A DNA stretch of 64,000 bases, taken from the NCBI RefSeq assembly GCF_001413925.1, contig NZ_LBMJ01000001.1:2644001-2708000 (forward strand), read 5' to 3'. This document shows positions 1-64,000 of this stretch, piece after piece (position 1 is the stretch's first letter; each line of letters begins with the position of its first letter). Source of the DNA: Nonlabens sp. YIK11 (GTDB lineage: Bacteria; Bacteroidota; Bacteroidia; Flavobacteriales; Flavobacteriaceae). The notes under the pieces were generated by a model. It was not told the DNA's origin and made no database searches. It saw only the letters and a list, made by a program, of their open reading frames with translations. Both the position numbers and the translations under genes were made by a program.

Positions 1-2060
1 AATAGGAAACCGTAATTGATATTACCGTTCCTATCGGTGTATTTTAATGAGTAGTAGTAATGCGGTATGCCGTCCGTGGACTTCATCAGATACCTTAGCT
101 GTTCCTCGCTGAACCTATAAACGAACGTAGCCTCATATGGCTGGAATAACGGTTTTAATAGGTCGCTGTTTAGAATATCACCGCGCTCCAGTCTTGGGTC
201 GATCTCCACCGCTCCAACGTCCTTTAATTGTGTTTCCAGTTGACTGTTTCCTACGGCATTTACAAACAATGTCTTTCGGTCTGGGTATTGTGATAGGCAA
301 GTAAGACGGTTACTGTATCGATACAAGGTGTTTACTGGTGATAACCTCAAATTAAAGGCTGTTTCTGGGCTGTATATTCCAGTAGGTAGCACTTTAAAAT
401 CCTTATCCCAATTGCGGTTTATGTAACTGCTTGATTGCTGGTAGCAGTCTATGAAGAAATTATCCTTATCATAGGGTGTATCTTCGGTTGGGAAATCCTC
501 TCTAGGCTTTCTACGTGTGAGTTCTATTGCTAGATTGTCTGCTCTTATCTCGCTAACAAGATCCAGTTCACCATCCACGCTCTTGAAATTGTGCTTGAAG
601 TTGGAAATAGTATTGTGTTCATCCAATCCCTGCTGTTCTTCATATTCTCCAGCCTCTTTATAACCAATCGTTACCTTTTCGTTTAGGTCTGTTGGTATTT
701 CCTCAACGTCTCCTACATAACCCAAATCAATAAGGGATCTACGTCTAAAGAACTCATCAAACTCTCTAAATACGATCTTTTCAACGCCGCCCACGAGTTC
801 AATACCGTAATCTATGTTAAGTATCTTTTGGGATGATTCTATCAAGTTTTTCCAGCTTAACTCCATACTATCTGGAAAGCCTCTCAACTTCTTACCCGAT
901 GTAATGAGTAGATCTTTGAATGGTCCGTTAAGTAGTGTTTCCGATTGTACCACATTGCGCCCGAAAGTGATCAGGCTAAGTCTTTTTGCGGCATCCAGTA
1001 CGGTTAGTCCTTCGTAGGTAGTTGATGGATAGGCATTATCTTCTTCACTTTCTATTGATATATTGGTATGAGTAATACTAAATTCATTACTTGGTAGAGC
1101 CTGACCATTAACAAAGAATCTAAAACTGAAAAATACTATTTCATCTTCCTCAACTACTAAATTATAATCCGTGTCTAGGTCTAGGCTAAACTCATTTAGA
1201 CCGCTTGGCAATCCTGGATAATCAAATCGTTGTACCGTTGCCACTCTTTGAAATACGCTAGGGTTATCTGCATCAATGTATTTATAGACCAAAAACTGAA
1301 CTATAAAACTAGAGTTGGCACCATTTAAAACAGAAATATTAAAACTGTAATCTGCAACCGCTTTTATTTTTAGTTTGAGTTCCTTACGAGTAAAACTACG
1401 AGACATATACGCCTTACTTCCATCAATTGGTGGTGTATCACCGCCAGTATTGAAACCGTTGGACAAATTGAATACACCGTTTATATCAAAGTCTCCACTA
1501 TATACCTTGTTTAGGCTTGGGATGTAGTTTAATACTGCATTTGAAGATCCAACCTGAAAAGCGTTTACAGTCTCTTTATTCTCCAGCAATGAAGTAACGA
1601 GTAGCTGTCTGCCATTTAAAAACCCATTGCGGTAATTTAGAGGTGGCAATACCTTACCATCTATACTATCCAACCGTTCCAACTCATAGCTATCGTTAAA
1701 GGATGCCTTAAGGTCTAATTCTAAACCGCCTTTCTCTAGATTGACTTGATATGAGTTGAACTTCTTAACTCTTTTTGATAGGTCTATTTGTCCTGAATAC
1801 TCAATCTCGTATCTATCATGCTTGTTTAAGAAGTATTTCGTGCAAAGTATTACCGCATCAAAGCCTTCAATGCTTTCCGCTTGTCTTATGTATTCATAAC
1901 CATCACCATAGAAAGTCAGTTTTTCTGCAAAGTCAAATACAATACCTACCTTTTTGGATATTTTGCGCGTCTTATCATCCCAACCTACTGGATTGGTTTT
2001 TAATTCCAAGGCTGGCTGCGTTTTGCTTTGAAGTACGAACTTTACCCTTTTCTTATCCAT
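1..2060 (-). CDS. Phage tail/baseplate-type protein, C-terminus truncated by window edge
   Basis: The frame is open from an ATG at 2060 to position 1, giving 686 complete codons with no stop before the window edge. The start overlaps the last 19 bases of the tape measure gene. The protein begins MDKKRVKFVLQSKT and reads as a mixed beta-rich protein without signal peptide. A gene just downstream of the tape measure in a siphovirus usually encodes a distal tail or baseplate component, so that role is inferred from position only. I recognise no specific domain. Confidence 0.75.
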   Translation of the reverse strand, partial: MDKKRVKFVLQSKTQPALELKTNPVGWDDKTRKISKKVGIVFDFAEKLTFYGDGYEYIRQAESIEGFDAVILCTKYFLNKHDRYEIEYSGQIDLSKRVKKFNSYQVNLEKGGLELDLKASFNDSYELERLDSIDGKVLPPLNYRNGFLNGRQLLVTSLLENKETVNAFQVGSSNAVLNYIPSLNKVYSGDFDINGVFNLSNGFNTGGDTPPIDGSKAYMSRSFTRKELKLKIKAVADYSFNISVLNGANSSFIVQFLVYKYIDADNPSVFQRVATVQRFDYPGLPSGLNEFSLDLDTDYNLVVEEDEIVFFSFRFFVNGQALPSNEFSITHTNISIESEEDNAYPSTTYEGLTVLDAAKRLSLITFGRNVVQSETLLNGPFKDLLITSGKKLRGFPDSMELSWKNLIESSQKILNIDYGIELVGGVEKIVFREFDEFFRRRSLIDLGYVGDVEEIPTDLNEKVTIGYKEAGEYEEQQGLDEHNTISNFKHNFKSVDGELDLVSEIRADNLAIELTRRKPREDFPTEDTPYDKDNFFIDCYQQSSSYINRNWDKDFKVLPTGIYSPETAFNLRLSPVNTLYRYSNRLTCLSQYPDRKTLFVNAVGNSQLETQLKDVGAVEIDPRLERGDILNSDLLKPLFQPYEATFVYRFSEEQLRYLMKSTDGIPHYYYSLKYTDRNGNINYGFL

Positions 2061-5000
2061 CCAGTTTTTCTTTTGATGTAATCGTCAATACTTCCGTTTT
2101 GAACATTAATAGTTGGGTTGAGCCTTACGCTTTTAAATCCTGATTTTATCCCTTGTTTGATCTCGTTACGTATTCCAGCTGTGCTGATTTTGTTTGATTT
2201 ACTCGCTCCAGATAGCATAATACCGTTTTGGTTCAAAGTGCTTTTTAGATAGTCCATATCGCCTTGTCTTAAAGCATCATTAAAAGCCTGCTCACTAGGA
2301 TAGATAACATCATCCTTTGCAACGTGTCCTATGATGTTTCTACCTTTCAAACGCTCTACAGAACCATCCGCGCTAACACGTACTTCATCTCGGCCACCGT
2401 CATTTAATAATGCGATACCTTCGTAGTTATCGGATTTCTTTTTACCAGTCTTATAGCGTGGTATTGGAGTTGCTAATACCGTAGCGGCTTGGGCTGCTCC
2501 TAGTGCAATAATTGCAGGAATCAATAGAGGTGCTGCCAGTCCAGCTTGTGCCGTAACCTTAGATACTGCCAAAGCGGTATTAATAGCGATTTCAGCAAGT
2601 GCAACCGTCTTGTTAAATATGGCTTGCTTGCGTTGTTCCCCTCTTTTTTTCTTCTCTAGCTGTCTGTTCTTTGCCTCGCGTTCAGCTTCCAGTTGATCGC
2701 GCTGTTCCGTGCTTAGGCGCTCGTTATCTAATAGCCTAGCATAGTAGTCATTATTGCGCTGTATATCGTCCTCAATGCGCTGCTGTCTATTATCAAATAT
2801 GGCATTGGTAGTATTGATTAACTCCCTACCTATTTGTTCTGATAGATCCGCTATCTGCTCGTTTGCAGCCTTGAATTGATCCGCCATAGTTTGAGCGAAC
2901 GCACCAAAGCCGCCTTGACCACCACCGTCTAGGAATCGCTGGTAAGCCTCTTGCATTTCTTCAAATGATGTTTTGAATGTATTGGCTAATGACTGTAGAG
3001 CATCTTCTACCGGTACGTTGTCAATGATTTCTTCAAGGCCTTGTTCTTCCATCACGTCATTAACATCGACTACCATAGTCTTAAGACGTTCCAGCCTTTC
3101 ACGGTCTATCTCTACAAGTTCCTGCTCGTATTTCAAACGCGCCAACCTTTGACCGTCTAAACTGTCTTTATTGGCTTTTAGTTCCTCATCCAGTCTAAGT
3201 TGTGCCAATTCTATCTTAGCTTCCTCAAAGCGTTCTAGCGATGCAAGTCTTGAAATGTAGGTTAGTTCCTCATCTTGGAAAATAGCATCGTTAAGTTCTA
3301 TCTCCTGCTCAAGTAAGAACTCTTTAAGAGCCATACTATCCTTCATGCGCTTCGCTGCTAGATTGTTTGTTGAACCACCACCAGAACCGCCGCCAGTATC
3401 TCCATCTCCAGTATCTAAATCCGTATTTACTTCATCTGTCTTGTTTAGTATCTCATCATAAAACTCAACTTGACCGCGTAATGATGCGGCTTGTGATTCA
3501 ATCAAATACTTTTCTGCTTCGAGTTGTTTTTTTCTTTTCTCATAGGTACGGTCAGTCATTTTTGTGCTGTACCATGTGTTTTTGGAAAACTCCTCGTCAA
3601 GTTTCGCCAACTCTTGATTGATTACCGTTACACCTTTACTGCTATCTACTAAAAACTGATCTAATTCGCGCTTTCTTTTATCTCTTTGTTGTTTGGCAAA
3701 TTCCTCATCAGTTACCCTTTTGTTTAATCTACTATCAAATACTTTTTGGTTCTTAAGATCCTCATCCGTGTATTCGGTTTTGGTCTGCTGGTTTGTAAAT
3801 TCATCTTCAGCGCTTTGGCGACCTCTTTGATTTGAATTAAGGAGCCTATCATCTCGAGTCTCATTAAGTTTATCAAACATCTTTAACAACCTTGTTGCTC
3901 CTTCAATAGCTGTTTTAAAGAAATCAGAAACAGGACCCGTACCGTTATCAATATTTAATATCAATGCTTCCCATGTAGCATCCAATATTTTCAGCTTATT
4001 CTCTAAACTCTCTAATTGTTGGTCAGTTAAGTCTTTTAACGCTCCAGAATTATTGCGTATAGCCTCGGCATTAGTGTCAATTATATCGGTATTATTTGCA
4101 AGAACGACACCTAAACTAGCCGCTTGCGCGCCCATCAATTGATAAGCGACCTTTAGCGTTTGGATTTCCGTATCACCTCTCGCTGTACTGGCATTTATCT
4201 CATCTAATGCTTGGTTTAGAGTTTTTCCAGTCTTTGCCAGTTTTTGTTGAGCAGTACCCAATAATCTACCAGCACGTTCCGCTTTTACACCGTTATCTGA
4301 CAGAATACCTATCAAACTACCAGTATAGGCTAGATCCTTATTCAATACTCTGGAAATAGGCGCTAGGTACTGAAATGAATCGCGCATCCTTTGGAAGTCT
4401 AGCGATGTTGACGTTCTAATAGTGGCAATTACATCAGCATACTTAGCCGCCTCATCCGTGGATGCTCCAAAAGTATTTAGCATCTGCACCAGAAATTCAG
4501 CAGCCTCACCGCTTGTAGTTTCCAAACCTATTGCAAGGTCATTGACTGGCTTTAAAAGGTCTTTGATTTCTTCTTTGGTCTTACCCAACGTTACAAGGTT
4601 TTCCGCTAATTTCGCCACCTCGTTACTGGTCTTGATACTAGCACCAGACACCTTTATTATTTCGCGCTCTAGATCGCTTATATCCTTTCGAGTTACCCGC
4701 ATTACACCCGCAATATTTTGCATGGCGTTATCAAACTGCTTAACCCTTTGGAATGAATCGCGTACTGCGTTACTGAATAAGTATATACCACCTACAAAAC
4801 CAAAAGCACCTACTAGGTTTCTCAATGCACTAGCTGCACCTCTGAAAGCTGTCGGGTAGTTTGCTACTGATCTACCAAATTGACCAGCACTAGCATCAAT
4901 CTTTTTAAGTGATTGGTCAAGAGTAGTAACTTGCTTACGTAATCTAATAGCCTCTTTGGACATTATACCTTCTGCGGCTGCTACATCCTTGTATTCAGCT

Positions 5001-5383
5001 CTTAACTTGTTTAGGGTTGTGGAAAGTCTTTTGTAGGCTCCAGTTTCTTCATTGGCTAATATTGCAGCGCGTTTGTTCTCTAGGTTCTTTTGTCTTAACT
5101 GTTCTCTGGATGCCGCGTATTTTCTGGCAAGTTCTGTTTCTGCTAAGGATGTCTTTTCAATGGTGGTGTTTAAGGCCCTTTGCATCTTCTCCATTTCAGA
5201 TAACTGTTTTCTAGCTGCTGGTGCGCCACCACTTGGAGATAAAAAAGGTTTGTTTCTTAGTTTTTGTGAAGCCTCGTACATTTTTATAAATTCAGAAGTA
5301 AGACCTCTAACTTCCTCTTTTAGCCTAGTAAGCTGATCAAAAGCCTGCTTATCAATTACAGTATCTATGCTATTGTTGCTCAT
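2042..5383 (-). CDS. Phage tail tape measure protein
   Basis: 1113 aa, the longest phage gene here. It should set tail length and occupy the tail lumen. Charged coiled-coil stretches occupy roughly residues 10-150, a TP901-like region spans roughly 190-400 (GASIKTSNEVAKLAENL and similar), and another long Gln/Glu/Arg-rich helical region runs to about residue 950. A hydrophobic Ala-rich segment near 960-1000 (ALAVSKVTAQAGLAAPLLI) fits the membrane-active part typical of tape measures. It overlaps the upstream gene by 4 bases and the downstream gene by 19, so expression is coupled. Size, composition and position all agree. Confidence 0.92.
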   Translation of the reverse strand: MSNNSIDTVIDKQAFDQLTRLKEEVRGLTSEFIKMYEASQKLRNKPFLSPSGGAPAARKQLSEMEKMQRALNTTIEKTSLAETELARKYAASREQLRQKNLENKRAAILANEETGAYKRLSTTLNKLRAEYKDVAAAEGIMSKEAIRLRKQVTTLDQSLKKIDASAGQFGRSVANYPTAFRGAASALRNLVGAFGFVGGIYLFSNAVRDSFQRVKQFDNAMQNIAGVMRVTRKDISDLEREIIKVSGASIKTSNEVAKLAENLVTLGKTKEEIKDLLKPVNDLAIGLETTSGEAAEFLVQMLNTFGASTDEAAKYADVIATIRTSTSLDFQRMRDSFQYLAPISRVLNKDLAYTGSLIGILSDNGVKAERAGRLLGTAQQKLAKTGKTLNQALDEINASTARGDTEIQTLKVAYQLMGAQAASLGVVLANNTDIIDTNAEAIRNNSGALKDLTDQQLESLENKLKILDATWEALILNIDNGTGPVSDFFKTAIEGATRLLKMFDKLNETRDDRLLNSNQRGRQSAEDEFTNQQTKTEYTDEDLKNQKVFDSRLNKRVTDEEFAKQQRDKRKRELDQFLVDSSKGVTVINQELAKLDEEFSKNTWYSTKMTDRTYEKRKKQLEAEKYLIESQAASLRGQVEFYDEILNKTDEVNTDLDTGDGDTGGGSGGGSTNNLAAKRMKDSMALKEFLLEQEIELNDAIFQDEELTYISRLASLERFEEAKIELAQLRLDEELKANKDSLDGQRLARLKYEQELVEIDRERLERLKTMVVDVNDVMEEQGLEEIIDNVPVEDALQSLANTFKTSFEEMQEAYQRFLDGGGQGGFGAFAQTMADQFKAANEQIADLSEQIGRELINTTNAIFDNRQQRIEDDIQRNNDYYARLLDNERLSTEQRDQLEAEREAKNRQLEKKKRGEQRKQAIFNKTVALAEIAINTALAVSKVTAQAGLAAPLLIPAIIALGAAQAATVLATPIPRYKTGKKKSDNYEGIALLNDGGRDEVRVSADGSVERLKGRNIIGHVAKDDVIYPSEQAFNDALRQGDMDYLKSTLNQNGIMLSGASKSNKISTAGIRNEIKQGIKSGFKSVRLNPTINVQNGSIDDYIKRKTGWIRKG

Positions 5384-5982
5384 GCCGCTTTATTTTTAGA
5401 GTTTCTTTGTTCTGCTTCTTTTATCATTAAGGCAAACTCTTTTAAACTCGTTTCCTTTGCTATTAATTTGTAGTTGTATTCCAATACTCTACCTAATTGG
5501 TACAGTTGAGCAGTAAGATCAAATTCCTTTTTTTCTGTTGGTTCTGGTAAAATCGCTTTCAGTTCACTGGTCCTGAAATTTATATTTGTCTCCTTAGCCT
5601 TTAATTGACGGTTTATACGCTCAATTTCTTGCTTAACATCAGCTTTAGGATCAATGTTTATCTTATCCTTTTTAAGTAACTTTAGTAATTCTGATTTTTG
5701 ATCATCTTCTAAATCACTATTGAAATAAATGTTTAGCGCCTTTGTAACGTCATTGTATTGATTGATAACGGCTTGTAATTGCACTTTTTTACGCCATACA
5801 ACCGTATCACTACCTTTGCCTACAATAGATCGGTACTCATCCATTATCTTATCCCATGCAGCGCCTAACTGCTCGTCCGTACCATTTCCCAATACCTTTA
5901 GATCGCCAGTATTAACCACTTTCGCGAAAGCTGGTAACATCAGATCATCACAATTGTCGATTATATTGTCTTGTGTAGCCAT
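5380..5982 (-). CDS. Hypothetical phage tail gene upstream of tape measure
   Basis: 200 aa, mostly helical and charged, with no recognised domain. It lies between the major tail protein and the tape measure, where siphoviruses keep their tail assembly chaperones, so a chaperone role is possible but only positional. I see no slippery heptamer at its junction with the upstream gene; they overlap by 22 bases in an ordinary way. Residues 20-24 (AFAKV) are encoded by a copy of the genome-wide CTTTCGCGAAAG palindrome, the only copy inside the phage. Confidence 0.8.
   Translation of the reverse strand: MATQDNIIDNCDDLMLPAFAKVVNTGDLKVLGNGTDEQLGAAWDKIMDEYRSIVGKGSDTVVWRKKVQLQAVINQYNDVTKALNIYFNSDLEDDQKSELLKLLKKDKINIDPKADVKQEIERINRQLKAKETNINFRTSELKAILPEPTEKKEFDLTAQLYQLGRVLEYNYKLIAKETSLKEFALMIKEAEQRNSKNKAA
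5919..5930. repeat. CTTTCGCGAAAG palindrome, phage copy
   Basis: Perfect 12-bp palindrome inside a phage tail gene, encoding AFAK. It is the only copy found in about 31 kb of prophage, against seven perfect copies in the host half. Confidence 0.9.
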
Positions 5983-6413
5983 TCTAGGATTCTGGGTTTA
6001 AGTAATTCGTAGTTAAGTTCGTATTGGTTGTCCTTTGTTAGTCCTAATAGATCTTTTGCGTTCTTCTTTTGCAGGAATGGGTGATTGGGTTTGTTTGTGA
6101 AAAATCTTAGATTCCCATTATTGAATAGTATATCTATGCTTTTCCATAGTTCGCCAGTAGCGTATGTGTTAAATGGATCTCCAGCCCTCTTGGGATAGCC
6201 CTTACCGCTAATTCCCTGGCTTAGTTCCTCTGTAAGTGGTTTGTAAACCCCTAAATCCTTTCCCTCGTTGTCAACGCCCTCAAACATTTGGCGTTCTGTA
6301 TTGAGTTCAATTATCTTATCGGATAACCTCTCTATAATGCGCTCCACCTCACTAGGTAATTGCTCATGCGCCCTAGAAACTGACTCGTATAGATCGCGTA
6401 TTGTTGTTCCCAT
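5961..6413 (-). CDS. Hypothetical phage morphogenesis protein
   Basis: 150 aa. The N-terminal half is an amphipathic helix region (EQLPSEVERIIERLSDKI), followed by a segment with GKGYPKRAGDPFNTYATG and FFTNKPNHPFLQKKNAKDL. This resembles, loosely, head-tail joining or tail-terminator proteins of the gp10/virion morphogenesis type, which often carry a short 'tG.L..si' element like TGELWKSI here. The placement after the major tail gene rather than before it is unusual. It starts 2 bases left of a terminator hairpin, so it may need read-through or its own promoter. Confidence 0.75.
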   Translation of the reverse strand: MGTTIRDLYESVSRAHEQLPSEVERIIERLSDKIIELNTERQMFEGVDNEGKDLGVYKPLTEELSQGISGKGYPKRAGDPFNTYATGELWKSIDILFNNGNLRFFTNKPNHPFLQKKNAKDLLGLTKDNQYELNYELLKPRILEWLHKTI

Positions 6414-6414
6414 A

Positions 6415-6454
6415 ATTAAAAAAAGCCTTGCCCCGTTCTAGAGCAAGGCTTTTC
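6415..6454 (-). terminator. Intrinsic terminator after the major tail gene
   Basis: On the minus strand AAAAGCCTTGC pairs with GCAAGGCTTTT around an 11-base loop and is followed by a run of T. It sits directly downstream of the major tail gene and before the next tail genes. The stem is the same as that of the terminator at 31411-31436. Confidence 0.85.
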
Positions 6455-6474
6455 ATATTTAAACTGATCTTAGG

Positions 6475-7377
6475 TTATGCCGTTACCACAACTTTAGCCG
6501 TGTTCGACTTGAATAACTGGCCTTCAGTAGTCGTATAGACTCCATTAATTGAGGCTGTAATTGCTTGGTCAGCGCTCAATGCTGGAACGGTCAACGTTAG
6601 TGTTCCATCGTCTCCAACTACTGCGGCTGTTGGTACAACTCCAGTAAACGTAAAATCCTCTAAGGCAATTGATGGAACTGTTAGATTACCATCCCATTTG
6701 CTTACGAGTTTACCAGTGATAGATACCGCTCCATCTGCTGGTGCGTCAAGAGTGATCTCCATCTGGTTGATACCTTCCAATTCAAGTAATGAGAAGTCCA
6801 ATTGGCTTGCATCGATAACAGATAGACCTTGGTCCATCTCCACACGATTGATAAGCTGCATCATTATTCCAGTCTTATTGGTAGTTGCTCCAGATGCAAA
6901 AGCGATCTTGGAAGCCTTTAATCGACCTAGTGTAAAACCTTTTCTTACTCCTGATTTTGAAGTGTAGAAAATAGCGTTACCACCAGCATCAACCAACACG
7001 ACATCATAAGCGCCTTGACTGTTGAGACTTGCAAGTACATTGTTGAATAACAATCCATTCACAAATTGGAACATCAACTTGTAGAGTCCAGAAGTTGCAT
7101 CTACTTCTACACCAGAAGAAAATGTTTCTACTTGATCCTCTCCAGATTGATCCTCAAATGATACTGGATCTTTAAGTACAATCAACTTTCCAGCGACTTG
7201 TAAAGCCCTAAGACTATCCAATGTGATATCCTCTGGTAGTTGTGTACCTTTTTTAAGCAAGAGGATTGCACCGCCTGCCATGTCTTTAAAAATAAACTTG
7301 CAATGAGCAAGCCCCGCACCGAATACGCCACTAAGGCCGCATTTTAGCGTGTTTACTATGTTTGTTAAAAGTGCCAT
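6475..7377 (-). CDS. Phage major tail tube protein (probable)
   Basis: 300 aa, rich in beta-forming residues, Gly, Ala and Thr. The last ~85 residues (VPSIALEDFTFTGVVPTA to the end) look like an Ig-like beta-sandwich, a common C-terminal decoration on siphovirus tail tube proteins. It lies between the head-tail connector genes and the tape measure and is followed by its own strong terminator, as expected for the most abundant tail protein. Its ATG overlaps the stop of the 55-aa gene upstream. The function is inferred from position and composition. Confidence 0.75.
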   Translation of the reverse strand: MALLTNIVNTLKCGLSGVFGAGLAHCKFIFKDMAGGAILLLKKGTQLPEDITLDSLRALQVAGKLIVLKDPVSFEDQSGEDQVETFSSGVEVDATSGLYKLMFQFVNGLLFNNVLASLNSQGAYDVVLVDAGGNAIFYTSKSGVRKGFTLGRLKASKIAFASGATTNKTGIMMQLINRVEMDQGLSVIDASQLDFSLLELEGINQMEITLDAPADGAVSITGKLVSKWDGNLTVPSIALEDFTFTGVVPTAAVVGDDGTLTLTVPALSADQAITASINGVYTTTEGQLFKSNTAKVVVTA

Positions 7378-7544
7378 TATTTAATGATATTAACTGATTT
7401 GTAAAATTCAATAGCGCCTGGAAGCATCGGGATCTTGTCTCCTTTGGTGAAACCATATCCACTACGGATGATCTCTTGGAATTTTCCCTTTGGCTTTTGT
7501 GGCGCTGCTACCTCTTTGGTAGACTTTTTCTTTTTAGTTGCCAT
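7377..7544 (-). CDS. Small basic phage protein, 55 aa
   Basis: Starts MATKKKKSTKEVAAPQKPKG and ends KSVNIIK. The N-terminal third is very lysine-rich and probably disordered, followed by a short folded part with RSGYGFTKGDKIPMLPG. It overlaps the start of the major tail gene by one base (TAATG) and lies 3 bases from the preceding gene, so it is part of the structural operon. No family recognised. Confidence 0.75.
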   Translation of the reverse strand: MATKKKKSTKEVAAPQKPKGKFQEIIRSGYGFTKGDKIPMLPGAIEFYKSVNIIK

Positions 7545-7547
7545 ATC

Positions 7548-8033
7548 TTATGATTTGCAGTTGTTTAAATAAGTTGCATCGATGGTCAGCGTTAAGGCAT
7601 CCCATAAATGAACTACGTCGTTATCTCCACTTGTTTTGTAGTTGGGATAGTCGAATACATCAAAACCGGTATTATCAAACGTAGCGTTGCGGCTTTGGTT
7701 GATACCTTTTAAGAAGTTCTCCATTAGTGGGTAAAGGATTGTCTTAAATACCAGATCCATCCTCTGATCGTTCATCAAATCGATTTCTTCCTTTGTGTGG
7801 TTGACAGCGATTATAAATTCTGATCTTTGAGAGACACGTTTTACCGAATAGTTCTTATTGTTTGGCATGAGCCATATAAGAGGATAAGACTTATCCTGAT
7901 GTTCTTCTAGATATCTATTGAGTTCATCCTTGTTTCCCCATCCAAAGACTGGAAACTGTACCCTATTATCCCCTAGGTTGACCTCTGACAGACCATTAAC
8001 CACCTTTTCCAATATGTCCTCTATAACTATCAT
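7548..8033 (-). CDS. Hypothetical head-tail connector or tail completion protein
   Basis: 161 aa. The sequence starts MIVIEDILEKVVNGLSEV and contains YPLIWLMPNN and a long strand-rich core ending DATYLNNCKS. This arrangement (short helix, then beta strands with a conserved 'P.iwl.p') resembles tail completion proteins that precede the major tail protein in siphoviruses, but the match is by eye. It overlaps the previous gene by 4 bases. Confidence 0.75.
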   Translation of the reverse strand: MIVIEDILEKVVNGLSEVNLGDNRVQFPVFGWGNKDELNRYLEEHQDKSYPLIWLMPNNKNYSVKRVSQRSEFIIAVNHTKEEIDLMNDQRMDLVFKTILYPLMENFLKGINQSRNATFDNTGFDVFDYPNYKTSGDNDVVHLWDALTLTIDATYLNNCKS

Positions 8034-8689
8034 AACCCAAAGGAATTAACGCGCTCATAGCATTTGTTTACCAGATTGCTATAAGTGCCTGGATTAAGTG
8101 TCTCGTAGTCCTCAATAAACTTTAATAGTGGAACAATACCGCCTTTAATATCTGAATTGTAGTAATCTAAAAGAGTTCCGCTCCTATACTCTCTAACTAT
8201 TGGATAGTGTTGATTGTAGTTATTGGATTGGTATTTAGATACAAATTCATTCCAGCGATCTTGGTATAATGGACCGCTGTCTACTCTTTCCGATCCCTTG
8301 TTTTGAAGTTTAGATACACCGCCTACCTGATAGGAGTATAGATCATCTTCTAAATACTTGGAAAACACGTAGTAGACAAGACAAGAATTTGCATCCTTAA
8401 GTCCATCCCATACAAAACTATTGCCGTCTATCTCATAGGTCTTACCATTGACTAGATCTTTAATCCAGTCGGGTGCGTCAGTATCTAACACACCCTCTGG
8501 ACTATAACGATCTTCAATGGCTTGCCACAAAGTAGGATTTAAAGCATTGATAAGTAATACACGCTCATGTACCTTAATAGCCTTATCCAAATCACTAACC
8601 GTGTCAGTCTCGTTTCTATTTCTAGATACAATCTGACCATTGGGAATGTGAAGCGATCCACTATTAAAATATGTAGCGTTTATTATCAT
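8030..8689 (-). CDS. Hypothetical head-tail connector protein
   Basis: 219 aa from the ATG at 8689, which directly follows the stop of the 48-aa gene upstream; a longer frame to 8737 would overlap that gene and is less likely. The product is mostly helical with several Trp and Tyr residues (LWQAIEDRYS, APDWIKDLVNG). Position after the major capsid gene suggests a connector or adaptor role. No domain recognised. Confidence 0.75.
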   Translation of the reverse strand: MIINATYFNSGSLHIPNGQIVSRNRNETDTVSDLDKAIKVHERVLLINALNPTLWQAIEDRYSPEGVLDTDAPDWIKDLVNGKTYEIDGNSFVWDGLKDANSCLVYYVFSKYLEDDLYSYQVGGVSKLQNKGSERVDSGPLYQDRWNEFVSKYQSNNYNQHYPIVREYRSGTLLDYYNSDIKGGIVPLLKFIEDYETLNPGTYSNLVNKCYERVNSFGL

Positions 8690-8690
8690 T

Positions 8691-8837
8691 TTACTTCTTT
8701 TTAGCTTTAGGTTTCTTCTCCTTATAAACTTCTGCAACTCCCTTTCTAATCAGGTTTGCAGCTAGCATACTGTTATCAATAACAGCATCTTCACCTTTCT
8801 TATAAACAGAATAATCCTTTTTAAAAGTTAGTTTCAT
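8691..8837 (-). CDS. Small lysine-rich phage protein, 48 aa
   Basis: Reads MKLTFKKDYSVYKKGEDAVI and ends with a basic tail KEKKPKAKKK. It starts 11 bases after the capsid gene's stop and its stop is one base before the next ATG. Small genes here in HK97-like clusters sometimes encode head accessory proteins, but nothing specific can be said. Confidence 0.75.
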   Translation of the reverse strand: MKLTFKKDYSVYKKGEDAVIDNSMLAANLIRKGVAEVYKEKKPKAKKK

Positions 8838-8848
8838 GGTTTATTGGA

Positions 8849-10081
8849 TTATGCTACCGCTGCGGATAACGTTGTTAATGCTGCATCGACATCAGTTACC
8901 TTACGGAAACCAGTTTTGTCAACCTCACGAATCAACAATAAAAGACGTTTTCTAGCCTTCAATGTCATTTCATCCTCATTGAATTGGTTGTTAACCATAC
9001 CTCTAGAGATAGCAAGTCCTGTTTTCTCGTAGATTCTGGCATAACGTCTGTCTCCAACTACGATAGCGTTGTCTGGTGTATTCTCATCAACTACAACGGC
9101 AAGACCACCTAGAGTACCGGTGTTCTCATCAAATATGTAGTTGTTGTTGGCATCTTTAGCCAATACCAAACCTTCCATAGTGCTAGAACTAACCAACATC
9201 ATGTCAGGACGATACTTAGATCCTCTTGAACGTGTAATGTCGTTTCTAACTTTAATAGCTAGATCCTTAAGGTTAGCCGAAGCGATACCGCTTGCAACTG
9301 GCGTATAGGCTGGAGAAGAATTGAAGATACCGTCAAGGTTTTGACCTGTATTATCTCCATTTACTAATTGACTGTCTATTTCAGTCTCTACGTTTACCGT
9401 AAGGAACATATCAAGTTCTGCTGCTGCTTGTGCCTCATCCTCGAAAAACTCCTCTGTTACTGGCAAGGTGTCTCCTACTTTACGCAAGTCTTTAGTGTAC
9501 CACTCAAAGGCTGCTTTGGATTCTGGGAAAGCTGCTCCTTCTGCAACCATTGCAGCCGCACGTACGATTGTAGCCTCATCCCAATCACGGTAACGAATAG
9601 TACCGCCATTGTTACTGTCAGATACATTCACCTTAGGTAGAACGTTGTAAAGGCTTCTTTCCTTTACTCCTAACTGTCCTATTTCTGGTAAAAAGAAACC
9701 TGAAGCGTTGTTAGTGATGGATCCTCTAGTGGTTAAGGCTTTTATCTCAACCTCTCCATGACCACCACGTGCGATGTCTTTAATTGCATCTTTCTTTTCA
9801 ATGAACTCGGCTGCAAGAGTTTTTACAGTTGCTTTACCACCTGACTTTAACTCGGTGATTGCTTTGCCTTGTGCGATTGCGCGATCTTCCAATTCTTTCA
9901 ATGCTTTGCTTGTAGCCAATCCTTCGAGCTTGGCGTTTTGCTCGTTTTTAAATGTTTCAATAGCCTCGTTAACAGCCGCGATTTCTTCTTTTGTAGCCGC
10001 TTTGTCAACTTGCTCTTTGAATGTAGCGATAGACTTGTTTAAGTCCTCTGCTATCTGCTCTGGTGTCTTGATTTCTGACAT
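8849..10081 (-). CDS. HK97-type major capsid protein with N-terminal delta domain
   Basis: 410 aa, typical for HK97-fold capsid precursors. Residues 1-115 are a charged coiled coil (KEEIAAVNEAIETFKNEQNA), matching the scaffolding delta domain removed by the prohead protease. The remainder reads as the capsid fold: RGSITNNASGFFLPEIGQ at the mature N-terminus, DTLPVTEEFFEDEA in the spine/E-loop part and RPDMMLVSS in the A domain. The protease gene lies 3 bases upstream and the portal beyond it, in the standard order. Confidence 0.92.
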   Translation of the reverse strand: MSEIKTPEQIAEDLNKSIATFKEQVDKAATKEEIAAVNEAIETFKNEQNAKLEGLATSKALKELEDRAIAQGKAITELKSGGKATVKTLAAEFIEKKDAIKDIARGGHGEVEIKALTTRGSITNNASGFFLPEIGQLGVKERSLYNVLPKVNVSDSNNGGTIRYRDWDEATIVRAAAMVAEGAAFPESKAAFEWYTKDLRKVGDTLPVTEEFFEDEAQAAAELDMFLTVNVETEIDSQLVNGDNTGQNLDGIFNSSPAYTPVASGIASANLKDLAIKVRNDITRSRGSKYRPDMMLVSSSTMEGLVLAKDANNNYIFDENTGTLGGLAVVVDENTPDNAIVVGDRRYARIYEKTGLAISRGMVNNQFNEDEMTLKARKRLLLLIREVDKTGFRKVTDVDAALTTLSAAVA

Positions 10082-10084
10082 CGT

Positions 10085-10855
10085 TTAGAGTTTTACTAGG
10101 TTAATAAATTGATTAAGTTGAAGTGCTTTCGCGGCTTCGGATTCGGCAAGAGTGTCTTTAGACGGCTCTTGTTTACTTTCTAGCGTTGGTGTAAGTGAGT
10201 TACTACCCATCAACACCGCGCTTATTTCTACTAATTTTGTTTCCCTTGCTATGAAGAAATAACCCTTTTCATCTGCTCTCTCTGGGTTTCCCAATAGTGG
10301 ATATATCTCGTTCCAATTAGCGTTATCTTCTTCGCTTTTAACTGCTGCTGGATTAACGGCAAATTCTAATTTTACATAACGCATACCTACGCTGTGCTGG
10401 TCGATCTCTCCGCTCTTGTACGCATTGTAGATCTTCTCGTTTAGACTCTTTAGGATTGATGTATTAGCAACAAGAGACGATGTAAACCCTTCTTTGTTTA
10501 CTCCTAGATCCTTCCATGCGATCTGGCGCTCTTCCAAGCTATTAAACTTCCCTACTTGCGCCATTAACTCAAACTTGTGATCGTGCAAGTGGAATTTCTT
10601 ACCACCATCTGAAATGGTTTTGCTCCAGTTGCCAGGCACATGAACGTCCTCGTGGCTATCCATCCAGTAATTAGTATTACCTATGATGTCGCGCGTAATG
10701 ATTCCATTATCTTCGGAGTTATCCGCTTTGGTTGCGCTTGACTTTACGACAATAGCAGGAGTAGACCATCCATCAGAAAACTTAACAGCAGCTTTCTTAA
10801 GGGATATCACCTCTTTTTTATTTGCTAGTATGTCTTTTATTTTCTGGATATCCAT
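10085..10855 (-). CDS. HK97-family prohead protease
   Basis: 256 aa. Caudoviral prohead serine proteases of the U35/herpes assemblin-like group cleave the capsid delta domain during maturation. Visible motifs are FHLHDH (candidate catalytic His), DQHSVGMRY (candidate nucleophile Ser) and KLVEISAVLMGSNSLTPTLE, the last being typical of this family. It is placed between portal and capsid genes, as expected. Confidence 0.88.
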   Translation of the reverse strand: MDIQKIKDILANKKEVISLKKAAVKFSDGWSTPAIVVKSSATKADNSEDNGIITRDIIGNTNYWMDSHEDVHVPGNWSKTISDGGKKFHLHDHKFELMAQVGKFNSLEERQIAWKDLGVNKEGFTSSLVANTSILKSLNEKIYNAYKSGEIDQHSVGMRYVKLEFAVNPAAVKSEEDNANWNEIYPLLGNPERADEKGYFFIARETKLVEISAVLMGSNSLTPTLESKQEPSKDTLAESEAAKALQLNQFINLVKL

Positions 10856-10943
10856 CTTTCCTAATTATTTCGTTGTTGTCGATCTTGTTCTGCTTTGCGG
10901 TCTTGAGTTCCTTTAACCGCTTCTTGGTTATCTTATCACTCAT
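10818..10943 (-). CDS. Small basic phage protein, 41 aa
   Basis: From ATG at 10943 the frame encodes MSDKITKKRLKELKTAKQNK and continues to RHTSK. A longer frame to 11012 exists but its first 23 residues look non-coding. It overlaps the protease start by 38 bases. Highly charged and helical; function unknown. It may be a real small gene or a translational leader for the protease. Confidence 0.45.
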   Translation of the reverse strand: MSDKITKKRLKELKTAKQNKIDNNEIIRKDGYPENKRHTSK

Positions 10944-11081
10944 GGTGTTATTATTTGTGTTCCTGCTGCCGTTACTTGGTAATAAACAGGTAGCCCTATA
11001 ATGTTTACACATAGTTGAAAATGAAAGAATAATACTCTAGATCTTTCTTTTATTGATCTTTTACGGCTGTTAGGCAAGTAT

Positions 11082-12314
11082 CTACTCATCGTCTCCAAAT
11101 GTTACGCCCATTGATTGAGCAAGTTCTTGTGATTGATCTGGTGTGAATCCAGCAGTTTGCAGGTTTCTATAAGCTGTACTTACATCAAGGAACTTCCTTA
11201 CCTTGATCTGCTCTATGTGCTGCATCGGTGCTAGGTGATCCACACTATACTTTAATTTCTTGTCTCCTTCATACCCAAAGTAGGAACTATAGGACCCGCA
11301 TATATCGGCTGCCATTGGTTCTGTAATCGTCTGTATCAGCGATATTTCAGCTTCCTTTTGGTTCTCGTACTTTGGATTGTCGAATATGGGTAATAGTGAT
11401 CTAGGTATATTTAAAGCTGCTGCAATTGCTCCTGCGGTGGTTTCCATTACTTCTTGGAATCCTAGATCCTTCATTGGGATATGTAAAGACTTCCATCCAG
11501 TCTCACCGTTTAGGAACATGGAACGGTTTTGCCCTCTTTGCATTCCGTATTGAGCGTTCTTACGCTGAATCTCTTGCTTATCGTCAGATCCTATCGGCTT
11601 AGCTATTCCTAACTCCTTAGTTTTCTTTTCACTAAAGAACATTTCTCGTCCGTTGCTCTTTATGATGATGTTCTGCGCTTCAAATGCCTTAAGCATATTA
11701 ACCGCAGGCATTAAAACACTATCCAGTTTTGACGGGCTACGCAGTAGAAAGTCCTCGCAGACACCGTTAGCCACGTCAAAGAATGGAATGATTTGAGATA
11801 CGTCGAAAGCCCTGTTTACGTTGTTGTCAATCTTGTACCTAAATTTCACTTGCCGCTCCTGGATCTGCTTTCTAGTTAGCAGCTTTGTCTGGAACGTAGT
11901 ATTATCATAGGTGATGTGCTTTGTATTGAGATTGTAGATGCTGTCAACGCTATCTATCTTGTCCTCAAAACCTTCAGCACCAATTGGCGCCTGAAATACG
12001 AAACCATCCGAAATGCGGAGAAAAACGTACTCTCTCCAGAAGTCCTCTTTTGATTGGTAGTCGTTAGGGTTGTTGATTAGATCCGTTAAGGGATCTGGTG
12101 TAGGGTTATCCAAATCTCCTATGTAGAACTCTGTTTGTGCCAACGACGAAGCAATCTTATCGATTAAGCCAAAGAGCAAAGGGTTCTTTAATGCAACGTC
12201 AAGGTTAGTATAACCGTCAAAGCTATGTTTCTGGTGTCCTATCTCATAGAAGATAGAGCCGTCGGTGTGCCGTGTAGCTTTAAAATCACCAAATAACCAT
12301 TGACCTAAACCCAT
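11082..12314 (-). CDS. Phage portal protein (HK97 family)
   Basis: 410 aa, close to the usual length of HK97-type portals. It forms the dodecameric DNA-entry channel at one capsid vertex. Typical features are an N-terminal region with NPLLFGLIDKIASSLAQTEF, the EDFWREYVFLRISDGFVF-like stretch, the central GAIAAALNIPRSLLPIFDN and the C-terminal helical tail. It lies between the terminase and the protease. A 205-base spacer upstream holds a terminator and a candidate promoter. Confidence 0.9.
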   Translation of the reverse strand: MGLGQWLFGDFKATRHTDGSIFYEIGHQKHSFDGYTNLDVALKNPLLFGLIDKIASSLAQTEFYIGDLDNPTPDPLTDLINNPNDYQSKEDFWREYVFLRISDGFVFQAPIGAEGFEDKIDSVDSIYNLNTKHITYDNTTFQTKLLTRKQIQERQVKFRYKIDNNVNRAFDVSQIIPFFDVANGVCEDFLLRSPSKLDSVLMPAVNMLKAFEAQNIIIKSNGREMFFSEKKTKELGIAKPIGSDDKQEIQRKNAQYGMQRGQNRSMFLNGETGWKSLHIPMKDLGFQEVMETTAGAIAAALNIPRSLLPIFDNPKYENQKEAEISLIQTITEPMAADICGSYSSYFGYEGDKKLKYSVDHLAPMQHIEQIKVRKFLDVSTAYRNLQTAGFTPDQSQELAQSMGVTFGDDE

Positions 12315-12362
12315 ATAAGAGACTTATAAAGAGCGAAGTTACGATTTATTTCTTATTTAGAA

Positions 12363-12390
12363 CGAATATAAATTAGCTATTTATCACAAA
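12363..12390 (-). promoter_or_regulatory. Candidate promoter upstream of portal gene
   Basis: On the minus strand TTTG (12390-12387) is followed after 16 bases by TATATTCG (12370-12363), one mismatch from the Bacteroidota -7 box TAnnTTTG. The spacer is shorter than the usual ~19. It lies downstream of a terminator, where a late structural promoter would be useful. Confidence 0.35.
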
Positions 12391-12425
12391 CTTTAACATT
12401 TTTGTGTTATTTATTTTGTATGCAA

Positions 12426-12450
12426 TAAAAAAACCACCCTTTTGAGGTGG
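12426..12450 (-). terminator. Intrinsic terminator between small genes and portal
   Basis: Minus strand: CCACCT-CAAAAG-GGTGG hairpin followed by seven or eight T residues. It ends the transcript coming from the 69-aa gene at 12520-12729. The bases 12461-12519 between hairpin and stop show nothing further. Confidence 0.8.
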
Positions 12451-12519
12451 CTTGCCGATCACGCATTACGCAATCTTTACTACTCTAACGCTTACCCTTT
12501 CGGTGGTCAGGAAGTTTGA

Positions 12520-12729
12520 TTATTGTTTTAAATCAAACAAATCTATGTCTATGTAATGGGTTGTATCTTGTAATATTTGGTATTCATTTACGCAAGTAAT
12601 CTTGCCGTCATCAATACTTAGATAGCCTATAATTTTCTCTTGGTATCCAAATGTTCTAGGCTCAAAATTTGCTGCTAAAACCTCTCTATCATCCACAAGA
12701 TTGTTTTTATCTATTTTAATCCAATCCAT
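12520..12729 (-). CDS. Hypothetical phage protein, 69 aa
   Basis: The ATG at 12729 overlaps the TGA of the upstream 52-aa gene; a GTG one codon earlier is also possible. The product is acidic (MDWIKIDKNNLVDDREVLAA) with KIIGYLSIDDGKITC. The opening 'W.kI..n.l.dd.eVLa' resembles the DUF551-type opening of other small phage proteins. Function unknown. Confidence 0.7.
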   Translation of the reverse strand: MDWIKIDKNNLVDDREVLAANFEPRTFGYQEKIIGYLSIDDGKITCVNEYQILQDTTHYIDIDLFDLKQ

Positions 12730-12887
12730 CACTTATTGATTATCTCGTTAACCTCTTGAATTAAACTGTTTTCAGATAACTCGTTTAATGAATCAGTTAA
12801 ATAACCCATTGAGATACTAACCTCAATACAAGCTGCTCTCATCTTATCGCCTATAGGGCATCTTTTGTTGTTTCTACTCTCTTCCAT
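12729..12887 (-). CDS. Hypothetical phage protein, 52 aa
   Basis: MEESRNNKRCPIGDKMRAAC, then an amphipathic acidic tail with SENSLIQEVNEIINK. TGATG overlap with the following gene supports translation. No family recognised. Confidence 0.65.
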   Translation of the reverse strand: MEESRNNKRCPIGDKMRAACIEVSISMGYLTDSLNELSENSLIQEVNEIINK

Positions 12888-12891
12888 ACCA

Positions 12892-13125
12892 CTAATTTAA
12901 TTTATCAAAACGTTCTTTTAGTTTAATGTACTTCTTAAACCAGATCTCACCGCCAGTCATTAGGCTTTTCTTGTGCCTCTCATCCTCTAACTCTGAAATA
13001 TAAGCATTAGCCTTACCAAGTTCAATCTCGACTTCTCGCAGCTTCTTTGTTAATGCTGCAACGGTTTCATCTTTACTGTACTCTCTTTTGAGTTTGATTA
13101 AAGTACGATCTACAAAGTCATTCAT
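12892..13125 (-). CDS. Coiled-coil phage protein, 77 aa
   Basis: Almost entirely heptad-like helix (AALTKKLREVEIELGKANAY). It lies immediately downstream of the large terminase gene, 4 bases from the next small gene. Function unknown. Confidence 0.65.
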   Translation of the reverse strand: MNDFVDRTLIKLKREYSKDETVAALTKKLREVEIELGKANAYISELEDERHKKSLMTGGEIWFKKYIKLKERFDKLN

Positions 13126-13236
13126 ACCACTAATTTAATGAATTTTAACCGATTCGGAGCACCGTATTAACTATTTGATTATCAATACTAAAGTTAACTT
13201 TCCCCACCGCGTGGATACAAATCGGAGCACCTATAT
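13126..13236. other. Non-coding spacer with 10-bp direct repeats after large terminase
   Basis: TCGGAGCACC occurs at 13154-13163 and 13222-13231, and CCACCGCGTGG (an inverted repeat) lies between. This is one of the few spacers in a tightly packed operon and sits at the terminase 3' end. A packaging-related site is possible but not shown. Confidence 0.4.
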
Positions 13237-14445
13237 TCACCCTTCTAACATTTCACGCCTAAAGATGGATAAGCCCGTTGTTGCATCAGGAGCATCGTCG
13301 TGTTTGATAGGTTTACCGCTTTCAGTCTTACCGCTCTTGGTGTATTGCATAATCTCTTTCATGTATAGATCATACTCGCTACCTTGCTCGTAGTCATTAC
13401 GAAACACTAGGTACTTCATTACATTGTAACGCTCTCCTATGATGCGCTGGTGCTTGTTTCCAGTCTCATAGATGCCTTGAACGTCAATAGATACCATGCT
13501 GTTAAGATCGTTGTAGAATGAGATCCCGAATGAGTTGGTTTCTACTATTACGCTATTCATCTTGTGCTGTTTGATCTTTTGAGCGGATGCCGGTACGGTG
13601 TATTCCATTCCTTCACCACTAAATAGAACGTCAACTATGTAGCAATACTCACCTATCACATAACCAATGGGAAAGCATAACTTGTCCTCGCCCTGGTTTG
13701 CCACGTCAATAAACCCTATTTTGGTTGATACGTTGTCTAGGTTAAGATCATCCATCTTGAACCTGTTGAGTTTACTAGGTGGAAAGGCAAGAGTGTCTGA
13801 CTGTAGATTATATTCACCTAGCCATATGTGAGCAAAATCTTCTGGATCTAACCTAGCCCTATCTGCTTCCATCTCATCGATAAGTGTTTGCGGTGCAAAT
13901 GGATTGTCAAATATGTTTACGTGGATCAGTACGCTGTTAGGTGGGTTGCCCTCGAAGAAATCATCCACGGCATCCGTTGGCATATTGGGATTCCAACTAA
14001 ACCAAAGTTCGCTATCCTGCGCTCTTATCGTTGGCCTTAATAGCCTTAGCGACTTCTTACTTAGTGAGTGCGCCTCCTCTACCCATGCAATATCAAAGCC
14101 TTCTAGCGATTTAATACTATCTGCGGTGTGGTCCTGCATCCCTTGGAAGATCATTATGCCACTACCGTTTACCGCTCTTATCTCGTTTAGGGTAATATCA
14201 AACAAATGAGATACACCCATTGAGCGTATCTTATCTTCAATTACTTTCTTTGCCGAAAACTTTAAACTCTTTTGGATCTCACGAATACATACGATTGATG
14301 TGTTTGGATTCATTACCATGCGCTCGACTGCATTTTCCGCAAGCGTGTGAGACTTTCCAGAACCACGACCACCCTTTACGCCTTTATAGCGTTTAGGCTC
14401 TAGTAGTGGTAATGCCCATCTAGGCGTTTTTATATCAAGTTCCAT
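13237..14445 (-). CDS. Phage terminase large subunit
   Basis: 402 aa ATP-driven DNA packaging motor and nuclease of the PBSX/Terminase_3 kind. The Walker A motif is GGRGSGKSH at residues 25-33, Walker B with catalytic Glu is DIAWVEEAHS around 120-129, and the C-terminal RNase H-like nuclease begins at IGFIDVANQGEDK (Asp249) and ends with KHDDAPDATTG. Length is normal. It overlaps the small subunit gene by 11 bases. Confidence 0.95.
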   Translation of the reverse strand: MELDIKTPRWALPLLEPKRYKGVKGGRGSGKSHTLAENAVERMVMNPNTSIVCIREIQKSLKFSAKKVIEDKIRSMGVSHLFDITLNEIRAVNGSGIMIFQGMQDHTADSIKSLEGFDIAWVEEAHSLSKKSLRLLRPTIRAQDSELWFSWNPNMPTDAVDDFFEGNPPNSVLIHVNIFDNPFAPQTLIDEMEADRARLDPEDFAHIWLGEYNLQSDTLAFPPSKLNRFKMDDLNLDNVSTKIGFIDVANQGEDKLCFPIGYVIGEYCYIVDVLFSGEGMEYTVPASAQKIKQHKMNSVIVETNSFGISFYNDLNSMVSIDVQGIYETGNKHQRIIGERYNVMKYLVFRNDYEQGSEYDLYMKEIMQYTKSGKTESGKPIKHDDAPDATTGLSIFRREMLEG

Positions 14446-14875
14446 GAGGATCTACAATTGTCCTAGTTACTTGACTTATGCTTTCTCCTTTAGTCGTGTG
14501 GTCTACACTATACTTGTCGCTGTACTTCTTAGGGTTCATCTTTGCAGCAACCCATTTACGAGCATCTACCCTCAACCTATCGCGCTGGATAACGTTGTGG
14601 TTAGTGATCTCCCTACCTTCTTCATTGGTAATAATATCGTTTTCGGTGCTATCGGCTATCTCTATGATTTCCTCGAAAATAACATCGGCTCTGGACTCCA
14701 TAGCACGTGCATGATCGCGCGCGTACTGTTCCGAACGGCTAAGCCATAACATATAACTACTTGTGGCTATACCGACCTCTTTACATGCTTTAGAGATACT
14801 ACTACCTTGTGTGATGAGCGTTATGATCTGCTCAACAAAAGCCGTCTTTTCTTCATCTGTATATGGTGCTGCCAT
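14435..14875 (-). CDS. Phage terminase small subunit
   Basis: 146 aa. An N-terminal helix-turn-helix (GSSISKACKEVGIATSSYML) is followed by a helical oligomerisation region (MESRADVIFEEIIEIADSTE) and a C-terminal part with RVDARKWVAAKMNPKKY, a signature commonly seen in terminase small subunits. It recognises the packaging site on concatemeric DNA. It overlaps the large subunit gene by 11 bases. Confidence 0.9.
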   Translation of the reverse strand: MAAPYTDEEKTAFVEQIITLITQGSSISKACKEVGIATSSYMLWLSRSEQYARDHARAMESRADVIFEEIIEIADSTENDIITNEEGREITNHNVIQRDRLRVDARKWVAAKMNPKKYSDKYSVDHTTKGESISQVTRTIVDPHGT

Positions 14876-14902
14876 CTTCTTACTCTTTATTGCTTGTTGC
14901 TG

Positions 14903-15121
14903 TTAGTTTGTTGGTGGTTCTGGTAATTCTTGCCAATAGAAAACACTATCCATTTCATCTTCTACATTATCACCAGTTTCCCAATTTATCCATTCTTTTG
15001 TTGTGGATGAATAATGCAGCATCTTAAAGTCGTTGTATCGACCAGAAATATGATCTCCTAAAAATCCCATTACTTGCTGTTTATCTTCAGGCAACCTATC
15101 ATTTACGCTTATCCATTCCAT
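14903..15121 (-). CDS. DUF551-family phage protein, 72 aa
   Basis: MEWISVNDRLPEDKQQVMGF at the start and SVFYWQELPEPP at the end match the DUF551 pattern (W.sv.drLPe ... W..lPePP) seen in many phages. Function unknown. It lies 27 bases from the small terminase gene. Confidence 0.85.
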   Translation of the reverse strand: MEWISVNDRLPEDKQQVMGFLGDHISGRYNDFKMLHYSSTTKEWINWETGDNVEDEMDSVFYWQELPEPPTN

Positions 15122-15123
15122 AA

Positions 15124-15324
15124 CTACCTTCTTTTGATTCCCTCGTTAGCCTCTAGCCACCTCTTGAACTTCTTACGGTGTACCTGGTATTCAAAGAAGT
15201 GTACTATTAGGTTTCTTTTTAATACATACCAGTCAATGGCCTTGTGCCCTAGTGATAGGATGAAATAAGCAAATACTAGTATTAGGGTTAGTGCTGCTAT
15301 TGTGTAAACTATTATATCTATCAT
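15124..15324 (-). CDS. Small single-pass membrane protein, 66 aa
   Basis: Residues 3-24 (DIIVYTIAALTLILVFAYFI) form one transmembrane helix, followed by a basic cytoplasmic tail. It overlaps its upstream neighbour by 4 bases. Function unknown. Confidence 0.7.
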   Translation of the reverse strand: MIDIIVYTIAALTLILVFAYFILSLGHKAIDWYVLKRNLIVHFFEYQVHRKKFKRWLEANEGIKRR

Positions 15325-15680
15325 GGCTTTTTGTTTAGAGTTAGTTCCTTTCCTATTGTTGAGTAGATATAGTTTTGATATTCGTGAACAGAAAAAATAA
15401 GTTTATCCATATCGTTTTCAAAACCGTCACTCAATACTTGAACATCAGCACATAGATTACCATTTGTAACTCTGTAGAAAACCATATCATCCCAACCAGC
15501 GATCCTTTGAGCGCCTAAATCAATCAACCACTTTTCTGTTAGTGGGATTGGTTCGCAGTAAGTGTCTCCCTCTGGAAAACCATCTATCTCGTCAATATCA
15601 TGACCGCAATCAATTTGATACAAGCCTTTATCAGCTAGCATCACATAGTTTCCAATTCTTAAATCTTTAGCTTCTATCAT
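15321..15680 (-). CDS. Conserved Bacteroidota phage protein of the 'LRIGNYV...PIPLTE' type
   Basis: 119 aa. The N-terminal DLRIGNYVMLADKGLYQID, central EPIPLTEKWLIDLGA and C-terminal VHEYQNYIYSTIGKELTL fit a small family frequent in Bacteroidota prophages and conjugative elements (its members typically end VHQLQNLYFALTGEEL). The function is unknown. It overlaps the neighbours on both sides by 3-4 bases. Confidence 0.8.
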   Translation of the reverse strand: MIEAKDLRIGNYVMLADKGLYQIDCGHDIDEIDGFPEGDTYCEPIPLTEKWLIDLGAQRIAGWDDMVFYRVTNGNLCADVQVLSDGFENDMDKLIFSVHEYQNYIYSTIGKELTLNKKP

Positions 15681-15781
15681 AACTCTGGGTGTCCGTTAAT
15701 ACATTGTGTTGTGCAATCGCAAGTGCTATAGGTTTGTGTATTGCAATCAAAGAGAAGTATATCCTCTTGGTCTTTTTTCAT
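15677..15781 (-). CDS. Cysteine-rich micro-protein, 34 aa
   Basis: MKKDQEDILLFDCNTQTYST is followed by CDCTTQCINGHPEL. Four Cys and one His in 19 residues suggest metal binding. The stop overlaps the next gene's ATG (TGATG-type coupling) and the ATG is 3 bases from the preceding stop, so it fits exactly between genes. Confidence 0.6.
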   Translation of the reverse strand: MKKDQEDILLFDCNTQTYSTCDCTTQCINGHPEL

Positions 15782-15783
15782 AG

Positions 15784-16098
15784 CTATATTCTTTTTGACC
15801 AGTAATCAATAGTTTTCTGAATTGGGCTATTAAAATTAACAGATGCTCTACCTGTAATTATATATCCAATTGTAAATAAATAGAGGATTACAAAAGCTAT
15901 GTAAACAACAAATAAAGGAGCAGTCAAACGCCATATTAATGATGTTTTTTTACCTCTACTCTCCACATATAAGCCTTCTCTATCTAAACGGCTAGCAAGA
16001 TCAAAATAGCCGTAGTGGCTTTTATCTATACCCAACTCTTCGGCAATAATGTTTCTAAGTTTGTATTTATCTACTTTCTTAAATCTATGTATCTTCAT
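15784..16098 (-). CDS. Membrane-anchored phage protein, 104 aa
   Basis: A basic N-terminal domain (KYKLRNIIAEELGIDKSHYG) that could be a small helix-turn-helix or recognition domain is followed by one strong transmembrane helix (FVVYIAFVILYLFTIGYII, about residues 68-87). Function unknown. Confidence 0.65.
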   Translation of the reverse strand: MKIHRFKKVDKYKLRNIIAEELGIDKSHYGYFDLASRLDREGLYVESRGKKTSLIWRLTAPLFVVYIAFVILYLFTIGYIITGRASVNFNSPIQKTIDYWSKRI

Positions 16099-16127
16099 TC
16101 CCTATTCTTTTACGCAGTTACAGTTTT

Positions 16128-16247
16128 CTATTTCTTGCTTGACTTCTTTTCCCTAAGCATTTTGCGCCTTTCTTTTCTAGTCAGAATAGGCTCTTGTTTA
16201 TTCTTAAGACTTTGTTGTATTTCTAGATATTCTTGTTCGGTTTTCAT
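16128..16247 (-). CDS. Basic phage micro-protein, 39 aa
   Basis: MKTEQEYLEIQQSLKNKQEP followed by a Lys/Arg-rich tail. The ATG overlaps the TAA of the gene upstream. It fills the space between two genes on the same strand. Function unknown. Confidence 0.55.
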   Translation of the reverse strand: MKTEQEYLEIQQSLKNKQEPILTRKERRKMLREKKSSKK

Positions 16248-16438
16248 TACTCTGTTATTTTATTCGTTGCGTTTTGGTTTAGGCTTGAATTCATAAGCGT
16301 TTTATTTATTGACCTTAGAAATTCAACTTTATGTTCTAACCACTCTACATAAAAGTCGTTTGGAACTTCTGGCCTTAAGTTATTTTGTTCGTAAGCATTG
16401 TAACCGTGCTGATTTTTAAATTCTTCTTCTAGTGTCAT
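16247..16438 (-). CDS. Hypothetical phage protein, 63 aa
   Basis: MTLEEEFKNQHGYNAYEQNN; the C-terminal half is an amphipathic helix (VEWLEHKVEFLRSINKTLM). Overlaps both neighbours slightly. No family recognised. Confidence 0.65.
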   Translation of the reverse strand: MTLEEEFKNQHGYNAYEQNNLRPEVPNDFYVEWLEHKVEFLRSINKTLMNSSLNQNATNKITE

Positions 16439-16668
16439 AGCTTCTGTATTTCTTGTTTGACTTGTTGCCAGTATTTAACAGGATCAACACTTCCGTTTTG
16501 CCACATTTCTTGCTCTTTAATCATCTCATCAACACAAATCAAAGCGCTCACCTTCATATCTTCAATTCCTTCTTCACACCTTGCGCAACCTTTTCCAGTA
16601 CCGCATAGGCAATTGTTGTAGTAATTGAATTTTTCCACCAACTCTTTTGCTTTCTGTTTTGCTGTCAT
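16435..16668 (-). CDS. Hypothetical phage protein with Cys cluster, 77 aa
   Basis: Contains NCLCGTGKGCARCEEG (four Cys in about 12 residues), suggesting a small zinc site, flanked by helices. Ends WQQVKQEIQKL. Packed between genes with 1-4 base overlaps. Function unknown. Confidence 0.65.
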   Translation of the reverse strand: MTAKQKAKELVEKFNYYNNCLCGTGKGCARCEEGIEDMKVSALICVDEMIKEQEMWQNGSVDPVKYWQQVKQEIQKL

Positions 16669-17009
16669 TACGCTGCTATTTTATTTACTTTGATTGTTAC
16701 CTTGTCCTCTGGTCCTTTCTCGGATGTTATAGATAGCTTTCTTACTATCTTGTTGCTGTCGTCCTCAAATAATACATCCTCTATCATCTTTAAACTATAC
16801 ACTACATTGCTACAGTCGAGCGGTCTTGACTTGTAGTAGAATTTATAGTCCACCTCATAAACCGCATCTTTTGTAAAGACTTCCTTTACCTGGCTTTTGA
16901 TTAATAGCGCATAGGTGTCTTTGTCTTTCTTCCTAGCGTGCCAACTCTTACCGGCATAGATCTCGTTTAATGAGTGCTTATGTAGGTCTATTAGTGTTAT
17001 TTCAGTCAT
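16668..17009 (-). CDS. RusA-like Holliday junction resolvase
   Basis: 113 aa. The stretch SRPLDCSNVVYSLKMIEDVL followed by FEDDSNKI matches the RusA core, in which Asp residues of an 'R.D.dN..K...D.l..g.l.dD' pattern bind metal. The Asn and one Asp vary from the classic spelling, so activity is likely but not certain. Phage RusA proteins resolve recombination and replication intermediates before packaging. It lies in the replication-to-packaging part of the operon. Confidence 0.7.
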   Translation of the reverse strand: MTEITLIDLHKHSLNEIYAGKSWHARKKDKDTYALLIKSQVKEVFTKDAVYEVDYKFYYKSRPLDCSNVVYSLKMIEDVLFEDDSNKIVRKLSITSEKGPEDKVTIKVNKIAA

Positions 17010-17245
17010 TTTAAATCTCCGCTTTTAATCATTTCCTCAACAACTTCCATAACCTGTTTCTTGCCATTTTGATGACCTTGGTATTTTATGAATCCCAATC
17101 CAATGAAAACTAAAGTGAAACCAATAGCGTAGTAACCATTGGTAAACGAAATTTTAAATGGCTTAAAATCTATACTAGGCTGTGCTATCCATATAGTCAA
17201 AGCAATCAGTAATACTACGTACAACACTATTTTAATCAAACTCAT
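17006..17245 (-). CDS. Small membrane protein with two TM helices, 79 aa
   Basis: Two hydrophobic helices (IVLYVVLLIALTIWIA at 6-21 and YAIGFTLVFIGLGFI at about 38-53) with a short charged tail. Overlaps both neighbours by 4 bases. Function unknown. Confidence 0.65.
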   Translation of the reverse strand: MSLIKIVLYVVLLIALTIWIAQPSIDFKPFKISFTNGYYAIGFTLVFIGLGFIKYQGHQNGKKQVMEVVEEMIKSGDLK

Positions 17246-17550
17246 ACCGCTATCGCTTTATAATATTTAATCTTCTCATCAAACCATTTTATATCAAAAT
17301 CCACGCTGTTAACAGCTAGGTAATTCATGTGCTTGGTTAGTAAATACACCATGTGTTCCTTCTTGTCCCCCAATTTGTGGTGCAACTCTCTGGTTAAAAG
17401 CATTAAGTTTTCAATCCTATCTTCACCACCCTTACCGCGTCCAATAACATGATGAACATCGATTCCTTGCTGACAAGAAAGCTCGCACGGCATAAAGTCG
17501 GTCTTATCAAACCCTAGAGCATCCATATAAATTTGAGTGTGCTTTCTCAT
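17242..17550 (-). CDS. HNH nuclease-like protein
   Basis: 102 aa. The core IDVHHVIGRGKGGEDRIENL and LTRELHHKLG fits a compact HNH nuclease (HH, then N, then H), with two Cys (CELSCQQG) ahead of it. Phage HNH proteins next to terminase genes often aid packaging; here it lies nearer replication genes, so the job is uncertain. It begins MRKHTQIYMDALGF. Confidence 0.75.
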   Translation of the reverse strand: MRKHTQIYMDALGFDKTDFMPCELSCQQGIDVHHVIGRGKGGEDRIENLMLLTRELHHKLGDKKEHMVYLLTKHMNYLAVNSVDFDIKWFDEKIKYYKAIAV

Positions 17551-17822
17551 TTCCCTAAGTACTTAATCAAAACCTTTAAATCTTCATTGGTGTAAGTCCT
17601 TTTTGCATCCTCAACCACTCTTACATTCATGTACTGCTGTACCAATTTCTTATCGCTGTTAAACTCATTTGTGATCTCGATAAAGGAGTCGTCTTTGGTT
17701 ATGGCGTGGACCTGATAATAGCCCTCATCCATTGTCATTAACTCCTCTTTTTTAAAGCCTAATTCATTAAGCTGTAGATCGGATAAAACCACCTTGTTAG
17801 TACTTAAAGCATTGGTTGACAT
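17547..17822 (-). CDS. Hypothetical phage protein, 91 aa
   Basis: Mixed alpha/beta, MSTNALSTNKVVLSDLQLNE at the start and TNEDLKVLIKYLGK at the end. The 49-base gap upstream is one of the few in this operon and may hold a promoter, but I see no clear TAnnTTTG box. Function unknown. Confidence 0.65.
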   Translation of the reverse strand: MSTNALSTNKVVLSDLQLNELGFKKEELMTMDEGYYQVHAITKDDSFIEITNEFNSDKKLVQQYMNVRVVEDAKRTYTNEDLKVLIKYLGK

Positions 17823-17871
17823 AAAGATACATATTTAGTTTGTAAATCAGTTGGTTATATTGTGTTATTTG

Positions 17872-18096
17872 TCATATAAATGGGGTTTTGTTTGAGATAT
17901 ATTCGTGCAATCCGATGGGTCGGTAACCTATATAGTCAGTCACGTGATTTTTCTTAACTTTAGCCTTTAACCTAGCTTTCTCAACGATTCCAGAATTTAT
18001 AGCGAAACGGTAACCACCTCTAATCGTCATAAGTAAATACCTAGACTTTTTTGCAGCCTTTTCAACTTGTGCAACTGTCATTCTAAATTCTTTCAT
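17872..18096 (-). CDS. Hypothetical basic phage protein, 74 aa
   Basis: Rich in Lys and Arg (QVEKAAKKSRYLLMTIRGGY). The pattern resembles a small nucleic-acid-binding protein, but no family is recognised. Overlaps the upstream gene by 4 bases. Confidence 0.65.
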   Translation of the reverse strand: MKEFRMTVAQVEKAAKKSRYLLMTIRGGYRFAINSGIVEKARLKAKVKKNHVTDYIGYRPIGLHEYISNKTPFI

Positions 18097-18293
18097 CCCT
18101 CTAATTTTTGAGCCAGATAAACCAGCGTTTCTTTAATTGCTTTTTGAGCACTCTTTTGTGTATGGTGGGCTATCGTTCCCATCTTTATTTTACCTTCCTT
18201 TTCTACAGCTACATACATCAATCCCTTTTTATAGATTGGATATACTTTCAGTCCGTTGTTTATGCACTTTGGTAGTGCCTCGTGAACTTCCAT
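18093..18293 (-). CDS. Hypothetical phage protein, 66 aa
   Basis: Begins MEVHEALPKCINNGLKVYPI and carries GLMYVAVEKEGKIKMG, a short beta-rich domain, then a helix. It lies 2 bases after the primase-helicase gene. Function unknown. Confidence 0.65.
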   Translation of the reverse strand: MEVHEALPKCINNGLKVYPIYKKGLMYVAVEKEGKIKMGTIAHHTQKSAQKAIKETLVYLAQKLEG

Positions 18294-18295
18294 AA

Positions 18296-20110
18296 CTAGA
18301 AAGCCAAACCGTCATCGTCCTCTCCTAGATCATCAAACACTTTCTTAGCCTCATCTGGACTATCAAACGCTATCTGTGGATTACCCAATGGAATATTTGG
18401 CATATTGTCCGTGCTGGCGTCATTAAGAGGATTAAAGCCATTGAAGAAATACCTTGCCTTGTTTCTCAAATAAACCATCCCTTCAATATTCTGCGGAATA
18501 CCTACCAGCCTTTGCTTTTTTACCTTGAGACTTCCAAAAAGTACGCTGGTATCTTTACGATCCGTTTTGATGTTGGGTCTTTGAACAAAACAGACATTGT
18601 CTGCCTTTTGAGCGAACACCGCACCGCCTTTGATGTTTGCGCTCCAAGGTTGATAGAAGTTACCGGTCTTTAGATCCACCTTTGCGCTGTTTTGGTGTGC
18701 TACCAAATGGATAGATATATCATTCTCAATAGCAAAGCGTTTAAGCGTTGCCATAAACCGTGAGATATAGAGTTCTTCGCGCTCGTTGCTGCGTTGTAAA
18801 TGCTCTATGGTGTTGTATGGATCAATTACTAAATGGCTTATGCCTTTACGCCTGACTAGGTATCTGGTGCGATCAAAGATTGAATCCAGTTTAAAATCTT
18901 CCTTTGGATAGATCGCATAAAATTTACCTTGGCAAAAATCTAGCGCCTCTTTGTACTCATCCTCTGTAGCACAATTAGAATAATGGCTATCTACGGACTT
19001 ACCCAAAAACATTTCGGATAATTCATCGTAGAAATCATCCAAGGGAAAGTTCTCTGGAGTAAAGAAAACAGTCTTATCACCTTCCATAACCGCCTTGATT
19101 AATAGCAGTTGATTAAGTAGGGTTGACTTACCCTCGTTTTCATATCCAGTCCATACGGTTACTTCACCGCTCCTATGGGTCCACGCCTCGTCTATCTGTG
19201 GAAAATAGGTTGTAGTACCTCTACGCTTGCCGTTTCTAAAACTATCCAGCATCGATTCCCTAACGTCCGACACGTCAAAGATTCCCTCAACTTTTACATC
19301 GGTTGCGGTTGCTTTGAGTTCTGCCAGCTTATCCGCTCCATGCTTTTGCAGATACTCATTTGCATCCTTGCAATCACCAAAATCAATTAACTTGCATTTC
19401 TCAAAGCCGAAACGCTTTATCAGTTCCTTTTGCAGCCTGCGACCATTGGGATCGTTATCTACTGCGATATAGATTAGTTCTGCCTGCTCAAAGGCATCAT
19501 AGCAATTGCCTATACATTCCAGCTTGCCGTCGATGTTTTTATCGTTCTCGTTTGGCGCTCCCTGGTTTACGCTGGTGTGGTATTCAAATCCCGCAACCTC
19601 AAAACTCATGGCATCTATCTCACCCTCACAAATGATAATTTCCTTTGCGCTGGAAATGCGATCATAGTTAAACATCATAGGCTTTGCATCCTTTGCCTGC
19701 CTAAAATCCTTACGGTCCAGAAACCGTGTTTTGTAGTTTACCAGCTTACCGTTTTCCAGATAGGGAAATACCACCGCATCGCCTTGTTTGGTGCTGTGGA
19801 TCTTGTTGGTTTTTATCACCTCTTGGGTTATGCCTCGCTTTACAAAGAAGTCCAGACCCTGCGTGTTTAGTTTCGTGATGTTGGTACGCTTTGGGGTTTG
19901 ATACACGGTTTCTTCTTTTTGGGTTTTTGCTACTGTTCCTGACCAACTGCATTTATGGCAATTGTAAAGGCCGTCGGATAGGTTTATACTTAGGCACTCA
20001 TCCTTCCAGTTCTCTTTGCCTATAGCTTTACAGTTCGGGCATCTAACCTTTTGCTGGGTGCCATTGTTTTTTGGCTGTACTCCTATCGCTATAAAATCCT
20101 GAACGATCAC
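18296..20110 (-). CDS. Phage primase-helicase (T7 gp4 / TWINKLE type)
   Basis: 604 aa combining primase and replicative helicase. A zinc-binding domain uses Cys24, Cys27, Cys51 and Cys54. The TOPRIM domain follows at about 150-250 (IIICEGEIDAMSFEVAGF, then AVDNDPNGRRLQ). The RecA-like helicase domain has Walker A GYENEGKSTL near residue 325 and Walker B LVIDPYNTIE near 425. It synthesises primers and unwinds DNA at the phage fork. The initiator gene overlaps it upstream by 4 bases. Confidence 0.92.
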   Translation of the reverse strand: MIVQDFIAIGVQPKNNGTQQKVRCPNCKAIGKENWKDECLSINLSDGLYNCHKCSWSGTVAKTQKEETVYQTPKRTNITKLNTQGLDFFVKRGITQEVIKTNKIHSTKQGDAVVFPYLENGKLVNYKTRFLDRKDFRQAKDAKPMMFNYDRISSAKEIIICEGEIDAMSFEVAGFEYHTSVNQGAPNENDKNIDGKLECIGNCYDAFEQAELIYIAVDNDPNGRRLQKELIKRFGFEKCKLIDFGDCKDANEYLQKHGADKLAELKATATDVKVEGIFDVSDVRESMLDSFRNGKRRGTTTYFPQIDEAWTHRSGEVTVWTGYENEGKSTLLNQLLLIKAVMEGDKTVFFTPENFPLDDFYDELSEMFLGKSVDSHYSNCATEDEYKEALDFCQGKFYAIYPKEDFKLDSIFDRTRYLVRRKGISHLVIDPYNTIEHLQRSNEREELYISRFMATLKRFAIENDISIHLVAHQNSAKVDLKTGNFYQPWSANIKGGAVFAQKADNVCFVQRPNIKTDRKDTSVLFGSLKVKKQRLVGIPQNIEGMVYLRNKARYFFNGFNPLNDASTDNMPNIPLGNPQIAFDSPDEAKKVFDDLGEDDDGLAF

Positions 20111-20907
20111 GAGTTGGCGTATTTGGCAAAGTATTCCTGCTCCTCACGATCCGCCAATTCAGCATAACCAATGTTGATGTTGTTTTTATCTACTGCCTTT
20201 TCAAGAGAGTTATCTTGGTATTTTGCCCAATCTCTGAAATGCTTGCAGAACTCTTGGAAGTCGCTTACTGATTTTGAAGTCTCTATGCGGATGGATACAA
20301 AGTCCTGCATCTTGTTTTTGAGATCTTCCAGTCCGTGAAACTTGTTTCGCTTGTTGGATAATACCGCTTTGAGTAAAGTCTCATCCTTGAGATAGGTGTC
20401 CCGCCATTTCTGGATAGAGATCTTTTGGGTATTGTCGTGTTTAAAAGAATCATCCTTTGTCGATGATGGCTCTACATCATCTTCTTGGTTCTTTGTTATT
20501 GGTTTATCTATACTAGCAATGCTTTGTGGTGTGCTTTGGACTTGCTTTGTACTGTGCTTTGACGTTGCTTTGGTAAGTGCTTTGGTATTTTTTACATAAG
20601 CACCAGATAAGGAAATGATGTTTGAGGTGTGCTGGTTTTTGCTTGATTCTATCATTTCGATGAAACCAAAATCAACTAAATCGTTAAGCCCTTTCGAGTA
20701 GGTTTTCCAATTTCTTATACCTAGGGCATCCATCGCAACCTGACTAGGGAAACCAAATTTTTCCTTCCATCCCAAAGAATTACATTGTTGTATGGCAAAA
20801 AAGTATATAGCGGTGTGAATGGGCTTTACCTTGTCTGGGTTCTCAAAACTCCAGTTAAACCAATTCTTGCTTAATTCGTAGCCGTTTATGTTTTCAATGT
20901 TTGCCAT
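20107..20907 (-). CDS. Phage replication initiator protein (probable)
   Basis: 266 aa. Residues 1-100 read as a winged-helix domain of the replication-protein type (AIQQCNSLGWKEKFGFPSQV, MDALGIRNWKTYSKGLNDLV). Residues 105-165 are a low-complexity Thr/Ser/Lys/Gln linker whose DNA carries six phased GCTTTG iterons. The C-terminal 100 residues (KNKMQDFVSIRIETSKSVSD) are a helical helicase-loading-like domain. The order initiator then primase-helicase parallels lambda O/P. Direct DNA binding is inferred. Confidence 0.75.
   Translation of the reverse strand: MANIENINGYELSKNWFNWSFENPDKVKPIHTAIYFFAIQQCNSLGWKEKFGFPSQVAMDALGIRNWKTYSKGLNDLVDFGFIEMIESSKNQHTSNIISLSGAYVKNTKALTKATSKHSTKQVQSTPQSIASIDKPITKNQEDDVEPSSTKDDSFKHDNTQKISIQKWRDTYLKDETLLKAVLSNKRNKFHGLEDLKNKMQDFVSIRIETSKSVSDFQEFCKHFRDWAKYQDNSLEKAVDKNNINIGYAELADREEQEYFAKYANS
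20521..20589. repeat. Iterons: three 23-bp units, six GCTTTG boxes; candidate phage origin
   Basis: GCTTTG occurs at 20521, 20533, 20544, 20556, 20567 and 20579, spaced 12, 11, 12, 11, 12. This makes three 23-bp copies starting at 20521, 20544 and 20567 with consensus GCTTTGnnnnGTGCTTTGnnnTT. They lie inside the initiator gene linker. The 11-base steps break reading frame, so the repetition is at DNA level. Confidence 0.8.
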
Positions 20908-21110
20908 TACTCAAAGTCTTTTAATGTTAGTTTCTCTATTTCCCTATCGGATATATACCTTGATAGGGTTGCGTTGTTCTCTGTGGCTCTTATAGCCTTT
21001 ACAGAGCGTTTCAGGTTCTTTAAACAGATCTTTTTGGGTGTTTCCCTTTCTGCTTTGTCTTTAAGCTGTTTACGCAGCTTGTTTAGCCTTTTTGGATCGT
21101 GTGGTTTCAT
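20907..21110 (-). CDS. Hypothetical basic phage protein, 67 aa
   Basis: The ATG at 21110 overlaps the stop of the upstream 59-aa gene (ATGA); a frame extension to 21134 overlaps that gene further. Very basic (KRLNKLRKQLKDKAERETPK), with a C-terminal acidic end. Likely nucleic-acid binding; family unknown. It overlaps the initiator gene by one base. Confidence 0.65.
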   Translation of the reverse strand: MKPHDPKRLNKLRKQLKDKAERETPKKICLKNLKRSVKAIRATENNATLSRYISDREIEKLTLKDFE

Positions 21111-21286
21111 AGTGATTCCTTTGGCTTTCCGCAAAAAGTTTCCATAGCCTTATCAGCAGAATAATACCCTAGTGACTTACCGTCTTTTGATAATCTTTGT
21201 CCAGTTCCTTTTCGGTCTGTCAGATGTACTTTTATTCCAACCAATTCAAGATTTTGAACCGCGCTTAATTCTGGTCTGTAACTCAT
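21107..21286 (-). CDS. Hypothetical phage protein, 59 aa
   Basis: MSYRPELSAVQNLELVGIKV, then LTDRKGTGQRLSKDGKSL. Overlaps neighbours by 4 bases on both sides, which strongly supports it as a gene. Function unknown. Confidence 0.65.
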   Translation of the reverse strand: MSYRPELSAVQNLELVGIKVHLTDRKGTGQRLSKDGKSLGYYSADKAMETFCGKPKESL

Positions 21287-21723
21287 GCCGCCTCTCTTTC
21301 TCTCTTTAGCTCTTCTCGTCTTTGCGCAGCTTGTCTTTTAATGCTCTTTCTGTATTCCTTCCAAGAATCGTTAACCTCTGAAATATGCTTAAGCTGTTCT
21401 TCACTACATATTTTCAGAAATAAACTAGCACCACCCGCGAACTTTCCAGTCTTTACAAAAGATGAACTCTTAAGGTGTTTTTTATAGTCAGGTTTCTTAA
21501 GAAGAACATGAATCTCAACAGAACCTCTTCCATCATATCTGGAATCAACTGATCTAAAAGGCTTATAGTAGGCTTCTAATTCCTCAATAGTCATTTGATG
21601 CTGAAGTGTTATCTTAGCCTCATCAACAAAGAATGAGGCAAATATTTCTTCCTTTACATCGGTTGATTTTTGACCCATTAAAACTGCTACTTCCCTGTAG
21701 TTTAATTTGATCTCGTTTTCCAT
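21283..21723 (-). CDS. Hypothetical phage protein, 146 aa
   Basis: Alpha/beta N-terminal part with FRSVDSRYDGRGSVEIHVLL and a very charged C-terminal helix (KRQAAQRREELKREREAA). No family recognised. It precedes the replication genes in the leftward operon. Confidence 0.7.
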   Translation of the reverse strand: MENEIKLNYREVAVLMGQKSTDVKEEIFASFFVDEAKITLQHQMTIEELEAYYKPFRSVDSRYDGRGSVEIHVLLKKPDYKKHLKSSSFVKTGKFAGGASLFLKICSEEQLKHISEVNDSWKEYRKSIKRQAAQRREELKREREAA

Positions 21724-21744
21724 GATTCTATGATTTGATTGTTG

Positions 21745-22146
21745 TTATGCCGTTGCTCTTTTATCGTTGTTGACATATTCAAATTGGTAGCCGTGTATGG
21801 TCCTTATGCGATCAGTTACTCTTGCAACTGGTGAAACCGTGTTTTTAGGTAGAAACAACTCCTTTTCTGCTGCCTTGCATGATGGGTATATCTTGCCGTT
21901 ATTAAGGCATCTTACCGTCTTTGGAGCGGAAATGCTATCAGACTGTGTAAGTAGTTTTGTTGGTTTTTCTGGTACTGGGTTTAAGTAATCTATAACCGCT
22001 TGTCTATCGGTTTCATTAAACACTTTTGAAGGTGATTTTAGATTACCGTCTTTAAGGTTCACCTCTATTTCCAATCCACTTTCTCTGAATAGGATAAATC
22101 GATCACTACTGCCTATTGCGTTTATTACTGCTAGCGTATTATCCAT
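21745..22146 (-). CDS. Phage protein with C-terminal NUMOD1-like DNA-binding module
   Basis: 133 aa. The C-terminal half, VRCLNNGKIYPSCKAAEKEL followed by NTVSPVARVTDRIRTIHGYQ, fits NUMOD1, a helix-turn-helix module usually attached to homing endonucleases. Here no nuclease domain is attached. The N-terminal 65 residues (FILFRESGLEIEVNLKDGNL) are of unknown type. A NUMOD4-HNH protein is encoded 118 bases upstream, which suggests exchange of modules between them. Confidence 0.65.
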   Translation of the reverse strand: MDNTLAVINAIGSSDRFILFRESGLEIEVNLKDGNLKSPSKVFNETDRQAVIDYLNPVPEKPTKLLTQSDSISAPKTVRCLNNGKIYPSCKAAEKELFLPKNTVSPVARVTDRIRTIHGYQFEYVNNDKRATA

Positions 22147-22247
22147 TACTGCGCGTTGTTTTGTAATGAGTTGGCCTTTTCAAGTTCCTTTTGGATCTGC
22201 AATTGAAGAAACTCTTTGTAGGTAGTGGTATTCGTGAATCCTTCCAT
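22146..22247 (-). CDS. Phage micro-protein, 33 aa
   Basis: MEGFTNTTTYKEFLQLQIQK, then a Glu/Lys/Asn/Gln-rich helix. One-base overlap (TAATG) with the next gene supports translation. Function unknown. Confidence 0.55.
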   Translation of the reverse strand: MEGFTNTTTYKEFLQLQIQKELEKANSLQNNAQ

Positions 22248-22264
22248 CGGTATAATATTTTAAT

Positions 22265-22798
22265 TTATAGATTTGATTCAACTGACTTTAAATGATTCTG
22301 GTAGACCATAGAGGCTTCCTTTTCAGTATTGTAATAGCCTAAGTATTTGCTTTTTCCTCTTACACTAATTGTAGCAACCCATTTATTGTATGATTGATGT
22401 TTATGAACACCAATGTATTTACTAGTATATCCTGACTTGTCCTTACTGCAATTTTCTCTTGTAGATATGAGTTGCAGATTTTGATATCTGTTATCCAACT
22501 TTTCATTATTGATATGGTCTACAACTACCTTGTAACCACAAGGTGTGTGATCTAAAAAAGCCATAGCAACTAATTGATGAACTCCAAAATTTTTTACTTT
22601 TCCCTTTTTACATAGAGCTACATGGTAGTAACCATCCTTTCGTGAACGGTGTTTAAGAATCTTACCTTTGAAATAAGTCTGATGATTTTTTCTAGAAACA
22701 AACCTGTCTAAACTTTTAACCCTTCCTATTGACGAAACTTGATAAAGTCCTTCGTAACCTTTAATGTCTTTCCAGCTTTCCATATTATTGACGTACAT
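22265..22798 (-). CDS. HNH homing-type endonuclease (NUMOD4-HNH-AP2)
   Basis: 177 aa. Residues 6-50 are NUMOD4 (ESWKDIKGYEGLYQVSSIGR), the HNH_3 core is VVVDHINNEKLDNRYQNLQL around 90-112, and an AP2-like DNA-binding domain follows (SKYIGVHKHQSYNKWVATIS). Such free-standing enzymes cut specific phage DNA sites and spread by homing. A second ATG at 22783 may be the true start because NUMOD4 begins there. It is the first gene of the leftward operon and could be selfish rather than useful to the phage. Confidence 0.85.
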   Translation of the reverse strand: MYVNNMESWKDIKGYEGLYQVSSIGRVKSLDRFVSRKNHQTYFKGKILKHRSRKDGYYHVALCKKGKVKNFGVHQLVAMAFLDHTPCGYKVVVDHINNEKLDNRYQNLQLISTRENCSKDKSGYTSKYIGVHKHQSYNKWVATISVRGKSKYLGYYNTEKEASMVYQNHLKSVESNL

Positions 22799-22827
22799 TT
22801 AAAAGCCAAAAAAGCCGCCCTAAATAT

Positions 22828-22899
22828 GTCAAGTATCTTAGGCAGCTTTGTAGAATTGGCTAATCATTAAAAGATTAGAATATTTTAACGATACTTGAC
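22828..22899. promoter_or_regulatory. Nested inverted repeats at head of leftward operon
   Basis: GTCAAGTATC (22828-22837) and GATACTTGAC (22890-22899) form a perfect 10-bp inverted repeat 52 bases apart. A second one, CTAATC...GATTAG (22860-22878), lies between. Each outer arm carries a -35-like TTGACA/TTGACG pointing outward. Likely a divergent control region; the binding protein is unknown. Confidence 0.55.
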
Positions 22900-22909
22900 G
22901 GTACGAATT

Positions 22910-22933
22910 TAATACAATTAATACTTATAATAC
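22910..22933 (+). promoter_or_regulatory. Three TAATAC direct repeats upstream of DUF4468 gene
   Basis: TAATAC starts at 22910, 22919 and 22928, exactly 9 bases apart. The middle copy is part of AATTAATAC, identical to the half-site of the operator at 24184-24208. The array ends 9 bases before the gene's ATG, so a bound repressor would block it. A further TAATAC lies just inside the gene at 22960. Confidence 0.6.
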
Positions 22934-22942
22934 AAAAAGACT

Positions 22943-23506
22943 ATGCAGTTTAACACATTTAATACGTTGTTTACAGTGATTCTAATTAGCTGCTTGTCAG
23001 TTAATGCACAAGAATTGACGGAAAAGTTTACAGTAAACAGTGAAGGAGTCAACGGACAGATAGTCATTGAGGCAGAAGGATCTGCAATGGAATTGTACCA
23101 AAACGCAAAGAGGCATCTTCAGGACCGCTTTGTAAATCCTGACAATGCTATACTGTTGGATATGGAAGGAGAAACCTTAAGGTATAAGGCGTTTTCCCCT
23201 ACTCTATGGACCTATAAAGCGATGCTGGTATCAGCAGATTATTATCTGGGATATGTAATGACAATAGATTTTAAGGACGGCAGAATGAGGCTTACCTATT
23301 CAAATATGGAGTCCAGGTCTAAGTTTTCAGACGGTACGCGCGCTGGTTATGATCTTGACCAAACAATAAAAGGGCTCTATAGAAAGAACGGAAAGATAAC
23401 TAGTAGGTTTGAAGGTATGCCAGAGGCTTTTGAAAACTATATGAACCTAGAAGCATTGATAATTAAGAGCGGATCACAAGGAGAAACTAAAAAGGACGAC
23501 TGGTAG
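22943..23506 (+). CDS. Secreted DUF4468 protein, probable lysogenic conversion gene
   Basis: 187 aa. An N-terminal signal peptide (MQFNTFNTLFTVILISCLSV, cleavage after NA) precedes a DUF4468-type domain with a TBP-like fold, here seen as AMELYQNAKRHLQDRFVNPD and YYLGYVMTIDFKDGRMRLTY. DUF4468 proteins are usual in Bacteroidota chromosomes and are exported. It is the only exported host-type protein seen in the prophage, stands alone on the plus strand beside the repressor, and has repressor half-sites in front. Role in the lysogen is unknown. Confidence 0.8.
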   Translation: MQFNTFNTLFTVILISCLSVNAQELTEKFTVNSEGVNGQIVIEAEGSAMELYQNAKRHLQDRFVNPDNAILLDMEGETLRYKAFSPTLWTYKAMLVSADYYLGYVMTIDFKDGRMRLTYSNMESRSKFSDGTRAGYDLDQTIKGLYRKNGKITSRFEGMPEAFENYMNLEALIIKSGSQGETKKDDW

Positions 23507-24169
23507 TTATACGAAACGCTTTTCGCATCCCATCACTCTGAATACCGAACGAATTAATTTCTTCGGTATTTTTTGTTCCGTAAATTCTGGGCTTTGGTTC
23601 TGTGGTATCAAAGTAAAATAATCCTTACCATCATCAACCCTTACTTTCTTGACCGTTCTAAATGTATCGGTTACAATTGCGTATATCTCGCCACCTAGCA
23701 AAAAGTCTTTCCAGTTATGCTCTGTTCTTACTGCGATCATATCGCCATGAGATATAAATGGGCTCATACTCTTACCGGTTACGTTTACCCAATAATCTGC
23801 ATCATTATATGCTGGATGGTCAATATAATATGACGGTCTAATGGTTTGATCGTTCCCTAGATCATCAAAGCCGCCTAAAAAATCCACATCATAATAAGGT
23901 ACTCCCTTGCCTTTATAATTAATTATAGCTGGTGTATTAGTTGTTTTATATTCTGCTGATGGTTCATTAACCGAGTCCATTCCTAACTCACGCTCTATGA
24001 TTTCCAGATATTCTGGCTGTACGCTATTCCTTTGAAAAGCCGTACTCAACGCTTGCTGCTTAACTGGCAGTAATTCCGCTAGTTTGGCAAAGGTTACGCC
24101 TTGCAGCTTCATCTTTTTACGCACCTCTTTTAAGTGATTAACGTAGTCGGAGTGGTCCTCTTTGCTCAT
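23507..24169 (-). CDS. CI/LexA-type phage repressor with S24 peptidase domain
   Basis: 220 aa. Residues 10-60 form a helix-turn-helix (GVTFAKLAELLPVKQQALST). Residues 120-215 are a LexA-like S24 peptidase with candidate nucleophile Ser134 (GKSMSPFISHGD) and general base Lys174 or 175 (TFRTVKKVRV), so it probably self-cleaves after DNA damage. It faces the rightward early operon across a 9-bp operator dyad. It ends 0 bases from the DUF4468 gene, tail to tail. It should keep the prophage silent. Confidence 0.9.
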   Translation of the reverse strand: MSKEDHSDYVNHLKEVRKKMKLQGVTFAKLAELLPVKQQALSTAFQRNSVQPEYLEIIERELGMDSVNEPSAEYKTTNTPAIINYKGKGVPYYDVDFLGGFDDLGNDQTIRPSYYIDHPAYNDADYWVNVTGKSMSPFISHGDMIAVRTEHNWKDFLLGGEIYAIVTDTFRTVKKVRVDDGKDYFTLIPQNQSPEFTEQKIPKKLIRSVFRVMGCEKRFV

Positions 24170-24183
24170 GGTTTCTTATTTAG

Positions 24184-24208
24184 AATTAATACAAATAGCG
24201 TATTAATT
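24184..24208. promoter_or_regulatory. Repressor operator: 9-bp inverted repeat
   Basis: AATTAATAC and GTATTAATT are perfect complements separated by 7 bases. The site lies 15 bases from the repressor ATG and upstream of the rightward promoter. It is the best candidate CI operator. The same 9-mer recurs at 22916-22924. Confidence 0.75.
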
Positions 24209-24227
24209 GTGTTATTTAGTACGCTTT

Positions 24228-24260
24228 GTTGTTTTACTTGTATTATTTGTTTTAGATTTG
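24228..24260 (+). promoter_or_regulatory. Candidate rightward early promoter
   Basis: TAGATTTG at 24253-24260 matches the Bacteroidota -7 box TAnnTTTG, with GTTG 21 bases upstream (24228-24231). Transcription would start near 24266, giving an ~80-base leader before the ATG at 24348. This argues against the small frames starting before 24266. Confidence 0.5.
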
Positions 24261-24347
24261 TCATGTGTTTGTTGCCGTACATACACAAATTAAAGGTAAA
24301 GCTACGGTATTACAAAGAAGTTCAAAACGATTTAATACTAAAAGACT

Positions 24348-24497
24348 ATGAATTACGACAGCTGGAAGACCGAAAGCCCATATGAATTACCTGCTATTAA
24401 GGAGCAGCATATGTGTAAGCACTGTGGATTTGTAGAGGTAGAAAACGATGGTGATTTCTGTGATGAGATATGCGAACAGTATTACGATGAACTCTAG
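24348..24497 (+). CDS. Zinc-ribbon-like micro-protein, first gene of early operon, 49 aa
   Basis: MNYDSWKTESPYELPAIKEQ followed by HMCKHCGFVEVENDGDFCDE and ICEQYYDEL. CxxC plus CDEIC-type pairs suggest a small zinc site. The 18 bases ending at its ATG match those before the DUF4468 gene at 17 of 18 positions (24333-24350 against 22928-22945). Early phage proteins of this size often block host enzymes, but the role here is unknown. Confidence 0.65.
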   Translation: MNYDSWKTESPYELPAIKEQHMCKHCGFVEVENDGDFCDEICEQYYDEL

Positions 24498-24499
24498 TA

Positions 24500-24583
24500 A
24501 TGGCAATCTTAATAATCCTAACAATTATCGCAGCCTTTATAATAACAAGGCTGCTAATCAAAACACTAAACGAAAAAATATAG
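24500..24583 (+). CDS. Single-helix membrane micro-protein, 27 aa
   Basis: MAILIILTIIAAFIITRLLI and then KTLNEKI: one transmembrane helix with a short basic end. It starts 2 bases after the previous stop and ends 4 bases before the next ATG. Small but well placed in the operon. Confidence 0.5.
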   Translation: MAILIILTIIAAFIITRLLIKTLNEKI

Positions 24584-24587
24584 CATC

Positions 24588-24848
24588 ATGAATACAGAAT
24601 TTAAAGGAAATAAAGAAGATTGGTTTATTGACAAAGAGGAAACCTACACCAATGAATACGGTGTTTTATGTACTGTTATTTCAAAAATTGGAATTGTGGG
24701 TATTGCAGAAGTTTATGGCAAAGACTCTGAATCTAAAGCAAACGGCCAACTAATAGCAGATAGCCCTTTAATGCTAAAATACATCATAAAACAAGCGGCT
24801 AAAGGTTGTAATGAAGCAAAGCAAATAATATCAAAACATGTCAAATAA
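24588..24848 (+). CDS. Hypothetical phage early protein, 86 aa
   Basis: Reads [20 protein letters not shown] and contains [20 protein letters not shown]. The pattern 'a.v.g...e...NA.LI..sP.ml' is common in phage proteins of unknown function; here [15 protein letters not shown] fits. It overlaps the HNH gene by 11 bases. Confidence 0.75.
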
Positions 24849-25320
24849 ATTACTTGATACTCTAGGTAGAAGAAATAGATCTATTGCTGATAAAACATGT
24901 GAGAGTTGTGGCAAACAATTTAGGCCTAGTAAAGAAATACAAAGGGCTTGTTCTAGAAGTTGTGGATATAAAATAAGGAAGTTAACCCCTTATAATAAAG
25001 GAAAGGGAAAAGGATGGATTAATGCTAAGGGGTATAGGGAGATAAAGGTAAACGGAATACAGTATAAAGAGCATAGGTACATCATGGAAAAACACTTAGG
25101 AAGAAAATTACTTAAAAGTGAGGATGTTCATCACGTTAACGGTGTTAAAACAGACAACAGAATTTCAAATCTAAAAGTTTTAGATCATGGCGAACACACC
25201 GTAATAACTAATAACAGACCCTACAAAAAAGGTTATAAAATAAAATTAACCCAAAAAGAACGAAATAGGAGATCTGATCATATGAAAGAAATGAGAAACA
25301 AAGCACTAGAAAACCAATAA
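24838..25320 (+). CDS. HNH endonuclease with N-terminal zinc finger
   Basis: 160 aa. CESCGKQF and CSRSCG near residues 20-43 form a zinc finger. The HNH_3 core is [20 protein letters not shown], then [15 protein letters not shown] at about 97-111. The basic C-terminus ([19 protein letters not shown]) may grip DNA. Probably a free-standing homing-type nuclease. Gene uses many rare-looking A-rich codons like the rest of the early operon. Confidence 0.85.
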
Positions 25321-25344
25321 TAACTAACCCTTAAATAAATAATC

Positions 25345-25563
25345 ATGGCTTTTAAAACTACTACACTAATGAACGCCCAAACAGCATCATATCTAAAAGA
25401 CCTTATCCGTAAAGAGTTTGATTCTTTGGATTCCTTAGGTATGATCATCAAAGGAACAGAACTAATCCAGCACGCTAGAAACCTTGGATTTGATGAACTC
25501 GCAGATGAGATGATAGACGATGCTGAAAGACCTTATGTTGAACACTTAAAAGAACCTGCCTAA
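25345..25563 (+). CDS. Hypothetical phage protein, 72 aa
   Basis: MAFKTTTLMNAQTASYLKDL, then an acidic helical C-terminus (GFDELADEMIDDAERPYVEH). No family recognised. Its stop overlaps the start of the LuxR-type HTH gene by one base, so the two are probably co-translated. Confidence 0.7.
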   Translation: MAFKTTTLMNAQTASYLKDLIRKEFDSLDSLGMIIKGTELIQHARNLGFDELADEMIDDAERPYVEHLKEPA

Positions 25564-25820
25564 TGGACGCTGTAAACACTTTATCAAATAGAGAACTAGA
25601 GGTCGCCTGGGAATGGGTTGACGGACTAAGCGCGGATGAGATAGCGGATAAGTTATTCATCGCTTACGACACGGTAAGAAACCACAAGCGCGCGATAATG
25701 AAGAAACTTAATGTTAGATCTGCTTTGGTAGTTGCAAAACTAATGGCACGGCACGATCCAGAGAAGTATCTCAACGGTTTGGGAATACTTATAACAATGA
25801 TAATCCTTTTAAATAGATAG
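25563..25820 (+). CDS. LuxR/GerE-type HTH protein of phage early operon
   Basis: 85 aa. LSNRELEVAWEWVDGLSADE then IADKLFIAYDTVRNHKRAIM and KKLNVRSALVVAKL is a complete GerE (LuxR-type) DNA-binding domain, with the usual 'LT.rE.eVl..v..G.s..eIA..L.is..TV..h...i..KL.v.'. No receiver or sensor domain is attached. It ends in a hydrophobic tail (LGILITMIILLN). It may switch middle or late phage genes, or host genes. Confidence 0.85.
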   Translation: MDAVNTLSNRELEVAWEWVDGLSADEIADKLFIAYDTVRNHKRAIMKKLNVRSALVVAKLMARHDPEKYLNGLGILITMIILLNR

Positions 25821-25821
25821 C

Positions 25822-26268
25822 ATGCAACTAGAACTAAAACACCTCGCACCTTATTTGCCTTATGGATTGAAAGCTCAAGCGTCACTTGAATTATATAATG
25901 AAAATCAAAAAGAGACATTTGATGTTCGCGCATTATCTAAGCATAGGGTTATAATGCGAGATGAATGGGAATTTGATTACGAAGATGTAAAACCAATCCT
26001 AAGACCGATATCTGATCTTAATAAAGGGATTGATAACAAGGCATACTGTAGCATTTACCCTTTAAATAAGTATTGGCACTATCATAATTATTCAAAATCA
26101 AGTACTGGTTATTTCCAATTTGGTCACGGATATGAATCTCACGAGATATTAATTGAAGATAAAACAGTCCCTTATGAGGTTTTTGAAAAACTATTTGAAT
26201 GGCACTTCGACGTTTTCTGTCTTATCGATGCTGGGTTGGCCGTAAATATTAACGATCTAAACAAATAG
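25822..26268 (+). CDS. Hypothetical phage protein, 148 aa
   Basis: Begins MQLELKHLAPYLPYGLKAQA and has a central KYWHYHNYSKSSTGYFQFGH, with many aromatic and His residues. The opening 'l.hlaPYLPYgLk' is typical of a small phage family in Bacteroidota of unknown function; C-terminal half ends FDVFCLIDAGLAVNIN, with the phrase 'hfD.f.LIe.gLAi' usual for that family. Confidence 0.75.
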   Translation: MQLELKHLAPYLPYGLKAQASLELYNENQKETFDVRALSKHRVIMRDEWEFDYEDVKPILRPISDLNKGIDNKAYCSIYPLNKYWHYHNYSKSSTGYFQFGHGYESHEILIEDKTVPYEVFEKLFEWHFDVFCLIDAGLAVNINDLNK

Positions 26269-26270
26269 AT

Positions 26271-26714
26271 ATGCAGAACCAAAAAAGGATCAACAAGATC
26301 CTAAGCTACGAGACAATAGGAGAAAGACCCTCAAAGAAGCTGGTGGAGTTTCTAATGAAATACACCAATACCATAAGCGATCTGGAAAAGGCTTACAACA
26401 AAAGCGAGTATAGCGAATCACAAGCCAAAAAAGCCCGACTAGGTAGGGTAAATGTTGATGATGCCAACCGTTTGTTATACGAGAAGATTCTAAACGTTGC
26501 ATTAAAGAACGCGGATAAGTCCTTTGAAAATGGAATCATACAAAGCTATGAATTAGAGAATAGGGATAATCCAGAACTACCAAAGCTAATCGGTGGTAAG
26601 TGGGTATTCAAAGGCAAGACCTTAAATGAGTTGTCTCGAGACGATAAACGTTTTGTAGTGCGCTTTTTAAAGGCTGGAGATATTGAGATTAACGAACCTG
26701 AAACGGTAGAGTAA
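26271..26714 (+). CDS. Hypothetical phage protein, 147 aa
   Basis: Helical and basic; MQNQKRINKILSYETIGERP, then KSEYSESQAKKARLGRVNVD. No family recognised. It overlaps the next small gene by one base (TAATG). Confidence 0.7.
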   Translation: MQNQKRINKILSYETIGERPSKKLVEFLMKYTNTISDLEKAYNKSEYSESQAKKARLGRVNVDDANRLLYEKILNVALKNADKSFENGIIQSYELENRDNPELPKLIGGKWVFKGKTLNELSRDDKRFVVRFLKAGDIEINEPETVE

Positions 26715-26833
26715 TGGGAACTACAGTAAACCAAATACCCGACAACTGGAATCCAGGAGATCCATCCAAATTTAACGCATGGATAGAAATGATAAATAAC
26801 AAAGCCTTAGAGATAAAAGGTCTAAATAATTGA
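26714..26833 (+). CDS. Phage micro-protein, 39 aa
   Basis: MGTTVNQIPDNWNPGDPSKF, then a short helix ending LEIKGLNN. One-base overlap with the gene before and 4 bases to the gene after. Function unknown. Confidence 0.6.
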   Translation: MGTTVNQIPDNWNPGDPSKFNAWIEMINNKALEIKGLNN

Positions 26834-26837
26834 GATT

Positions 26838-27335
26838 ATGAGCAACACAAAACACCACTACAGATCAGTATTTAAATCCGATCACTTAGGAAGTGCGGAT
26901 CTTGAAGAAATGGTAGAAGAAGGAAAACGCCTTGTATTTACCATCAAAGAAGTTAAGCAAGAAATGGGCGCCAGAGTAGCTGGAAAAAAAATTGATGCCA
27001 ATATCGCTTATTTCAAAGAAGATATAAAACCGTTGGTGCTTAATGCCACTAACTCAAAGCAAGTAGCAAAGTTTGCTGGTAGCAAGTTTGTAGAGGATTG
27101 GAGCGGTTTAACTATCGAACTCTACATCGATGCAAGTGTAAAGATGAAAGGTGAAATAGTTGGCGGTGTAAGAATTAAACCTACGATGCCACAAGCAACA
27201 AAGCCAAAGCTGCTGCCTAATACTGAACAATGGAAAAAGGCCAAGGATGCAGTAATGAGCGGTAAGACCACGCCTGATTCAATCCGTAAACACTATGAAC
27301 TAAGCAAAGAGCATGAACTCCAACTTACAGCGTAA
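26838..27335 (+). CDS. Conserved phage protein next to YqaJ exonuclease
   Basis: 165 aa. N-terminal two-thirds (KSDHLGSADLEEMVEEGKRL, EDWSGLTIELYIDASVKMKG) looks like a beta-rich domain, possibly OB-like; the C-terminal third is Pro/Lys-rich and then helical. It overlaps the YqaJ exonuclease gene by 23 bases. Such a partner is usually an annealing protein or SSB-like factor, but the sequence does not look like RecT or Erf. Function not assigned. Confidence 0.75.
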   Translation: MSNTKHHYRSVFKSDHLGSADLEEMVEEGKRLVFTIKEVKQEMGARVAGKKIDANIAYFKEDIKPLVLNATNSKQVAKFAGSKFVEDWSGLTIELYIDASVKMKGEIVGGVRIKPTMPQATKPKLLPNTEQWKKAKDAVMSGKTTPDSIRKHYELSKEHELQLTA

Positions 27336-27942
27336 ATGGCATGATGTTATTCAAAATAGCGATGAGTGGTTTAACCTTAGACTAAAGAAAGCCACTTCAT
27401 CAAATTTTGATAAGATCTGCGCAAACATGGGAAAGGCCTTTGGTAATCCAGCTAAGGAATATGCCGAAAAGAAAGCGCTAGAGATAGTTACAGGTCAACA
27501 TGATGAGATAGGCTATAGAAATAAGTTTATGGAACGCGGTAGCGAATTAGAGCCTTTGGCAATTGAGCGTTACGAACTTGAAACCTTTAATAGTGTTACC
27601 AACGGTGGATTTACAGAATATGGCAATTATGGAGATAGTACAGATGGAATGGTGGGAGATCGTGGATGTATAGAGGTTAAGTCTGTAATTCCTAACACTC
27701 AATGGAAAAACATTAAAAGAGGTGGTTCAGATCCATCTTATAAATGGCAATACCAAGGACATCTGTTTGTAAGTGATAAAGATTGGTGCGATTACATATC
27801 ATACTGCCCAGAGTTTCCACCTAAAAAGCAGATTCATATCTACACTATTGAAAGGGATATGATAATGCAAGAGCAACTTGAAGAAAGGTTAGAGAAGTTT
27901 TGGAATTTGGTTTTGGAAAATGTCAAAATAATAGAAGAATGA
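27313..27942 (+). CDS. YqaJ-type phage exonuclease (lambda exonuclease fold)
   Basis: 209 aa. Motifs of the PD-(D/E)XK YqaJ family are present: NSDEWFNLRLKKATSSNFDK near the N-terminus, RGSELEPLAIERYE, then STDGMVGDRGCIEVKS (catalytic Asp, Glu and Lys), and KWQYQGHLFV. It resects DNA ends for single-strand annealing recombination. Neighbours are an unknown partner upstream and a NinB-like protein overlapping downstream. Confidence 0.92.
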   Translation: MNSNLQRKWHDVIQNSDEWFNLRLKKATSSNFDKICANMGKAFGNPAKEYAEKKALEIVTGQHDEIGYRNKFMERGSELEPLAIERYELETFNSVTNGGFTEYGNYGDSTDGMVGDRGCIEVKSVIPNTQWKNIKRGGSDPSYKWQYQGHLFVSDKDWCDYISYCPEFPPKKQIHIYTIERDMIMQEQLEERLEKFWNLVLENVKIIEE

Positions 27943-28364
27943 TCTACAACCTCCAGAATGAAACCGAAGTAGAAAAGGCTAAGGATAGGTTTAACCACTT
28001 ATTAAAGCAAGGCAAGACCATTGACCTACTAGAAAAAAAGAACACTAGGACGTCAAGGCAAAACAGCGCATTGCATCTGCTTTTTACCATTATCTCAAGT
28101 CAACTAAATGAAATGGGCCAAGAGTTTACCTACAACGGTTTAAAAGGTCAACAGCTTAGTATGATGCACACGCCAGACCTAGTTAAGAATTTCATCTGGA
28201 GACCTATTCAAATTGCCTTATTTGACATTAAGAGTACCACAAAGATCAATACAGAACAGATCAATAAAATAGTAGACGTATTAGCGAAATTCTTTGGAGA
28301 TAAAGGAATGGTAATACAGTTTCCTTCAAAAGAGCAAATAGAAAATTTAATCGATAAATATTAA
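27939..28364 (+). CDS. NinB-like recombination protein (tentative)
   Basis: 141 aa from the ATG at 27939, which overlaps the YqaJ stop (ATGA). The stretch TSRQNSALHLLFTIISSQLN resembles the 'RS..QN...w....iA.q' segment of NinB, a recombination protein bound to single-stranded DNA. The rest (PDLVKNFIWRPIQIALFDIK) does not give a firm match. Position in the recombination module supports the idea. Tentative. Confidence 0.6.
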   Translation: MIYNLQNETEVEKAKDRFNHLLKQGKTIDLLEKKNTRTSRQNSALHLLFTIISSQLNEMGQEFTYNGLKGQQLSMMHTPDLVKNFIWRPIQIALFDIKSTTKINTEQINKIVDVLAKFFGDKGMVIQFPSKEQIENLIDKY

Positions 28365-28366
28365 AA

Positions 28367-28741
28367 ATGATAAACAAACTATCAAAAAAAATCCATGAAA
28401 TCAATGTGAAAAACGGTTTCTATGAGGATGAAAAGAACATAGGCGAAATGATCGCTTTGATTCATTCAGAGGCTAGTGAGGCTCTTGAAGCTGACAGAAA
28501 TAACAAGTATTCTAATGCATTAAATGATACTTGGAACACTTTAAACGGCAGCCCTAGTGATGAGGATTTTAAATATTATTTCAAAGAATTGTGCAAAGAC
28601 ACTTTTGAAGATGAACTCGCAGATATAATGATTAGAGTCATGGATTTAGCAGCATTTAAGAACATTGACTTAGAACAGCATATCAAAGCTAAAATGCGAT
28701 ACAACTCACTAAGAGAATATAAACACGGTAAAAAATACTAA
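28367..28741 (+). CDS. MazG-like nucleotide pyrophosphohydrolase
   Basis: 124 aa. The all-alpha NTP-PPase pattern is visible: IGEMIALIHSEASEALEADR (metal-binding E..E) and FEDELADIMIRVMDLAAFKN (second E..D). Such phage enzymes hydrolyse nucleotides such as dUTP, or alter the host alarmone pool. An inserted segment of ~30 residues (YSNALNDTWNTLNGSPSDED) separates the motifs, longer than in the shortest MazG proteins. Confidence 0.8.
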   Translation: MINKLSKKIHEINVKNGFYEDEKNIGEMIALIHSEASEALEADRNNKYSNALNDTWNTLNGSPSDEDFKYYFKELCKDTFEDELADIMIRVMDLAAFKNIDLEQHIKAKMRYNSLREYKHGKKY

Positions 28742-28743
28742 AC

Positions 28744-29112
28744 ATGGAAGTACAAGGAACAATCAAAGTATTAGGAGAAACAAAATCCTACGGATCTAAC
28801 GGATTCCAAAAACGTGAAGTAGTTGTAACGACTGATGAGCAATATCCACAACCTTTAATGATTGAGTTCGTGCAAGATAAATGCGCTCTACTGGATTCAT
28901 ACAATGTAGGTGATAGCGTTAAAATAGGTATCAACTTAAGAGGTCGTGAATGGGATAGCCCTCAAGGAGAAACTAAGTATTTCAATTCTATAGGTGGTTG
29001 GCGTATTGAAAAGGTAGCGGCTGGAACTGCTCCAGCAAATGTGCCACCGTTTGAAGAATATGAGCCAATTGAAAATGCTCCAGATGAGGATGATGATTCA
29101 CTACCATTTTAA
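28744..29112 (+). CDS. DUF3127 SSB-like protein with acidic C-terminal tail
   Basis: 122 aa. MEVQGTIKVLGETKSYGSNG followed by FQKREVVVTTDEQYPQPLMI and a strand-rich core is the DUF3127 OB-fold pattern. The C-terminus is acidic and ends DDDSLPF, the same logic as bacterial SSB tails (DDDIPF) that recruit partner proteins. It therefore probably acts as the phage single-strand binding protein for the YqaJ system. Confidence 0.85.
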   Translation: MEVQGTIKVLGETKSYGSNGFQKREVVVTTDEQYPQPLMIEFVQDKCALLDSYNVGDSVKIGINLRGREWDSPQGETKYFNSIGGWRIEKVAAGTAPANVPPFEEYEPIENAPDEDDDSLPF

Positions 29113-29135
29113 CCCTACAACAATTTAGAATTAAC

Positions 29136-29204
29136 AACTACTGTAGTCTTTAAGGACTTGTCTCATTTAGGGGTTGGGATGTGGTTTCGTACCCACCAGT
29201 AGTT
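29136..29204 (+). ncRNA. Possible structured RNA, three-way junction
   Basis: AACTACTG (29136-29143) pairs with CAGTAGTT (29197-29204) as an 8-bp closing stem. Inside, AGTC...GACT and GTGG(TTTCGTAC)CCAC can form two more hairpins. The element fills most of the 106-base gap before the 93-aa gene. Compact size and nesting suggest a cis-acting mRNA element; no known class is recognised. Confidence 0.4.
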
Positions 29205-29218
29205 CTAAAGAAAATATT

Positions 29219-29500
29219 ATGGAAATCTATTTTAAAAATGAAGATGGTCAACTTCAAGGAACAACTGTTCAAGGAATATTAACACATATTCTTAAGGATT
29301 CGGATGTTGAATTTGAAAACTTTTATAGTTCTGATAGCGACGATTCTACTTTTACATTAACTAAAAGAATCAAGAACAAATTAAGAATTGATATACAGCT
29401 TGAATTAAAAGATTCAGGTAATAAACTTACTGGATTTAGCATTTTCAACACACCTATTAAGGTAGTAGAGGATTGCGATCGAATGACTAAAATTATTTAA
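29219..29500 (+). CDS. Hypothetical phage protein, 93 aa
   Basis: Start taken at the ATG at 29219; a TTG at 29174 would begin inside the possible structured RNA. Beta-rich with acidic segments (FYSSDSDDSTFTLTKRIKNK). No family recognised. Its expression may depend on the leader structure just upstream. Confidence 0.7.
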   Translation: MEIYFKNEDGQLQGTTVQGILTHILKDSDVEFENFYSSDSDDSTFTLTKRIKNKLRIDIQLELKDSGNKLTGFSIFNTPIKVVEDCDRMTKII

Positions 29501-29509
29501 CCCAACACT

Positions 29510-29764
29510 TTGGAACACAGCTTTGACATACCGCCCGATACCGTAATCATAACCAGAACGTTATTTGAACAACTCATCTACAATGAGGCAAAGCGCCAAC
29601 GTATTGAGGAGCGTTCTAAGTGCGTTTCCAAACAAGAGGCTATGGAGTTGTTAGATTGCTCTGAAAGATCGCTGTTTAACTACGTAAAGGACGGTAAGAT
29701 AAAAAAAGGTGGTAAGCGCGGTACTTATGTAAAAGAATCGATACTTAGGTTTATTGATGGGTAA
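29510..29764 (+). CDS. Excisionase-like HTH protein
   Basis: 84 aa, TTG start. The C-terminal half, SKQEAMELLDCSERSLFNYV and KDGKIKKGGKRGTYVKESIL, is a MerR/excisionase-type winged helix (HTH_17) in which 'G.i......g.r.yv' forms the wing. It lies two genes from the integrase at the end of the early operon, a normal place for a recombination directionality factor. Excisionase role is inferred. Confidence 0.75.
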   Translation: MEHSFDIPPDTVIITRTLFEQLIYNEAKRQRIEERSKCVSKQEAMELLDCSERSLFNYVKDGKIKKGGKRGTYVKESILRFIDG

Positions 29765-29823
29765 TATAAAGTATAACCGTTCGGGAGTGAATTATAAATT
29801 AACTTTTAAATAGAATATGAATT

Positions 29824-30150
29824 ATGATTGAGCAATTAGACACCAAAGAAACAAAAAATAAGCCTGATCGTTGTACGGTGTTAACTACTGTGCCTGATAA
29901 ATCAAAAACCATTACAAAAAGGACTTTCAATAAGTGGCGTGAAAATTTAATGCCATTGGCACAACTTTATGCTAATATTTACGATGAAGTTGAACAGAAA
30001 ACAAATAAAGAATTAAAATACTTAATAAAGTATGGAAGTGAGTTAACAGAAACAAACTGTTGGTGGGCTGAATACAGAGTTTTTCCACTTATTGAAACCA
30101 TCGCAAATCAAGAACTTAAAAGAAGAAAACGGACTAAAAAATCATTGTAG
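29824..30150 (+). CDS. Hypothetical phage protein, 108 aa
   Basis: Basic at both ends (NKPDRCTVLTTVPDKSKTIT; ANQELKRRKRTKKSL) with a helical centre. Last gene of the early operon, tail to tail with the integrase gene 17 bases away. No family recognised. Confidence 0.7.
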   Translation: MIEQLDTKETKNKPDRCTVLTTVPDKSKTITKRTFNKWRENLMPLAQLYANIYDEVEQKTNKELKYLIKYGSELTETNCWWAEYRVFPLIETIANQELKRRKRTKKSL

Positions 30151-30167
30151 TTAACTACTTCATATAC

Positions 30168-31328
30168 CTATCCAAAAATATAATCCAGTATCATTTGATG
30201 CTCTTGGTCTATTAGATCATAACTAAGCCTGCCTATATAACCCTCATCGACTGCCTGGAACTTATGTCCTTGTATCTTTTTAACAACTACACTCCTAGCC
30301 CTGCATTCTTCGGATGCCGTTTTAAATATGTATCGCGGCAATCCGCTACGCAAGTTTTCAATCTCCAATCGTTTAGATATGAGCCTTAATGTGGTGTTAT
30401 AATTATCCCTAAAGTTTTTGAATCCAGAATCTTCAGGATGCTTGAACCATAAACCATACTTATCCAAATACGCTTTCGAGAAATCACTTAGCATATTATC
30501 AACGAGTTCACCGCCTTGCTCTTTCGATCTATTCTTATAGCGTTTAAACACTATCCTACCATCTTTTATATTGTCATCTGACAATTGCCCTAGATCACTA
30601 ATGTAATGACCGCCTATGTGTATCTGGAACAGAAAAGTATCTGCAACCCTTTTTTGGTTGGCTTTTTGTGCCTTATTACCATAACCATCATATAAAGCCA
30701 GTTTTCTAACTTGCTCTAGTGTCGGCAGGATTAAAGGTGTTGTGCGCTTACGTTTGATCCTATGACCGCTAAATGGGTTATTATCGACTATTCCACGCCT
30801 AACCGCTTCATTGAATATGGTAGAACCGGTACGCACGTAATGAGAGATGCCACCGTCTCCAGTTCCCGACTTTTTTTTGCGTGTGATAAATTGAGCCACT
30901 AGATTATAATCTACTTCTTTAATAGGCACATCGGGAAACATATATCCAAACTCCTTTTGAAATGCTTTGAAGTGGTCTACGCTCATTCCTCTATCTATTT
31001 TCTCTTGAATGAATAGATCCACGTAATCGCTTAAGGATTTGGTTACTTTTTTGGGTATGCCCGACTTAATAAGTTCCTTGGATAGTGCCAGGCCAAAACC
31101 ATTTTCATTACAGTAAACCACTTCTTTTTGCAATTGCCGTTCGCGATTTGCAATATATTCCGTTATTTTGATCTTCTTTGTGGCTTGGTATTGTCTTAGG
31201 GAAATATAGGCGTGTTTCTTTTGCTTGCTGTCATAGACCCTTATTTTTAAGGGGAATCCCTTATCGCTCTTGCGCCTAGTGTCTAGTATTATTTCCGCTT
31301 CAATCATTTGCAATGGATTTGCAATCAA
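30168..31328 (-). CDS. Tyrosine recombinase integrase with unusual catalytic box I
   Basis: 386 aa. N-terminal arm-binding region 10-90, SAM-like core-binding region 95-190, catalytic domain 200-386. In the catalytic domain Arg332, His355 (QGHKF) and nucleophile Tyr364 (DEGYIG) fit box II. In box I, where 'TG.R..El' is expected, the sequence is GGHYISDL with Tyr242 in place of Arg, and the HxxR His of box II is Gly. The gene abuts tRNA-Pro. A second ATG at 31307 is possible. Candidate arm sites overlap the start. Confidence 0.88.
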   Translation of the reverse strand: MIANPLQMIEAEIILDTRRKSDKGFPLKIRVYDSKQKKHAYISLRQYQATKKIKITEYIANRERQLQKEVVYCNENGFGLALSKELIKSGIPKKVTKSLSDYVDLFIQEKIDRGMSVDHFKAFQKEFGYMFPDVPIKEVDYNLVAQFITRKKKSGTGDGGISHYVRTGSTIFNEAVRRGIVDNNPFSGHRIKRKRTTPLILPTLEQVRKLALYDGYGNKAQKANQKRVADTFLFQIHIGGHYISDLGQLSDDNIKDGRIVFKRYKNRSKEQGGELVDNMLSDFSKAYLDKYGLWFKHPEDSGFKNFRDNYNTTLRLISKRLEIENLRSGLPRYIFKTASEECRARSVVVKKIQGHKFQAVDEGYIGRLSYDLIDQEHQMILDYIFG

Positions 31329-31378
31329 AGTTGCATTTTATTGCCTAAAGGTGCGTATTATTTCCGATTTGCAATGGA
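31286..31378. repeat. Direct repeats at int 5' end, candidate integrase arm sites
   Basis: ATTTGCAAT occurs at 31306, 31317 and 31367 (and inside int at 31146). GTATTATTTCCG occurs at 31286-31297 and 31355-31366, and ATTTGCAATGGA at 31306-31317 and 31367-31378. They lie between the integrase gene and the tRNA, as arm-type sites do. Confidence 0.6.
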
Positions 31379-31410
31379 ATGGGTGCCAATTTAAAAAGGC
31401 TATAAATAAA

Positions 31411-31436
31411 GAAAGCCTTGCGATTGCAAGGCTTTT
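31411..31436 (-). terminator. Intrinsic terminator after tRNA-Pro
   Basis: On the minus strand AAAGCCTTGC-AATC-GCAAGGCTTT followed by CTTTATTTAT. It lies on the phage side of the attachment site, so the prophage seems to supply the tRNA terminator. Confidence 0.75.
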
Positions 31437-31442
31437 CAAGTG

Positions 31443-31517
31443 TCGGGGTGGCAGGATTCGAACCTGCGACCTCCTGCTCCCAAAGCAGGCGCGATGACCG
31501 GGCTACGCTACACCCCG
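31443..31517 (-). tRNA. tRNA-Pro(TGG), probable prophage attachment site
   Basis: 75 nt cloverleaf with acceptor CGGGGTG/CACCCCG, anticodon stem CCTGC-TTTGGGA-GCAGG carrying TGG, and T-arm GGTTCGAATCC. CCA is not encoded. The 3' end faces the integrase, so the att core is probably the last 40 or so bases of the gene, restored by the phage. Confidence 0.95.
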
Positions 31518-31559
31518 ATTTTTATTTTAGTCAGTCTCGGTTCTGACTTAATTAGTTTG

Positions 31560-31643
31560 CGGAGAGACAGGGACTCGAACCCTGGCGACGGTTACCCGTC
31601 GACAGATTAGCAATCTGCTCCATTACCACTCTGGCACCTCTCC
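31560..31643 (-). tRNA. tRNA-Ser(GCT)
   Basis: 84 nt with acceptor GGAGAGG/TCTCTCC (one G-T pair), anticodon loop TTGCTAA with GCT, a long variable arm GACGGGTAACCGTC, and discriminator G as expected for serine. It lies upstream of tRNA-Pro in the same transcript. Confidence 0.95.
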
Positions 31644-31680
31644 TATTTTAAAGAACGACTACCATTTCTGAAAGCGGATG

Positions 31681-31711
31681 CAAATGTATGTTATGTTTAT
31701 AATTTGCCAAA
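31681..31711 (-). promoter_or_regulatory. Promoter of tRNA-Ser/tRNA-Pro operon
   Basis: TTTG (31711-31708) then 19 bases then TACATTTG (31688-31681) on the minus strand, a full match to the Bacteroidota consensus TTTG-N19-TAnnTTTG. The -7 box lies 37 bases before the tRNA-Ser 5' end. Confidence 0.85.
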
Positions 31712-31737
31712 GGAATAAACTCTTTTTTTATGCGATT

Positions 31738-33783
31738 TTACTCAGGATACTCAATTCTAAGATGATACATACTGGCAAGTTTCTTTTTAATGATGGTTTT
31801 CACGGCTTCTATCTGCTTTAGAGTAATATCTGCATTGAGAAATTGACCATTATTCATTTGTGTCGTGATGATATTTTCCACCAACTTGTCGATAGCGACG
31901 CTGCTGGGGCTTTTTAAACTTTTAGAAGCAGCCTCTACACTATCTGAAATCATTAATATTGCCGTTTCCAAACTGTACGGCCTTGGGCCAGGATATCTAA
32001 AAAGGCTCTCGTCTAGCTCTGGATTTTCATCCAGTTCTCTTTTATAAAAGTAATAGACAAGACTGTCCCCATGATGAGTTCTTATAAAATCGATGATGCG
32101 GTCTGGAAGGTTGTATTTTTTGGCAATCTCCACACCGTGAATGACGTGATCTATGATAATTTGAGCGCTTTCTTCTGGATCTAAATCATCATGCGGGTTG
32201 ATTCCGTTTCCTTGATTTTCAGTAAAATATGTTGGGTTTGCCATTTTACCTACATCATGGTAGAGTGCTCCTACTCTAACCAGCATCGCGTTAGCTCCTA
32301 CTTCATTTGCAATGGTCTCTGCAATGTTTGCCACATTCAAGGAATGATGAAATGTTCCAGGTGCTTTATTGGACAGTTCCTTTAACAATTTAGAATTGGT
32401 ATCAGAAAGCTCTAATAAAGAAACGTCACTAACAAGATTAAAAATCTTTTCAAACACATAAATGAGTGGCCATACAAACAACATTGCCAGACCACAAAGG
32501 GTGAAGTATAACAACCTATCCCATTCCCAACCTGTGATGCCGCCTTGGTAAACTGCATAAAAGGCAAAATAGGAAATAAAATAAACCAGAACGATCTTAC
32601 CTACTGTCACAAACAAATTAGCGCGTTTATAGATTTCCTTCCCTGATAAAATGGTAACGATACCAGCCATAATCTGCAAAAAGAGATATTCTGCGCTGGA
32701 AGGAATGACAAAGCTTAAAATGAATATGATGATCACATGACTAAATAATCCCAAACGCGCATCAAAGAATGCCTTTACAATAAGCGGCAACATACAAACC
32801 GGTACTATGTAAACGAATACGGCATCTAACTTCACCACCGCTGCGGTAAGAATGGCAAAAAGACAAATGTTGAAATAAATGAAAAGAAGCTTTTTATTAC
32901 TCAGGTAAACCTCTGTTCTATACTTTTTGATGAACAACATTAACATTGTCAATGCCATGCCTACAAGAATCACATAACCTAATAGCTTCCAATTATACTG
33001 CGAGTCAGACCAGGTTTGCGACTCATAAGTGCTGTTGAGTGTATTGAGAATCTGCAGCTTGTCGCCTTCTACAATTTCGCCTTGAGCGATAATTCTAGCA
33101 TTTTGGGCTATCAAACCACGAGTGGGAAGAATTTTTTCCAACTCACTCTCAATATTTAAATCTGTAATAGGCTGGTCATAAAATACATTGGGCTCGATGA
33201 GCGCTTTGAGTCGGCGGGTGAGCACTCCATTAAATTCATTCGGGAAGTCAGCAAACAAATCAACGAACTGCTGGTTCAGTTCTTTGGGCGTTATAAGGTC
33301 GCCATAAGTCAACTGCTGCAACTCATCATCTCCAGTTTTTAATACAATGGGATGAATATCTTTAAGATCCTGGACGTCTTCAAGGTATCCCTGTCGATAC
33401 GTATTTGACAGGAATTCTTTGACGCTGCTCTTTATTTTCCTATTATACTTGTCATAAATACTATCAGCAAGTCCTGCTTTGAGGCTTTGATCATAATTTT
33501 CCAACAATTCACTTTGATCAACGTCGACGCTGTAAAAATGTCTAGGAGTCTGCTCGATCACTTCAAGACGTTCCTGAGCCAACTCCTCTTCATCTTTCAT
33601 TATGGCAAAGCGAAAAGGAGAATACAAGGTCTCATATTCCCATGGTTCACCTTGAGCGTAATCATATTTAAACCGATCACTTTTAGGAAAAAAATACACG
33701 ATAATAGCGGTACAAAACAGCACCAGAAATATCCTGATCACGAGATCTTGATGTTTATACAGTCTATTTTTTGAGGTGTTCAT
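31738..33783 (-). CDS. pgpH: 7TM-HD family phosphodiesterase (PgpH-like)
   Basis: 681 aa. An N-terminal transmembrane helix (residues 14-33) is followed by the extracytoplasmic 7TMR-HDED domain (about 45-260), seven membrane helices (about 265-470) and a cytoplasmic HD domain. In the HD domain LYHDVGKMA has His509-Asp510, with HHSLNVANIAE before it and THHGDSLVYYFY after it. PgpH proteins of this build hydrolyse cyclic di-AMP. Length and domain order are complete. It is divergent from the thiolase gene. The substrate is family knowledge, not shown here. Confidence 0.9.
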   Translation of the reverse strand: MNTSKNRLYKHQDLVIRIFLVLFCTAIIVYFFPKSDRFKYDYAQGEPWEYETLYSPFRFAIMKDEEELAQERLEVIEQTPRHFYSVDVDQSELLENYDQSLKAGLADSIYDKYNRKIKSSVKEFLSNTYRQGYLEDVQDLKDIHPIVLKTGDDELQQLTYGDLITPKELNQQFVDLFADFPNEFNGVLTRRLKALIEPNVFYDQPITDLNIESELEKILPTRGLIAQNARIIAQGEIVEGDKLQILNTLNSTYESQTWSDSQYNWKLLGYVILVGMALTMLMLFIKKYRTEVYLSNKKLLFIYFNICLFAILTAAVVKLDAVFVYIVPVCMLPLIVKAFFDARLGLFSHVIIIFILSFVIPSSAEYLFLQIMAGIVTILSGKEIYKRANLFVTVGKIVLVYFISYFAFYAVYQGGITGWEWDRLLYFTLCGLAMLFVWPLIYVFEKIFNLVSDVSLLELSDTNSKLLKELSNKAPGTFHHSLNVANIAETIANEVGANAMLVRVGALYHDVGKMANPTYFTENQGNGINPHDDLDPEESAQIIIDHVIHGVEIAKKYNLPDRIIDFIRTHHGDSLVYYFYKRELDENPELDESLFRYPGPRPYSLETAILMISDSVEAASKSLKSPSSVAIDKLVENIITTQMNNGQFLNADITLKQIEAVKTIIKKKLASMYHLRIEYPE

Positions 33784-33902
33784 AGTTGCAAAGTAACGAC
33801 TCTCAGAATAATTATCAGTTACAATTATAGATTGTTCCCTTTTCAGATATTATTGACAGAAATTAGCGCCTGAAATTATTATTTTCGCAAGAAAACATCT
33901 CC

Positions 33903-35081
33903 ATGAGAAAAGTAGTAATAGTTTCATATGCACGTACGCCTATAGGCAGTTTTTTGGGAGCACTAAGTTCTGTCCCAGCGACGCAATTAGGCTCTATAGC
34001 AATTAAAGGTGCAATGGACAAGATTCAACTAGACCCTAAGCATGTTCAAGAAGTCTTCATGGGCCATGTAGTGCAGGCAAACACAGGTCAATCACCAGCA
34101 AAGCAAGCTTCACTGGGCGCAGGTATTTCTAATAATGTTCCTGCTACTGCTGTCAATAAAGTATGTGCCAGTGGTATGAAATCAATCATACTAGCTGCCC
34201 AATCAATAGCATTAGGCGATCAGGATGTCGTAATAGCTGGTGGTATGGAAAATATGAGCCAGATTCCTCACTATTTGCATTTGAGAAACCCACAGAAATT
34301 TGGCCCAGCGACCATGGTAGATGGAATGCAACGCGATGGGCTTGTAGATGCCTATGATCAACAGGCCATGGGCGTTTGTGCAGATTTATGCGCAACGGAA
34401 AATGGTTTTACACGTGAAGATCAAGATCAATTTGCGATCCAGTCATATGAAAGATCTGCAGCTGCATGGAAAGCTGGTAAGTTTAAGGATGAAGTGGTTC
34501 CCGTTGCTGTAAAACAACGTAGAGGTGACGACATCGTTGTGGATACTGATGAGGAATTCACCAATGTAAAAATGGACAAGATCCCATCACTTAGAGCTGC
34601 ATTTACAAAGGATGGAACAGTCACTGCAGCAAATGCCAGTACCATTAATGACGGTGCCGCTGCTATAATCCTTATGAGTGAAGAAAAAGCAAAAGAATTA
34701 AACATTCAACCACTCGCTAGCATAGTAAGTTATGCCGATGCATCTGTAGAACCAGAGCGTTTTACCACAGCGCCGTCAAAAGCCTTGCCCAAAGCACTTA
34801 AAAAGGCACAGCTAGAATTGAAGGACATGGATTACATAGAACTTAATGAAGCTTTTGCTGTTGTTGGTTTGGCAAACATGAAATTACTGGGTATTAAGGA
34901 TACCAACGTCAATGTGTACGGTGGCGCGGTATCTCTAGGACATCCTTTAGGGTGCAGTGGTACTAGGATCGTAACTACACTTTTGAGTACCCTTAAAAAC
35001 GAAGGTGGCAAATTAGGAGCTGCTGCTATTTGCAACGGCGGCGGCGGTGCATCTGCGATAGTCATAGAGTCTTACAATTGA
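33903..35081 (+). CDS. Acetyl-CoA C-acetyltransferase (thiolase)
   Basis: 392 aa, standard thiolase length. It condenses or cleaves acyl-CoA with acetyl-CoA in the cytoplasm. Active-site residues are visible: Cys88 in NKVCASGMKS, His347 in GGAVSLGHPLGCSGTR and Cys377 in AICNGGGGASA. The first residues VVIVSYARTPIGSFLGALSS are typical of biosynthetic or ketone-degrading thiolases (AtoB/PhaA type) rather than FadA. It overlaps the NlpC/P60 gene by one base. No other beta-oxidation gene lies nearby. Confidence 0.92.
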   Translation: MRKVVIVSYARTPIGSFLGALSSVPATQLGSIAIKGAMDKIQLDPKHVQEVFMGHVVQANTGQSPAKQASLGAGISNNVPATAVNKVCASGMKSIILAAQSIALGDQDVVIAGGMENMSQIPHYLHLRNPQKFGPATMVDGMQRDGLVDAYDQQAMGVCADLCATENGFTREDQDQFAIQSYERSAAAWKAGKFKDEVVPVAVKQRRGDDIVVDTDEEFTNVKMDKIPSLRAAFTKDGTVTAANASTINDGAAAIILMSEEKAKELNIQPLASIVSYADASVEPERFTTAPSKALPKALKKAQLELKDMDYIELNEAFAVVGLANMKLLGIKDTNVNVYGGAVSLGHPLGCSGTRIVTTLLSTLKNEGGKLGAAAICNGGGGASAIVIESYN

Positions 35082-35842
35082 TGAAATACGGTATTTGTCC
35101 CATATCCATCGCTCCCATGCGAGAGGAACCCAGCGATAAGAGCGAGATGGTTTCTCAAATCTTATATGGCGAGGTCTGTAAAGTACTGGAACAACGCAAG
35201 AAATGGTCACGTATTCGATTAAGCAACGATGATTATGAAGGTTGGGTGGACAACAAGCAGTATCAAGAAATCTCAGAAATTGATTATACAAATCTGAGTA
35301 GTAAGAAGAATATCGCTTTCGCGAAAGATCCTATCACCACCGTCACTCATGCAGACCAAACCATTAGTTCCATTATCATGGGTTCTCAAGTGTCGTCGGC
35401 AGAATTTTTGGGAGACAGCTATTCCTTCAATGCTGTTACGACTCCTGGGGCTATAGATAACAAATCCGCATTAATTGACGATGCATTGTTGCTACTCAAT
35501 ACACCCTACTTATGGGGTGGACGCAGCTTCATGGGAATAGACTGTAGTGGGTTCACCCAATTGATATATAAGCTCAACGGTTATTTTTTATCCCGAGATG
35601 CCAGTGATCAAGCCAAACATGGAGAAGTCCTAAGTTTCATTGAAGAATCAGACCCTGGAGACTTGGCATTCTTTGACAATTCTGAAGGTCAAATCACCCA
35701 TGTCGGAATGATAATGAAAGATAACTATATCATTCATGCCCATGGCAAAGTCAGGATTGACCGATTAGATCAAACAGGCATCTTCAATTTAGATACTTCC
35801 AGCCATTCCCATAAGCTGAGAATGATTAAAAAGATTCTATAA
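35081..35842 (+). CDS. NlpC/P60 peptidoglycan hydrolase with SH3 domains
   Basis: 253 aa from the ATG that overlaps the thiolase stop (TGATG). The N-terminal 70 residues are an SH3b domain (CPISIAPMREEPSDKSEMVS). A second SH3-like part follows, then NlpC/P60 with catalytic Cys155 (GIDCSGFTQ), His207 (ITHVGMI) and His219 (IIHAHGKVRID), like YkfC gamma-D-glutamyl-diamino-acid endopeptidases. No signal peptide is seen, so it may recycle muropeptides in the cytoplasm. Residues 79-83 (AFAKD) come from a palindrome copy. Confidence 0.9.
   Translation: MKYGICPISIAPMREEPSDKSEMVSQILYGEVCKVLEQRKKWSRIRLSNDDYEGWVDNKQYQEISEIDYTNLSSKKNIAFAKDPITTVTHADQTISSIIMGSQVSSAEFLGDSYSFNAVTTPGAIDNKSALIDDALLLLNTPYLWGGRSFMGIDCSGFTQLIYKLNGYFLSRDASDQAKHGEVLSFIEESDPGDLAFFDNSEGQITHVGMIMKDNYIIHAHGKVRIDRLDQTGIFNLDTSSHSHKLRMIKKIL
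35316..35327. repeat. CTTTCGCGAAAG palindrome in NlpC/P60 gene
   Basis: Perfect 12-bp palindrome, in frame to encode AFAK between the two SH3-like parts. Confidence 0.9.
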
Positions 35843-35844
35843 AA

Positions 35845-35867
35845 AAACCCAGCACATGCTAGGTTTT
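35845..35867. terminator. Bidirectional terminator between NlpC/P60 and TPR genes
   Basis: AAAACCCAGCA-CAT-GCTAGGTTTTT, flanked by A and T runs on the two sides. It sits between convergent genes and can serve both. Confidence 0.8.
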
Positions 35868-35888
35868 TGATTTGATAAAAGATAAGTT

Positions 35889-37076
35889 CTAATTACCAGC
35901 TTCTAATGCAGCAGCTTTATCGTCCATTTTAAAAGATTTGTAAATACTTATCAAAGTTTGTTTTGCTGAATCCATGTCTGGCTTGAGCTCTAATACTTTT
36001 TCATAGTGTTCGGCAGCACTCATATATAAGTCTTTCTGCTCAGCAGCAGTAGTTTCCTCTAGGTTCCCTTTTTGAATATAGGCTACGGCAATATTATTTT
36101 GAACGACATAATTGTCAGGGTTCAATTCAATACTTTTTTTGTAGTAGTCGATAGCTTGATCCCAATTTTCTTTTTCACCTGCCGCAATTCCTAGATTTTC
36201 AAAAACCTTTGGATCAGTTATATTGTTATTTAATTTAGAAATAGCTTTTTCATACTCATCATTCATTCCGAGTAGCAAGTAAATATCGGCAGAGGCCAAT
36301 TTTAAACTTTCATCATTTGGATATTTGGCTTGAGCATCACTGAAAAGCGTTTTAGCCTTTTCTAACTCTCCATCGTTCTTATACATCCATGCTAAGTTAG
36401 TAACCAAAGTACCTAATTTCGATTTTGATAATTCAACTTTTGAATCCTTGAATTTTTGTGAAATAACTGCAAAATCTGCTGCTTGTTTATTAGGAAAAAC
36501 CTCTTCTTCGTTGGTATCCACGTTTGTTGCGATAAACGTTTTCTCTATACCAGTATAATCTTCAGACATTAGCTTTTCATAATTAGTCTTTGCAACCTCA
36601 AAATCACCAATACGGTAAGCAAGATCAGCTGCATTTAGTCTCATTGATTGGTCTTCAGGATTAAGTTTAGTCAAGAATACTACATTCCCAAGAGCACCTT
36701 TTTGGTCACCTTTTTTCAGTAATTTTTGTGCTTCAGCAAAAATGGCAGCTTTTGCAGCTTGCTTATAAATTGAAATGTATTCATCGTTGCCGTAACCTAA
36801 CTCTTTTGCTCTATCAATTGTTGAGATAGATTCTGTCAATTCACCGCCAGATGCTTTTGGATTTCCCGGGTTCCCTATCATTGTGACGGCTTTATAGAAA
36901 GTATAATCTGCTTGATACTTATCTTCAACCTCGTTTTCATCAATTTCAGAAAACACTGATGAAACCTCTTGATAATCGCCTTTTTCTAAGGCCTTTTCTA
37001 TTTTTCTAATCTCCTTTTTCTGGGCAAAGGCAATACTAGAAATTGCCAGACCCATTATTAAAAATTTATATTTCAT
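35889..37076 (-). CDS. Exported TPR-repeat protein
   Basis: 395 aa with signal peptide (MKYKFLIMGLAISSIAFA, then QKKE). Tetratricopeptide motifs run through the chain, for example FEVAKTNYEKLMSEDYTGIE, AKTLFSDAQAKYPNDESLKL and WDQAIDYYKKSIELNPDNYV. It is probably periplasmic or outer-membrane associated and serves as a protein-protein scaffold. It follows gyrA by 18 bases in the same direction, so both may share a transcript. Partner unknown. Confidence 0.85.
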   Translation of the reverse strand: MKYKFLIMGLAISSIAFAQKKEIRKIEKALEKGDYQEVSSVFSEIDENEVEDKYQADYTFYKAVTMIGNPGNPKASGGELTESISTIDRAKELGYGNDEYISIYKQAAKAAIFAEAQKLLKKGDQKGALGNVVFLTKLNPEDQSMRLNAADLAYRIGDFEVAKTNYEKLMSEDYTGIEKTFIATNVDTNEEEVFPNKQAADFAVISQKFKDSKVELSKSKLGTLVTNLAWMYKNDGELEKAKTLFSDAQAKYPNDESLKLASADIYLLLGMNDEYEKAISKLNNNITDPKVFENLGIAAGEKENWDQAIDYYKKSIELNPDNYVVQNNIAVAYIQKGNLEETTAAEQKDLYMSAAEHYEKVLELKPDMDSAKQTLISIYKSFKMDDKAAALEAGN

Positions 37077-37094
37077 TACTTTATCTATTTAATT

Positions 37095-39626
37095 TTATTC
37101 TTCACTGTCATCAGCTGCAAGGGTTATGCCATCTTCCGTTGCTTCTGAGGATGTTTCTTCTTCTAATGTTTCATCATCGTTCTCATCATCTTCATTGGCA
37201 ACTTTCGCGACAGCGGCAATACTATCATCACCTTTAAGATTGATTAATCGTACACCTTGGGTTGCACGACCCATTACTCTAAGATCTGAAACGTTGATAC
37301 GAATCGCAACACCAGATTTGTTGATAATCATAAGATCATCATCGTCAGTTACGTTTTTAAGCGCTACCAACCCTCCAGTTTTTGCAGTAACGGAAATGGT
37401 TTTAACTCCTTTACCACCACGATTGGTCTCTCTGTAATCCTCCAGGCTGGAACGCTTACCATATCCTTTCTCTGAAACCACAAGAATCTCTGAATCCATA
37501 TCGTTCACTGCAACCATTCCTATAACCTCATCCTTCTCATTGGCAAGTCTTATACCACGCACTCCACTGGCATTTCTACCCATAGGACGGGTTTTTGACT
37601 CGTCAAATCGAATGGCTTTACCACTCTTAAGACCTAACATGATCTGGCTATCGCCGGTAGTCAATTTGGCCTCTAATAATGTATCACCATCACGCACGGT
37701 AATGGCATTGATACCGTTAGTTCTTGGTCTAGAGTACTGTTCTAGCGAGGTTTTTTTGACCACACCCTTTTTAGTACACATTATGACATAGTGACTATTG
37801 ATATACTCTTCATCTTTGATATCTTGAGTACAGATAACGGCTTTTACATTATCATCCTGTTCAATATTGATCAAGTTTTGTATCGCTCTTCCTTTTGAAG
37901 TACGACTACCTTCTGGTATTTCAAAGACTCGCATCCAGAAACACTTTCCTTTCTCTGTAAAGAAGAGCATGTACTGGTGGTTGGTCCCAACAAAAATATC
38001 TTCCAAGAAGTCTTCATCTCTTGTGGTACTTGCCTTTTGACCAACACCACCGCGGTTTTGGGTTTTGTATTCGGTTAGGCTGGTTCTCTTGATATATCCA
38101 GCATGTGAGATGGTGATGACCACCTGCTCATCAGGAATCATATCCTCAATACTCAAGTCACCACCTGCGTATTCAATTTGTGATCTTCTCTCATCGCCGT
38201 ACTTCTCGCGTATTTCTGCGAGCTCTTCCTTGATGATTTCCATTCTGCGTTCCTTCTTCTCTAAAATATCCTTAAGGTCTGCAATGGTAATTAACAGCTC
38301 ATTGTATTCTGTACGCAATTTGTCTTGTTCCAGACCTGTCAATTGACGTAAACGCATTTCTACAATGGCTCGTGCCTGAATTTCAGACAGCTCAAATCTC
38401 TTGATAAGGTTCTCGCGGGCCTCTTCACCATTAGAACTACCTCTAATGATTTTGATCACCTCGTCAATATTATCACTTGCGATAATGAGTCCCTCAAGAA
38501 TATGAGCACGCTCTTCTGCTTTGCGCAATTCATAAGTGGTGCGTCGTACAACCACCTCGTGGCGATGCTCCACAAAATGGTGGATCATCTCCTTAACGTT
38601 GAGCATTTCTGGACGACCGTTTACCAATGCAATATTGTTAACACTGAAAGACGATTGAAGCACAGTATGCTTGTAAAGCGTATTCACAACGATGTTAGGA
38701 ATAGCATCGCGTTTAAGCACATAAACGATACGCATCCCTTTTCTATCAGATTCATCTCTAATAGAGGCGATACCATCCAGCTTCTTATCATTAATAAGGT
38801 CTGCAGTTTTTTTGATCATATCAGCTTTGTTGACCTGATATGGCAATTCATCAACGATGATGCACTCGCGTCCTTTGACATCTTCAATTCTAACACGACC
38901 ACGTATCTTAACGCGTCCACGACCCGTATGCATGGCGTCCTTCACACCATCATATCCATAGATGATTCCACCAGTTGGGAAATCTGGCGCCTTGATGTGC
39001 TGCATCAACTCATCGATCTCAATATCGTTGTTATCAATGTAGGCTATGGTTCCATCTACAACCTCAGTAAGGTTGTGTGGTGGCATATTGGTCGCCATAC
39101 CAACGGCGATACCACTGGCACCATTGACTAGAAGATTAGGTACTTTGGTAGGTAGAACTGTAGGCTCTGACAACGTATCGTCAAAGTTAAGTTGGGTGTC
39201 TACCGTTTCCTTATCAATATCAGCAAGCAACTCTTCAGAAATCTTTCGCATGCGAGCTTCTGTATATCGCATGGCTGCCGGCGGATCGCCATCCACACTA
39301 CCAAAGTTTCCTTGCCCATCCACAAGCATGTATCTCAAAGACCATTCTTGTGCCATGCGCACCATGGTATCATAAACCGATGTATCACCATGTGGGTGAT
39401 ATTTCCCTAGGACCTCACCTACGATTCTTGCACTTTTTTTATAACCACGATTGGATAGAACTCCCAATTCATACATTCCATAAAGCACTCGTCTGTGCAC
39501 GGGTTTCAAGCCGTCTCGCACATCTGGCAGTGCTCGTGACACTATGACCGACATCGAATAATCGATGTACGCTGACTTCATCTCATCCTCAATATTAATT
39601 GGGATTAACTTTTCTCCATCTGCCAT
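37095..39626 (-). CDS. gyrA: DNA gyrase subunit A
   Basis: 843 aa type II topoisomerase subunit that breaks and rejoins DNA. The winged-helix active site has Tyr121 ([10 protein letters not shown]); the tower and coiled-coil parts follow, then six C-terminal beta-pinwheel blades with GyrA-box-like repeats ([20 protein letters not shown]). An acidic tail ends the protein. The quinolone-resistance region reads [10 protein letters not shown], with Thr82 and Asp86 at the positions of E. coli Ser83 and Asp87. Residues near 808 (AAVAKVA) seem to come from a decayed palindrome copy. Confidence 0.97.
37202..37215. repeat. Decayed palindrome copy in gyrA
   Basis: CTTTCGCGACAGCG, one change from the consensus, encoding AVAK in the acidic C-terminal tail of gyrase A. 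Confidence 0.55.
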
Positions 39627-39892
39627 TTAAAATCTATTTTATTACGTATAATTTTAACAAAGAGCAATTTAAGTAAAATGTCAGTAATGATAAGGCTCTA
39701 CGACATATTAGGTACTGTTTTTATTAACACATTGTACCACGATCTGTGGATAAGTATTCCAGACTGTAAAATAGGTTGCGAGGCGTGTGGATAGTACGCT
39801 TTCGCGAAAGCGTAACTTCACTTTAACCCATTATTACAATACGGAATGCTTTTTGAAACAAATCTTTAATTACATTTAGACAAAGAAGCGAT
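39627..39892. promoter_or_regulatory. Divergent gyrA-clpC intergenic region
   Basis: 266 bases without a gene. It holds the promoters of both genes; TACATTTA at 39871-39878 is one mismatch from the -7 box for clpC. A 20-bp perfect palindrome lies at 39795-39814. No RNA gene is seen. Confidence 0.5.
39795..39814. repeat. Palindrome TACGCTTTCGCGAAAGCGTA, intergenic
   Basis: Perfect 20-bp palindrome between gyrA and clpC, not in a coding region. Confidence 0.92.
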
Positions 39893-42442
39893 ATGGACGA
39901 TAATTTTTCACCAAGAGTCAAAGACGTGATCGCCTACAGCAAGGAAGAAGCCCTGCGATTGGGACACGATTTTATAGGAACTGAACATTTAATGCTAGGA
40001 TTGTTGCGCGATGGAGATGGAAAAGCCATTGAAATTCTCAACAACTTATCTGTTGATCTGGATCACCTGCGTAAAAAGGTTGAGATTCTCAGCCCGGCAA
40101 ACCCAGGATCAAGCACTACCATAAATGAAAAGAAAAACCTGCATTTGACCAGACAGGCAGAGCGTGCGCTTAAAACCACGTTTCTGGAAGCAAAACTTTT
40201 TCAAAGTACGTCGATCAACACGGCGCATCTACTGTTGTGCATTTTACGCAATGAGAATGACCCGACGACTAAGCTGCTCAACAAGCTTAGAGTAGATTAT
40301 GATGGAGTCAAGGAAGAGTTTAAGGTATTACTTTCTCAAAGCGATGACAATTATGAAGATCCTCTAGCTTCATCCTTTAGTGATGACGCAGAAGACATGA
40401 AGGATGATGGCAAAGAGAATTTATTTTCACCATCTGGAGATAAGAAAACGAACAAAAAATCCAAAACACCTGTATTGGATAACTTTGGGCGTGACCTTAC
40501 CCGTATGGCAGAAGAAGACAAACTGGATCCAGTAGTAGGCCGTGCCGAAGAAATACAGCGTGTTTCCCAGATCCTGAGCCGTCGTAAAAAGAATAACCCA
40601 TTACTTATAGGAGAACCTGGAGTTGGTAAAAGCGCCATTGCAGAAGGTCTTGCACTACGCATCATTCAACGTAAGGTTTCTAGGATTCTTTATGACAAGC
40701 GAGTGATCACTCTTGATCTTGCGAGTCTTGTAGCTGGAACAAAATATCGTGGCCAGTTTGAAGAGCGTATGAAAGCGGTGATGAATGAGCTTGAAAAGAA
40801 TGAAGATATCATTCTGTTTATTGATGAAATTCATACCATCGTTGGAGCTGGTGGTGCGGCTGGATCGTTAGATGCGAGCAACATGTTCAAACCTGCATTA
40901 GCACGTGGCGAGATTCAATGTATTGGTGCCACGACGCTTGATGAGTATCGTAACAGCATCGAAAAAGATGGAGCACTAGAACGTCGTTTCCAGAAGGTAA
41001 TGGTGGAACCTACTAACGTTGAAGAGACGATTGAGATACTTAACAACATCAAGGAAAAGTATGAAGATCACCACAATGTAAGCTACACTGACGAGGCTAT
41101 TGCAGCCTGTGTCAAGTTGACCAGCAGATACATGACAGACCGATTTCTGCCAGACAAAGCTATTGATGCCTTGGATGAGGCTGGATCACGCATTCACATT
41201 GCAAATATTGAAGTTCCGCAGCAAATTCTGGATCTTGAAAAACAACTGGAAGATGTCAAGCATGAGAAAAACAATGTGGTCAAAAAGCAGAAATATGAGC
41301 AAGCTGCCAAACTAAGAGACGACGAGAAAAAGCTTGAAAAAGCCCTCGCCGAGGCTCAAGAAGAATGGCATGAAGCTTCAAAACTACAGCGTGATACCGT
41401 AACCGAAGAGAACGTTGCTGAAGTGGTAAGCATGATGACAGGAATACCTGTGAATCGTATTGCTACTAAAGAAATGAAGAAACTTAAGGATCTTGATAAT
41501 ACCATAACCGATTTAGTGATAGGTCAGGACAAAGCTGTGAAGCAAGTGGTTAAAGCCATACAGCGTAACCGCGCTGGATTGAAAGATCCTAACAAGCCTA
41601 TCGGTTCCTTTATCTTCTTAGGACAAACTGGTGTTGGTAAAACGCAGCTTGCAAAAGTTCTTGCCAAGGAATTATTTGATTCCGAAAACTCACTCATCAG
41701 AGTGGACATGAGCGAGTACATGGAGAAATTTGCCATATCTCGTTTGATAGGTGCACCTCCAGGATATGTAGGTTATGAAGAAGGTGGACAACTTACCGAG
41801 AAAGTTCGTAGAAAGCCATACTCTGTCATCCTTCTGGACGAGATTGAAAAAGCGCATCCAGATGTATTCAACATGTTGTTGCAGGTACTTGATGATGGAT
41901 ACTTGACAGATAGCTTAGGTAGAAAAATTGACTTTAGAAACTCGATCATTATCATGACCTCAAATATTGGGGCTAGAAAATTGAAGGACTTCGGTTCTGG
42001 TGTAGGGTTTGGTACCGCAGCGCAAAAATCTGCAGAGATGGATAACGCTCGTGGTGTGATTGAAGGTGCTTTGAAAAAGACCTTTGCTCCAGAATTCTTG
42101 AATAGGATTGATGATGTGATTATTTTCAATGCTTTAGAACGTGAGGATATCCATAAAATCATTGATATTGAATTGGCGAAATTATTCTCTCGCATAGATG
42201 ATCTAGGCTATAACTTGAAGCTAAGTGACAAAGCCAAAGATTACATTGCAGACAAAGGTTTTGACAAACAATATGGTGCACGACCATTAAAAAGAGCGAT
42301 ACAGAAATATATTGAAGACGCTCTAGCCGAAGAAATCGTGAACAGCCAGTTGGAAGAAGGCGATTCCATCTTCATGGATCTTGATGAGAAAACCAACGAG
42401 CTTACCGTGAATATTGAAAAGGCAAAAGAGTCTACAGAGTAA
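39893..42442 (+). CDS. clpC: ClpC-type ATP-dependent unfoldase
   Basis: 849 aa AAA+ partner of the ClpP protease. The N domain covers 1-150 in two repeats ([31 protein letters not shown]). NBD1 has Walker A GEPGVGKS at 240-247 and a Walker B FIDEIH. The middle region includes the UVR-like [20 protein letters not shown] at about 464, which marks ClpC rather than ClpA or ClpB. NBD2 has Walker A GQTGVGKT near 577. The linker at 150-195 is acidic. A bidirectional terminator follows. Confidence 0.95.
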
Positions 42443-42464
42443 GACCATTTTATATATTAAATCA

Positions 42465-42495
42465 AAAATCCCGAGCAGCTGCCCGGGATTTTTTT
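42465..42495. terminator. Bidirectional terminator between clpC and nnr
   Basis: AAAATCCCG...CGGGATTTT stem with a small GCAGCTGC inner palindrome and T run. Shared by two convergent genes. Confidence 0.85.
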
Positions 42496-42531
42496 ATATC
42501 GTATTATTAATTTCTAAAATGAATCTGTCTC

Positions 42532-44058
42532 TTACTGCTGCTGCTTTTCCTGACGGAAGAGTTGCAAAATAGCTGGCCCAACAAAATTGGAAATAATTCC
42601 AGCACGCAATCCTTCATGAGCATAAGTCTGCGCTGCGATGTCACCAGATGCACCGTGGATGTATGTGCCAAAAACGGCCGCCATCAATGGATCATAACTC
42701 TGGGCCATTAAGGAACTGATAATCCCAGAAAGAACATCACCGCTACCAGCAGTTGCCATACCAGCATTACCCGAATAATTAATGTACATATGATTCTTAT
42801 AAATGGTAATGCTATGCGCACCTTTAAGGACGAGGATTACATCGTGTTGCTTAGAAAATTCTCGCGCCTTGTCCAATCGTTCCATACTGGAATCCCAGGA
42901 GCCCAACAGTCGTTCTAGTTCACCATCATGAGGTGTCAAAATGGATTTGGCCGGCACATCCTTTAGCAATTCGCTATTTGCCGCAAGGATATTGATACCA
43001 TCGGCGTCAATGAGGACTGGTGAGGATTGAAGTTTAATCGCTTTCGCGAAAGCGGAAACCACCTCATCACTTGTCCCTATCCCAGGACCTATACATAAGG
43101 TATATTTCTCTAGATCCGTTTTGAAATCGTTCAATTGATCCATACCAGAATCTGCAATTGTCATGACCTCTGGAACTGAAGATTGAAGGATGTCATTCCC
43201 GCAAGACGGCACGTATGCCGTCACCTTACCAGCGCCACTATTGATGGCTGCTGTTGCTGCCAGCAGGGCAGCGCCTATTTTTCCCTTGCTGCCTGCCATT
43301 ACAAGCACATGACCATAATCTCCTTTGTGTGAAAACTTCTTACGTGGTCGATAGATGTTTTGTGCAGACTCGCTCGTGATCAACATGGCTGCAGGATCTG
43401 CCTGATGGATAAATGTAGGATCCAAACCTATGTTGAGCACTTCAAAAGTGCCGGTGTAATTTCCGGTATCCTTCAAAAAGAAACTCAGCTTAGGACTGTT
43501 GAAGGTAAATGTATGATCTGCTTGAATCACGGCAGAATCTGCCGGCTGTGCCGTATCAGAAAATAAACCGCTAGGCATATCAATACTTACCGTAAACGCA
43601 CCAGAATCATTAATGCGGTTGAATAGACTCGCCATCCAGCCTTGTACAGGTCGGTTAAGGCCTATTCCAAAAATGGCGTCGATCACAATATCTTCGGGGC
43701 TAATTTCGGGAATATCCTCCTCGCAATCCAGCAAAATGGGCCAGTCCTTTGTGACCTCTTTGATCTTGTCATAATTAACCAGAAAATCCTTAGAACGTTT
43801 CTTGCTGCAGTTGGTCACATAGGTGGTCACATGATAACCATGCTGTATCATGTGGCGCGCTATGGCAAGTCCATCACCGCCATTATTCCCTATACCACAA
43901 AAAATCTTGACCTGTACTGGAGCTCCATTCAAACGCTCATGAATCTTATTGAATACCAGCGTGGACACACGCTCCATAAGATCTATACTTGAAATGTTCT
44001 GGGATTTGAGGGTAGCCTGATCGGCTTCTGCGAGTTGTGCAGCCGTAAGAATTTTCAT
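42532..44058 (-). CDS. nnr: Bifunctional NAD(P)H-hydrate epimerase/dehydratase
   Basis: 508 aa. The N-terminal YjeF_N epimerase domain (1-210) has CGIGNNGGDGLAIARHM; the C-terminal ribokinase-like dehydratase domain (220-500) has HKGDYGHVLVMAGS, LTPHDGELERLL and NAGMATAGSGDVLSGI around residue 440. Together they repair damaged NADH and NADPH hydrates. Domain order is the usual bacterial fusion. The AFAKA stretch near residue 338 is encoded by a palindrome copy. Confidence 0.95.
   Translation of the reverse strand: MKILTAAQLAEADQATLKSQNISSIDLMERVSTLVFNKIHERLNGAPVQVKIFCGIGNNGGDGLAIARHMIQHGYHVTTYVTNCSKKRSKDFLVNYDKIKEVTKDWPILLDCEEDIPEISPEDIVIDAIFGIGLNRPVQGWMASLFNRINDSGAFTVSIDMPSGLFSDTAQPADSAVIQADHTFTFNSPKLSFFLKDTGNYTGTFEVLNIGLDPTFIHQADPAAMLITSESAQNIYRPRKKFSHKGDYGHVLVMAGSKGKIGAALLAATAAINSGAGKVTAYVPSCGNDILQSSVPEVMTIADSGMDQLNDFKTDLEKYTLCIGPGIGTSDEVVSAFAKAIKLQSSPVLIDADGINILAANSELLKDVPAKSILTPHDGELERLLGSWDSSMERLDKAREFSKQHDVILVLKGAHSITIYKNHMYINYSGNAGMATAGSGDVLSGIISSLMAQSYDPLMAAVFGTYIHGASGDIAAQTYAHEGLRAGIISNFVGPAILQLFRQEKQQQ
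43039..43054. repeat. CGCTTTCGCGAAAGCG palindrome in nnr
   Basis: Perfect 16-bp palindrome, encoding AFAKA in the dehydratase domain. Confidence 0.92.
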
Positions 44059-44157
44059 GAATTTGATTTGTACGCAATTTAATAAATACCCGACTTAAAA
44101 AATGGGAAGCATCGTGGGATCGCACAACAAAGCACGTGCGTTTCCCTACTATTTTGA

Positions 44158-44165
44158 TACATTTG
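44158..44165 (+). promoter_or_regulatory. -7 box of gcvT promoter
   Basis: TACATTTG, exact match to TAnnTTTG, 22 bases before the gcvT ATG. The -33 element is not clear. Confidence 0.5.
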
Positions 44166-44186
44166 CCATCCCAATAAAACAAGGAT

Positions 44187-45272
44187 ATGAAAAACACCGC
44201 TCTCACTAATGTTCATCAAGCGCTAGGTGCAAAAATGGTTCCTTTTGCAGGATACAATATGCCGGTACAATATGAAGGCGTGACCATTGAACATCACACC
44301 GTGCGCAATGATGTAGGCGTCTTTGATGTGTCCCACATGGGTGAGTTTATCGTTAGTGGTCCCAAAGCCCTGGAATTGATCCAAAAAGTATCTGCAAACG
44401 ATGCTTCAAAATTGGTTATAGGTAGAGCTCAATATTCTTATTTACCTAATGAAACTGGCGGCATCGTTGATGATTTACTTATTTACAAGATAAAAGACGA
44501 GCAATACCTACTCGTCGTCAACGCCTCTAATATAGAGAAGGACTGGAATCATATCTCAAAATACAACGAAAGCATAGGTGCAGATTTGAGAGATTTAAGT
44601 GATGATTATTCACTGCTTGCCATTCAAGGGCCCAAAGCGGTTGAGGCAATGCAGTCGTTGACAGACATTGATCTTTCTGCCATAAAGTATTATCATTTTG
44701 AAGTTGCCGCTTTCGCGAAAGCGGAACACGTCATCATCAGCGCCACAGGATACACTGGTAGCGGTGGATTTGAAATTTACTGCAAGAATAGTGAGGTGGA
44801 ACAAATATGGAATAGTGTGCTGGAAGCAGGTAAAAGCTATGGCATCAAACCCATAGGACTTGCTGCAAGAGATACACTGCGACTTGAAATGGGCTTTTGT
44901 CTATATGGAAATGATATAGACGACACTACAAGTCCCATAGAAGCTGGGCTAGGTTGGGTAACTAAATTCACCAAGGACTTCGTTAATTCTGAACATCTTG
45001 CAGACCAAAAAGAAAACGGTGTACATCGCAAACTCGTAGGTTTTACCATGGATGAGAAAGGCATACCTCGCGGTGGATACAATATCACAGATCCTGAGGG
45101 CAACCCTATAGGAATGGTAACCAGCGGTACCATGTCGCCTTCTCTAAATGTCGGATTGGGATTGGGCTACGTACCTTCATCTCTAGGTATTCCTGACAGT
45201 AAAATCTTTATACAGATACGCAAGAAATTAGTGCCTGCGACCGTTGTAAAACTTCCTTTCTACAAATCGTAA
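44187..45272 (+). CDS. gcvT: Aminomethyltransferase (glycine cleavage T protein)
   Basis: 361 aa, normal GcvT length. It transfers the methylene group from the lipoyl H protein to tetrahydrofolate. Typical stretches are [68 protein letters not shown] and PIEAGLGW. No gcvP or gcvH is nearby. Residues near 176 (AAFAKAE) are from a palindrome copy. The next gene follows after 4 bases. Confidence 0.95.
44707..44724. repeat. CCGCTTTCGCGAAAGCGG palindrome in gcvT
   Basis: Perfect 18-bp palindrome encoding AAFAKA. Confidence 0.92.
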
Positions 45273-45276
45273 TTAT

Positions 45277-46089
45277 TTGAATAGGATATTGATCATAGGC
45301 GGTAGCGGTTTTGTAGGCAATGCGATCTATAAAGAGCTAGCGCCATTGTATGATGTGCATGCGACGTACTTAAGCGACAAATCTGAATTTAGAAACAACC
45401 AGCATTTCCATGAATTTGACATGGAGACTGATATGGTTGAGATCCTGCTGGATAAGCTGAAGCCTAAATACATCATAAGTGCGGTAAGAGGTAATGAAAA
45501 CAGTCAATTGTATCTACACGATCAATTGATTACGTATATCATGAACAATGATTGCCGATTGCTGTTTCTATCCAGCGCGAACGTTTTTGACCGCTTTACA
45601 AATTTCCCCAGCTATGAATACGATAAGACTTTTTCAGAGAGTATTTATGGCAGGCTTAAAATTAAGATCGAAAACAGGTTGTTAAGACTGCCTCCAGATA
45701 AATATGTGATTTGCCGCATACCGATGATTTTCGGTGCTCAAAGTCCACGAGTTAAGGAACTCAAAGCGCAAATTCAAAACGATATTCCCATTGAGGTTTT
45801 TCCCAATGTCGTGATCAACGCCGCTCATATTGACAAGCTGGCGCAGCAAATACATTACTTAATTAATAGAAGAAGGCGCGGAATTTTCCACCTAGGTAGT
45901 AAAGACTTAATCCATCATAGTGATTTGATTAAGGAGATTTGTGAAGTATTGAGCGATAAGAAACCCGTTTTCAAAAATGTGTTTGACAGCAATGAAGACC
46001 GACAATTATCTGTATTGCCTAAGGACAATCTGTTACCTAAACATTTACAGTTGACGATTGAAGAAGTGGTCGCAAGAACCACTGTTTAA
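45277..46089 (+). CDS. NAD-dependent epimerase/dTDP-sugar reductase-like protein (RmlD type)
   Basis: 270 aa, TTG start at 45277. The N-terminal Rossmann motif is IIGGSGFVGNAIYKEL; KYIISAVRGNEN and LLFLSSANVFD follow, with Tyr-x-x-x-Lys represented by YGRLKIKIE. This fits the extended SDR family close to dTDP-4-dehydrorhamnose reductase. The substrate is not clear and no sugar pathway surrounds it. It is coupled to gcvT by 4 bases, a link of no obvious meaning. Confidence 0.75.
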   Translation: MNRILIIGGSGFVGNAIYKELAPLYDVHATYLSDKSEFRNNQHFHEFDMETDMVEILLDKLKPKYIISAVRGNENSQLYLHDQLITYIMNNDCRLLFLSSANVFDRFTNFPSYEYDKTFSESIYGRLKIKIENRLLRLPPDKYVICRIPMIFGAQSPRVKELKAQIQNDIPIEVFPNVVINAAHIDKLAQQIHYLINRRRRGIFHLGSKDLIHHSDLIKEICEVLSDKKPVFKNVFDSNEDRQLSVLPKDNLLPKHLQLTIEEVVARTTV

Positions 46090-46098
46090 TCTAGTTTC

Positions 46099-48297
46099 CT
46101 AATGATGTAATGGAAGTGAGAGAACAAATTCTGCTCTGGAATCTTCACTAGATTCAATTTCTATTTTTCCTTTAATACCTTCTAGGTATTTTATAGCAAA
46201 CGGAACACCTTCACCCAAGGCTTGGAAATTGGAAGTGTCGCCGTCTTCGCTAGCGTGATGGGAGTTTAATATGTGTTCAATAATGAGGTAGACTTGTTTG
46301 GTCAAACTCGTTTTGAGAATAACCTCTGCTCTATCATTGTTGATTCTGGATTTAATCATTACGATTTCGCTATCGCAAATCTTGAAGAAGAGATCTAAGA
46401 GATTAGCTAAGGACTGTCGTAAAAAAACAGGATCAGCGTTTACTAATACCAGTTTATCAAAATTATTGAAAGAAAAGTCGATTTCTTCCTGCTTTGCTTT
46501 ATTGATGCTGTCGGTATGCATGTTCTGTAACAACAACGCAAGGTCAACCGGTTTTTGAGATGTAAAGAACAAACTCTCAGAATCCTTATTATTTATAATT
46601 TCATCGAGGGAATTCATAAGTTCCTCACCACCTCTAATTTGTCCTTCAGACAAGTTGTTATCCGTTTTGTAGATAACCTCTTCTTGAAAAATACCTTGGG
46701 TGACCGCCAGAAGTTTATCAAAAGGTAATTGCTGATTGTTAGCTATCTGGGCAAGCACATTATTTTTAAAATGATGTGCTGTTATGAGTTTATGCTGGAA
46801 AGATTTTACTTCTTCTTGCAGGCGTACTCTATTGCTAAGATCAAAGAAGTAATACACGTAGCCATCAACTTTTTGGGAATAATCAAGAATGGGTTTGCAC
46901 AAGGCATCGTAGCAAGTGCTGCTATCTTCAAATAAATCGATGTATAGTTCATTTCTATATTCTTGACCCTTCTTCAATACACGGTCAATGATGTTGAATT
47001 TTAAAAGATCAAAGCTGGAAAGGATTTCAGAGAACAGAGATTTTTTGAGAATAGGATTATAACCCAAGCGATCCATCAAAATCTTCTTGGTCTTTGCATC
47101 CAGTCCTATGATTCTAGAATCTTTATCCAGAAGTATGCTACGTACAAAAGTGTTATCCAGCATGGTACGTAAGTGATACCTGTGCTTGTCTTCCATTTCT
47201 GAAAGTTTGTACTTATCCTCAACATCTATCAAATTAGCTACAAGTTTTATGGGCTCGCCGTCACTATTGAAGACTTTAAAACCATGAATTTCATAGTGCC
47301 TATAGATTCCGTGTTGATTGCTTACCCTAAAAGCATTGAAATAGAACTCACCTTCTTCTTTGATTTCTCTTTTATGTTGAGCTAGTGCAGCGACTCTATC
47401 TTCAGGATGTACCAGTTTAAAGAATTTTTCCCTAGTCATATCCTCAGGGAAATTAGACCTTGCCATGAAAGAATCACTGTAACGTTTCTCCTCAGTAATT
47501 AGATCAAACGTAAAGTATCCTGAATTAATGGCGCGTAGAGCAAGTTCTTGGTTTTTCTTAGTTTCTTCAAGAGCAATATTGAGCTCTTTATAAGGAGTTA
47601 TATTTTGAGTAACGCCTTGAATTAAGGCTACTTCTCCTTTATATATTTCTGGAGCGGCTATTATTCTTAACCAGACTTCTTTTTCGTCTTTTCCTATGAT
47701 TAGTTTTATCTCAACATCATAAGGTTCATGATTGAAATATAGTTTTTCAAGGGCCTTATCAATAGTAGGTAGACTGTCATCATGTACAGCATCGTACATG
47801 ACTTTATTATCCAACACCTGATCATCTGATAGTTCAAACAATTCCTTAAAAAACCCGTTGTAGTGAAATTTATCTCGAGCTGGTATGTAAGTCCATGCGC
47901 CTAGGTTGGCCACTTGGCTAATGGTGGTATTGTGTTGTTGTAAATAAATGTCCATACTGACATCAACACCAGCGATATAGACTCGATCTTTCCTAAAACC
48001 AAAATTGCACTTTAAATATACCGGTATTCCAGAGCTGTTATGAAATTTTAATGTAGTTGACAACCGTTCTCTTTTGGAGCTGTCTTTTACCTTAAGATCA
48101 GGCCAATCGTCATTTGAACTTATAATATCAAGGATGGTATGATCATCAAAATAGGACTCACTGTATCCCAAAACATTGAAAAACTCTTCATTTGCCTGAA
48201 TAAGCTCAGAGTCATTACTCACCACCATACATATCAAGCAGGTGCTGGTCATTAACTCTTCATAGGGAAAGGTGCTTTGTTTCAGGTCATTAACCAT
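46099..48297 (-). CDS. Multi-PAS sensor with degenerate histidine-kinase C-terminus
   Basis: 732 aa. Four PAS domains occupy about residues 15-125, 130-250, 255-385 and 390-505 (for example LGYSESYFDDHTILDIISSN, WLRIIAAPEIYKGEVALIQG). The last 230 residues have a dimerisation-like helix (AHHFKNNVLAQIANN) and a HATPase-like region. The N box reads NLLDLFFKI without the usual Asn, no DxGxG is seen, and the final glycine box reads ALGEGVPFAIKYL. It may bind a ligand and act without kinase activity. No response regulator is adjacent. No membrane helices. Confidence 0.75.
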   Translation of the reverse strand: MVNDLKQSTFPYEELMTSTCLICMVVSNDSELIQANEEFFNVLGYSESYFDDHTILDIISSNDDWPDLKVKDSSKRERLSTTLKFHNSSGIPVYLKCNFGFRKDRVYIAGVDVSMDIYLQQHNTTISQVANLGAWTYIPARDKFHYNGFFKELFELSDDQVLDNKVMYDAVHDDSLPTIDKALEKLYFNHEPYDVEIKLIIGKDEKEVWLRIIAAPEIYKGEVALIQGVTQNITPYKELNIALEETKKNQELALRAINSGYFTFDLITEEKRYSDSFMARSNFPEDMTREKFFKLVHPEDRVAALAQHKREIKEEGEFYFNAFRVSNQHGIYRHYEIHGFKVFNSDGEPIKLVANLIDVEDKYKLSEMEDKHRYHLRTMLDNTFVRSILLDKDSRIIGLDAKTKKILMDRLGYNPILKKSLFSEILSSFDLLKFNIIDRVLKKGQEYRNELYIDLFEDSSTCYDALCKPILDYSQKVDGYVYYFFDLSNRVRLQEEVKSFQHKLITAHHFKNNVLAQIANNQQLPFDKLLAVTQGIFQEEVIYKTDNNLSEGQIRGGEELMNSLDEIINNKDSESLFFTSQKPVDLALLLQNMHTDSINKAKQEEIDFSFNNFDKLVLVNADPVFLRQSLANLLDLFFKICDSEIVMIKSRINNDRAEVILKTSLTKQVYLIIEHILNSHHASEDGDTSNFQALGEGVPFAIKYLEGIKGKIEIESSEDSRAEFVLSLPLHH

Positions 48298-48498
48298 GTT
48301 CGTTGCTTATAACTTACTCTGTTAAGTTAGTGACAATTGTAGGACCAAAGAATTGAGGTTTCTTAAAATTAGGTTAATGTCACGCTCTGTTGAGTTTTTG
48401 ATGTATTTATGCCAGCTTGTTTCAACATAACCGCAATATTTCTTCCTTTAATCTATAAAAGTAGAAATTTGACAAAATCAAAATCCGACTCTTTAGAT
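48298..48498. promoter_or_regulatory. 201-base spacer between PAS sensor and menB
   Basis: No gene, RNA or repeat is seen. It must hold the promoter of the PAS sensor gene on the minus strand; no clear TAnnTTTG box was found. Confidence 0.3.
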
Positions 48499-49341
48499 TT
48501 ATGGCAACCACTTATCGCTACCAAAATTCGGCTTGCGCTTCTCTAAAAAGGCATCGCGGCCTTCTTTGGCCTCATCTGTCATATAAATCAATCGAGTCAT
48601 TTCTCCTGCAAAAACCTGTTGCCCAACCATTCCATCGTCAGTGGCATTCATGGCAAACTTGGCCATTTTTATCGCTGTTGGCGATTTTTCCATGATTTCT
48701 TGGGCCCATTCATAGGCCGTTTGATCCAGCTCCTCGTGCGGTACAACCGCGTTGACCATTCCCATTTTCATGGCTTCCTGAGCATTATAGTTACGTCCCA
48801 AGAAAAAGATCTCGCGAGCCTTTTTTTGACCTACCATTTTTGCCAGATAGGCGCTACCATAACCAGCATCAACACTGGCAACGTCCAGGTCTGTTTGTTT
48901 GAAAATGGCATGTTCCTTACTGGCAATCGTCATGTCACAAACCACATGCAAACTGTGTCCACCACCTACAGCCCATCCAGGCACGGCACAAATCACCACT
49001 TTAGGCATGAATCTAATCATGCGCTGCACCTCTAGAATATTCAATCTACCGGTACCGGCACTGTCTTTATAACCGTCTTTACCGCGAGCGTTTTGATCAC
49101 CACCACTACAAAAAGCCCAACCACCATCCTTGGGACTAGGCCCTTCACCGGTTAGGATCACTACGCCTATGGAAAGGTCTTCCTGCGCATCATAGAACGC
49201 GTCAATGAGTTCGCTAACGGTTTGTGGCCTAAAGGCATTGCGCACCTCTGGTCTATTGAACGCTATCCGCGCTACACCATCGGCTTTTTTGTAGGTGAGA
49301 TCTTTATATTCCTTGGCTGTTTTCCAGTTGATCGTGCTCAT
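48499..49341 (-). CDS. menB: 1,4-dihydroxy-2-naphthoyl-CoA synthase
   Basis: 280 aa crotonase-fold enzyme of menaquinone synthesis that closes the naphthoate ring of succinylbenzoyl-CoA. Diagnostic stretches are VARIAFNRPEVRNAFRPQTV, DGGWAFCSGGDQNARG (oxyanion hole), GWAVGGGHSLHVVCDMTIAS, TDLDVASVDAGYGSAYLA and the C-terminal EGRDAFLEKRKPNF. It is separated from menD and menF by unrelated genes. Confident. Confidence 0.96.
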   Translation of the reverse strand: MSTINWKTAKEYKDLTYKKADGVARIAFNRPEVRNAFRPQTVSELIDAFYDAQEDLSIGVVILTGEGPSPKDGGWAFCSGGDQNARGKDGYKDSAGTGRLNILEVQRMIRFMPKVVICAVPGWAVGGGHSLHVVCDMTIASKEHAIFKQTDLDVASVDAGYGSAYLAKMVGQKKAREIFFLGRNYNAQEAMKMGMVNAVVPHEELDQTAYEWAQEIMEKSPTAIKMAKFAMNATDDGMVGQQVFAGEMTRLIYMTDEAKEGRDAFLEKRKPNFGSDKWLP

Positions 49342-49373
49342 GGGTAAAGTTTAGAACTCAAAGATAGAACGGT

Positions 49374-49649
49374 CTATCCTTTATACCATATTCTAATGAT
49401 CTGGAAAGTTTGCACGATGCTTCCTCCTGTGGGATATTTAGTGGTTTGATTGGTTTGGGCCTTTCCTTTGGTATAAATGTTCGGCAGGATTACAGTTTCC
49501 ACATTGACGATTTCTTTGCTATAATGGCGTCGTATCCATTCGTTAGCCCTTTCAAGGGTAGCATCTACGGTCTCATAGGTATGTGTACCCCAGAAACTCT
49601 TTTCAAGAACTCTAGGTTCAAAGTCGATATATTGTATGGTTGTTGTCAT
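49374..49649 (-). CDS. Hypothetical protein, 91 aa
   Basis: Mixed alpha/beta: FEPRVLEKSFWGTHTYETVD, then RRHYSKEIVNVETVILPNIY. The length and ending (TFQIIRIWYKG) look like a small conserved flavobacterial protein, but I cannot name the family. Follows menB upstream by 32 bases, so it may share its transcript. Confidence 0.65.
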   Translation of the reverse strand: MTTTIQYIDFEPRVLEKSFWGTHTYETVDATLERANEWIRRHYSKEIVNVETVILPNIYTKGKAQTNQTTKYPTGGSIVQTFQIIRIWYKG

Positions 49650-49695
49650 GCTTATAAGTTGCTGTAAAATGAAAATTGTTACGATGAATGATTAT

Positions 49696-49715
49696 TTCGC
49701 TTTCGCGAAAGCGAA
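49696..49715. repeat. Palindrome TTCGCTTTCGCGAAAGCGAA, intergenic
   Basis: Perfect 20-bp palindrome in the spacer before the DUF2452 gene, same sequence as at 61791-61810. Confidence 0.92.
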
Positions 49716-49837
49716 CTCTATCTCATCCTTACTGCAAGGATCAAGGCAACCGTACGACATCTTACCTATTGATTTCTTGTTTAACAAAATCACGTTAACA
49801 ATAAACAATACTGAAAGTTGTCCCTTAAATTTGCAGC

Positions 49838-50239
49838 ATGAGTGAGAAAAAAAAGCCAGACGCCGTTGTATATGATGAAGAATCTGGAACCTATAATGCT
49901 GCCTTGTTGCCCTATGCCAGCGGTGTAGGTGCTCCTAAGATTTCTACTCCAGACATCACCTCGTGGAAGCAGAATAATATCTCTAAAGTCAACCACGAGA
50001 TCAAATCGCAGTTTGACCAACTCAAAGCGCAGTATGATGCGATGACTAAAAAGTTTAACGACAACCAGTTGGTGTACGGTGCAAAATTCTCTTTTGAACC
50101 TATCGTGGGCGAGACATATCACTTGTATCAAAATAACGACGGTCACTTTCTATCGGTCATCGCACCTAATGAATGTCGCTGGGATCATGTGGGCACCTAT
50201 CGCCTATCCTCAGAAAAATTATGGGAAGAGATCGATTGA
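49838..50239 (+). CDS. DUF2452 family protein
   Basis: 133 aa. KPDAVVYDEESGTYNAALLP, then YASGVGAPKISTPDITSWK and EPIVGETYHLYQNNDGHFLS followed by W.HVGTYRLSS match the DUF2452 pattern, a small soluble family of unknown function common in Bacteroidota. TAAATTTG at 49826-49833 resembles a -7 box but lies too close to the ATG for a normal leader. Confidence 0.85.
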   Translation: MSEKKKPDAVVYDEESGTYNAALLPYASGVGAPKISTPDITSWKQNNISKVNHEIKSQFDQLKAQYDAMTKKFNDNQLVYGAKFSFEPIVGETYHLYQNNDGHFLSVIAPNECRWDHVGTYRLSSEKLWEEID

Positions 50240-50261
50240 TCTCTTTTTATTTGAATTATTC

Positions 50262-50318
50262 AACTAAATAATTAGTTTAACTAAAATATTAGTTTATATT
50301 TGAACTAAACATTTAGTT
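50262..50318 (+). promoter_or_regulatory. blaI promoter with three AACTAA-N4-TTAGTT operators
   Basis: The 16-bp dyad AACTAAnnnnTTAGTT occurs at 50262-50277, 50279-50294 and 50303-50318. The -7 box TATATTTG (50295-50302) fits exactly between dyads 2 and 3, with TTAG 19 bases before it. The third dyad ends 2 bases before the blaI ATG. This predicts tight autorepression by the BlaI-like protein. Confidence 0.88.
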
Positions 50319-50320
50319 AG

Positions 50321-50683
50321 ATGAAAACACTTACCCAAGCCGAAGAAGAGATCATGCAGATCTTATGGAAACTCGATGAGGCTAATGTTGCCGCTATTAT
50401 CGACCAGATGCCAGACCCTAAACCTGCCTACAATACGGTTTCTACCATCACGCGCATCCTAGAAAGTAAAAAGTTTGTGGACTATCGCAAGGAAGGTCGC
50501 GGTCATATCTACTTCCCTATCGTGAGTAAAGATGCGTATTCCAGAGCCACGGCTGGAAAACTTGCCAGCAATTATTTTAAAGGCTCCTATAAAAGTATGG
50601 TGTCCTTCTTCATGGAGCAGGAAAAATTGAGCGTTCAGGATCTGGAGGACATCTTGAAGGAAATCAACAAAAAGGAAGAATAA
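50321..50683 (+). CDS. blaI: BlaI/MecI/CopY-family repressor
   Basis: 120 aa winged-helix repressor. LTQAEEEIMQILWKLDEANV, then KPAYNTVSTITRILESKKFV and GRGHIYFPIVSKDAYSR are typical. It should bind the three dyads in front of it and be inactivated by proteolysis after signalling by the adjacent membrane peptidase. Its last base overlaps the start of that gene. Signal unknown; no beta-lactamase is nearby. Confidence 0.92.
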   Translation: MKTLTQAEEEIMQILWKLDEANVAAIIDQMPDPKPAYNTVSTITRILESKKFVDYRKEGRGHIYFPIVSKDAYSRATAGKLASNYFKGSYKSMVSFFMEQEKLSVQDLEDILKEINKKEE

Positions 50684-52419
50684 TGAATCATTTCATACAC
50701 AGCTGCGTTTTGGCCATCTTATTCTATGGCTTATACCGTTTATTTCTTAAAGGGACCACCGGTTTTCAATGGCATCGTTTGTATTTGCTGCTCATACCAA
50801 TAGTATCTTTCATACTGCCATTGCTGGTCATACCACTGGATCAATCCCTGACCACGCCAGCCTTTTTAATGCCTGTCGAGATGGATGTAATGCCTGTCAT
50901 CATTGAGGCTGATCAACAACCTGTGACGCCTGCAACTCCTATAATAGAATGGACCAGCATCCTATGGATTACTTATTTCGTGGGGATAACAACGGCTGCG
51001 ATTCTGTTTATTATCAAGCTGGCACGTATTCAAAACTATAAAGAGCAAGGACAGACCATCTACCAAAATGGGGTTTACATCACAAAAGTGCACGATCTAC
51101 CTACGGCCTTCTCTTTTATGAACCATATCTATATCAATGACGCTTTCGCGGAAGCGAGATACGAACAAGTCCTATTGCACGAGATCACGCACATTAAACA
51201 GAAGCATAGTTGGGATTTGTTATTCTATGAGTTGTTGCGCATCGTTTTCTGGTTCCATCCAGTACCCTATCTAGCGCAGCGCGAACTTAAAATGGTTCAT
51301 GAGCATATCGCAGATCATAGAACGATCGCTACTTATGGCAAAAAATCCTATTACGAAAACCTTTTGAAGGAAGCCCTGGATTGTCCAGACTTCTCGTTTA
51401 CCAATCCATTTTTTAAATCCAAAACCATTAAAACCCGTTTAACCATGATACAACAATCCCAAAACCAGAAATTCCCATTCCGCAAGTTGTTGTGGATGCT
51501 ACCCGTTTTATTTGCAAGTTTGATTTATACGGCTTGTAGCACTGAACAGGAAGTGATCAAAGTGGAGCAGAAAACTTATAGAGTTGATGAATTACCTACT
51601 CTTCAAGATCATGTCTATGGGCAAATTGACTTTTATAAAGGTGTTACAGCAGATGAAATGGAGGTTTTAGAAAAAGGGAACGAGACTATTAAAAAGTATA
51701 TAGGTGATGATACCAGCAAGGAGAAGAGTTTTGAGGTTGCTAAAAGGATGTTGCGGGATCCAAAATTTCAGGAATATCGTAGAGTCATGGACAAAATAAA
51801 CGATAATGGGAAAACAATAGTACGTGACGTCGAGAACAATAATTATGTCTTAACTATCCAAGAGTATGAAAATGGAAGTCCTTCTTTTACGGGAACCGGT
51901 CCGATCGATCAATTAAATATGAGCAATGATGAAATTTCAGCTTATTTAAAAGATTTACATGAGAAGTACGGTAAGGCCGACGATGTGACCGTAGTTGCAG
52001 AAGTGGAGTTAGTGGAAGAAAAATCTGATATGCAAAATCAGGCAGTAGTTGTTCCTTTTGCAATTATAGAAAACGTTCCAACTTATCCAGGTTGCAGCGG
52101 CGATAACGCAGAGAAAAAGAAATGTATGCAGCAAAATATCACGCAGCTTGTAAAAGAAAATTTTGACACTTCCATTGCCAACAAAGTGGGGTTAAGCGGT
52201 AAACAAACCATTTCTGTTCAATTTAAAATTGATCAAAATGGCAATGTTGCAAACATTATATCTAGAGCCAAAGCTCCAGAACTTCAAGCCGAAGCGGCTC
52301 GAGTTGTCAACTTGTTGCCTAAAATGCAACCGGGAACTCAACGAGGACAAAATGTAGGTGTCATTTACGGCTTACCCATTATTTTCAATGTTCCAGAAGA
52401 GTCCAAAAAAGAGGAATAA
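50683..52419 (+). CDS. BlaR1-like M56 membrane peptidase with TonB-type C-terminus
   Basis: 578 aa. Three N-terminal transmembrane helices (about 4-22, 34-54, 95-113) precede the zinc-peptidase motif HEITHIKQKH at residues 166-175; a further helix lies near 270-287 (LPVLFASLIYTAC). Residues 290-470 are a periplasmic region, and 475-570 resemble TonB C-terminal domain (TISVQFKIDQNGNVANIISR). No penicillin-binding domain is present, so the signal is probably not a beta-lactam. Residues DAFAEA come from a near-perfect palindrome copy. Confidence 0.88.
   Translation: MNHFIHSCVLAILFYGLYRLFLKGTTGFQWHRLYLLLIPIVSFILPLLVIPLDQSLTTPAFLMPVEMDVMPVIIEADQQPVTPATPIIEWTSILWITYFVGITTAAILFIIKLARIQNYKEQGQTIYQNGVYITKVHDLPTAFSFMNHIYINDAFAEARYEQVLLHEITHIKQKHSWDLLFYELLRIVFWFHPVPYLAQRELKMVHEHIADHRTIATYGKKSYYENLLKEALDCPDFSFTNPFFKSKTIKTRLTMIQQSQNQKFPFRKLLWMLPVLFASLIYTACSTEQEVIKVEQKTYRVDELPTLQDHVYGQIDFYKGVTADEMEVLEKGNETIKKYIGDDTSKEKSFEVAKRMLRDPKFQEYRRVMDKINDNGKTIVRDVENNNYVLTIQEYENGSPSFTGTGPIDQLNMSNDEISAYLKDLHEKYGKADDVTVVAEVELVEEKSDMQNQAVVVPFAIIENVPTYPGCSGDNAEKKKCMQQNITQLVKENFDTSIANKVGLSGKQTISVQFKIDQNGNVANIISRAKAPELQAEAARVVNLLPKMQPGTQRGQNVGVIYGLPIIFNVPEESKKEE
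51141..51156. repeat. Palindrome variant in BlaR1-like gene
   Basis: CGCTTTCGCGGAAGCG, one base different from CGCTTTCGCGAAAGCG, encoding AFAEA. Confidence 0.8.
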
Positions 52420-52606
52420 TATTTCACTGAAATAGAGCAAACCTAAATTCAATAAGCAAAAGTCCAGACCTCAACATCTGGACTTTTTTATGTATTTAAA
52501 CGTAAATAATAAATATTTCATCGGTTTTACTATCTTGTATTACATAGTAGTGTAACAATTCTAGAAATGCCTCGTCTATATAGTATAACCTTTAAAACTT
52601 TATATT
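52420..52606. other. Spacer after BlaR1-like gene
   Basis: Contains a terminator (52458-52488) and, at about 52528-52549, the inverted repeat TACTAT...ATAGTA that could be part of a promoter or hairpin for the small gene that follows. Nothing else is seen. Confidence 0.4.
52458..52488 (+). terminator. Intrinsic terminator of blaI-blaR1 operon
   Basis: AAAAGTCCAGA-CCTCAACA-TCTGGACTTTTTT: an 11-bp stem followed by T run. Confidence 0.9.
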
Positions 52607-52720
52607 ATGATAGCTTCAAACACCTTCAACGAGACGAGAGAATTGATCAACAAAAGATTCAGACCTGAAAAATCATTATCAGAATCTTGGAACACTAAAA
52701 GAAGATACAGATTAGCATAA
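52607..52720 (+). CDS. Small basic protein, 37 aa, unknown
   Basis: Reads MIASNTFNETRELINKRFRP and continues EKSLSESWNTKRRYRLA. The frame is open with a normal spacer and is followed by its own strong terminator 44 bases later. Net charge is positive with a terminal KRRYRLA. It stands alone between two terminators, so it looks like an independently expressed small gene. The function is unknown; the coding claim rests on layout and codon choice. Confidence 0.55.
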   Translation: MIASNTFNETRELINKRFRPEKSLSESWNTKRRYRLA

Positions 52721-52763
52721 TGCGATTCCTGCATCACAACAGCAGACCTCTTCTACTCTATCT

Positions 52764-52804
52764 CAAAAATTCCCTAAACCTTTAACGGCTTAGGGAATTT
52801 TTTT
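52764..52804 (+). terminator. Terminator of small gene
   Basis: AAAATTCCCTAA...TTAGGGAATTTTTTT, 12-bp stem and T run, directly after the 37-aa gene. Confidence 0.9.
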
Positions 52805-52857
52805 ATGATTGCCACCATAGCTCTATAGATTGGATTATTTTTATAAAAACAAATGCT

Positions 52858-54060
52858 ATGAGAATTCTGCTTGCCTTAAGTGCTTTACTAATACTATCCA
52901 CATCTTGTAAAAAGGCATTTTCTGAGACCAAAGATGCTGATTCCTTAGCAGCTTCTTCTTTAGAAGCGCCTTATGTAACCAATGACAGTGTCAATCAAAA
53001 AGTGCCTAAAGTAGATGGTATTCCATTGATTGAAGATCAAAAAAACTATACGCTAACGCCTGTTGTAGAAGGGCTCAACAATCCATGGGGCATGGATTGG
53101 TTGCCTAACGGTGATTTGGTCTATACAGAAAAGGAGGGCAAAATGTTTCGTTTTGATGGGACTACTTCTATTGAAATCCAAAACGTTCCCGAAGTTTATA
53201 TACGTGGACAAGGTGGATTGCTGGATGTAATGGTTCATCCAGATTTTGATGTTAACAATATCATTTTTATATCCTATGCCAGTTCCATCGGTGATGAAGA
53301 TGGCGGAAACACCGCTATCGCCAGTGCCGTTCTAAACAACGACAAATTGACGAATCTCAAGGTACTGTACAAAGCAGTTCCTAATACTAAAAAAGGACAG
53401 CATTTTGGCAGCAGGTTTGCTTGGGGCAACGATAATAAATTATACTTCTCCATAGGCGAGCGTGGCGAGCGCGACGTGAATCCGCAAGATATTACTCGTG
53501 ATGGCGGTAAGATTTATAGAATTAATGATGACGGCAGCATTCCAGAAGACAATCCATTTGTGGGAATCACAGATGCCAAAACCGCCGCCTACACGTACGG
53601 TAACAGAAACCCGCAAGGTTTATTGAAACATCCTGTTACCGGTGAGATTATTGCTCACGAACATGGTCCTCGCGGCGGTGATGAAATCAACATCATAAAA
53701 GCTGGTGTGAACTACGGCTGGCCGGTCATAAGCTACGGCATCAACTATAGTGGTAGCAAATTCACTGAGATTACCGAGAAAGAAGGTATGGCACAGCCTA
53801 TTTATTACTGGGTTCCCAGCATTGCACCTAGCGGCTTTGCTGTTATAAATGATGCTTCCTATGAAGACTGGAATGGTAATTTTCTAGTGGGTAGTTTAAA
53901 ATTTCAGTACCTAGAAATGCTCTATATGGATGGTCATCAAGTGACCAAACGTGAAAAACTGGTAGACGGTTTAGGCCGTTTACGTAATGTCAAAATAGGT
54001 CCCGACAATCAAATTTATATAGGAGTTGAGGGCAAAGGCATCTATAAGATTAGCCGATAA
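52858..54060 (+). CDS. PQQ-type soluble aldose/glucose dehydrogenase lipoprotein
   Basis: 400 aa. The lipobox LSTSC (Cys17) anchors it, after which a six-bladed beta-propeller of the GSDH family is seen: LNNPWGMDWLPNGDLVYTEK, GQGGLLDVMVHPDF, NRNPQGLLKHPVTGEIIAHE, HGPRGGDEINIIKAGVNYGW. The His/Arg residues in these blades bind PQQ and sugar in homologues. A cytochrome c lipoprotein gene follows and may accept its electrons. PQQ dependence is family knowledge; some members do not use PQQ. Confidence 0.88.
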   Translation: MRILLALSALLILSTSCKKAFSETKDADSLAASSLEAPYVTNDSVNQKVPKVDGIPLIEDQKNYTLTPVVEGLNNPWGMDWLPNGDLVYTEKEGKMFRFDGTTSIEIQNVPEVYIRGQGGLLDVMVHPDFDVNNIIFISYASSIGDEDGGNTAIASAVLNNDKLTNLKVLYKAVPNTKKGQHFGSRFAWGNDNKLYFSIGERGERDVNPQDITRDGGKIYRINDDGSIPEDNPFVGITDAKTAAYTYGNRNPQGLLKHPVTGEIIAHEHGPRGGDEINIIKAGVNYGWPVISYGINYSGSKFTEITEKEGMAQPIYYWVPSIAPSGFAVINDASYEDWNGNFLVGSLKFQYLEMLYMDGHQVTKREKLVDGLGRLRNVKIGPDNQIYIGVEGKGIYKISR

Positions 54061-54105
54061 ATAGTCTCATAAAAAGGCAAAACAAATTTTAGAAAGATTG
54101 AAATC

Positions 54106-54549
54106 ATGAACAAAATACTGAGCATTATTATCCTCTCGCTGCTTTTTACCAGTTGTGGGAATGAAGCCAAAAAAGAAACTACAGCTGCAACAACTGTAAC
54201 AAAAGCAGAGCCTCTCGACCCATTAGAGGAAAGTGTGAAACGCGGCAGGGAAATCTATTCCGAATTATGTGTGACCTGCCACTTGCCCAACGGTAAAGGA
54301 GTTCCTGGTGCGTTCCCACCATTAAACCCTTCTGACTGGCTCACTAAAAAACGAACCGAAAGTATACATGCTGTAAAATATGGCTTGAAAGGTGAGATTG
54401 TTGTCAACGGTGATCCATATAACAGTGTGATGCTACCGTTGGGATTGGACGATCAAGAAGTGGCAGATGTAATGAATTATACCATCCAGACCTGGAACAA
54501 AGGCGATATGGTAACTATGGAAGAAGTGGCTGCGGTAGAAAAGGAATAA
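54106..54549 (+). CDS. Cytochrome c class I lipoprotein
   Basis: 147 aa. Lipobox LLFTSC near residue 17, a spacer rich in Thr/Glu, then heme motif CVTCHLPNGKG with GVPGAFPPLNPSDWL and axial Met in SVMLPLG. It is periplasmic and most likely accepts electrons from the sugar dehydrogenase encoded 45 bases upstream. The terminator at 54574-54606 ends both. Confidence 0.92.
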   Translation: MNKILSIIILSLLFTSCGNEAKKETTAATTVTKAEPLDPLEESVKRGREIYSELCVTCHLPNGKGVPGAFPPLNPSDWLTKKRTESIHAVKYGLKGEIVVNGDPYNSVMLPLGLDDQEVADVMNYTIQTWNKGDMVTMEEVAAVEKE

Positions 54550-54573
54550 ACCCTTATAAATTATTTGAAATTA

Positions 54574-54606
54574 AAAATCCCCAATCGGCAACCGATTGGG
54601 GATTTT
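54574..54606. terminator. Bidirectional terminator
   Basis: AAAATCCCCAATCGG-CAA-CCGATTGGGGATTTT, a 15-bp perfect stem with 3-base loop, between convergent genes. Confidence 0.93.
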
Positions 54607-54629
54607 CTTGAAAGCAATAATAAAATTTC

Positions 54630-54965
54630 CTAGTTGTAAACGGATTGCTTACCGTGGTGCACACACAACATGTAATACACTACAGCACGGTACTTAGAGC
54701 GGTTACTCTTTCCGTATTTCTCGATGACGGCTTCAACAGATGCCATTAGATTATCTCCAGAAAGACCTAATTTCTTTTGAAGATAGTTGGCCACCACGCG
54801 TTCCATCTCAGATTTCTCTGCGCTTACTGTTTCTGCATCGCGATTGTAGATCGATGGGCCTAAACCTTTGGTTACTTTTTTAAGCAATTCTTCATCAAGG
54901 CTACCTCCTACATGTTCTTTGTAGGATGCCACGTATTTTTCAAGCTTTTCATCAAATTTACTCAT
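54630..54965 (-). CDS. DUF2853 family protein
   Basis: 111 aa, all-helical. KFDEKLEKYVASYKEHVGG, then GLGPSIYNRDAETVS and YGKSNRSKYRAVVYYMLCVH match DUF2853, a small soluble family of unknown function. It lies between the cytochrome gene and menD, in its own transcription unit ending at a shared terminator. Confidence 0.85.
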   Translation of the reverse strand: MSKFDEKLEKYVASYKEHVGGSLDEELLKKVTKGLGPSIYNRDAETVSAEKSEMERVVANYLQKKLGLSGDNLMASVEAVIEKYGKSNRSKYRAVVYYMLCVHHGKQSVYN

Positions 54966-55028
54966 CGTGTATTTTTTGGTAATTAGTTATCTGTTAAAGC
55001 TAAAGAAAAAAAAAGATTAACAAAAGTT

Positions 55029-56699
55029 TTACCTCAAAAATTTGAAGTAGTCCAATAATATCTTATCGTTGATTTCGCGCGGTGTCTGTATCTCCAACAA
55101 TTGTGGTGCAGTATTCGTATGGATGAATTGTTGGTACGCTTTCGCGAAAGCGAACTCATCATCAATCTTTGTATAACCAAACCCATGCATGGCACACAAG
55201 TTACTGGCGTCTAAATGGTGTGTGGTCTCAAAATAGGTGGAGAAATAATCTTCCTGCTTCTCACCTGGCAAGATTCTAAAGATGCCACCACCGCTATTGT
55301 TGATCAGTATGATCTTAAAGTCCTTGGGAGTGTAATTGTTCCAAAGGCCATTGGAATCGTAGAAAAAACTAAGATCGCCAGTAATTAAAAACGTGGGCAT
55401 TCCAGAACCTACCGCGGCACCTATGGCGGTGCTGGTGCAGCCGTCAATACCACTGGTGCCACGATTTGAAAAAATACGGTGTGTAGCGTTCATCTTGAAT
55501 AACTGCGCATACCTAATGGTACTACTGTTGCCTAATTGCAAAACGATGTCATCTGGAAGGTGTTCAAATAACAATTCAAAAACCTTCATATCGCTCCATC
55601 CTATTTTGTCAAAATAGGCAGGACGCTTTGAAAGGTAATCCTTGAAATGATTGAGCCATTGTTCTTGATAATTGCTGGGTTGTGTTTGCGCTGGTAGCGA
55701 CTGTAACCATTTTCTAGGCGCGATCTTGATATGCGCGGCAAGTTTAAAAAAGGTATCATAGGCCCTACGTTTGCCTATATGGTAATGGATATTGGTCTCA
55801 AACCTGCGCAGGTATTGCTTGATCTTTTTAGAAACGATCATACCGCCTATGGTAACTACCATATCTGGCTGCAAGGCTGCAATCTGATCATCGTCAAACT
55901 CAATAGGCGCTATCAAGGTGTCGATTCCCCAAACAATATTCTCGTGCACGATATTTGAGCTTACCTCACTCATCACCAACACACTGCCGTCTGCGGTCAA
56001 ACGATCTATATCTTCCTTCTCAAATACTGGCGGATTGAGCGTCGAGAGAATAACAAGCTTACGTTTTGAATTGTTCCAATTTTCGTAAAATGTCGCTGGG
56101 ATCTCGGTGGTCTCATCCTTAAGCACATCCATCACTTTCACGTCAATGGATGGCTGTTCTACCGTATTATACAGCGGTTCTTCAAACGGGACGTTAATGT
56201 GAACGGGACCGTGCTTTGAAATAGCTGTGTTGATCGCTTTATTGAGCTGCCGTTCGTTAGTAATCAAATATTCCTTCTGATCTGATCTGTTGATCATTTC
56301 CAATTGCGTATCAAACAAGATATGGTTTGCAAAAACATGTTTTTGGCGTATGGTCTGGCCATCGCCTATATCAATCTTGTGCGGTGGACGGTCAGCACTC
56401 AAAACAATTAATGGTATCTCACTATAGTAGGCCTCTGCCACCGCAGGATAATAATTGAGCAAAGCACTACCGCTGGTACAAAGCAGAACCGTTGGCTCCT
56501 GCAGCTGTTGCGCAATTCCCATGGCAAAATGCCCTGCACATCGCTCATCAACAATACTATAACAATTGAAAAATGAATCCTGAGAGAAACTAATGGTTAA
56601 CGGAGCATTACGAGAACCTGGAGATATAATAATGTTTTTAATATCCCTTTTCTTGAATAACTGGATGATTTGCTGTGCGTGTAGAACGGATGTCATCAT
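55029..56699 (-). CDS. menD: SEPHCHC synthase, menaquinone synthesis
   Basis: 556 aa ThDP-dependent enzyme that joins 2-oxoglutarate to isochorismate. N-terminal ISPGSRNAPLTISF and YSIVDERCAGHFAMGIAQQL (with the activating Glu), ThDP motif GDLSFFYDSNGLWN and NNSGGGIFRILPG are all present. Length is normal. An ATG three bases into the gene (second Met) could be the start instead. Residues AFAKAY near 517 come from a palindrome copy. Confidence 0.96.
   Translation of the reverse strand: MMTSVLHAQQIIQLFKKRDIKNIIISPGSRNAPLTISFSQDSFFNCYSIVDERCAGHFAMGIAQQLQEPTVLLCTSGSALLNYYPAVAEAYYSEIPLIVLSADRPPHKIDIGDGQTIRQKHVFANHILFDTQLEMINRSDQKEYLITNERQLNKAINTAISKHGPVHINVPFEEPLYNTVEQPSIDVKVMDVLKDETTEIPATFYENWNNSKRKLVILSTLNPPVFEKEDIDRLTADGSVLVMSEVSSNIVHENIVWGIDTLIAPIEFDDDQIAALQPDMVVTIGGMIVSKKIKQYLRRFETNIHYHIGKRRAYDTFFKLAAHIKIAPRKWLQSLPAQTQPSNYQEQWLNHFKDYLSKRPAYFDKIGWSDMKVFELLFEHLPDDIVLQLGNSSTIRYAQLFKMNATHRIFSNRGTSGIDGCTSTAIGAAVGSGMPTFLITGDLSFFYDSNGLWNNYTPKDFKIILINNSGGGIFRILPGEKQEDYFSTYFETTHHLDASNLCAMHGFGYTKIDDEFAFAKAYQQFIHTNTAPQLLEIQTPREINDKILLDYFKFLR
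55137..55152. repeat. CGCTTTCGCGAAAGCG palindrome in menD
   Basis: Perfect 16-bp palindrome encoding AFAKA near the MenD C-terminus. Confidence 0.92.
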
Positions 56700-56701
56700 A
56701 C

Positions 56702-57030
56702 ATCAAAGGTAATAGACGCATGCACCTCTTCATACTGGATTAACAACATATTCTAAAAGGAATTCATAACAATTCTCATTAGAAAGAATTAAGCTATTAA
56801 TTCATTGCAAAAAAAAGAAGAAACAAACATTTAGAAAAGAATATTGACGTTTCAGCAATTGAATCACAATAAGTTGTAATTTAATACCAATCATTGCCAT
56901 GGTCTTGAATCTTCAATTATGATCGTACTTAAATATATCGCATTGTATTGCTACATTTTGTTTTACGAGATGCGTCGTACCGTAAAAAGTGCTGCCGGAA
57001 TATTCTTGGGATAAGATTTTTGTGTCGTGT
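56702..57030. other. 329-base spacer between menF and menD
   Basis: Apart from the possible micro-gene at 56919-57014 no clear feature is seen. The region is A/T-rich. It must hold the promoter of menD on the minus strand. Confidence 0.4.
56919..57014 (+). CDS. Possible micro-protein, 31 aa
   Basis: ATG frame MIVLKYIALYCYILFYEMRR then TVKSAAGIFLG: a hydrophobic helix followed by a basic part. It is on the opposite strand to both neighbours in an otherwise empty gap. No ribosome site or terminator supports it strongly, so it is uncertain. Confidence 0.3.
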   Translation: MIVLKYIALYCYILFYEMRRTVKSAAGIFLG

Positions 57031-58074
57031 TTAAGTAATAATTCGCGCCATAGTCATCAACTTATTCTCGATTTCTTGAACCTCATCCTGTGGAATGCTC
57101 AACTCTGTAATACCACCGCCAGCATATAGATAAATATTTGATTTGTCAATTTCCAAGCACCTAAGGTTGACATAATAATCTGCTCGTCGCTCCACCGGAT
57201 TTTGAATACCTATGTATCCTGTATAAAAACTGCGGTCATAGTTTTCATGGTTCCTGATGTAATCCAAAGCTGCTTGTCTGGGAAGACCACAAACTGCTGG
57301 AGTAGGATGCAATTCATTTACGACCTCATTAATTTTACCGTAATCAACAAGAACTTCTAGCGATGTTTTCAAGTGGAGTAAGGAACCTGCTTTGATAGTT
57401 TCGACATCTCCAACAACGGGTTTTTCACCAGTCACTTTTTCTAGTGCATTTGATATGAAATCAGTAACCAATTGCTGTTCGTTTTTCTCTTTGATTCCCC
57501 ATGGTATTTTGGGATCGGCAAGAGCACTTTTTGTACCTGCCAACGACATGGTTTTGAGCAATCCATCTTTGTAGGAAACGAGCGTTTCTGGTGTAGCACC
57601 CAACCAAGTTCCAATAGATGGGTGATGGAAGAAATAACAATTAGCTTTAGGATATTCATCCAGCAAATTAGTAAGAATTTTTAGCGAATCAGTACTGCTA
57701 GAAACAGTGTGCTTCAAAGAGAGCACCACCTTTTTGAGTGCTCCATTTTTTAGCGATGTAACTGCACTTTGCACTCTGCTTTGGTGCTCCTTTTTTACAT
57801 TTTCTGGCAAATTAACGGCAACACCATCTAAGGTTCTCCTTTTAATTTCCCATGAAAAGCTTTTCCTCACTTCACCAATGATATAAAACTGGTTTTCAGA
57901 TGATAAAAATTTTGATAAAACCGCACAAGACATTGTGTCATGTGGCGTTTCATGTAATTTTTGGGAGTTTTGATGGAGTATTTCTACGTTGGATTCTCCA
58001 CTTTTTCTTAAAAGTAAGAACGGCAGATTTTGATGTAGAAGTTCTTGTGTGTATGTGAGCAGGCTTTCGCGCAA
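57031..58074 (-). CDS. menF: Isochorismate synthase
   Basis: 347 aa, chorismate-binding family. AVTSLKNGALKKVVLSLKHT, TWLGATPETLVSYKDGLLKT, HLKTSLEVLV and PTPAVCGLPRQAALDYIRNH with YTGYIG are hallmarks of MenF/EntC. It converts chorismate to isochorismate for MenD. It is short but complete in the catalytic region. The likely start is a TTG at 58074, which lies inside a decayed palindrome copy (58063-58076). It follows menI by 11 bases. Confidence 0.93.
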   Translation of the reverse strand: MRESLLTYTQELLHQNLPFLLLRKSGESNVEILHQNSQKLHETPHDTMSCAVLSKFLSSENQFYIIGEVRKSFSWEIKRRTLDGVAVNLPENVKKEHQSRVQSAVTSLKNGALKKVVLSLKHTVSSSTDSLKILTNLLDEYPKANCYFFHHPSIGTWLGATPETLVSYKDGLLKTMSLAGTKSALADPKIPWGIKEKNEQQLVTDFISNALEKVTGEKPVVGDVETIKAGSLLHLKTSLEVLVDYGKINEVVNELHPTPAVCGLPRQAALDYIRNHENYDRSFYTGYIGIQNPVERRADYYVNLRCLEIDKSNIYLYAGGGITELSIPQDEVQEIENKLMTMARIIT

Positions 58075-58076
58075 GC
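58063..58076. repeat. Decayed palindrome copy at menF start
   Basis: GCTTTCGCGCAAGC, one change from the consensus. The change makes the CAA/TTG used as menF start codon on the minus strand. Confidence 0.7.
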
Positions 58077-58085
58077 GATATAAAT

Positions 58086-58505
58086 TTAAGTGTTTTTCTT
58101 TAAAGCTATGGTCGTTAATTTACAGATGGAAATCAAACGTTCTTCCTCATCGGTAATCTTGATTTCCCATAGTTGGGTGGTTCGTCCCTTGTGTAGGAAT
58201 CTAGCGGTGGCAAACACGTGTCCATCCACTTTAGATCGGGTATGATTGGCACTAATTTCCAACCCTCGAATGGCGAAAGAATCCGTGTCCAGAAATATAT
58301 AACTTGCCGCACTACCTACAGACTCTGCCAGCGCCACGCTGGCACCTCCATGAAGTACACCGTCAGGCTGATGCACGCGTGAATTTACAGGCATTTTTGC
58401 CGTTAAAAAATCGGCACCTACATCGATGAATTCGATATCTAGCGTTTCCATAAGTGTGTTCTTACAAATGGCGTTACACTGCGATAGTATCTTTTGTTTG
58501 TCCAT
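58086..58505 (-). CDS. menI: Hotdog-fold thioesterase, probable DHNA-CoA thioesterase
   Basis: 139 aa. RVHQPDGVLHGGASVALAES has the PaaI/YdiI pattern with catalytic Glu, and SANHTRSKVDGHVFATARF follows. It releases 1,4-dihydroxy-2-naphthoate from CoA in homologues. Adjacency to menF (11 bases) makes the MenI role likely. The gene is divergent from the esterase gene at 58540. Confidence 0.85.
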   Translation of the reverse strand: MDKQKILSQCNAICKNTLMETLDIEFIDVGADFLTAKMPVNSRVHQPDGVLHGGASVALAESVGSAASYIFLDTDSFAIRGLEISANHTRSKVDGHVFATARFLHKGRTTQLWEIKITDEEERLISICKLTTIALKKNT

Positions 58506-58539
58506 ATCTTTATCAAAAATAAGCTATCAAATTGACTCT

Positions 58540-59187
58540 ATGGTAAAGACGGTTTCTTACGTTCACACTAATTCCTATGAAGTATTATATCCTATTAGTA
58601 AAAGCACGAAAAACATTTGGATTTGTTTTCATGGCTTGGGCTACCTATCTCTATATTTTAAAAAATATTTCAAGGATCTCGATCCAGAAACAAATGCCGT
58701 TATCGTTCTACAGGCTCCTTCTAAATTCTATTTAGATAAGAAATTCAAACACGTCGGTGCCAGTTGGCTCACCAGAGTGGATACAGTTCAGGAAATGGAC
58801 AACAACCTCCATTATATTGACGAGGTTATCAAGAATGAAAAGTTGGTAGGCGATCCACGTCTTATCCTTATGGGGTATTCCCAAGGTGTTTCCATTGCAA
58901 CACGTTTCTTGAAGCACTATGCACAGCCTATAAAGGCACTCCTTATGCATAGCGGCAGCATACCTGATGAGTTAAGTGAGCAAGACGGTAAGCTCTTCAA
59001 GTCGATGACAGATCGCATCATCCATATTGTCGGAACTGAAGATGAGTACCTCACCGAAGAGCGTATAGAAAAAGAGCAGCAAAAGATCGACCTTTTATTT
59101 GGTGAAAAATGTGAGTTTCATCGACCAACGATCAAACATGAAGTAGCCTCAGATCTACTCATATCTATATCTAAAACACTATCCTAA
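58540..59187 (+). CDS. Alpha/beta hydrolase (carboxylesterase/phospholipase type)
   Basis: 215 aa from ATG at 58540; a longer frame starting at 58426 would run through the menI gene and is rejected. FHGLGYLSLYFKKYFKDLDP, then LMGYSQGVSIATRFL (nucleophile Ser in GYSQG) and the late IVGTEDEYLTEER (Asp) and KHEVA (His) give the catalytic triad. It resembles serine esterases of the YpfH/phospholipase type. It overlaps rdgB by one base. Substrate unknown. Confidence 0.82.
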   Translation: MVKTVSYVHTNSYEVLYPISKSTKNIWICFHGLGYLSLYFKKYFKDLDPETNAVIVLQAPSKFYLDKKFKHVGASWLTRVDTVQEMDNNLHYIDEVIKNEKLVGDPRLILMGYSQGVSIATRFLKHYAQPIKALLMHSGSIPDELSEQDGKLFKSMTDRIIHIVGTEDEYLTEERIEKEQQKIDLLFGEKCEFHRPTIKHEVASDLLISISKTLS

Positions 59188-59771
59188 TGCAATTAATATT
59201 TGCCACGCATAACCCCAACAAGCTCCAAGAAGTGCAACAAATGATGCCCAGCAGCATTAAACTTTTGAGCCTTGAGGACGTCCAATTATTTGACGAAATT
59301 CCAGAGACGGCTGCCACAATTAAAGAAAATGCCATCCTTAAAACTGATTATATCAAAACTAGATTCGACCTTCCTGTTTTTGCAGACGATACCGGTTTGA
59401 TTGTTCCCGCGCTTGCTGGCGATCCAGGTGTGCGATCTGCGAGATATGCCGGCGAGCATAAAAACAGCGAGGATAACATGGATCTACTGTTATCAAACCT
59501 TGAAGGCAAGGAAAACAGATCCGCCTATTTTTTGACCGTCATCTCACTGTATCTAAATGGCAAACAACACGTTTTTGAAGGACGCTGTGATGGCGAGATA
59601 CTCGAGCATCGACAAGGCGACAAGGGATTTGGCTACGACCCCATTTTTAGACCTAATGGGTTTGATAAGAGTTTTGCGCAAATGGACATGGATCAAAAAT
59701 CTGAGATTAGCCATCGTGGTAAGGCCCTTAAAAAGCTAATTAACTATTTAAATGGCATCAAAATTGACTAA
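59187..59771 (+). CDS. rdgB: XTP/dITP diphosphatase
   Basis: 194 aa of the HAM1/RdgB family that removes non-canonical purine nucleotides from the pool. Motifs are IFATHNPNKLQEVQQMM, VFADDTGLIVPALAGDPGVR, SARYAGE and KGFGYDPIFRP followed by SEISHRGKALKKL. Full length. One-base overlap with the upstream hydrolase gene. Confidence 0.96.
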   Translation: MQLIFATHNPNKLQEVQQMMPSSIKLLSLEDVQLFDEIPETAATIKENAILKTDYIKTRFDLPVFADDTGLIVPALAGDPGVRSARYAGEHKNSEDNMDLLLSNLEGKENRSAYFLTVISLYLNGKQHVFEGRCDGEILEHRQGDKGFGYDPIFRPNGFDKSFAQMDMDQKSEISHRGKALKKLINYLNGIKID

Positions 59772-59816
59772 TTATCATTTTAGAACAATACACTTACCGT
59801 ATTTTTATAGTCCCGT

Positions 59817-60614
59817 ATGAAATCAATTAGACTAGTTGTTACTTTTTTAATCTTGGGTGCCTATTTAGGTTTCGCTCAAGCCGAAAACAACAACACCCAA
59901 AATACCTCGCAAAAAGCAACCATAGTCAATGGTAAAGTCCTCAATGCAAAGGACAACTCCATATTACAGGATGTGAATATTGTGAACCTCAACAAGGTCA
60001 TAGGAACCATCACCAAACCTGACGGAACTTTTGAAATACGTGCCGCAGTAAATGACACGTTGTACTTTTCATATATTGGATTTCAAACCATCAACGTTAG
60101 AGTAACCGAAGACTGGATCAAATATGGTGATGTAACTATATCCATGACTGAAAAAGGAATCGCCCTAGAAGATGTTGTGGTGACCGATAATGGTCTTACT
60201 GGCTATCTTGAAATTGATGCCAAGCGCGCTCCTATTTACGCCACACGCAGATTCAGCATTAGTGGTTTACCAGAAGCCTATGAAGGCGGTAACAAAGCAC
60301 CTGGTGCCGTAGAAAAAACATTGAACTCCATTTTCAACCCTGTAGACTTCTTGTTCAATACCTTCGGTAAAGAAGGGAAATCCTTGAGCAAAGTTCGCAG
60401 GATTAAAGAGCAGGACGAGATACGTAATTTACTGCAGTCTAAATATGATAGGGAAACCCTAGTCAACCTATTGCAAATGGACAAAATAAGTATTGACGCG
60501 ATATTGAGAAACTGTCAATACTCAAAAGAATTTATAACCGGAGCAAACGACCTTCAAATCCTAGACGCCATTAGCGAGTGTTATGAGGAATACAAGGTGC
60601 TCAAGCAAAATTGA
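59817..60614 (+). CDS. Exported CarboxypepD_reg-like domain protein
   Basis: 265 aa. Signal peptide (MKSIRLVVTFLILGAYLGFA). Residues 35-110 are a carboxypeptidase regulatory-like domain as found at the N-terminus of TonB-dependent receptors (NGKVLNAKDNSILQDVNIVN; LYFSYIGFQTINVRV). The rest (140-265) is helical and has no barrel, so it is not a receptor. It starts 45 bases after rdgB. Role unknown; perhaps cell-envelope assembly. Confidence 0.8.
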   Translation: MKSIRLVVTFLILGAYLGFAQAENNNTQNTSQKATIVNGKVLNAKDNSILQDVNIVNLNKVIGTITKPDGTFEIRAAVNDTLYFSYIGFQTINVRVTEDWIKYGDVTISMTEKGIALEDVVVTDNGLTGYLEIDAKRAPIYATRRFSISGLPEAYEGGNKAPGAVEKTLNSIFNPVDFLFNTFGKEGKSLSKVRRIKEQDEIRNLLQSKYDRETLVNLLQMDKISIDAILRNCQYSKEFITGANDLQILDAISECYEEYKVLKQN

Positions 60615-60624
60615 AAATTAATAT

Positions 60625-61683
60625 ATGATACGTAAAACTATTCTTATCGCATCGCTTGCGATTACTGCGCTTACCAGCTGCACCTCAACAAAAACCTCTA
60701 GTACAGAATCTACGGCGATGACTCCTGTAGATAATGAACCTAGAATGATGGAAGATGGTAAAAACCCATTAGTGGTGAAATACATGAACACCATCACCGC
60801 AGCCGAGCTTAAGGAACAGCTGTATGAGTACGCCAGCGATGATATGGAAGGTCGCATGACTGGAACTCCTGGACAAAGAAAAGCAGTTGAATACCTCAAA
60901 GGAAAGTATCAAGTAATGAACGTTCCTGGTGGCGCCCAAAACGGTGAGTATTTCCAAAGCATTCCTCAAGAGTTTTTTGGAAAGAGAGAAATCACTTCAG
61001 AAAATGTCTTAGCGTTTATCGAAGGTTCAGAAAAGCCAGAAGAAGTATTAGTCATTTCGGCGCATCTGGATCATGTTGGTACTCGTAATGGCGAAGTGTA
61101 TAATGGAGCAGATGATGATGGTAGTGGTACCATCGCGCTTGTAGAGATCGCAGAGGCTTTTCAACAAGCTAAGGAAGAAGGAAACGGCCCTAAACGCTCT
61201 ATTCTATTCCTGCACGTCACCGCAGAGGAAATAGGCTTGCAAGGAAGTAAATATTATGCTCAAAATCCAGTGTATCCGTTAGCTAATACCATCGCAGACC
61301 TTAATATTGATATGATAGGTCGTATCGATCCAGCAAGAGAAGCAAAAACCAATTACGTTTACCTTATCGGAAGTGATATGTTGAGCCAAGACCTACATGA
61401 CATGAGTGAGAAGGCAAATAAGACGTATGTGAATATGGATCTTGACTACACCTATAACGGTAAAGATGATCCTAATCGTTTTTACTATAGATCTGACCAT
61501 TATAGTTTTGCCGAGAAGAATGTTCCAGTAATCTTCTATTTCAATGGAACTCATGAAGATTACCACAAATCAAGCGACACACCAGACAAGATTGAATACG
61601 ATTTGTACGCACAGCGCGCACAGTTGATTTTTGCAACCGCATGGGAATTGGCAAATGCAGACCAACGTCCAATGCTTAAATAA
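60625..61683 (+). CDS. M28-family aminopeptidase lipoprotein
   Basis: 352 aa. Lipobox LTSC near residue 18. Metal ligands are in VISAHLDHVG (His), NGADDDGSGT (Asp bridging), TAEEIGLQGS (general base Glu plus ligand), NIDMIGRI (Asp) and HEDYHKSSDTPDKI (His), so both zinc sites look complete. It is a periplasmic or outer-membrane exopeptidase. It follows the CarboxypepD_reg gene by 10 bases and ends before a terminator. Confidence 0.92.
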   Translation: MIRKTILIASLAITALTSCTSTKTSSTESTAMTPVDNEPRMMEDGKNPLVVKYMNTITAAELKEQLYEYASDDMEGRMTGTPGQRKAVEYLKGKYQVMNVPGGAQNGEYFQSIPQEFFGKREITSENVLAFIEGSEKPEEVLVISAHLDHVGTRNGEVYNGADDDGSGTIALVEIAEAFQQAKEEGNGPKRSILFLHVTAEEIGLQGSKYYAQNPVYPLANTIADLNIDMIGRIDPAREAKTNYVYLIGSDMLSQDLHDMSEKANKTYVNMDLDYTYNGKDDPNRFYYRSDHYSFAEKNVPVIFYFNGTHEDYHKSSDTPDKIEYDLYAQRAQLIFATAWELANADQRPMLK

Positions 61684-61700
61684 GCAAAATAGCTTTCCAT

Positions 61701-61730
61701 AAAAAAACGCACCTCATGGGTGCGTTTTTT
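61701..61730. terminator. Bidirectional terminator after M28 peptidase
   Basis: AAAAAACGCACC-TCAT-GGGTGCGTTTTTT, strong stem with A and T runs at both ends. Confidence 0.9.
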
Positions 61731-61790
61731 GTTTCTATGAAAATTGATTTCTTCTAAATCTTGAAGAACCTGTAGGATGATGATATGAAT

Positions 61791-61810
61791 TTCGCTTTCG
61801 CGAAAGCGAA
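61791..61810. repeat. Palindrome TTCGCTTTCGCGAAAGCGAA, intergenic
   Basis: Perfect 20-bp palindrome 15 bases beyond the helicase stop, identical to the copy at 49696-49715. Confidence 0.92.
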
Positions 61811-61825
61811 CCTATAACAATCCTT

Positions 61826-63340
61826 TTAACTTTCTACACCAGCAAACTCTTGCTGTATCGCGACGCGCAACCTGCGGTAGTAATCCTCTTCTAACCAATC
61901 CTTGTAATTGTTGGTGTTGTTGATAATGCAATAGGAATAGCGGCGTATGCGGTCCTTAATATCTTCTTTGAGCAACTTTGCTAGGATACGAGCGTCAAAC
62001 ACGTCCTCGCTATTCTCGACACACCACTGGACGTGCTGCGCGATACTCTCATCAAGAACTTCTTTAGATTTTCGGTTTTCTTTAGTGATGCGCTTATAGG
62101 CACCACGAATGTCAAATGTAAAGTCTTTGGTATTGGGGAATTCTGCCTTGACGTCTTCTGGCATCTTGTAAACGAAATTGCGTTCAATCTCTTCGTCAGA
62201 AACAATGTTCTCCACATAGAAATCTGGAGATCTAAATACTTGCTGCCAGTCTACAGGCTCGTTCCAAAGTCCAAATCGAGCCACGTTGTTACCCAGATCT
62301 ATGATCTGGAATTCTTCCTTATTCTTGTAGATACGTGATCCACGACCTATCATCTGGTAATATAGAGTCAACGATTTTGTCGCTCTATTCAAAATAATGG
62401 ATTCCACAGATGGCTCATCAAAACCAGTGGTCAAAATACTTACCGAGGTCAAGATCGCATCTGGCTTTTTCTTGAACCACTTCAAGATTTCCTTACGTTC
62501 TTCCTTGTTATTGGTATTATCCAAATGTCTAATCTCCAGACCTGCTCTTCTAAAGGTATCCTCAACTTCCATACTGGTTCTAATACCATTATTAAAGATG
62601 AGCGTTTTCTTTCCCTTACTCGTTTCAAAGTAAGCCTGCAAGAGCTTGTCCTGCATGGAATGGTCTGTATAAAGCTTTTCACTGGACTTTACCGTATAAT
62701 CTCCATTCATACCTATGGTGAGGCCACTCAAGCCTACATCATAGGTATGCGTTACCGCACGAGCAAGAAAACCATTGTCAACTAGGGATGTGATGCTGTC
62801 ACCTACAATAAGTTCATCATAGTTATCCTTCATTGGGAGCTTGAAGTTGGAACTAAGCGGCGTCGCGGTAACACCTAGCATAAAACAGTGTTCAAAATAC
62901 TTGAACAACTTACGGAAGCTATTATAGTGAGCCTCATCCACGATCACTAGGCCGATATCTTCCAGCTTAAGTTTATCGTCCTGAATACGATTGTTGAGGG
63001 TTTCCACCATCGCAACAAAACACTGATAATCCTTTTGATCATCCAGTTCCTTAACCTTGGAATTGATGATCTTGTTCTTGACCTGAAAGTTATCCAGGAC
63101 TTTAGAAGTCTGCTTACACAACTCGATACGGTGTGTTAGGATGACAACCTTTTTGTTTTTTTGTTTAAGGTAACGCCTCACGATTTCTGAAAAGACCACG
63201 GTCTTTCCACCACCGGTAGGCAATTGATATAGAAGTTTGTAATCGTCTGGTTTCTCATCGATCCTATCAAAAATCTCACCCAGATCACGCTTTTGGTAAT
63301 CGTAAAGTTTTTTGATTTTTGTATTGGATTCTTGCTGCAT
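61826..63340 (-). CDS. Superfamily 2 DEAD/DEAH helicase
   Basis: 504 aa. Motif I QLPTGGGKTVVFSE near residue 41, motif II VIVDEAHYNSF, motif III GVTATPL, motif VI QMIGRGSRIYKNKEEF. After the two RecA lobes there is a ~130-residue C-terminal part (IAQHVQWCVENSEDVFDARI). It resembles the helicase parts of restriction-like systems (ResIII), but no methylase or nuclease gene is nearby within the window. Host partner unknown. Confidence 0.88.
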   Translation of the reverse strand: MQQESNTKIKKLYDYQKRDLGEIFDRIDEKPDDYKLLYQLPTGGGKTVVFSEIVRRYLKQKNKKVVILTHRIELCKQTSKVLDNFQVKNKIINSKVKELDDQKDYQCFVAMVETLNNRIQDDKLKLEDIGLVIVDEAHYNSFRKLFKYFEHCFMLGVTATPLSSNFKLPMKDNYDELIVGDSITSLVDNGFLARAVTHTYDVGLSGLTIGMNGDYTVKSSEKLYTDHSMQDKLLQAYFETSKGKKTLIFNNGIRTSMEVEDTFRRAGLEIRHLDNTNNKEERKEILKWFKKKPDAILTSVSILTTGFDEPSVESIILNRATKSLTLYYQMIGRGSRIYKNKEEFQIIDLGNNVARFGLWNEPVDWQQVFRSPDFYVENIVSDEEIERNFVYKMPEDVKAEFPNTKDFTFDIRGAYKRITKENRKSKEVLDESIAQHVQWCVENSEDVFDARILAKLLKEDIKDRIRRYSYCIINNTNNYKDWLEEDYYRRLRVAIQQEFAGVES

Positions 63341-63501
63341 GGATGAAGTTATTTTTCAGTTTAGGGATTTGCAAAAATAGGGAATTTAAATCCTTTTGAA
63401 ACTACCGTAAACGTTGACTTTTTAAATATTTTATATTGATGCGAATTTAACAATGTAAAGGGCTGCTTATTCCTATTTTTGCAAATTCCAACGTCGATTA
63501 A

Positions 63502-64000
63502 ATGGGTTCTTCCAAAAACAAATTTCAGCCTCAACGAGCTCACCGGTATTATAAAATCACCGGGTTTTACTCCTTTGTGGTGGAAAGCATCAAAAAATCG
63601 ATGCCACCAGTACTTATAGTCGTTGGTTTGCTGGTCATCTTTCATTTTGCAGTGATGCCCATTCCAGATGCACTGGAACTTGCCGTGGCAGAACTGCCTA
63701 ATTATGGTGTCCTGGCCTTCTTCTTTCTATCTGAAACTCTATTAGGTTTAATCCCACCAGAACTTTTTATCGCATGGGCTGGCAAGACAGCAGATCCAGC
63801 GCTCAACCTGTTTTTTATCGCACTACTCTCCTATCTAGGCGGTATGTGCTCCTATTTTATAGGTAGATGGTCGCTCAAGATCCCGGCGATACATAACTAC
63901 CTGGAAATCAAAATGGCCAAACAACTTATCATGGCCAGAAAATGGGGTGGCATCTTAATCGCTGTAGGTGCGCTATTACCGCTACCTTTTTCCATAGGTA
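63502..64000 (+). CDS. DedA/VTT-domain membrane protein, C-terminus cut by window edge
   Basis: The frame opens with ATG at 63502 and runs to the end of the window (166 codons). Membrane helices at about 38-55 (VLIVVGLLVIFHFAVMPI), 70-95 and 105-125. ETLLGLIPPELFIAWAG and YLGGMCSYFIGRW match the VTT (SNARE-associated/DedA) domain signature. DedA proteins move lipids across membranes. No partner visible. Confidence 0.85.
   Translation, partial: MGSSKNKFQPQRAHRYYKITGFYSFVVESIKKSMPPVLIVVGLLVIFHFAVMPIPDALELAVAELPNYGVLAFFFLSETLLGLIPPELFIAWAGKTADPALNLFFIALLSYLGGMCSYFIGRWSLKIPAIHNYLEIKMAKQLIMARKWGGILIAVGALLPLPFSIG

Follow-up and report, generated by a model that had tools for sequence, protein, structure and literature searches.

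A highly iterated palindrome in Nonlabens as an apparent recognition signal along the chromosome, possibly for uptake of self DNA or for protein docking

Why should one short palindrome recur, in host genes and spacers alike, along a 64,000-nucleotide stretch (the window) of the Nonlabens sp. YIK11 genome? A sequence-only reading had counted eight perfect copies of CTTTCGCGAAAG and three decayed ones, with arms reaching 12, 16, 18 or 20 bp. Our count agrees on both points: the window holds 8 perfect copies (0 in 100 dinucleotide shuffles) and 3 with one mismatch (Table 1), and the perfect palindromes measure, in window order, 12, 12, 20, 16, 18, 20, 16 and 20 bp. The 16-mer CGCTTTCGCGAAAGCG is contained in 6 of the 8. 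The genome has 776 exact copies of CTTTCGCGAAAG and none of its reversed control. Many of the genome-level statistics given here come from an 800-kb sample, in which 219 copies were observed against 0.008-0.063 expected per 800 kb by Markov models of order 1-4. The palindrome thus exceeds its background by more than three orders of magnitude, and its reading as a highly iterated element withstands this check. Each of the 8 blocks sampled carries 20-36 copies per 100 kb, so that the whole chromosome is covered.

Table 1. Copies of the palindrome, and the prophage, along the window (window positions)
Feature	Position	Context	Remarks
Prophage half	1..31328	integrase 30168-31328	palindrome-depleted
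Prophage-ORF copy, 12 bp	5919..5930	ORF 5380-5982, minus strand	AFAKV frame; without the 16-mer
NlpC/P60 copy	35314..35327	gene 35030-35842	left half intact, right half ending AAAGAT; AFAKD frame
gyrA copy, one mismatch	37202..37213	gyrA 37095-39626, minus strand	near C-terminal end; AVAKV frame
16-mer, 20-bp palindrome	39797..39812	spacer between gyrA and next gene	perfect in 13/14 other aligned genus genomes
nnr copy, 16-mer	43039..43054	nnr (Carb_kinase/YjeF_N) 42532-44058, minus strand	AFAKA frame
gcvT copy, 16-mer	44708..44723	gcvT 44187-45272	AFAKA frame
16-mer, 20-bp palindrome	49698..49713	between annotated ORFs	
BlaR1 (peptidase M56) gene copy, one mismatch	51143..51154		AFAEA frame
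menD-like TPP enzyme gene copy, 16-mer	55137..55152	gene 55029-56699, minus strand	AFAKA frame
One-mismatch copy	58064..58075	at ORF edge	
16-mer, 20-bp palindrome	61793..61808	spacer 61683-61826	

The repeated unit is the 16-bp core embedded in a soft dyad that spans some 48 bp and whose consensus is the same in genes as in spacers of the 800-kb sample. The halves of the dyad do not covary past position 9, T/A tracts lie near 10 and 20 bp from its centre, and the 3' flank is A/C-rich and carries no T-run. One-mismatch copies are scarce in this genome (G000; 23 against 219 perfect ones). The same core is found in two other Flavobacteriaceae genera (G255 and G239), where it is looser (25 against 55 and 18 against 35). 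Genic copies had been described as nearly always read in the one frame that encodes AFAKA. This is true of the window, where 7 of 7 genic copies use that frame, 2 decayed ones included (58064, at an ORF edge, was left unclassed). Genome-wide it becomes a preference: the 81 sample sites that lie well within ORFs divide into AFAKA 46, RFRES 19 and LSRK 16. Elsewhere in the genome a 20-21-bp module divides some copies, at TTT/CGCG in 10 of 14 split pairs. This 20-bp splitting module had escaped the sequence-only reading, as had the 16-bp core within its soft 48-bp dyad, the regular spacing and the genus-wide conservation.

Copies are spaced more evenly than random placement would have them, at about one per 3.6-4 kb and with a coefficient of variation (CV) of 0.58 against 0.99; all count-matched control words (600-724) had a CV of at least 0.86. 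Intervals below 1 kb make up 9 of 211, against 52 expected, and from 98.7% of sampled positions the nearest copy is no more than 5 kb away. Spacing is likewise even in BBFL7, G255 and G239. By crude ORF calls the majority of copies are genic. Spacer copies number 23, 18, 16 and 15 in the four classes of gene orientation, approximately following the length of each class and with no excess in convergent spacers, and many of those listed are close to gene ends.

Foreign DNA is poor in the palindrome. A deficit in the prophage had been claimed from the window, and it holds: seven perfect copies lie to its right and 1 inside, a bare 12-mer, where 8.6 would be expected at the sampled density (P(<=1) = 0.0018). 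Ten ORFs of this half were tested for their identity; 6 find their matches among tail, head, portal, terminase, primase/helicase and integrase families, the remaining 4 among phage families of unknown function. A plasmid-like contig has 0 copies against 8.0 expected, and two phages have 0 against 19.5. The exception is a resistance island in other genera, which carries copies; comparing it with the window, the 800-kb sample and stretches from the genus gave no match longer than 300 bp, leaving a donor within the genus unsupported. A viral scan for the 14-mer returned at least 120 stretches containing it, nearly all single-copy among the 80 listed (raw counts), and a further count was made on the 4 viral records that hold two or more copies.

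The element is narrow in range and conserved within it. All 22 other genomes of the genus that were searched have 297-879 copies each, while 33 of 36 other relatives have none. In other genera the letters at the edges differ, in the manner of a dialect. A scan of loci from the best 80 of 575 relatives found no palindromic 10-mer with G or C more than 3 times in the other 79 named loci, none of which exceeds 21 kb. Copies stay in place with flanks diverged to about 75% identity, and 204 of 210 ortholog pairs are equal in length at the copy, the exceptions including split copies. The gcvT copy is present in 3 of 20 other aligned genus genomes; the other 17 have sequence of the same length, with 7-11 of the 16 letters different and no intermediate state seen. 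Where this can be tested, copies arose by substitution in place and not by insertion. At these testable places the AFAKA codons stand in for earlier ones without a change in length, and there the insertion reading is rejected. The claim that the palindrome adds short inserts to conserved enzymes finds no support: among outgroup alignments, 0 of 79 for GcvT and 0 of 47 for nnr have a gap near the site; this check covered GcvT and nnr, as menD, NlpC and BlaR1 had 0 outgroup rows. Conservation of AFAKA in distant orthologues had been named as evidence against a DNA-level motif. In the 14 of 79 GcvT and 14 of 47 nnr outgroup rows listed, the orthologous residues do not spell this peptide, and the motif reading stands.

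Two kinds of known repeat behave in a similar way, as the sequence-only reading had proposed and our comparison supports. Uptake sequences (the Haemophilus USS and the Neisseria DUS) are described, in the parts of PMC7811141 and PMC1939737 that deal with them, as present in hundreds per genome, relatively even, genic and spacer-enriched, underrepresented in new segments, flanked by T/A-rich DNA and lineage-specific in version. The present element, which shares these traits, spacer enrichment included, differs from them in being palindromic, in its 16-bp core, in the rarity of its one-mismatch copies (in G000) and in its phylum. HIP1 (GCGATCGC) of cyanobacteria is, in the relevant part of PMC4390886, an iterated palindrome within and between genes, patchy among relatives, interrupted at a constant junction by a small repeat and present at 300-2700 per Mb; its propagation by nucleotide substitution is the title of a study cited there. 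Here the density is lower (about 270 per Mb), the core is CGCTTTCGCGAAAGCG instead of GCGATCGC (16 against 8 bp), the dyad flanks are long and word counts give no sign of a short methylated core. More distant likenesses were also considered. The Noc site is a palindrome with TTTC/GAAA halves, and parS/Noc sites share with our element these halves and a palindrome of 14-16 bp; the element differs in its hundreds of copies and in a TTTC-GAAA distance two bases shorter than that of parS. Rickettsia palindromic elements and REP sequences are palindromes too, the Rickettsia ones intragenic, but they insert, whereas here letters were replaced in place where tested.

We hypothesize that the palindrome works much as an uptake signal does, being recognized by a dimeric factor and maintained through biased self-DNA exchange, and give this explanation a probability of roughly 0.4. 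CGCTTTCGCGAAAGCG would be a lineage-specific signal, recognized on double-stranded DNA by a symmetric dimer across about 48 bp. A self-DNA fragment with one copy would be favoured in natural transformation, and recombination of such fragments would repair broken copies and spread new ones (molecular drive). Preferred uptake followed by recombination is proposed to leave copies evenly dispersed and rare in newly acquired DNA. Over-representation, relatively even spacing and scarcity in recently acquired DNA, by which uptake sequences are recognized, were all found. We infer the role of the factor in DNA uptake. Competence-type genes are present: all 18 genomes searched for ComEC have it, as do all 30 searched for DUF5689, and in G000 the DUF5689 gene adjoins a CarbopepD_reg protein gene, as described for two Riemerella transformation genes. 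Against uptake, these genes occur in non-carriers too, gcvT shows no intermediate state among the 17 aligned non-carriers, one-mismatch copies in G000 (though not in the looser G255 and G239) are fewer than we would look for with gradual drive, and known uptake sequences are non-palindromic according to the part of PMC1939737 that treats them. Literature searches returned no report of transformation in the genus.

An account that we ranked close to the uptake explanation, doubtful but well worth considering, takes the palindrome as the place where a dimeric protein of chromosome-wide architecture or segregation docks. Such a protein would compact, anchor or organise the nucleoid from about 800 sites, one per 3-4 kb, with spacing maintained by selection tied to the distance to the next site. 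The strict core and the soft 48-bp dyad with independently read halves suit an intracellular dimer, and the evenly spaced copies along the whole chromosome fit this account as well. However, gaps of 29 kb (the prophage) and 19.5 kb are tolerated, and we know of no precedent for evenly spaced sites at such density. ParB is disfavoured as the binder because ParB_N matches are alike in carriers (1-2 in 14) and non-carriers (1-3 in 18), and canonical parS is kept in 18 of 18 genomes searched; no other candidate binder was found. Taking tag and docking site together, we consider it on balance probable that Bacteroidota possess a palindromic self-DNA tag or chromosome ruler: a 16-bp dyad, recognized by a dimeric factor at nearly 800 places per genome under enforced spacing, in a system that has turned over between genera while the core is kept.

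The remaining explanations are unlikely. HIP1 is the closest match in behaviour, down to a small module splitting copies at a fixed junction, and DNA modification, mismatch repair or site-specific cutting, instead of uptake or architecture, could maintain a similar site here. Yet the module junction is different in G255, and no short methylation core stands out, since outside the element the inner words are no commoner than expected (TCGCGA 148 against 153 expected, CGCG 1260 against 1702). On these word counts short-core methylation is disfavoured; we regard the explanation as a whole as improbable. A preferred type II topoisomerase site, with the central CGCG as the 4-bp staggered cut and the flanks wrapped, would suit the T/A tracts and a split copy (800k:81167) whose module is flanked on either side by CGCG, resembling a 4-bp duplication. 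That arrangement is 1 in 10, we know of no topoisomerase with a strict 16-bp word preference, and we regard this as very improbable. Still less credible is that the palindrome moves as a mobile repeat or acts in RNA as a hairpin, for example a terminator. The element can fold as a single-stranded DNA hairpin (-6.6 kcal/mol, z -1.55) and many of the listed spacer copies are close to gene ends, but the equal-length orthologs reject mobile insertion where testable and the arms do not covary past position 9. An intrinsic terminator is disfavoured by the missing T-run, the intragenic copies and the use of all four gene orientations, without a convergent excess.

If the uptake explanation is right, this would be the first uptake signal in Bacteroidota as far as our literature searches go, and a palindromic one, giving a specificity determinant to seek for Flavobacteriaceae transformation. 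If it is, in the wider sense, a self-DNA tag or chromosome ruler, the phylum would gain its first described uptake signal or spacing code. In either case the motif is clean, conserved and evenly spaced genome-wide, and because related genomes without it exist, the function of highly iterated palindromes becomes directly testable.

Regarding its history, the element may have a single origin followed by losses, or two origins. Single-gene trees of GcvT and GyrA group G255, G239 and the non-carrier G193 together, away from the genus; their deep forks are weak, and so both readings stand. Few sites can be compared between genera: sites of G000 fall in a shared column with G255 in 1 of 3 cases and with G239 in 1 of 6, the latter in different reading frames. 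An identity gradient around copies is absent in comparisons with G020 and G019; between G000 and G004, identity near copies exceeds that 1.2-2.5 kb away (rotation P 0.021), which is suggestive only. As specificity factor, DUF5689 or its neighbour was set aside, as the trees (17 of 30 genomes with a match) do not separate carriers from non-carriers, which counts against uptake, as does the absent gradient with G020 and G019. In one carrier, G022, the DUF5689 protein is closer to that of G255 than to those of its own genus.

The palindrome CTTTCGCGAAAG occurs eight times in the 64-kb window, with three further copies at one mismatch, and 776 times in the whole genome of Nonlabens sp. YIK11 (G000; 3.26 Mb, two contigs), where the reversed word is absent. 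An 800-kb sample of this genome, made of eight blocks of 100 kb, contains 219 copies (20-36 per block), against an expectation of 0.008-0.063 under Markov models of order 1-4. The element is by a wide margin the commonest palindrome of 10, 12 and 14 bp in the sample, the second-ranked 12-bp palindrome having 6 copies. Nearly all copies (212/219) lengthen to GCTTTCGCGAAAGC. At position 8, counted from the centre, 95% of the arms have C. Outside the 16-bp core CGCTTTCGCGAAAGCG, a soft symmetric consensus reaches about 24 bp per side, with T/A-rich tracts near positions 9-10 and 17-20, G near 13 and 22-23, C scarce on the left and G scarce on the right. As this consensus is nearly alike at 81 sites well inside ORFs and at 72 spacer sites, the dyad is a property of the DNA and not of a protein or RNA.

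When one half CGCTTTCG is perfect, the opposite half has no mismatch in 382 cases, one in 41 and two in 5, beyond which there is scattered background. Left/right covariation reaches z 3.9 at position 9 (1.5 there in spacer sites alone); none was found in the flanks beyond it (z -2.5 to 1.5). The halves thus look independently read, as by a dimer, and long hairpin arms are not the conserved feature. The sample has 23 one-mismatch 12-mers beside the 219 perfect ones. In 16 of the 23 the mismatch falls on the third position from the centre, and the flanks are those of the element in most of the printed ones. Under the assumption that the perfect word and each of its 36 one-step neighbours are equally likely, such a ratio corresponds to a scaled strength of selection or drive near 5.8. 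This is a weak force at any one site, and individual copies should therefore be dispensable. The elements of two carriers from other Flavobacteriaceae genera are looser, with one-mismatch to perfect ratios of 25:55 (G255) and 18:35 (G239).

Copies are evenly spaced. Their intervals average 3.6 kb in the sample with a CV of 0.58, compared with 0.99 for random placement, where the lowest of 2000 draws gave 0.79. Of 211 intervals, 9 are shorter than 1 kb, with 52 expected. The minimum CV among count-matched words was 0.86 for six-letter words (the first 600 taken) and 0.88 for 124 seven-letter words. Of the positions sampled, 98.7% lie within 5 kb of a copy; the 2.0- and 2.4-Mb blocks together hold 44 of the 219 copies (P 0.052). 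Over the first 100 sites the CV is 0.44 in G000 and 0.57 in BBFL7, of the same genus. Spacing is also even in G255 and G239 (CV 0.72 and 0.66, values as low occurring in 7 and 10 of 1000 random draws). Crude ORF calls, which cover 91.6% of the sample and often have too long starts, place 147 copies in genes and 72 in spacers, about a fourfold spacer enrichment. Spacers of every gene orientation contain copies, roughly in proportion to length. At the 81 sites well inside ORFs, the encoded peptide is AFAKA in 46, RFRES in 19 and LSRK in 16.

Each of the 22 other genus genomes searched has 297-879 copies; among 36 other relatives, 33 have none and the remaining three have 1, 7 and 1. Within the family, a subset of 397 genomes out of a larger group includes 48 with the 16-mer: four genus members (448-680), G255 (630), G239 (153) and 42 others (1-13). 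Among 395 Bacteroidota genomes it occurs in 11, namely in G000 and, at 1-2 copies each, in ten others. G255 mostly has A at position 9, where the genus has T and G239 is mixed; position 8 is looser in G239. In GcvT and GyrA trees, G255 and G239 lie near the non-carrier G193. The 12-mer does not occur in the literature searched, which leaves most subscription journals outside, so an earlier description is possible. For words of 10-20 letters from the element and from the module treated below, titles and abstracts among the matches listed point to unrelated work. Searches on HIP1, the highly iterated palindrome of cyanobacteria, with Flavobacteria, on Bacteroidetes or Nonlabens palindromes and on transformation or uptake sequences gave no recognisable report among the matches listed.

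Copies are conserved in place. Three regions compared between G000 and its congener G004, whose aligned sequence is 93-95% identical, contain 68 sites, of which 45 were alignable; the 16 bp are identical at 40 and the 12 bp at 43, with about 19 and 23 expected by chance. G019, also of the genus, keeps the copy at 12 of 13 aligned places, with identity of 0.955 up to 8 bp from the centre and 0.74-0.77 beyond. Of 14 other genus genomes aligned beside gyrA, 13 have the spacer copy there in perfect form. The copy within gcvT is present in G000, G004, G020 and G008, which form one group in the GcvT tree. At its place, 17 other aligned genus genomes and 79/79 outgroup loci have sequence of the same length, 7-11 of 16 letters off in the genus and encoding DFAG in most printed outgroup rows. 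Same-length alternatives and a single carrier group thus show this copy to be a gain by in-place letter replacement, which cost a conserved enzyme three residues. Pooled aligned places (270 sites) gave 210 pairs, of which 204 are of equal length. Of the 210, 147 keep the copy, 9 are off by 1-2 letters and 51 by 7-11, the latter all at the gcvT place by the printed rows. Three pairs are indels, by the printed rows the split copies treated below.

Foreign DNA is poor in the element. The prophage half of the window (1-31328) has one weak copy against 8.6 expected (P 0.0018), the second contig of G000 (29,179 bp; L353-L354), with Mob_Pre and Rep3 genes, has none against 8.0, and two recorded Nonlabens/Persicivirga phages, together 71 kb, lack it where 19.5 would be expected. 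This plasmid-like contig also encodes a CAP12-type TIR domain gene. Four IMG/VR viral contigs (L202, L171, L185, L225) contain 2-4 copies each; these may be carrier prophages, host DNA or chance. In low-count genomes of other genera the copies are often clustered. Eleven loci (L335-L345) from ten of the 42 such genomes have shared parts 71-99.9% alike, and copper/heavy-metal resistance genes were seen at the one locus annotated in full and, from a single protein, at another. As related resistance islands, these loci hold the element in Flavobacteriaceae hosts that have few or no other copies; comparison with genus stretches gave no island match above 300 bp. In G033, a 616-aa ParB-type protein is encoded beside three copies on the same contig. 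A ParB-type protein in such a setting is typical of integrative elements. G000 has a single canonical ParB site, parS (TGTTTCACGTGAAACA), and seven further members of the genus, when searched, had one each.

In PMC7811141 and PMC1939737, DNA uptake sequences are reported or modelled as numerous, evenly spaced, scarce in new DNA, maintained at fixed places, T/A-rich in their flanks and lineage-specific at their edges, and the element resembles them in all these respects. Yet its strict dyad would fit an internal dimeric binder equally well, so we give an uptake-signal-like role a probability of roughly 0.4 and regard a chromosome docking site as a close, somewhat less likely rival. A firmer claim than either role is their common part: we infer an evenly spaced, dimer-read signal under selection or drive. 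According to PMC8459023, natural transformation occurs in Flavobacteriaceae, and in Riemerella anatipestifer it requires ComEC, DprA, ComF, RecA and four proteins of unknown function. Two of these four genes are arranged like a pair in G000, which also has ComEC, where a DUF5689 protein adjoins a 944-aa CarbopepD_reg protein. When DNAs compete, R. columbina favours that of its own kind; no motif is established for this preference (PMC7965970). ComEC and DUF5689-type genes also occur in non-carriers and their trees do not follow the palindrome, so these genes show possibility only. The DUF5689 protein of G022, a genus member, groups with that of G255.

Some copies of the element, like HIP1 (PMC4390886), are interrupted by a small repeat at a constant junction. 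In 864 kb of G000 there are 14 split pairs CGCTTTC...GAAAGCG within 150 bp; neither of two control half-pairs occurs. Ten of the 14 enclose a palindromic module of 20-21 bp (CCTGYCTGYCGRCAGRCAGG-like) at the TTT/CGCG junction.

Positions of module-split copies and other features in G000
Feature	Reference	Position
Module-split copy	block	400k:25076
Module-split copy	block	400k:54756
Module-split copy	block	1200k:3911
Module-split copy	block	1200k:56632
Module-split copy	block	800k:14718
Module-split copy	block	800k:40120
Module-split copy	block	800k:81167
Module-split copy	block	2400k:11757
Module-split copy	block	2400k:19464
Module-split copy	block	100k:43258
Copy split by a different insert	block	2400k:89073
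Canonical parS	contig	C1:600555-600570
DUF5689/CarbopepD_reg pair	locus	L432:2871-7161

An ungapped scan of the same sequence found 16 modules, 10 in split copies by rule and 4 more, by eye, beside decayed remains. G255 has five, two clearly at a CGCT/TTCG junction, G004 three and the outgroup loci two; this type of scan gave none in G019, G020, G239 and 17 other genus loci. At two module-split places a relative has an intact copy. It thus seems that the element, in about 5% of its copies, also serves as a preferred target for template switching or cutting. In one split copy CGCG flanks the module on either side, and another copy is interrupted by an insert of a different kind, some 45 bp long and rich in palindromes.
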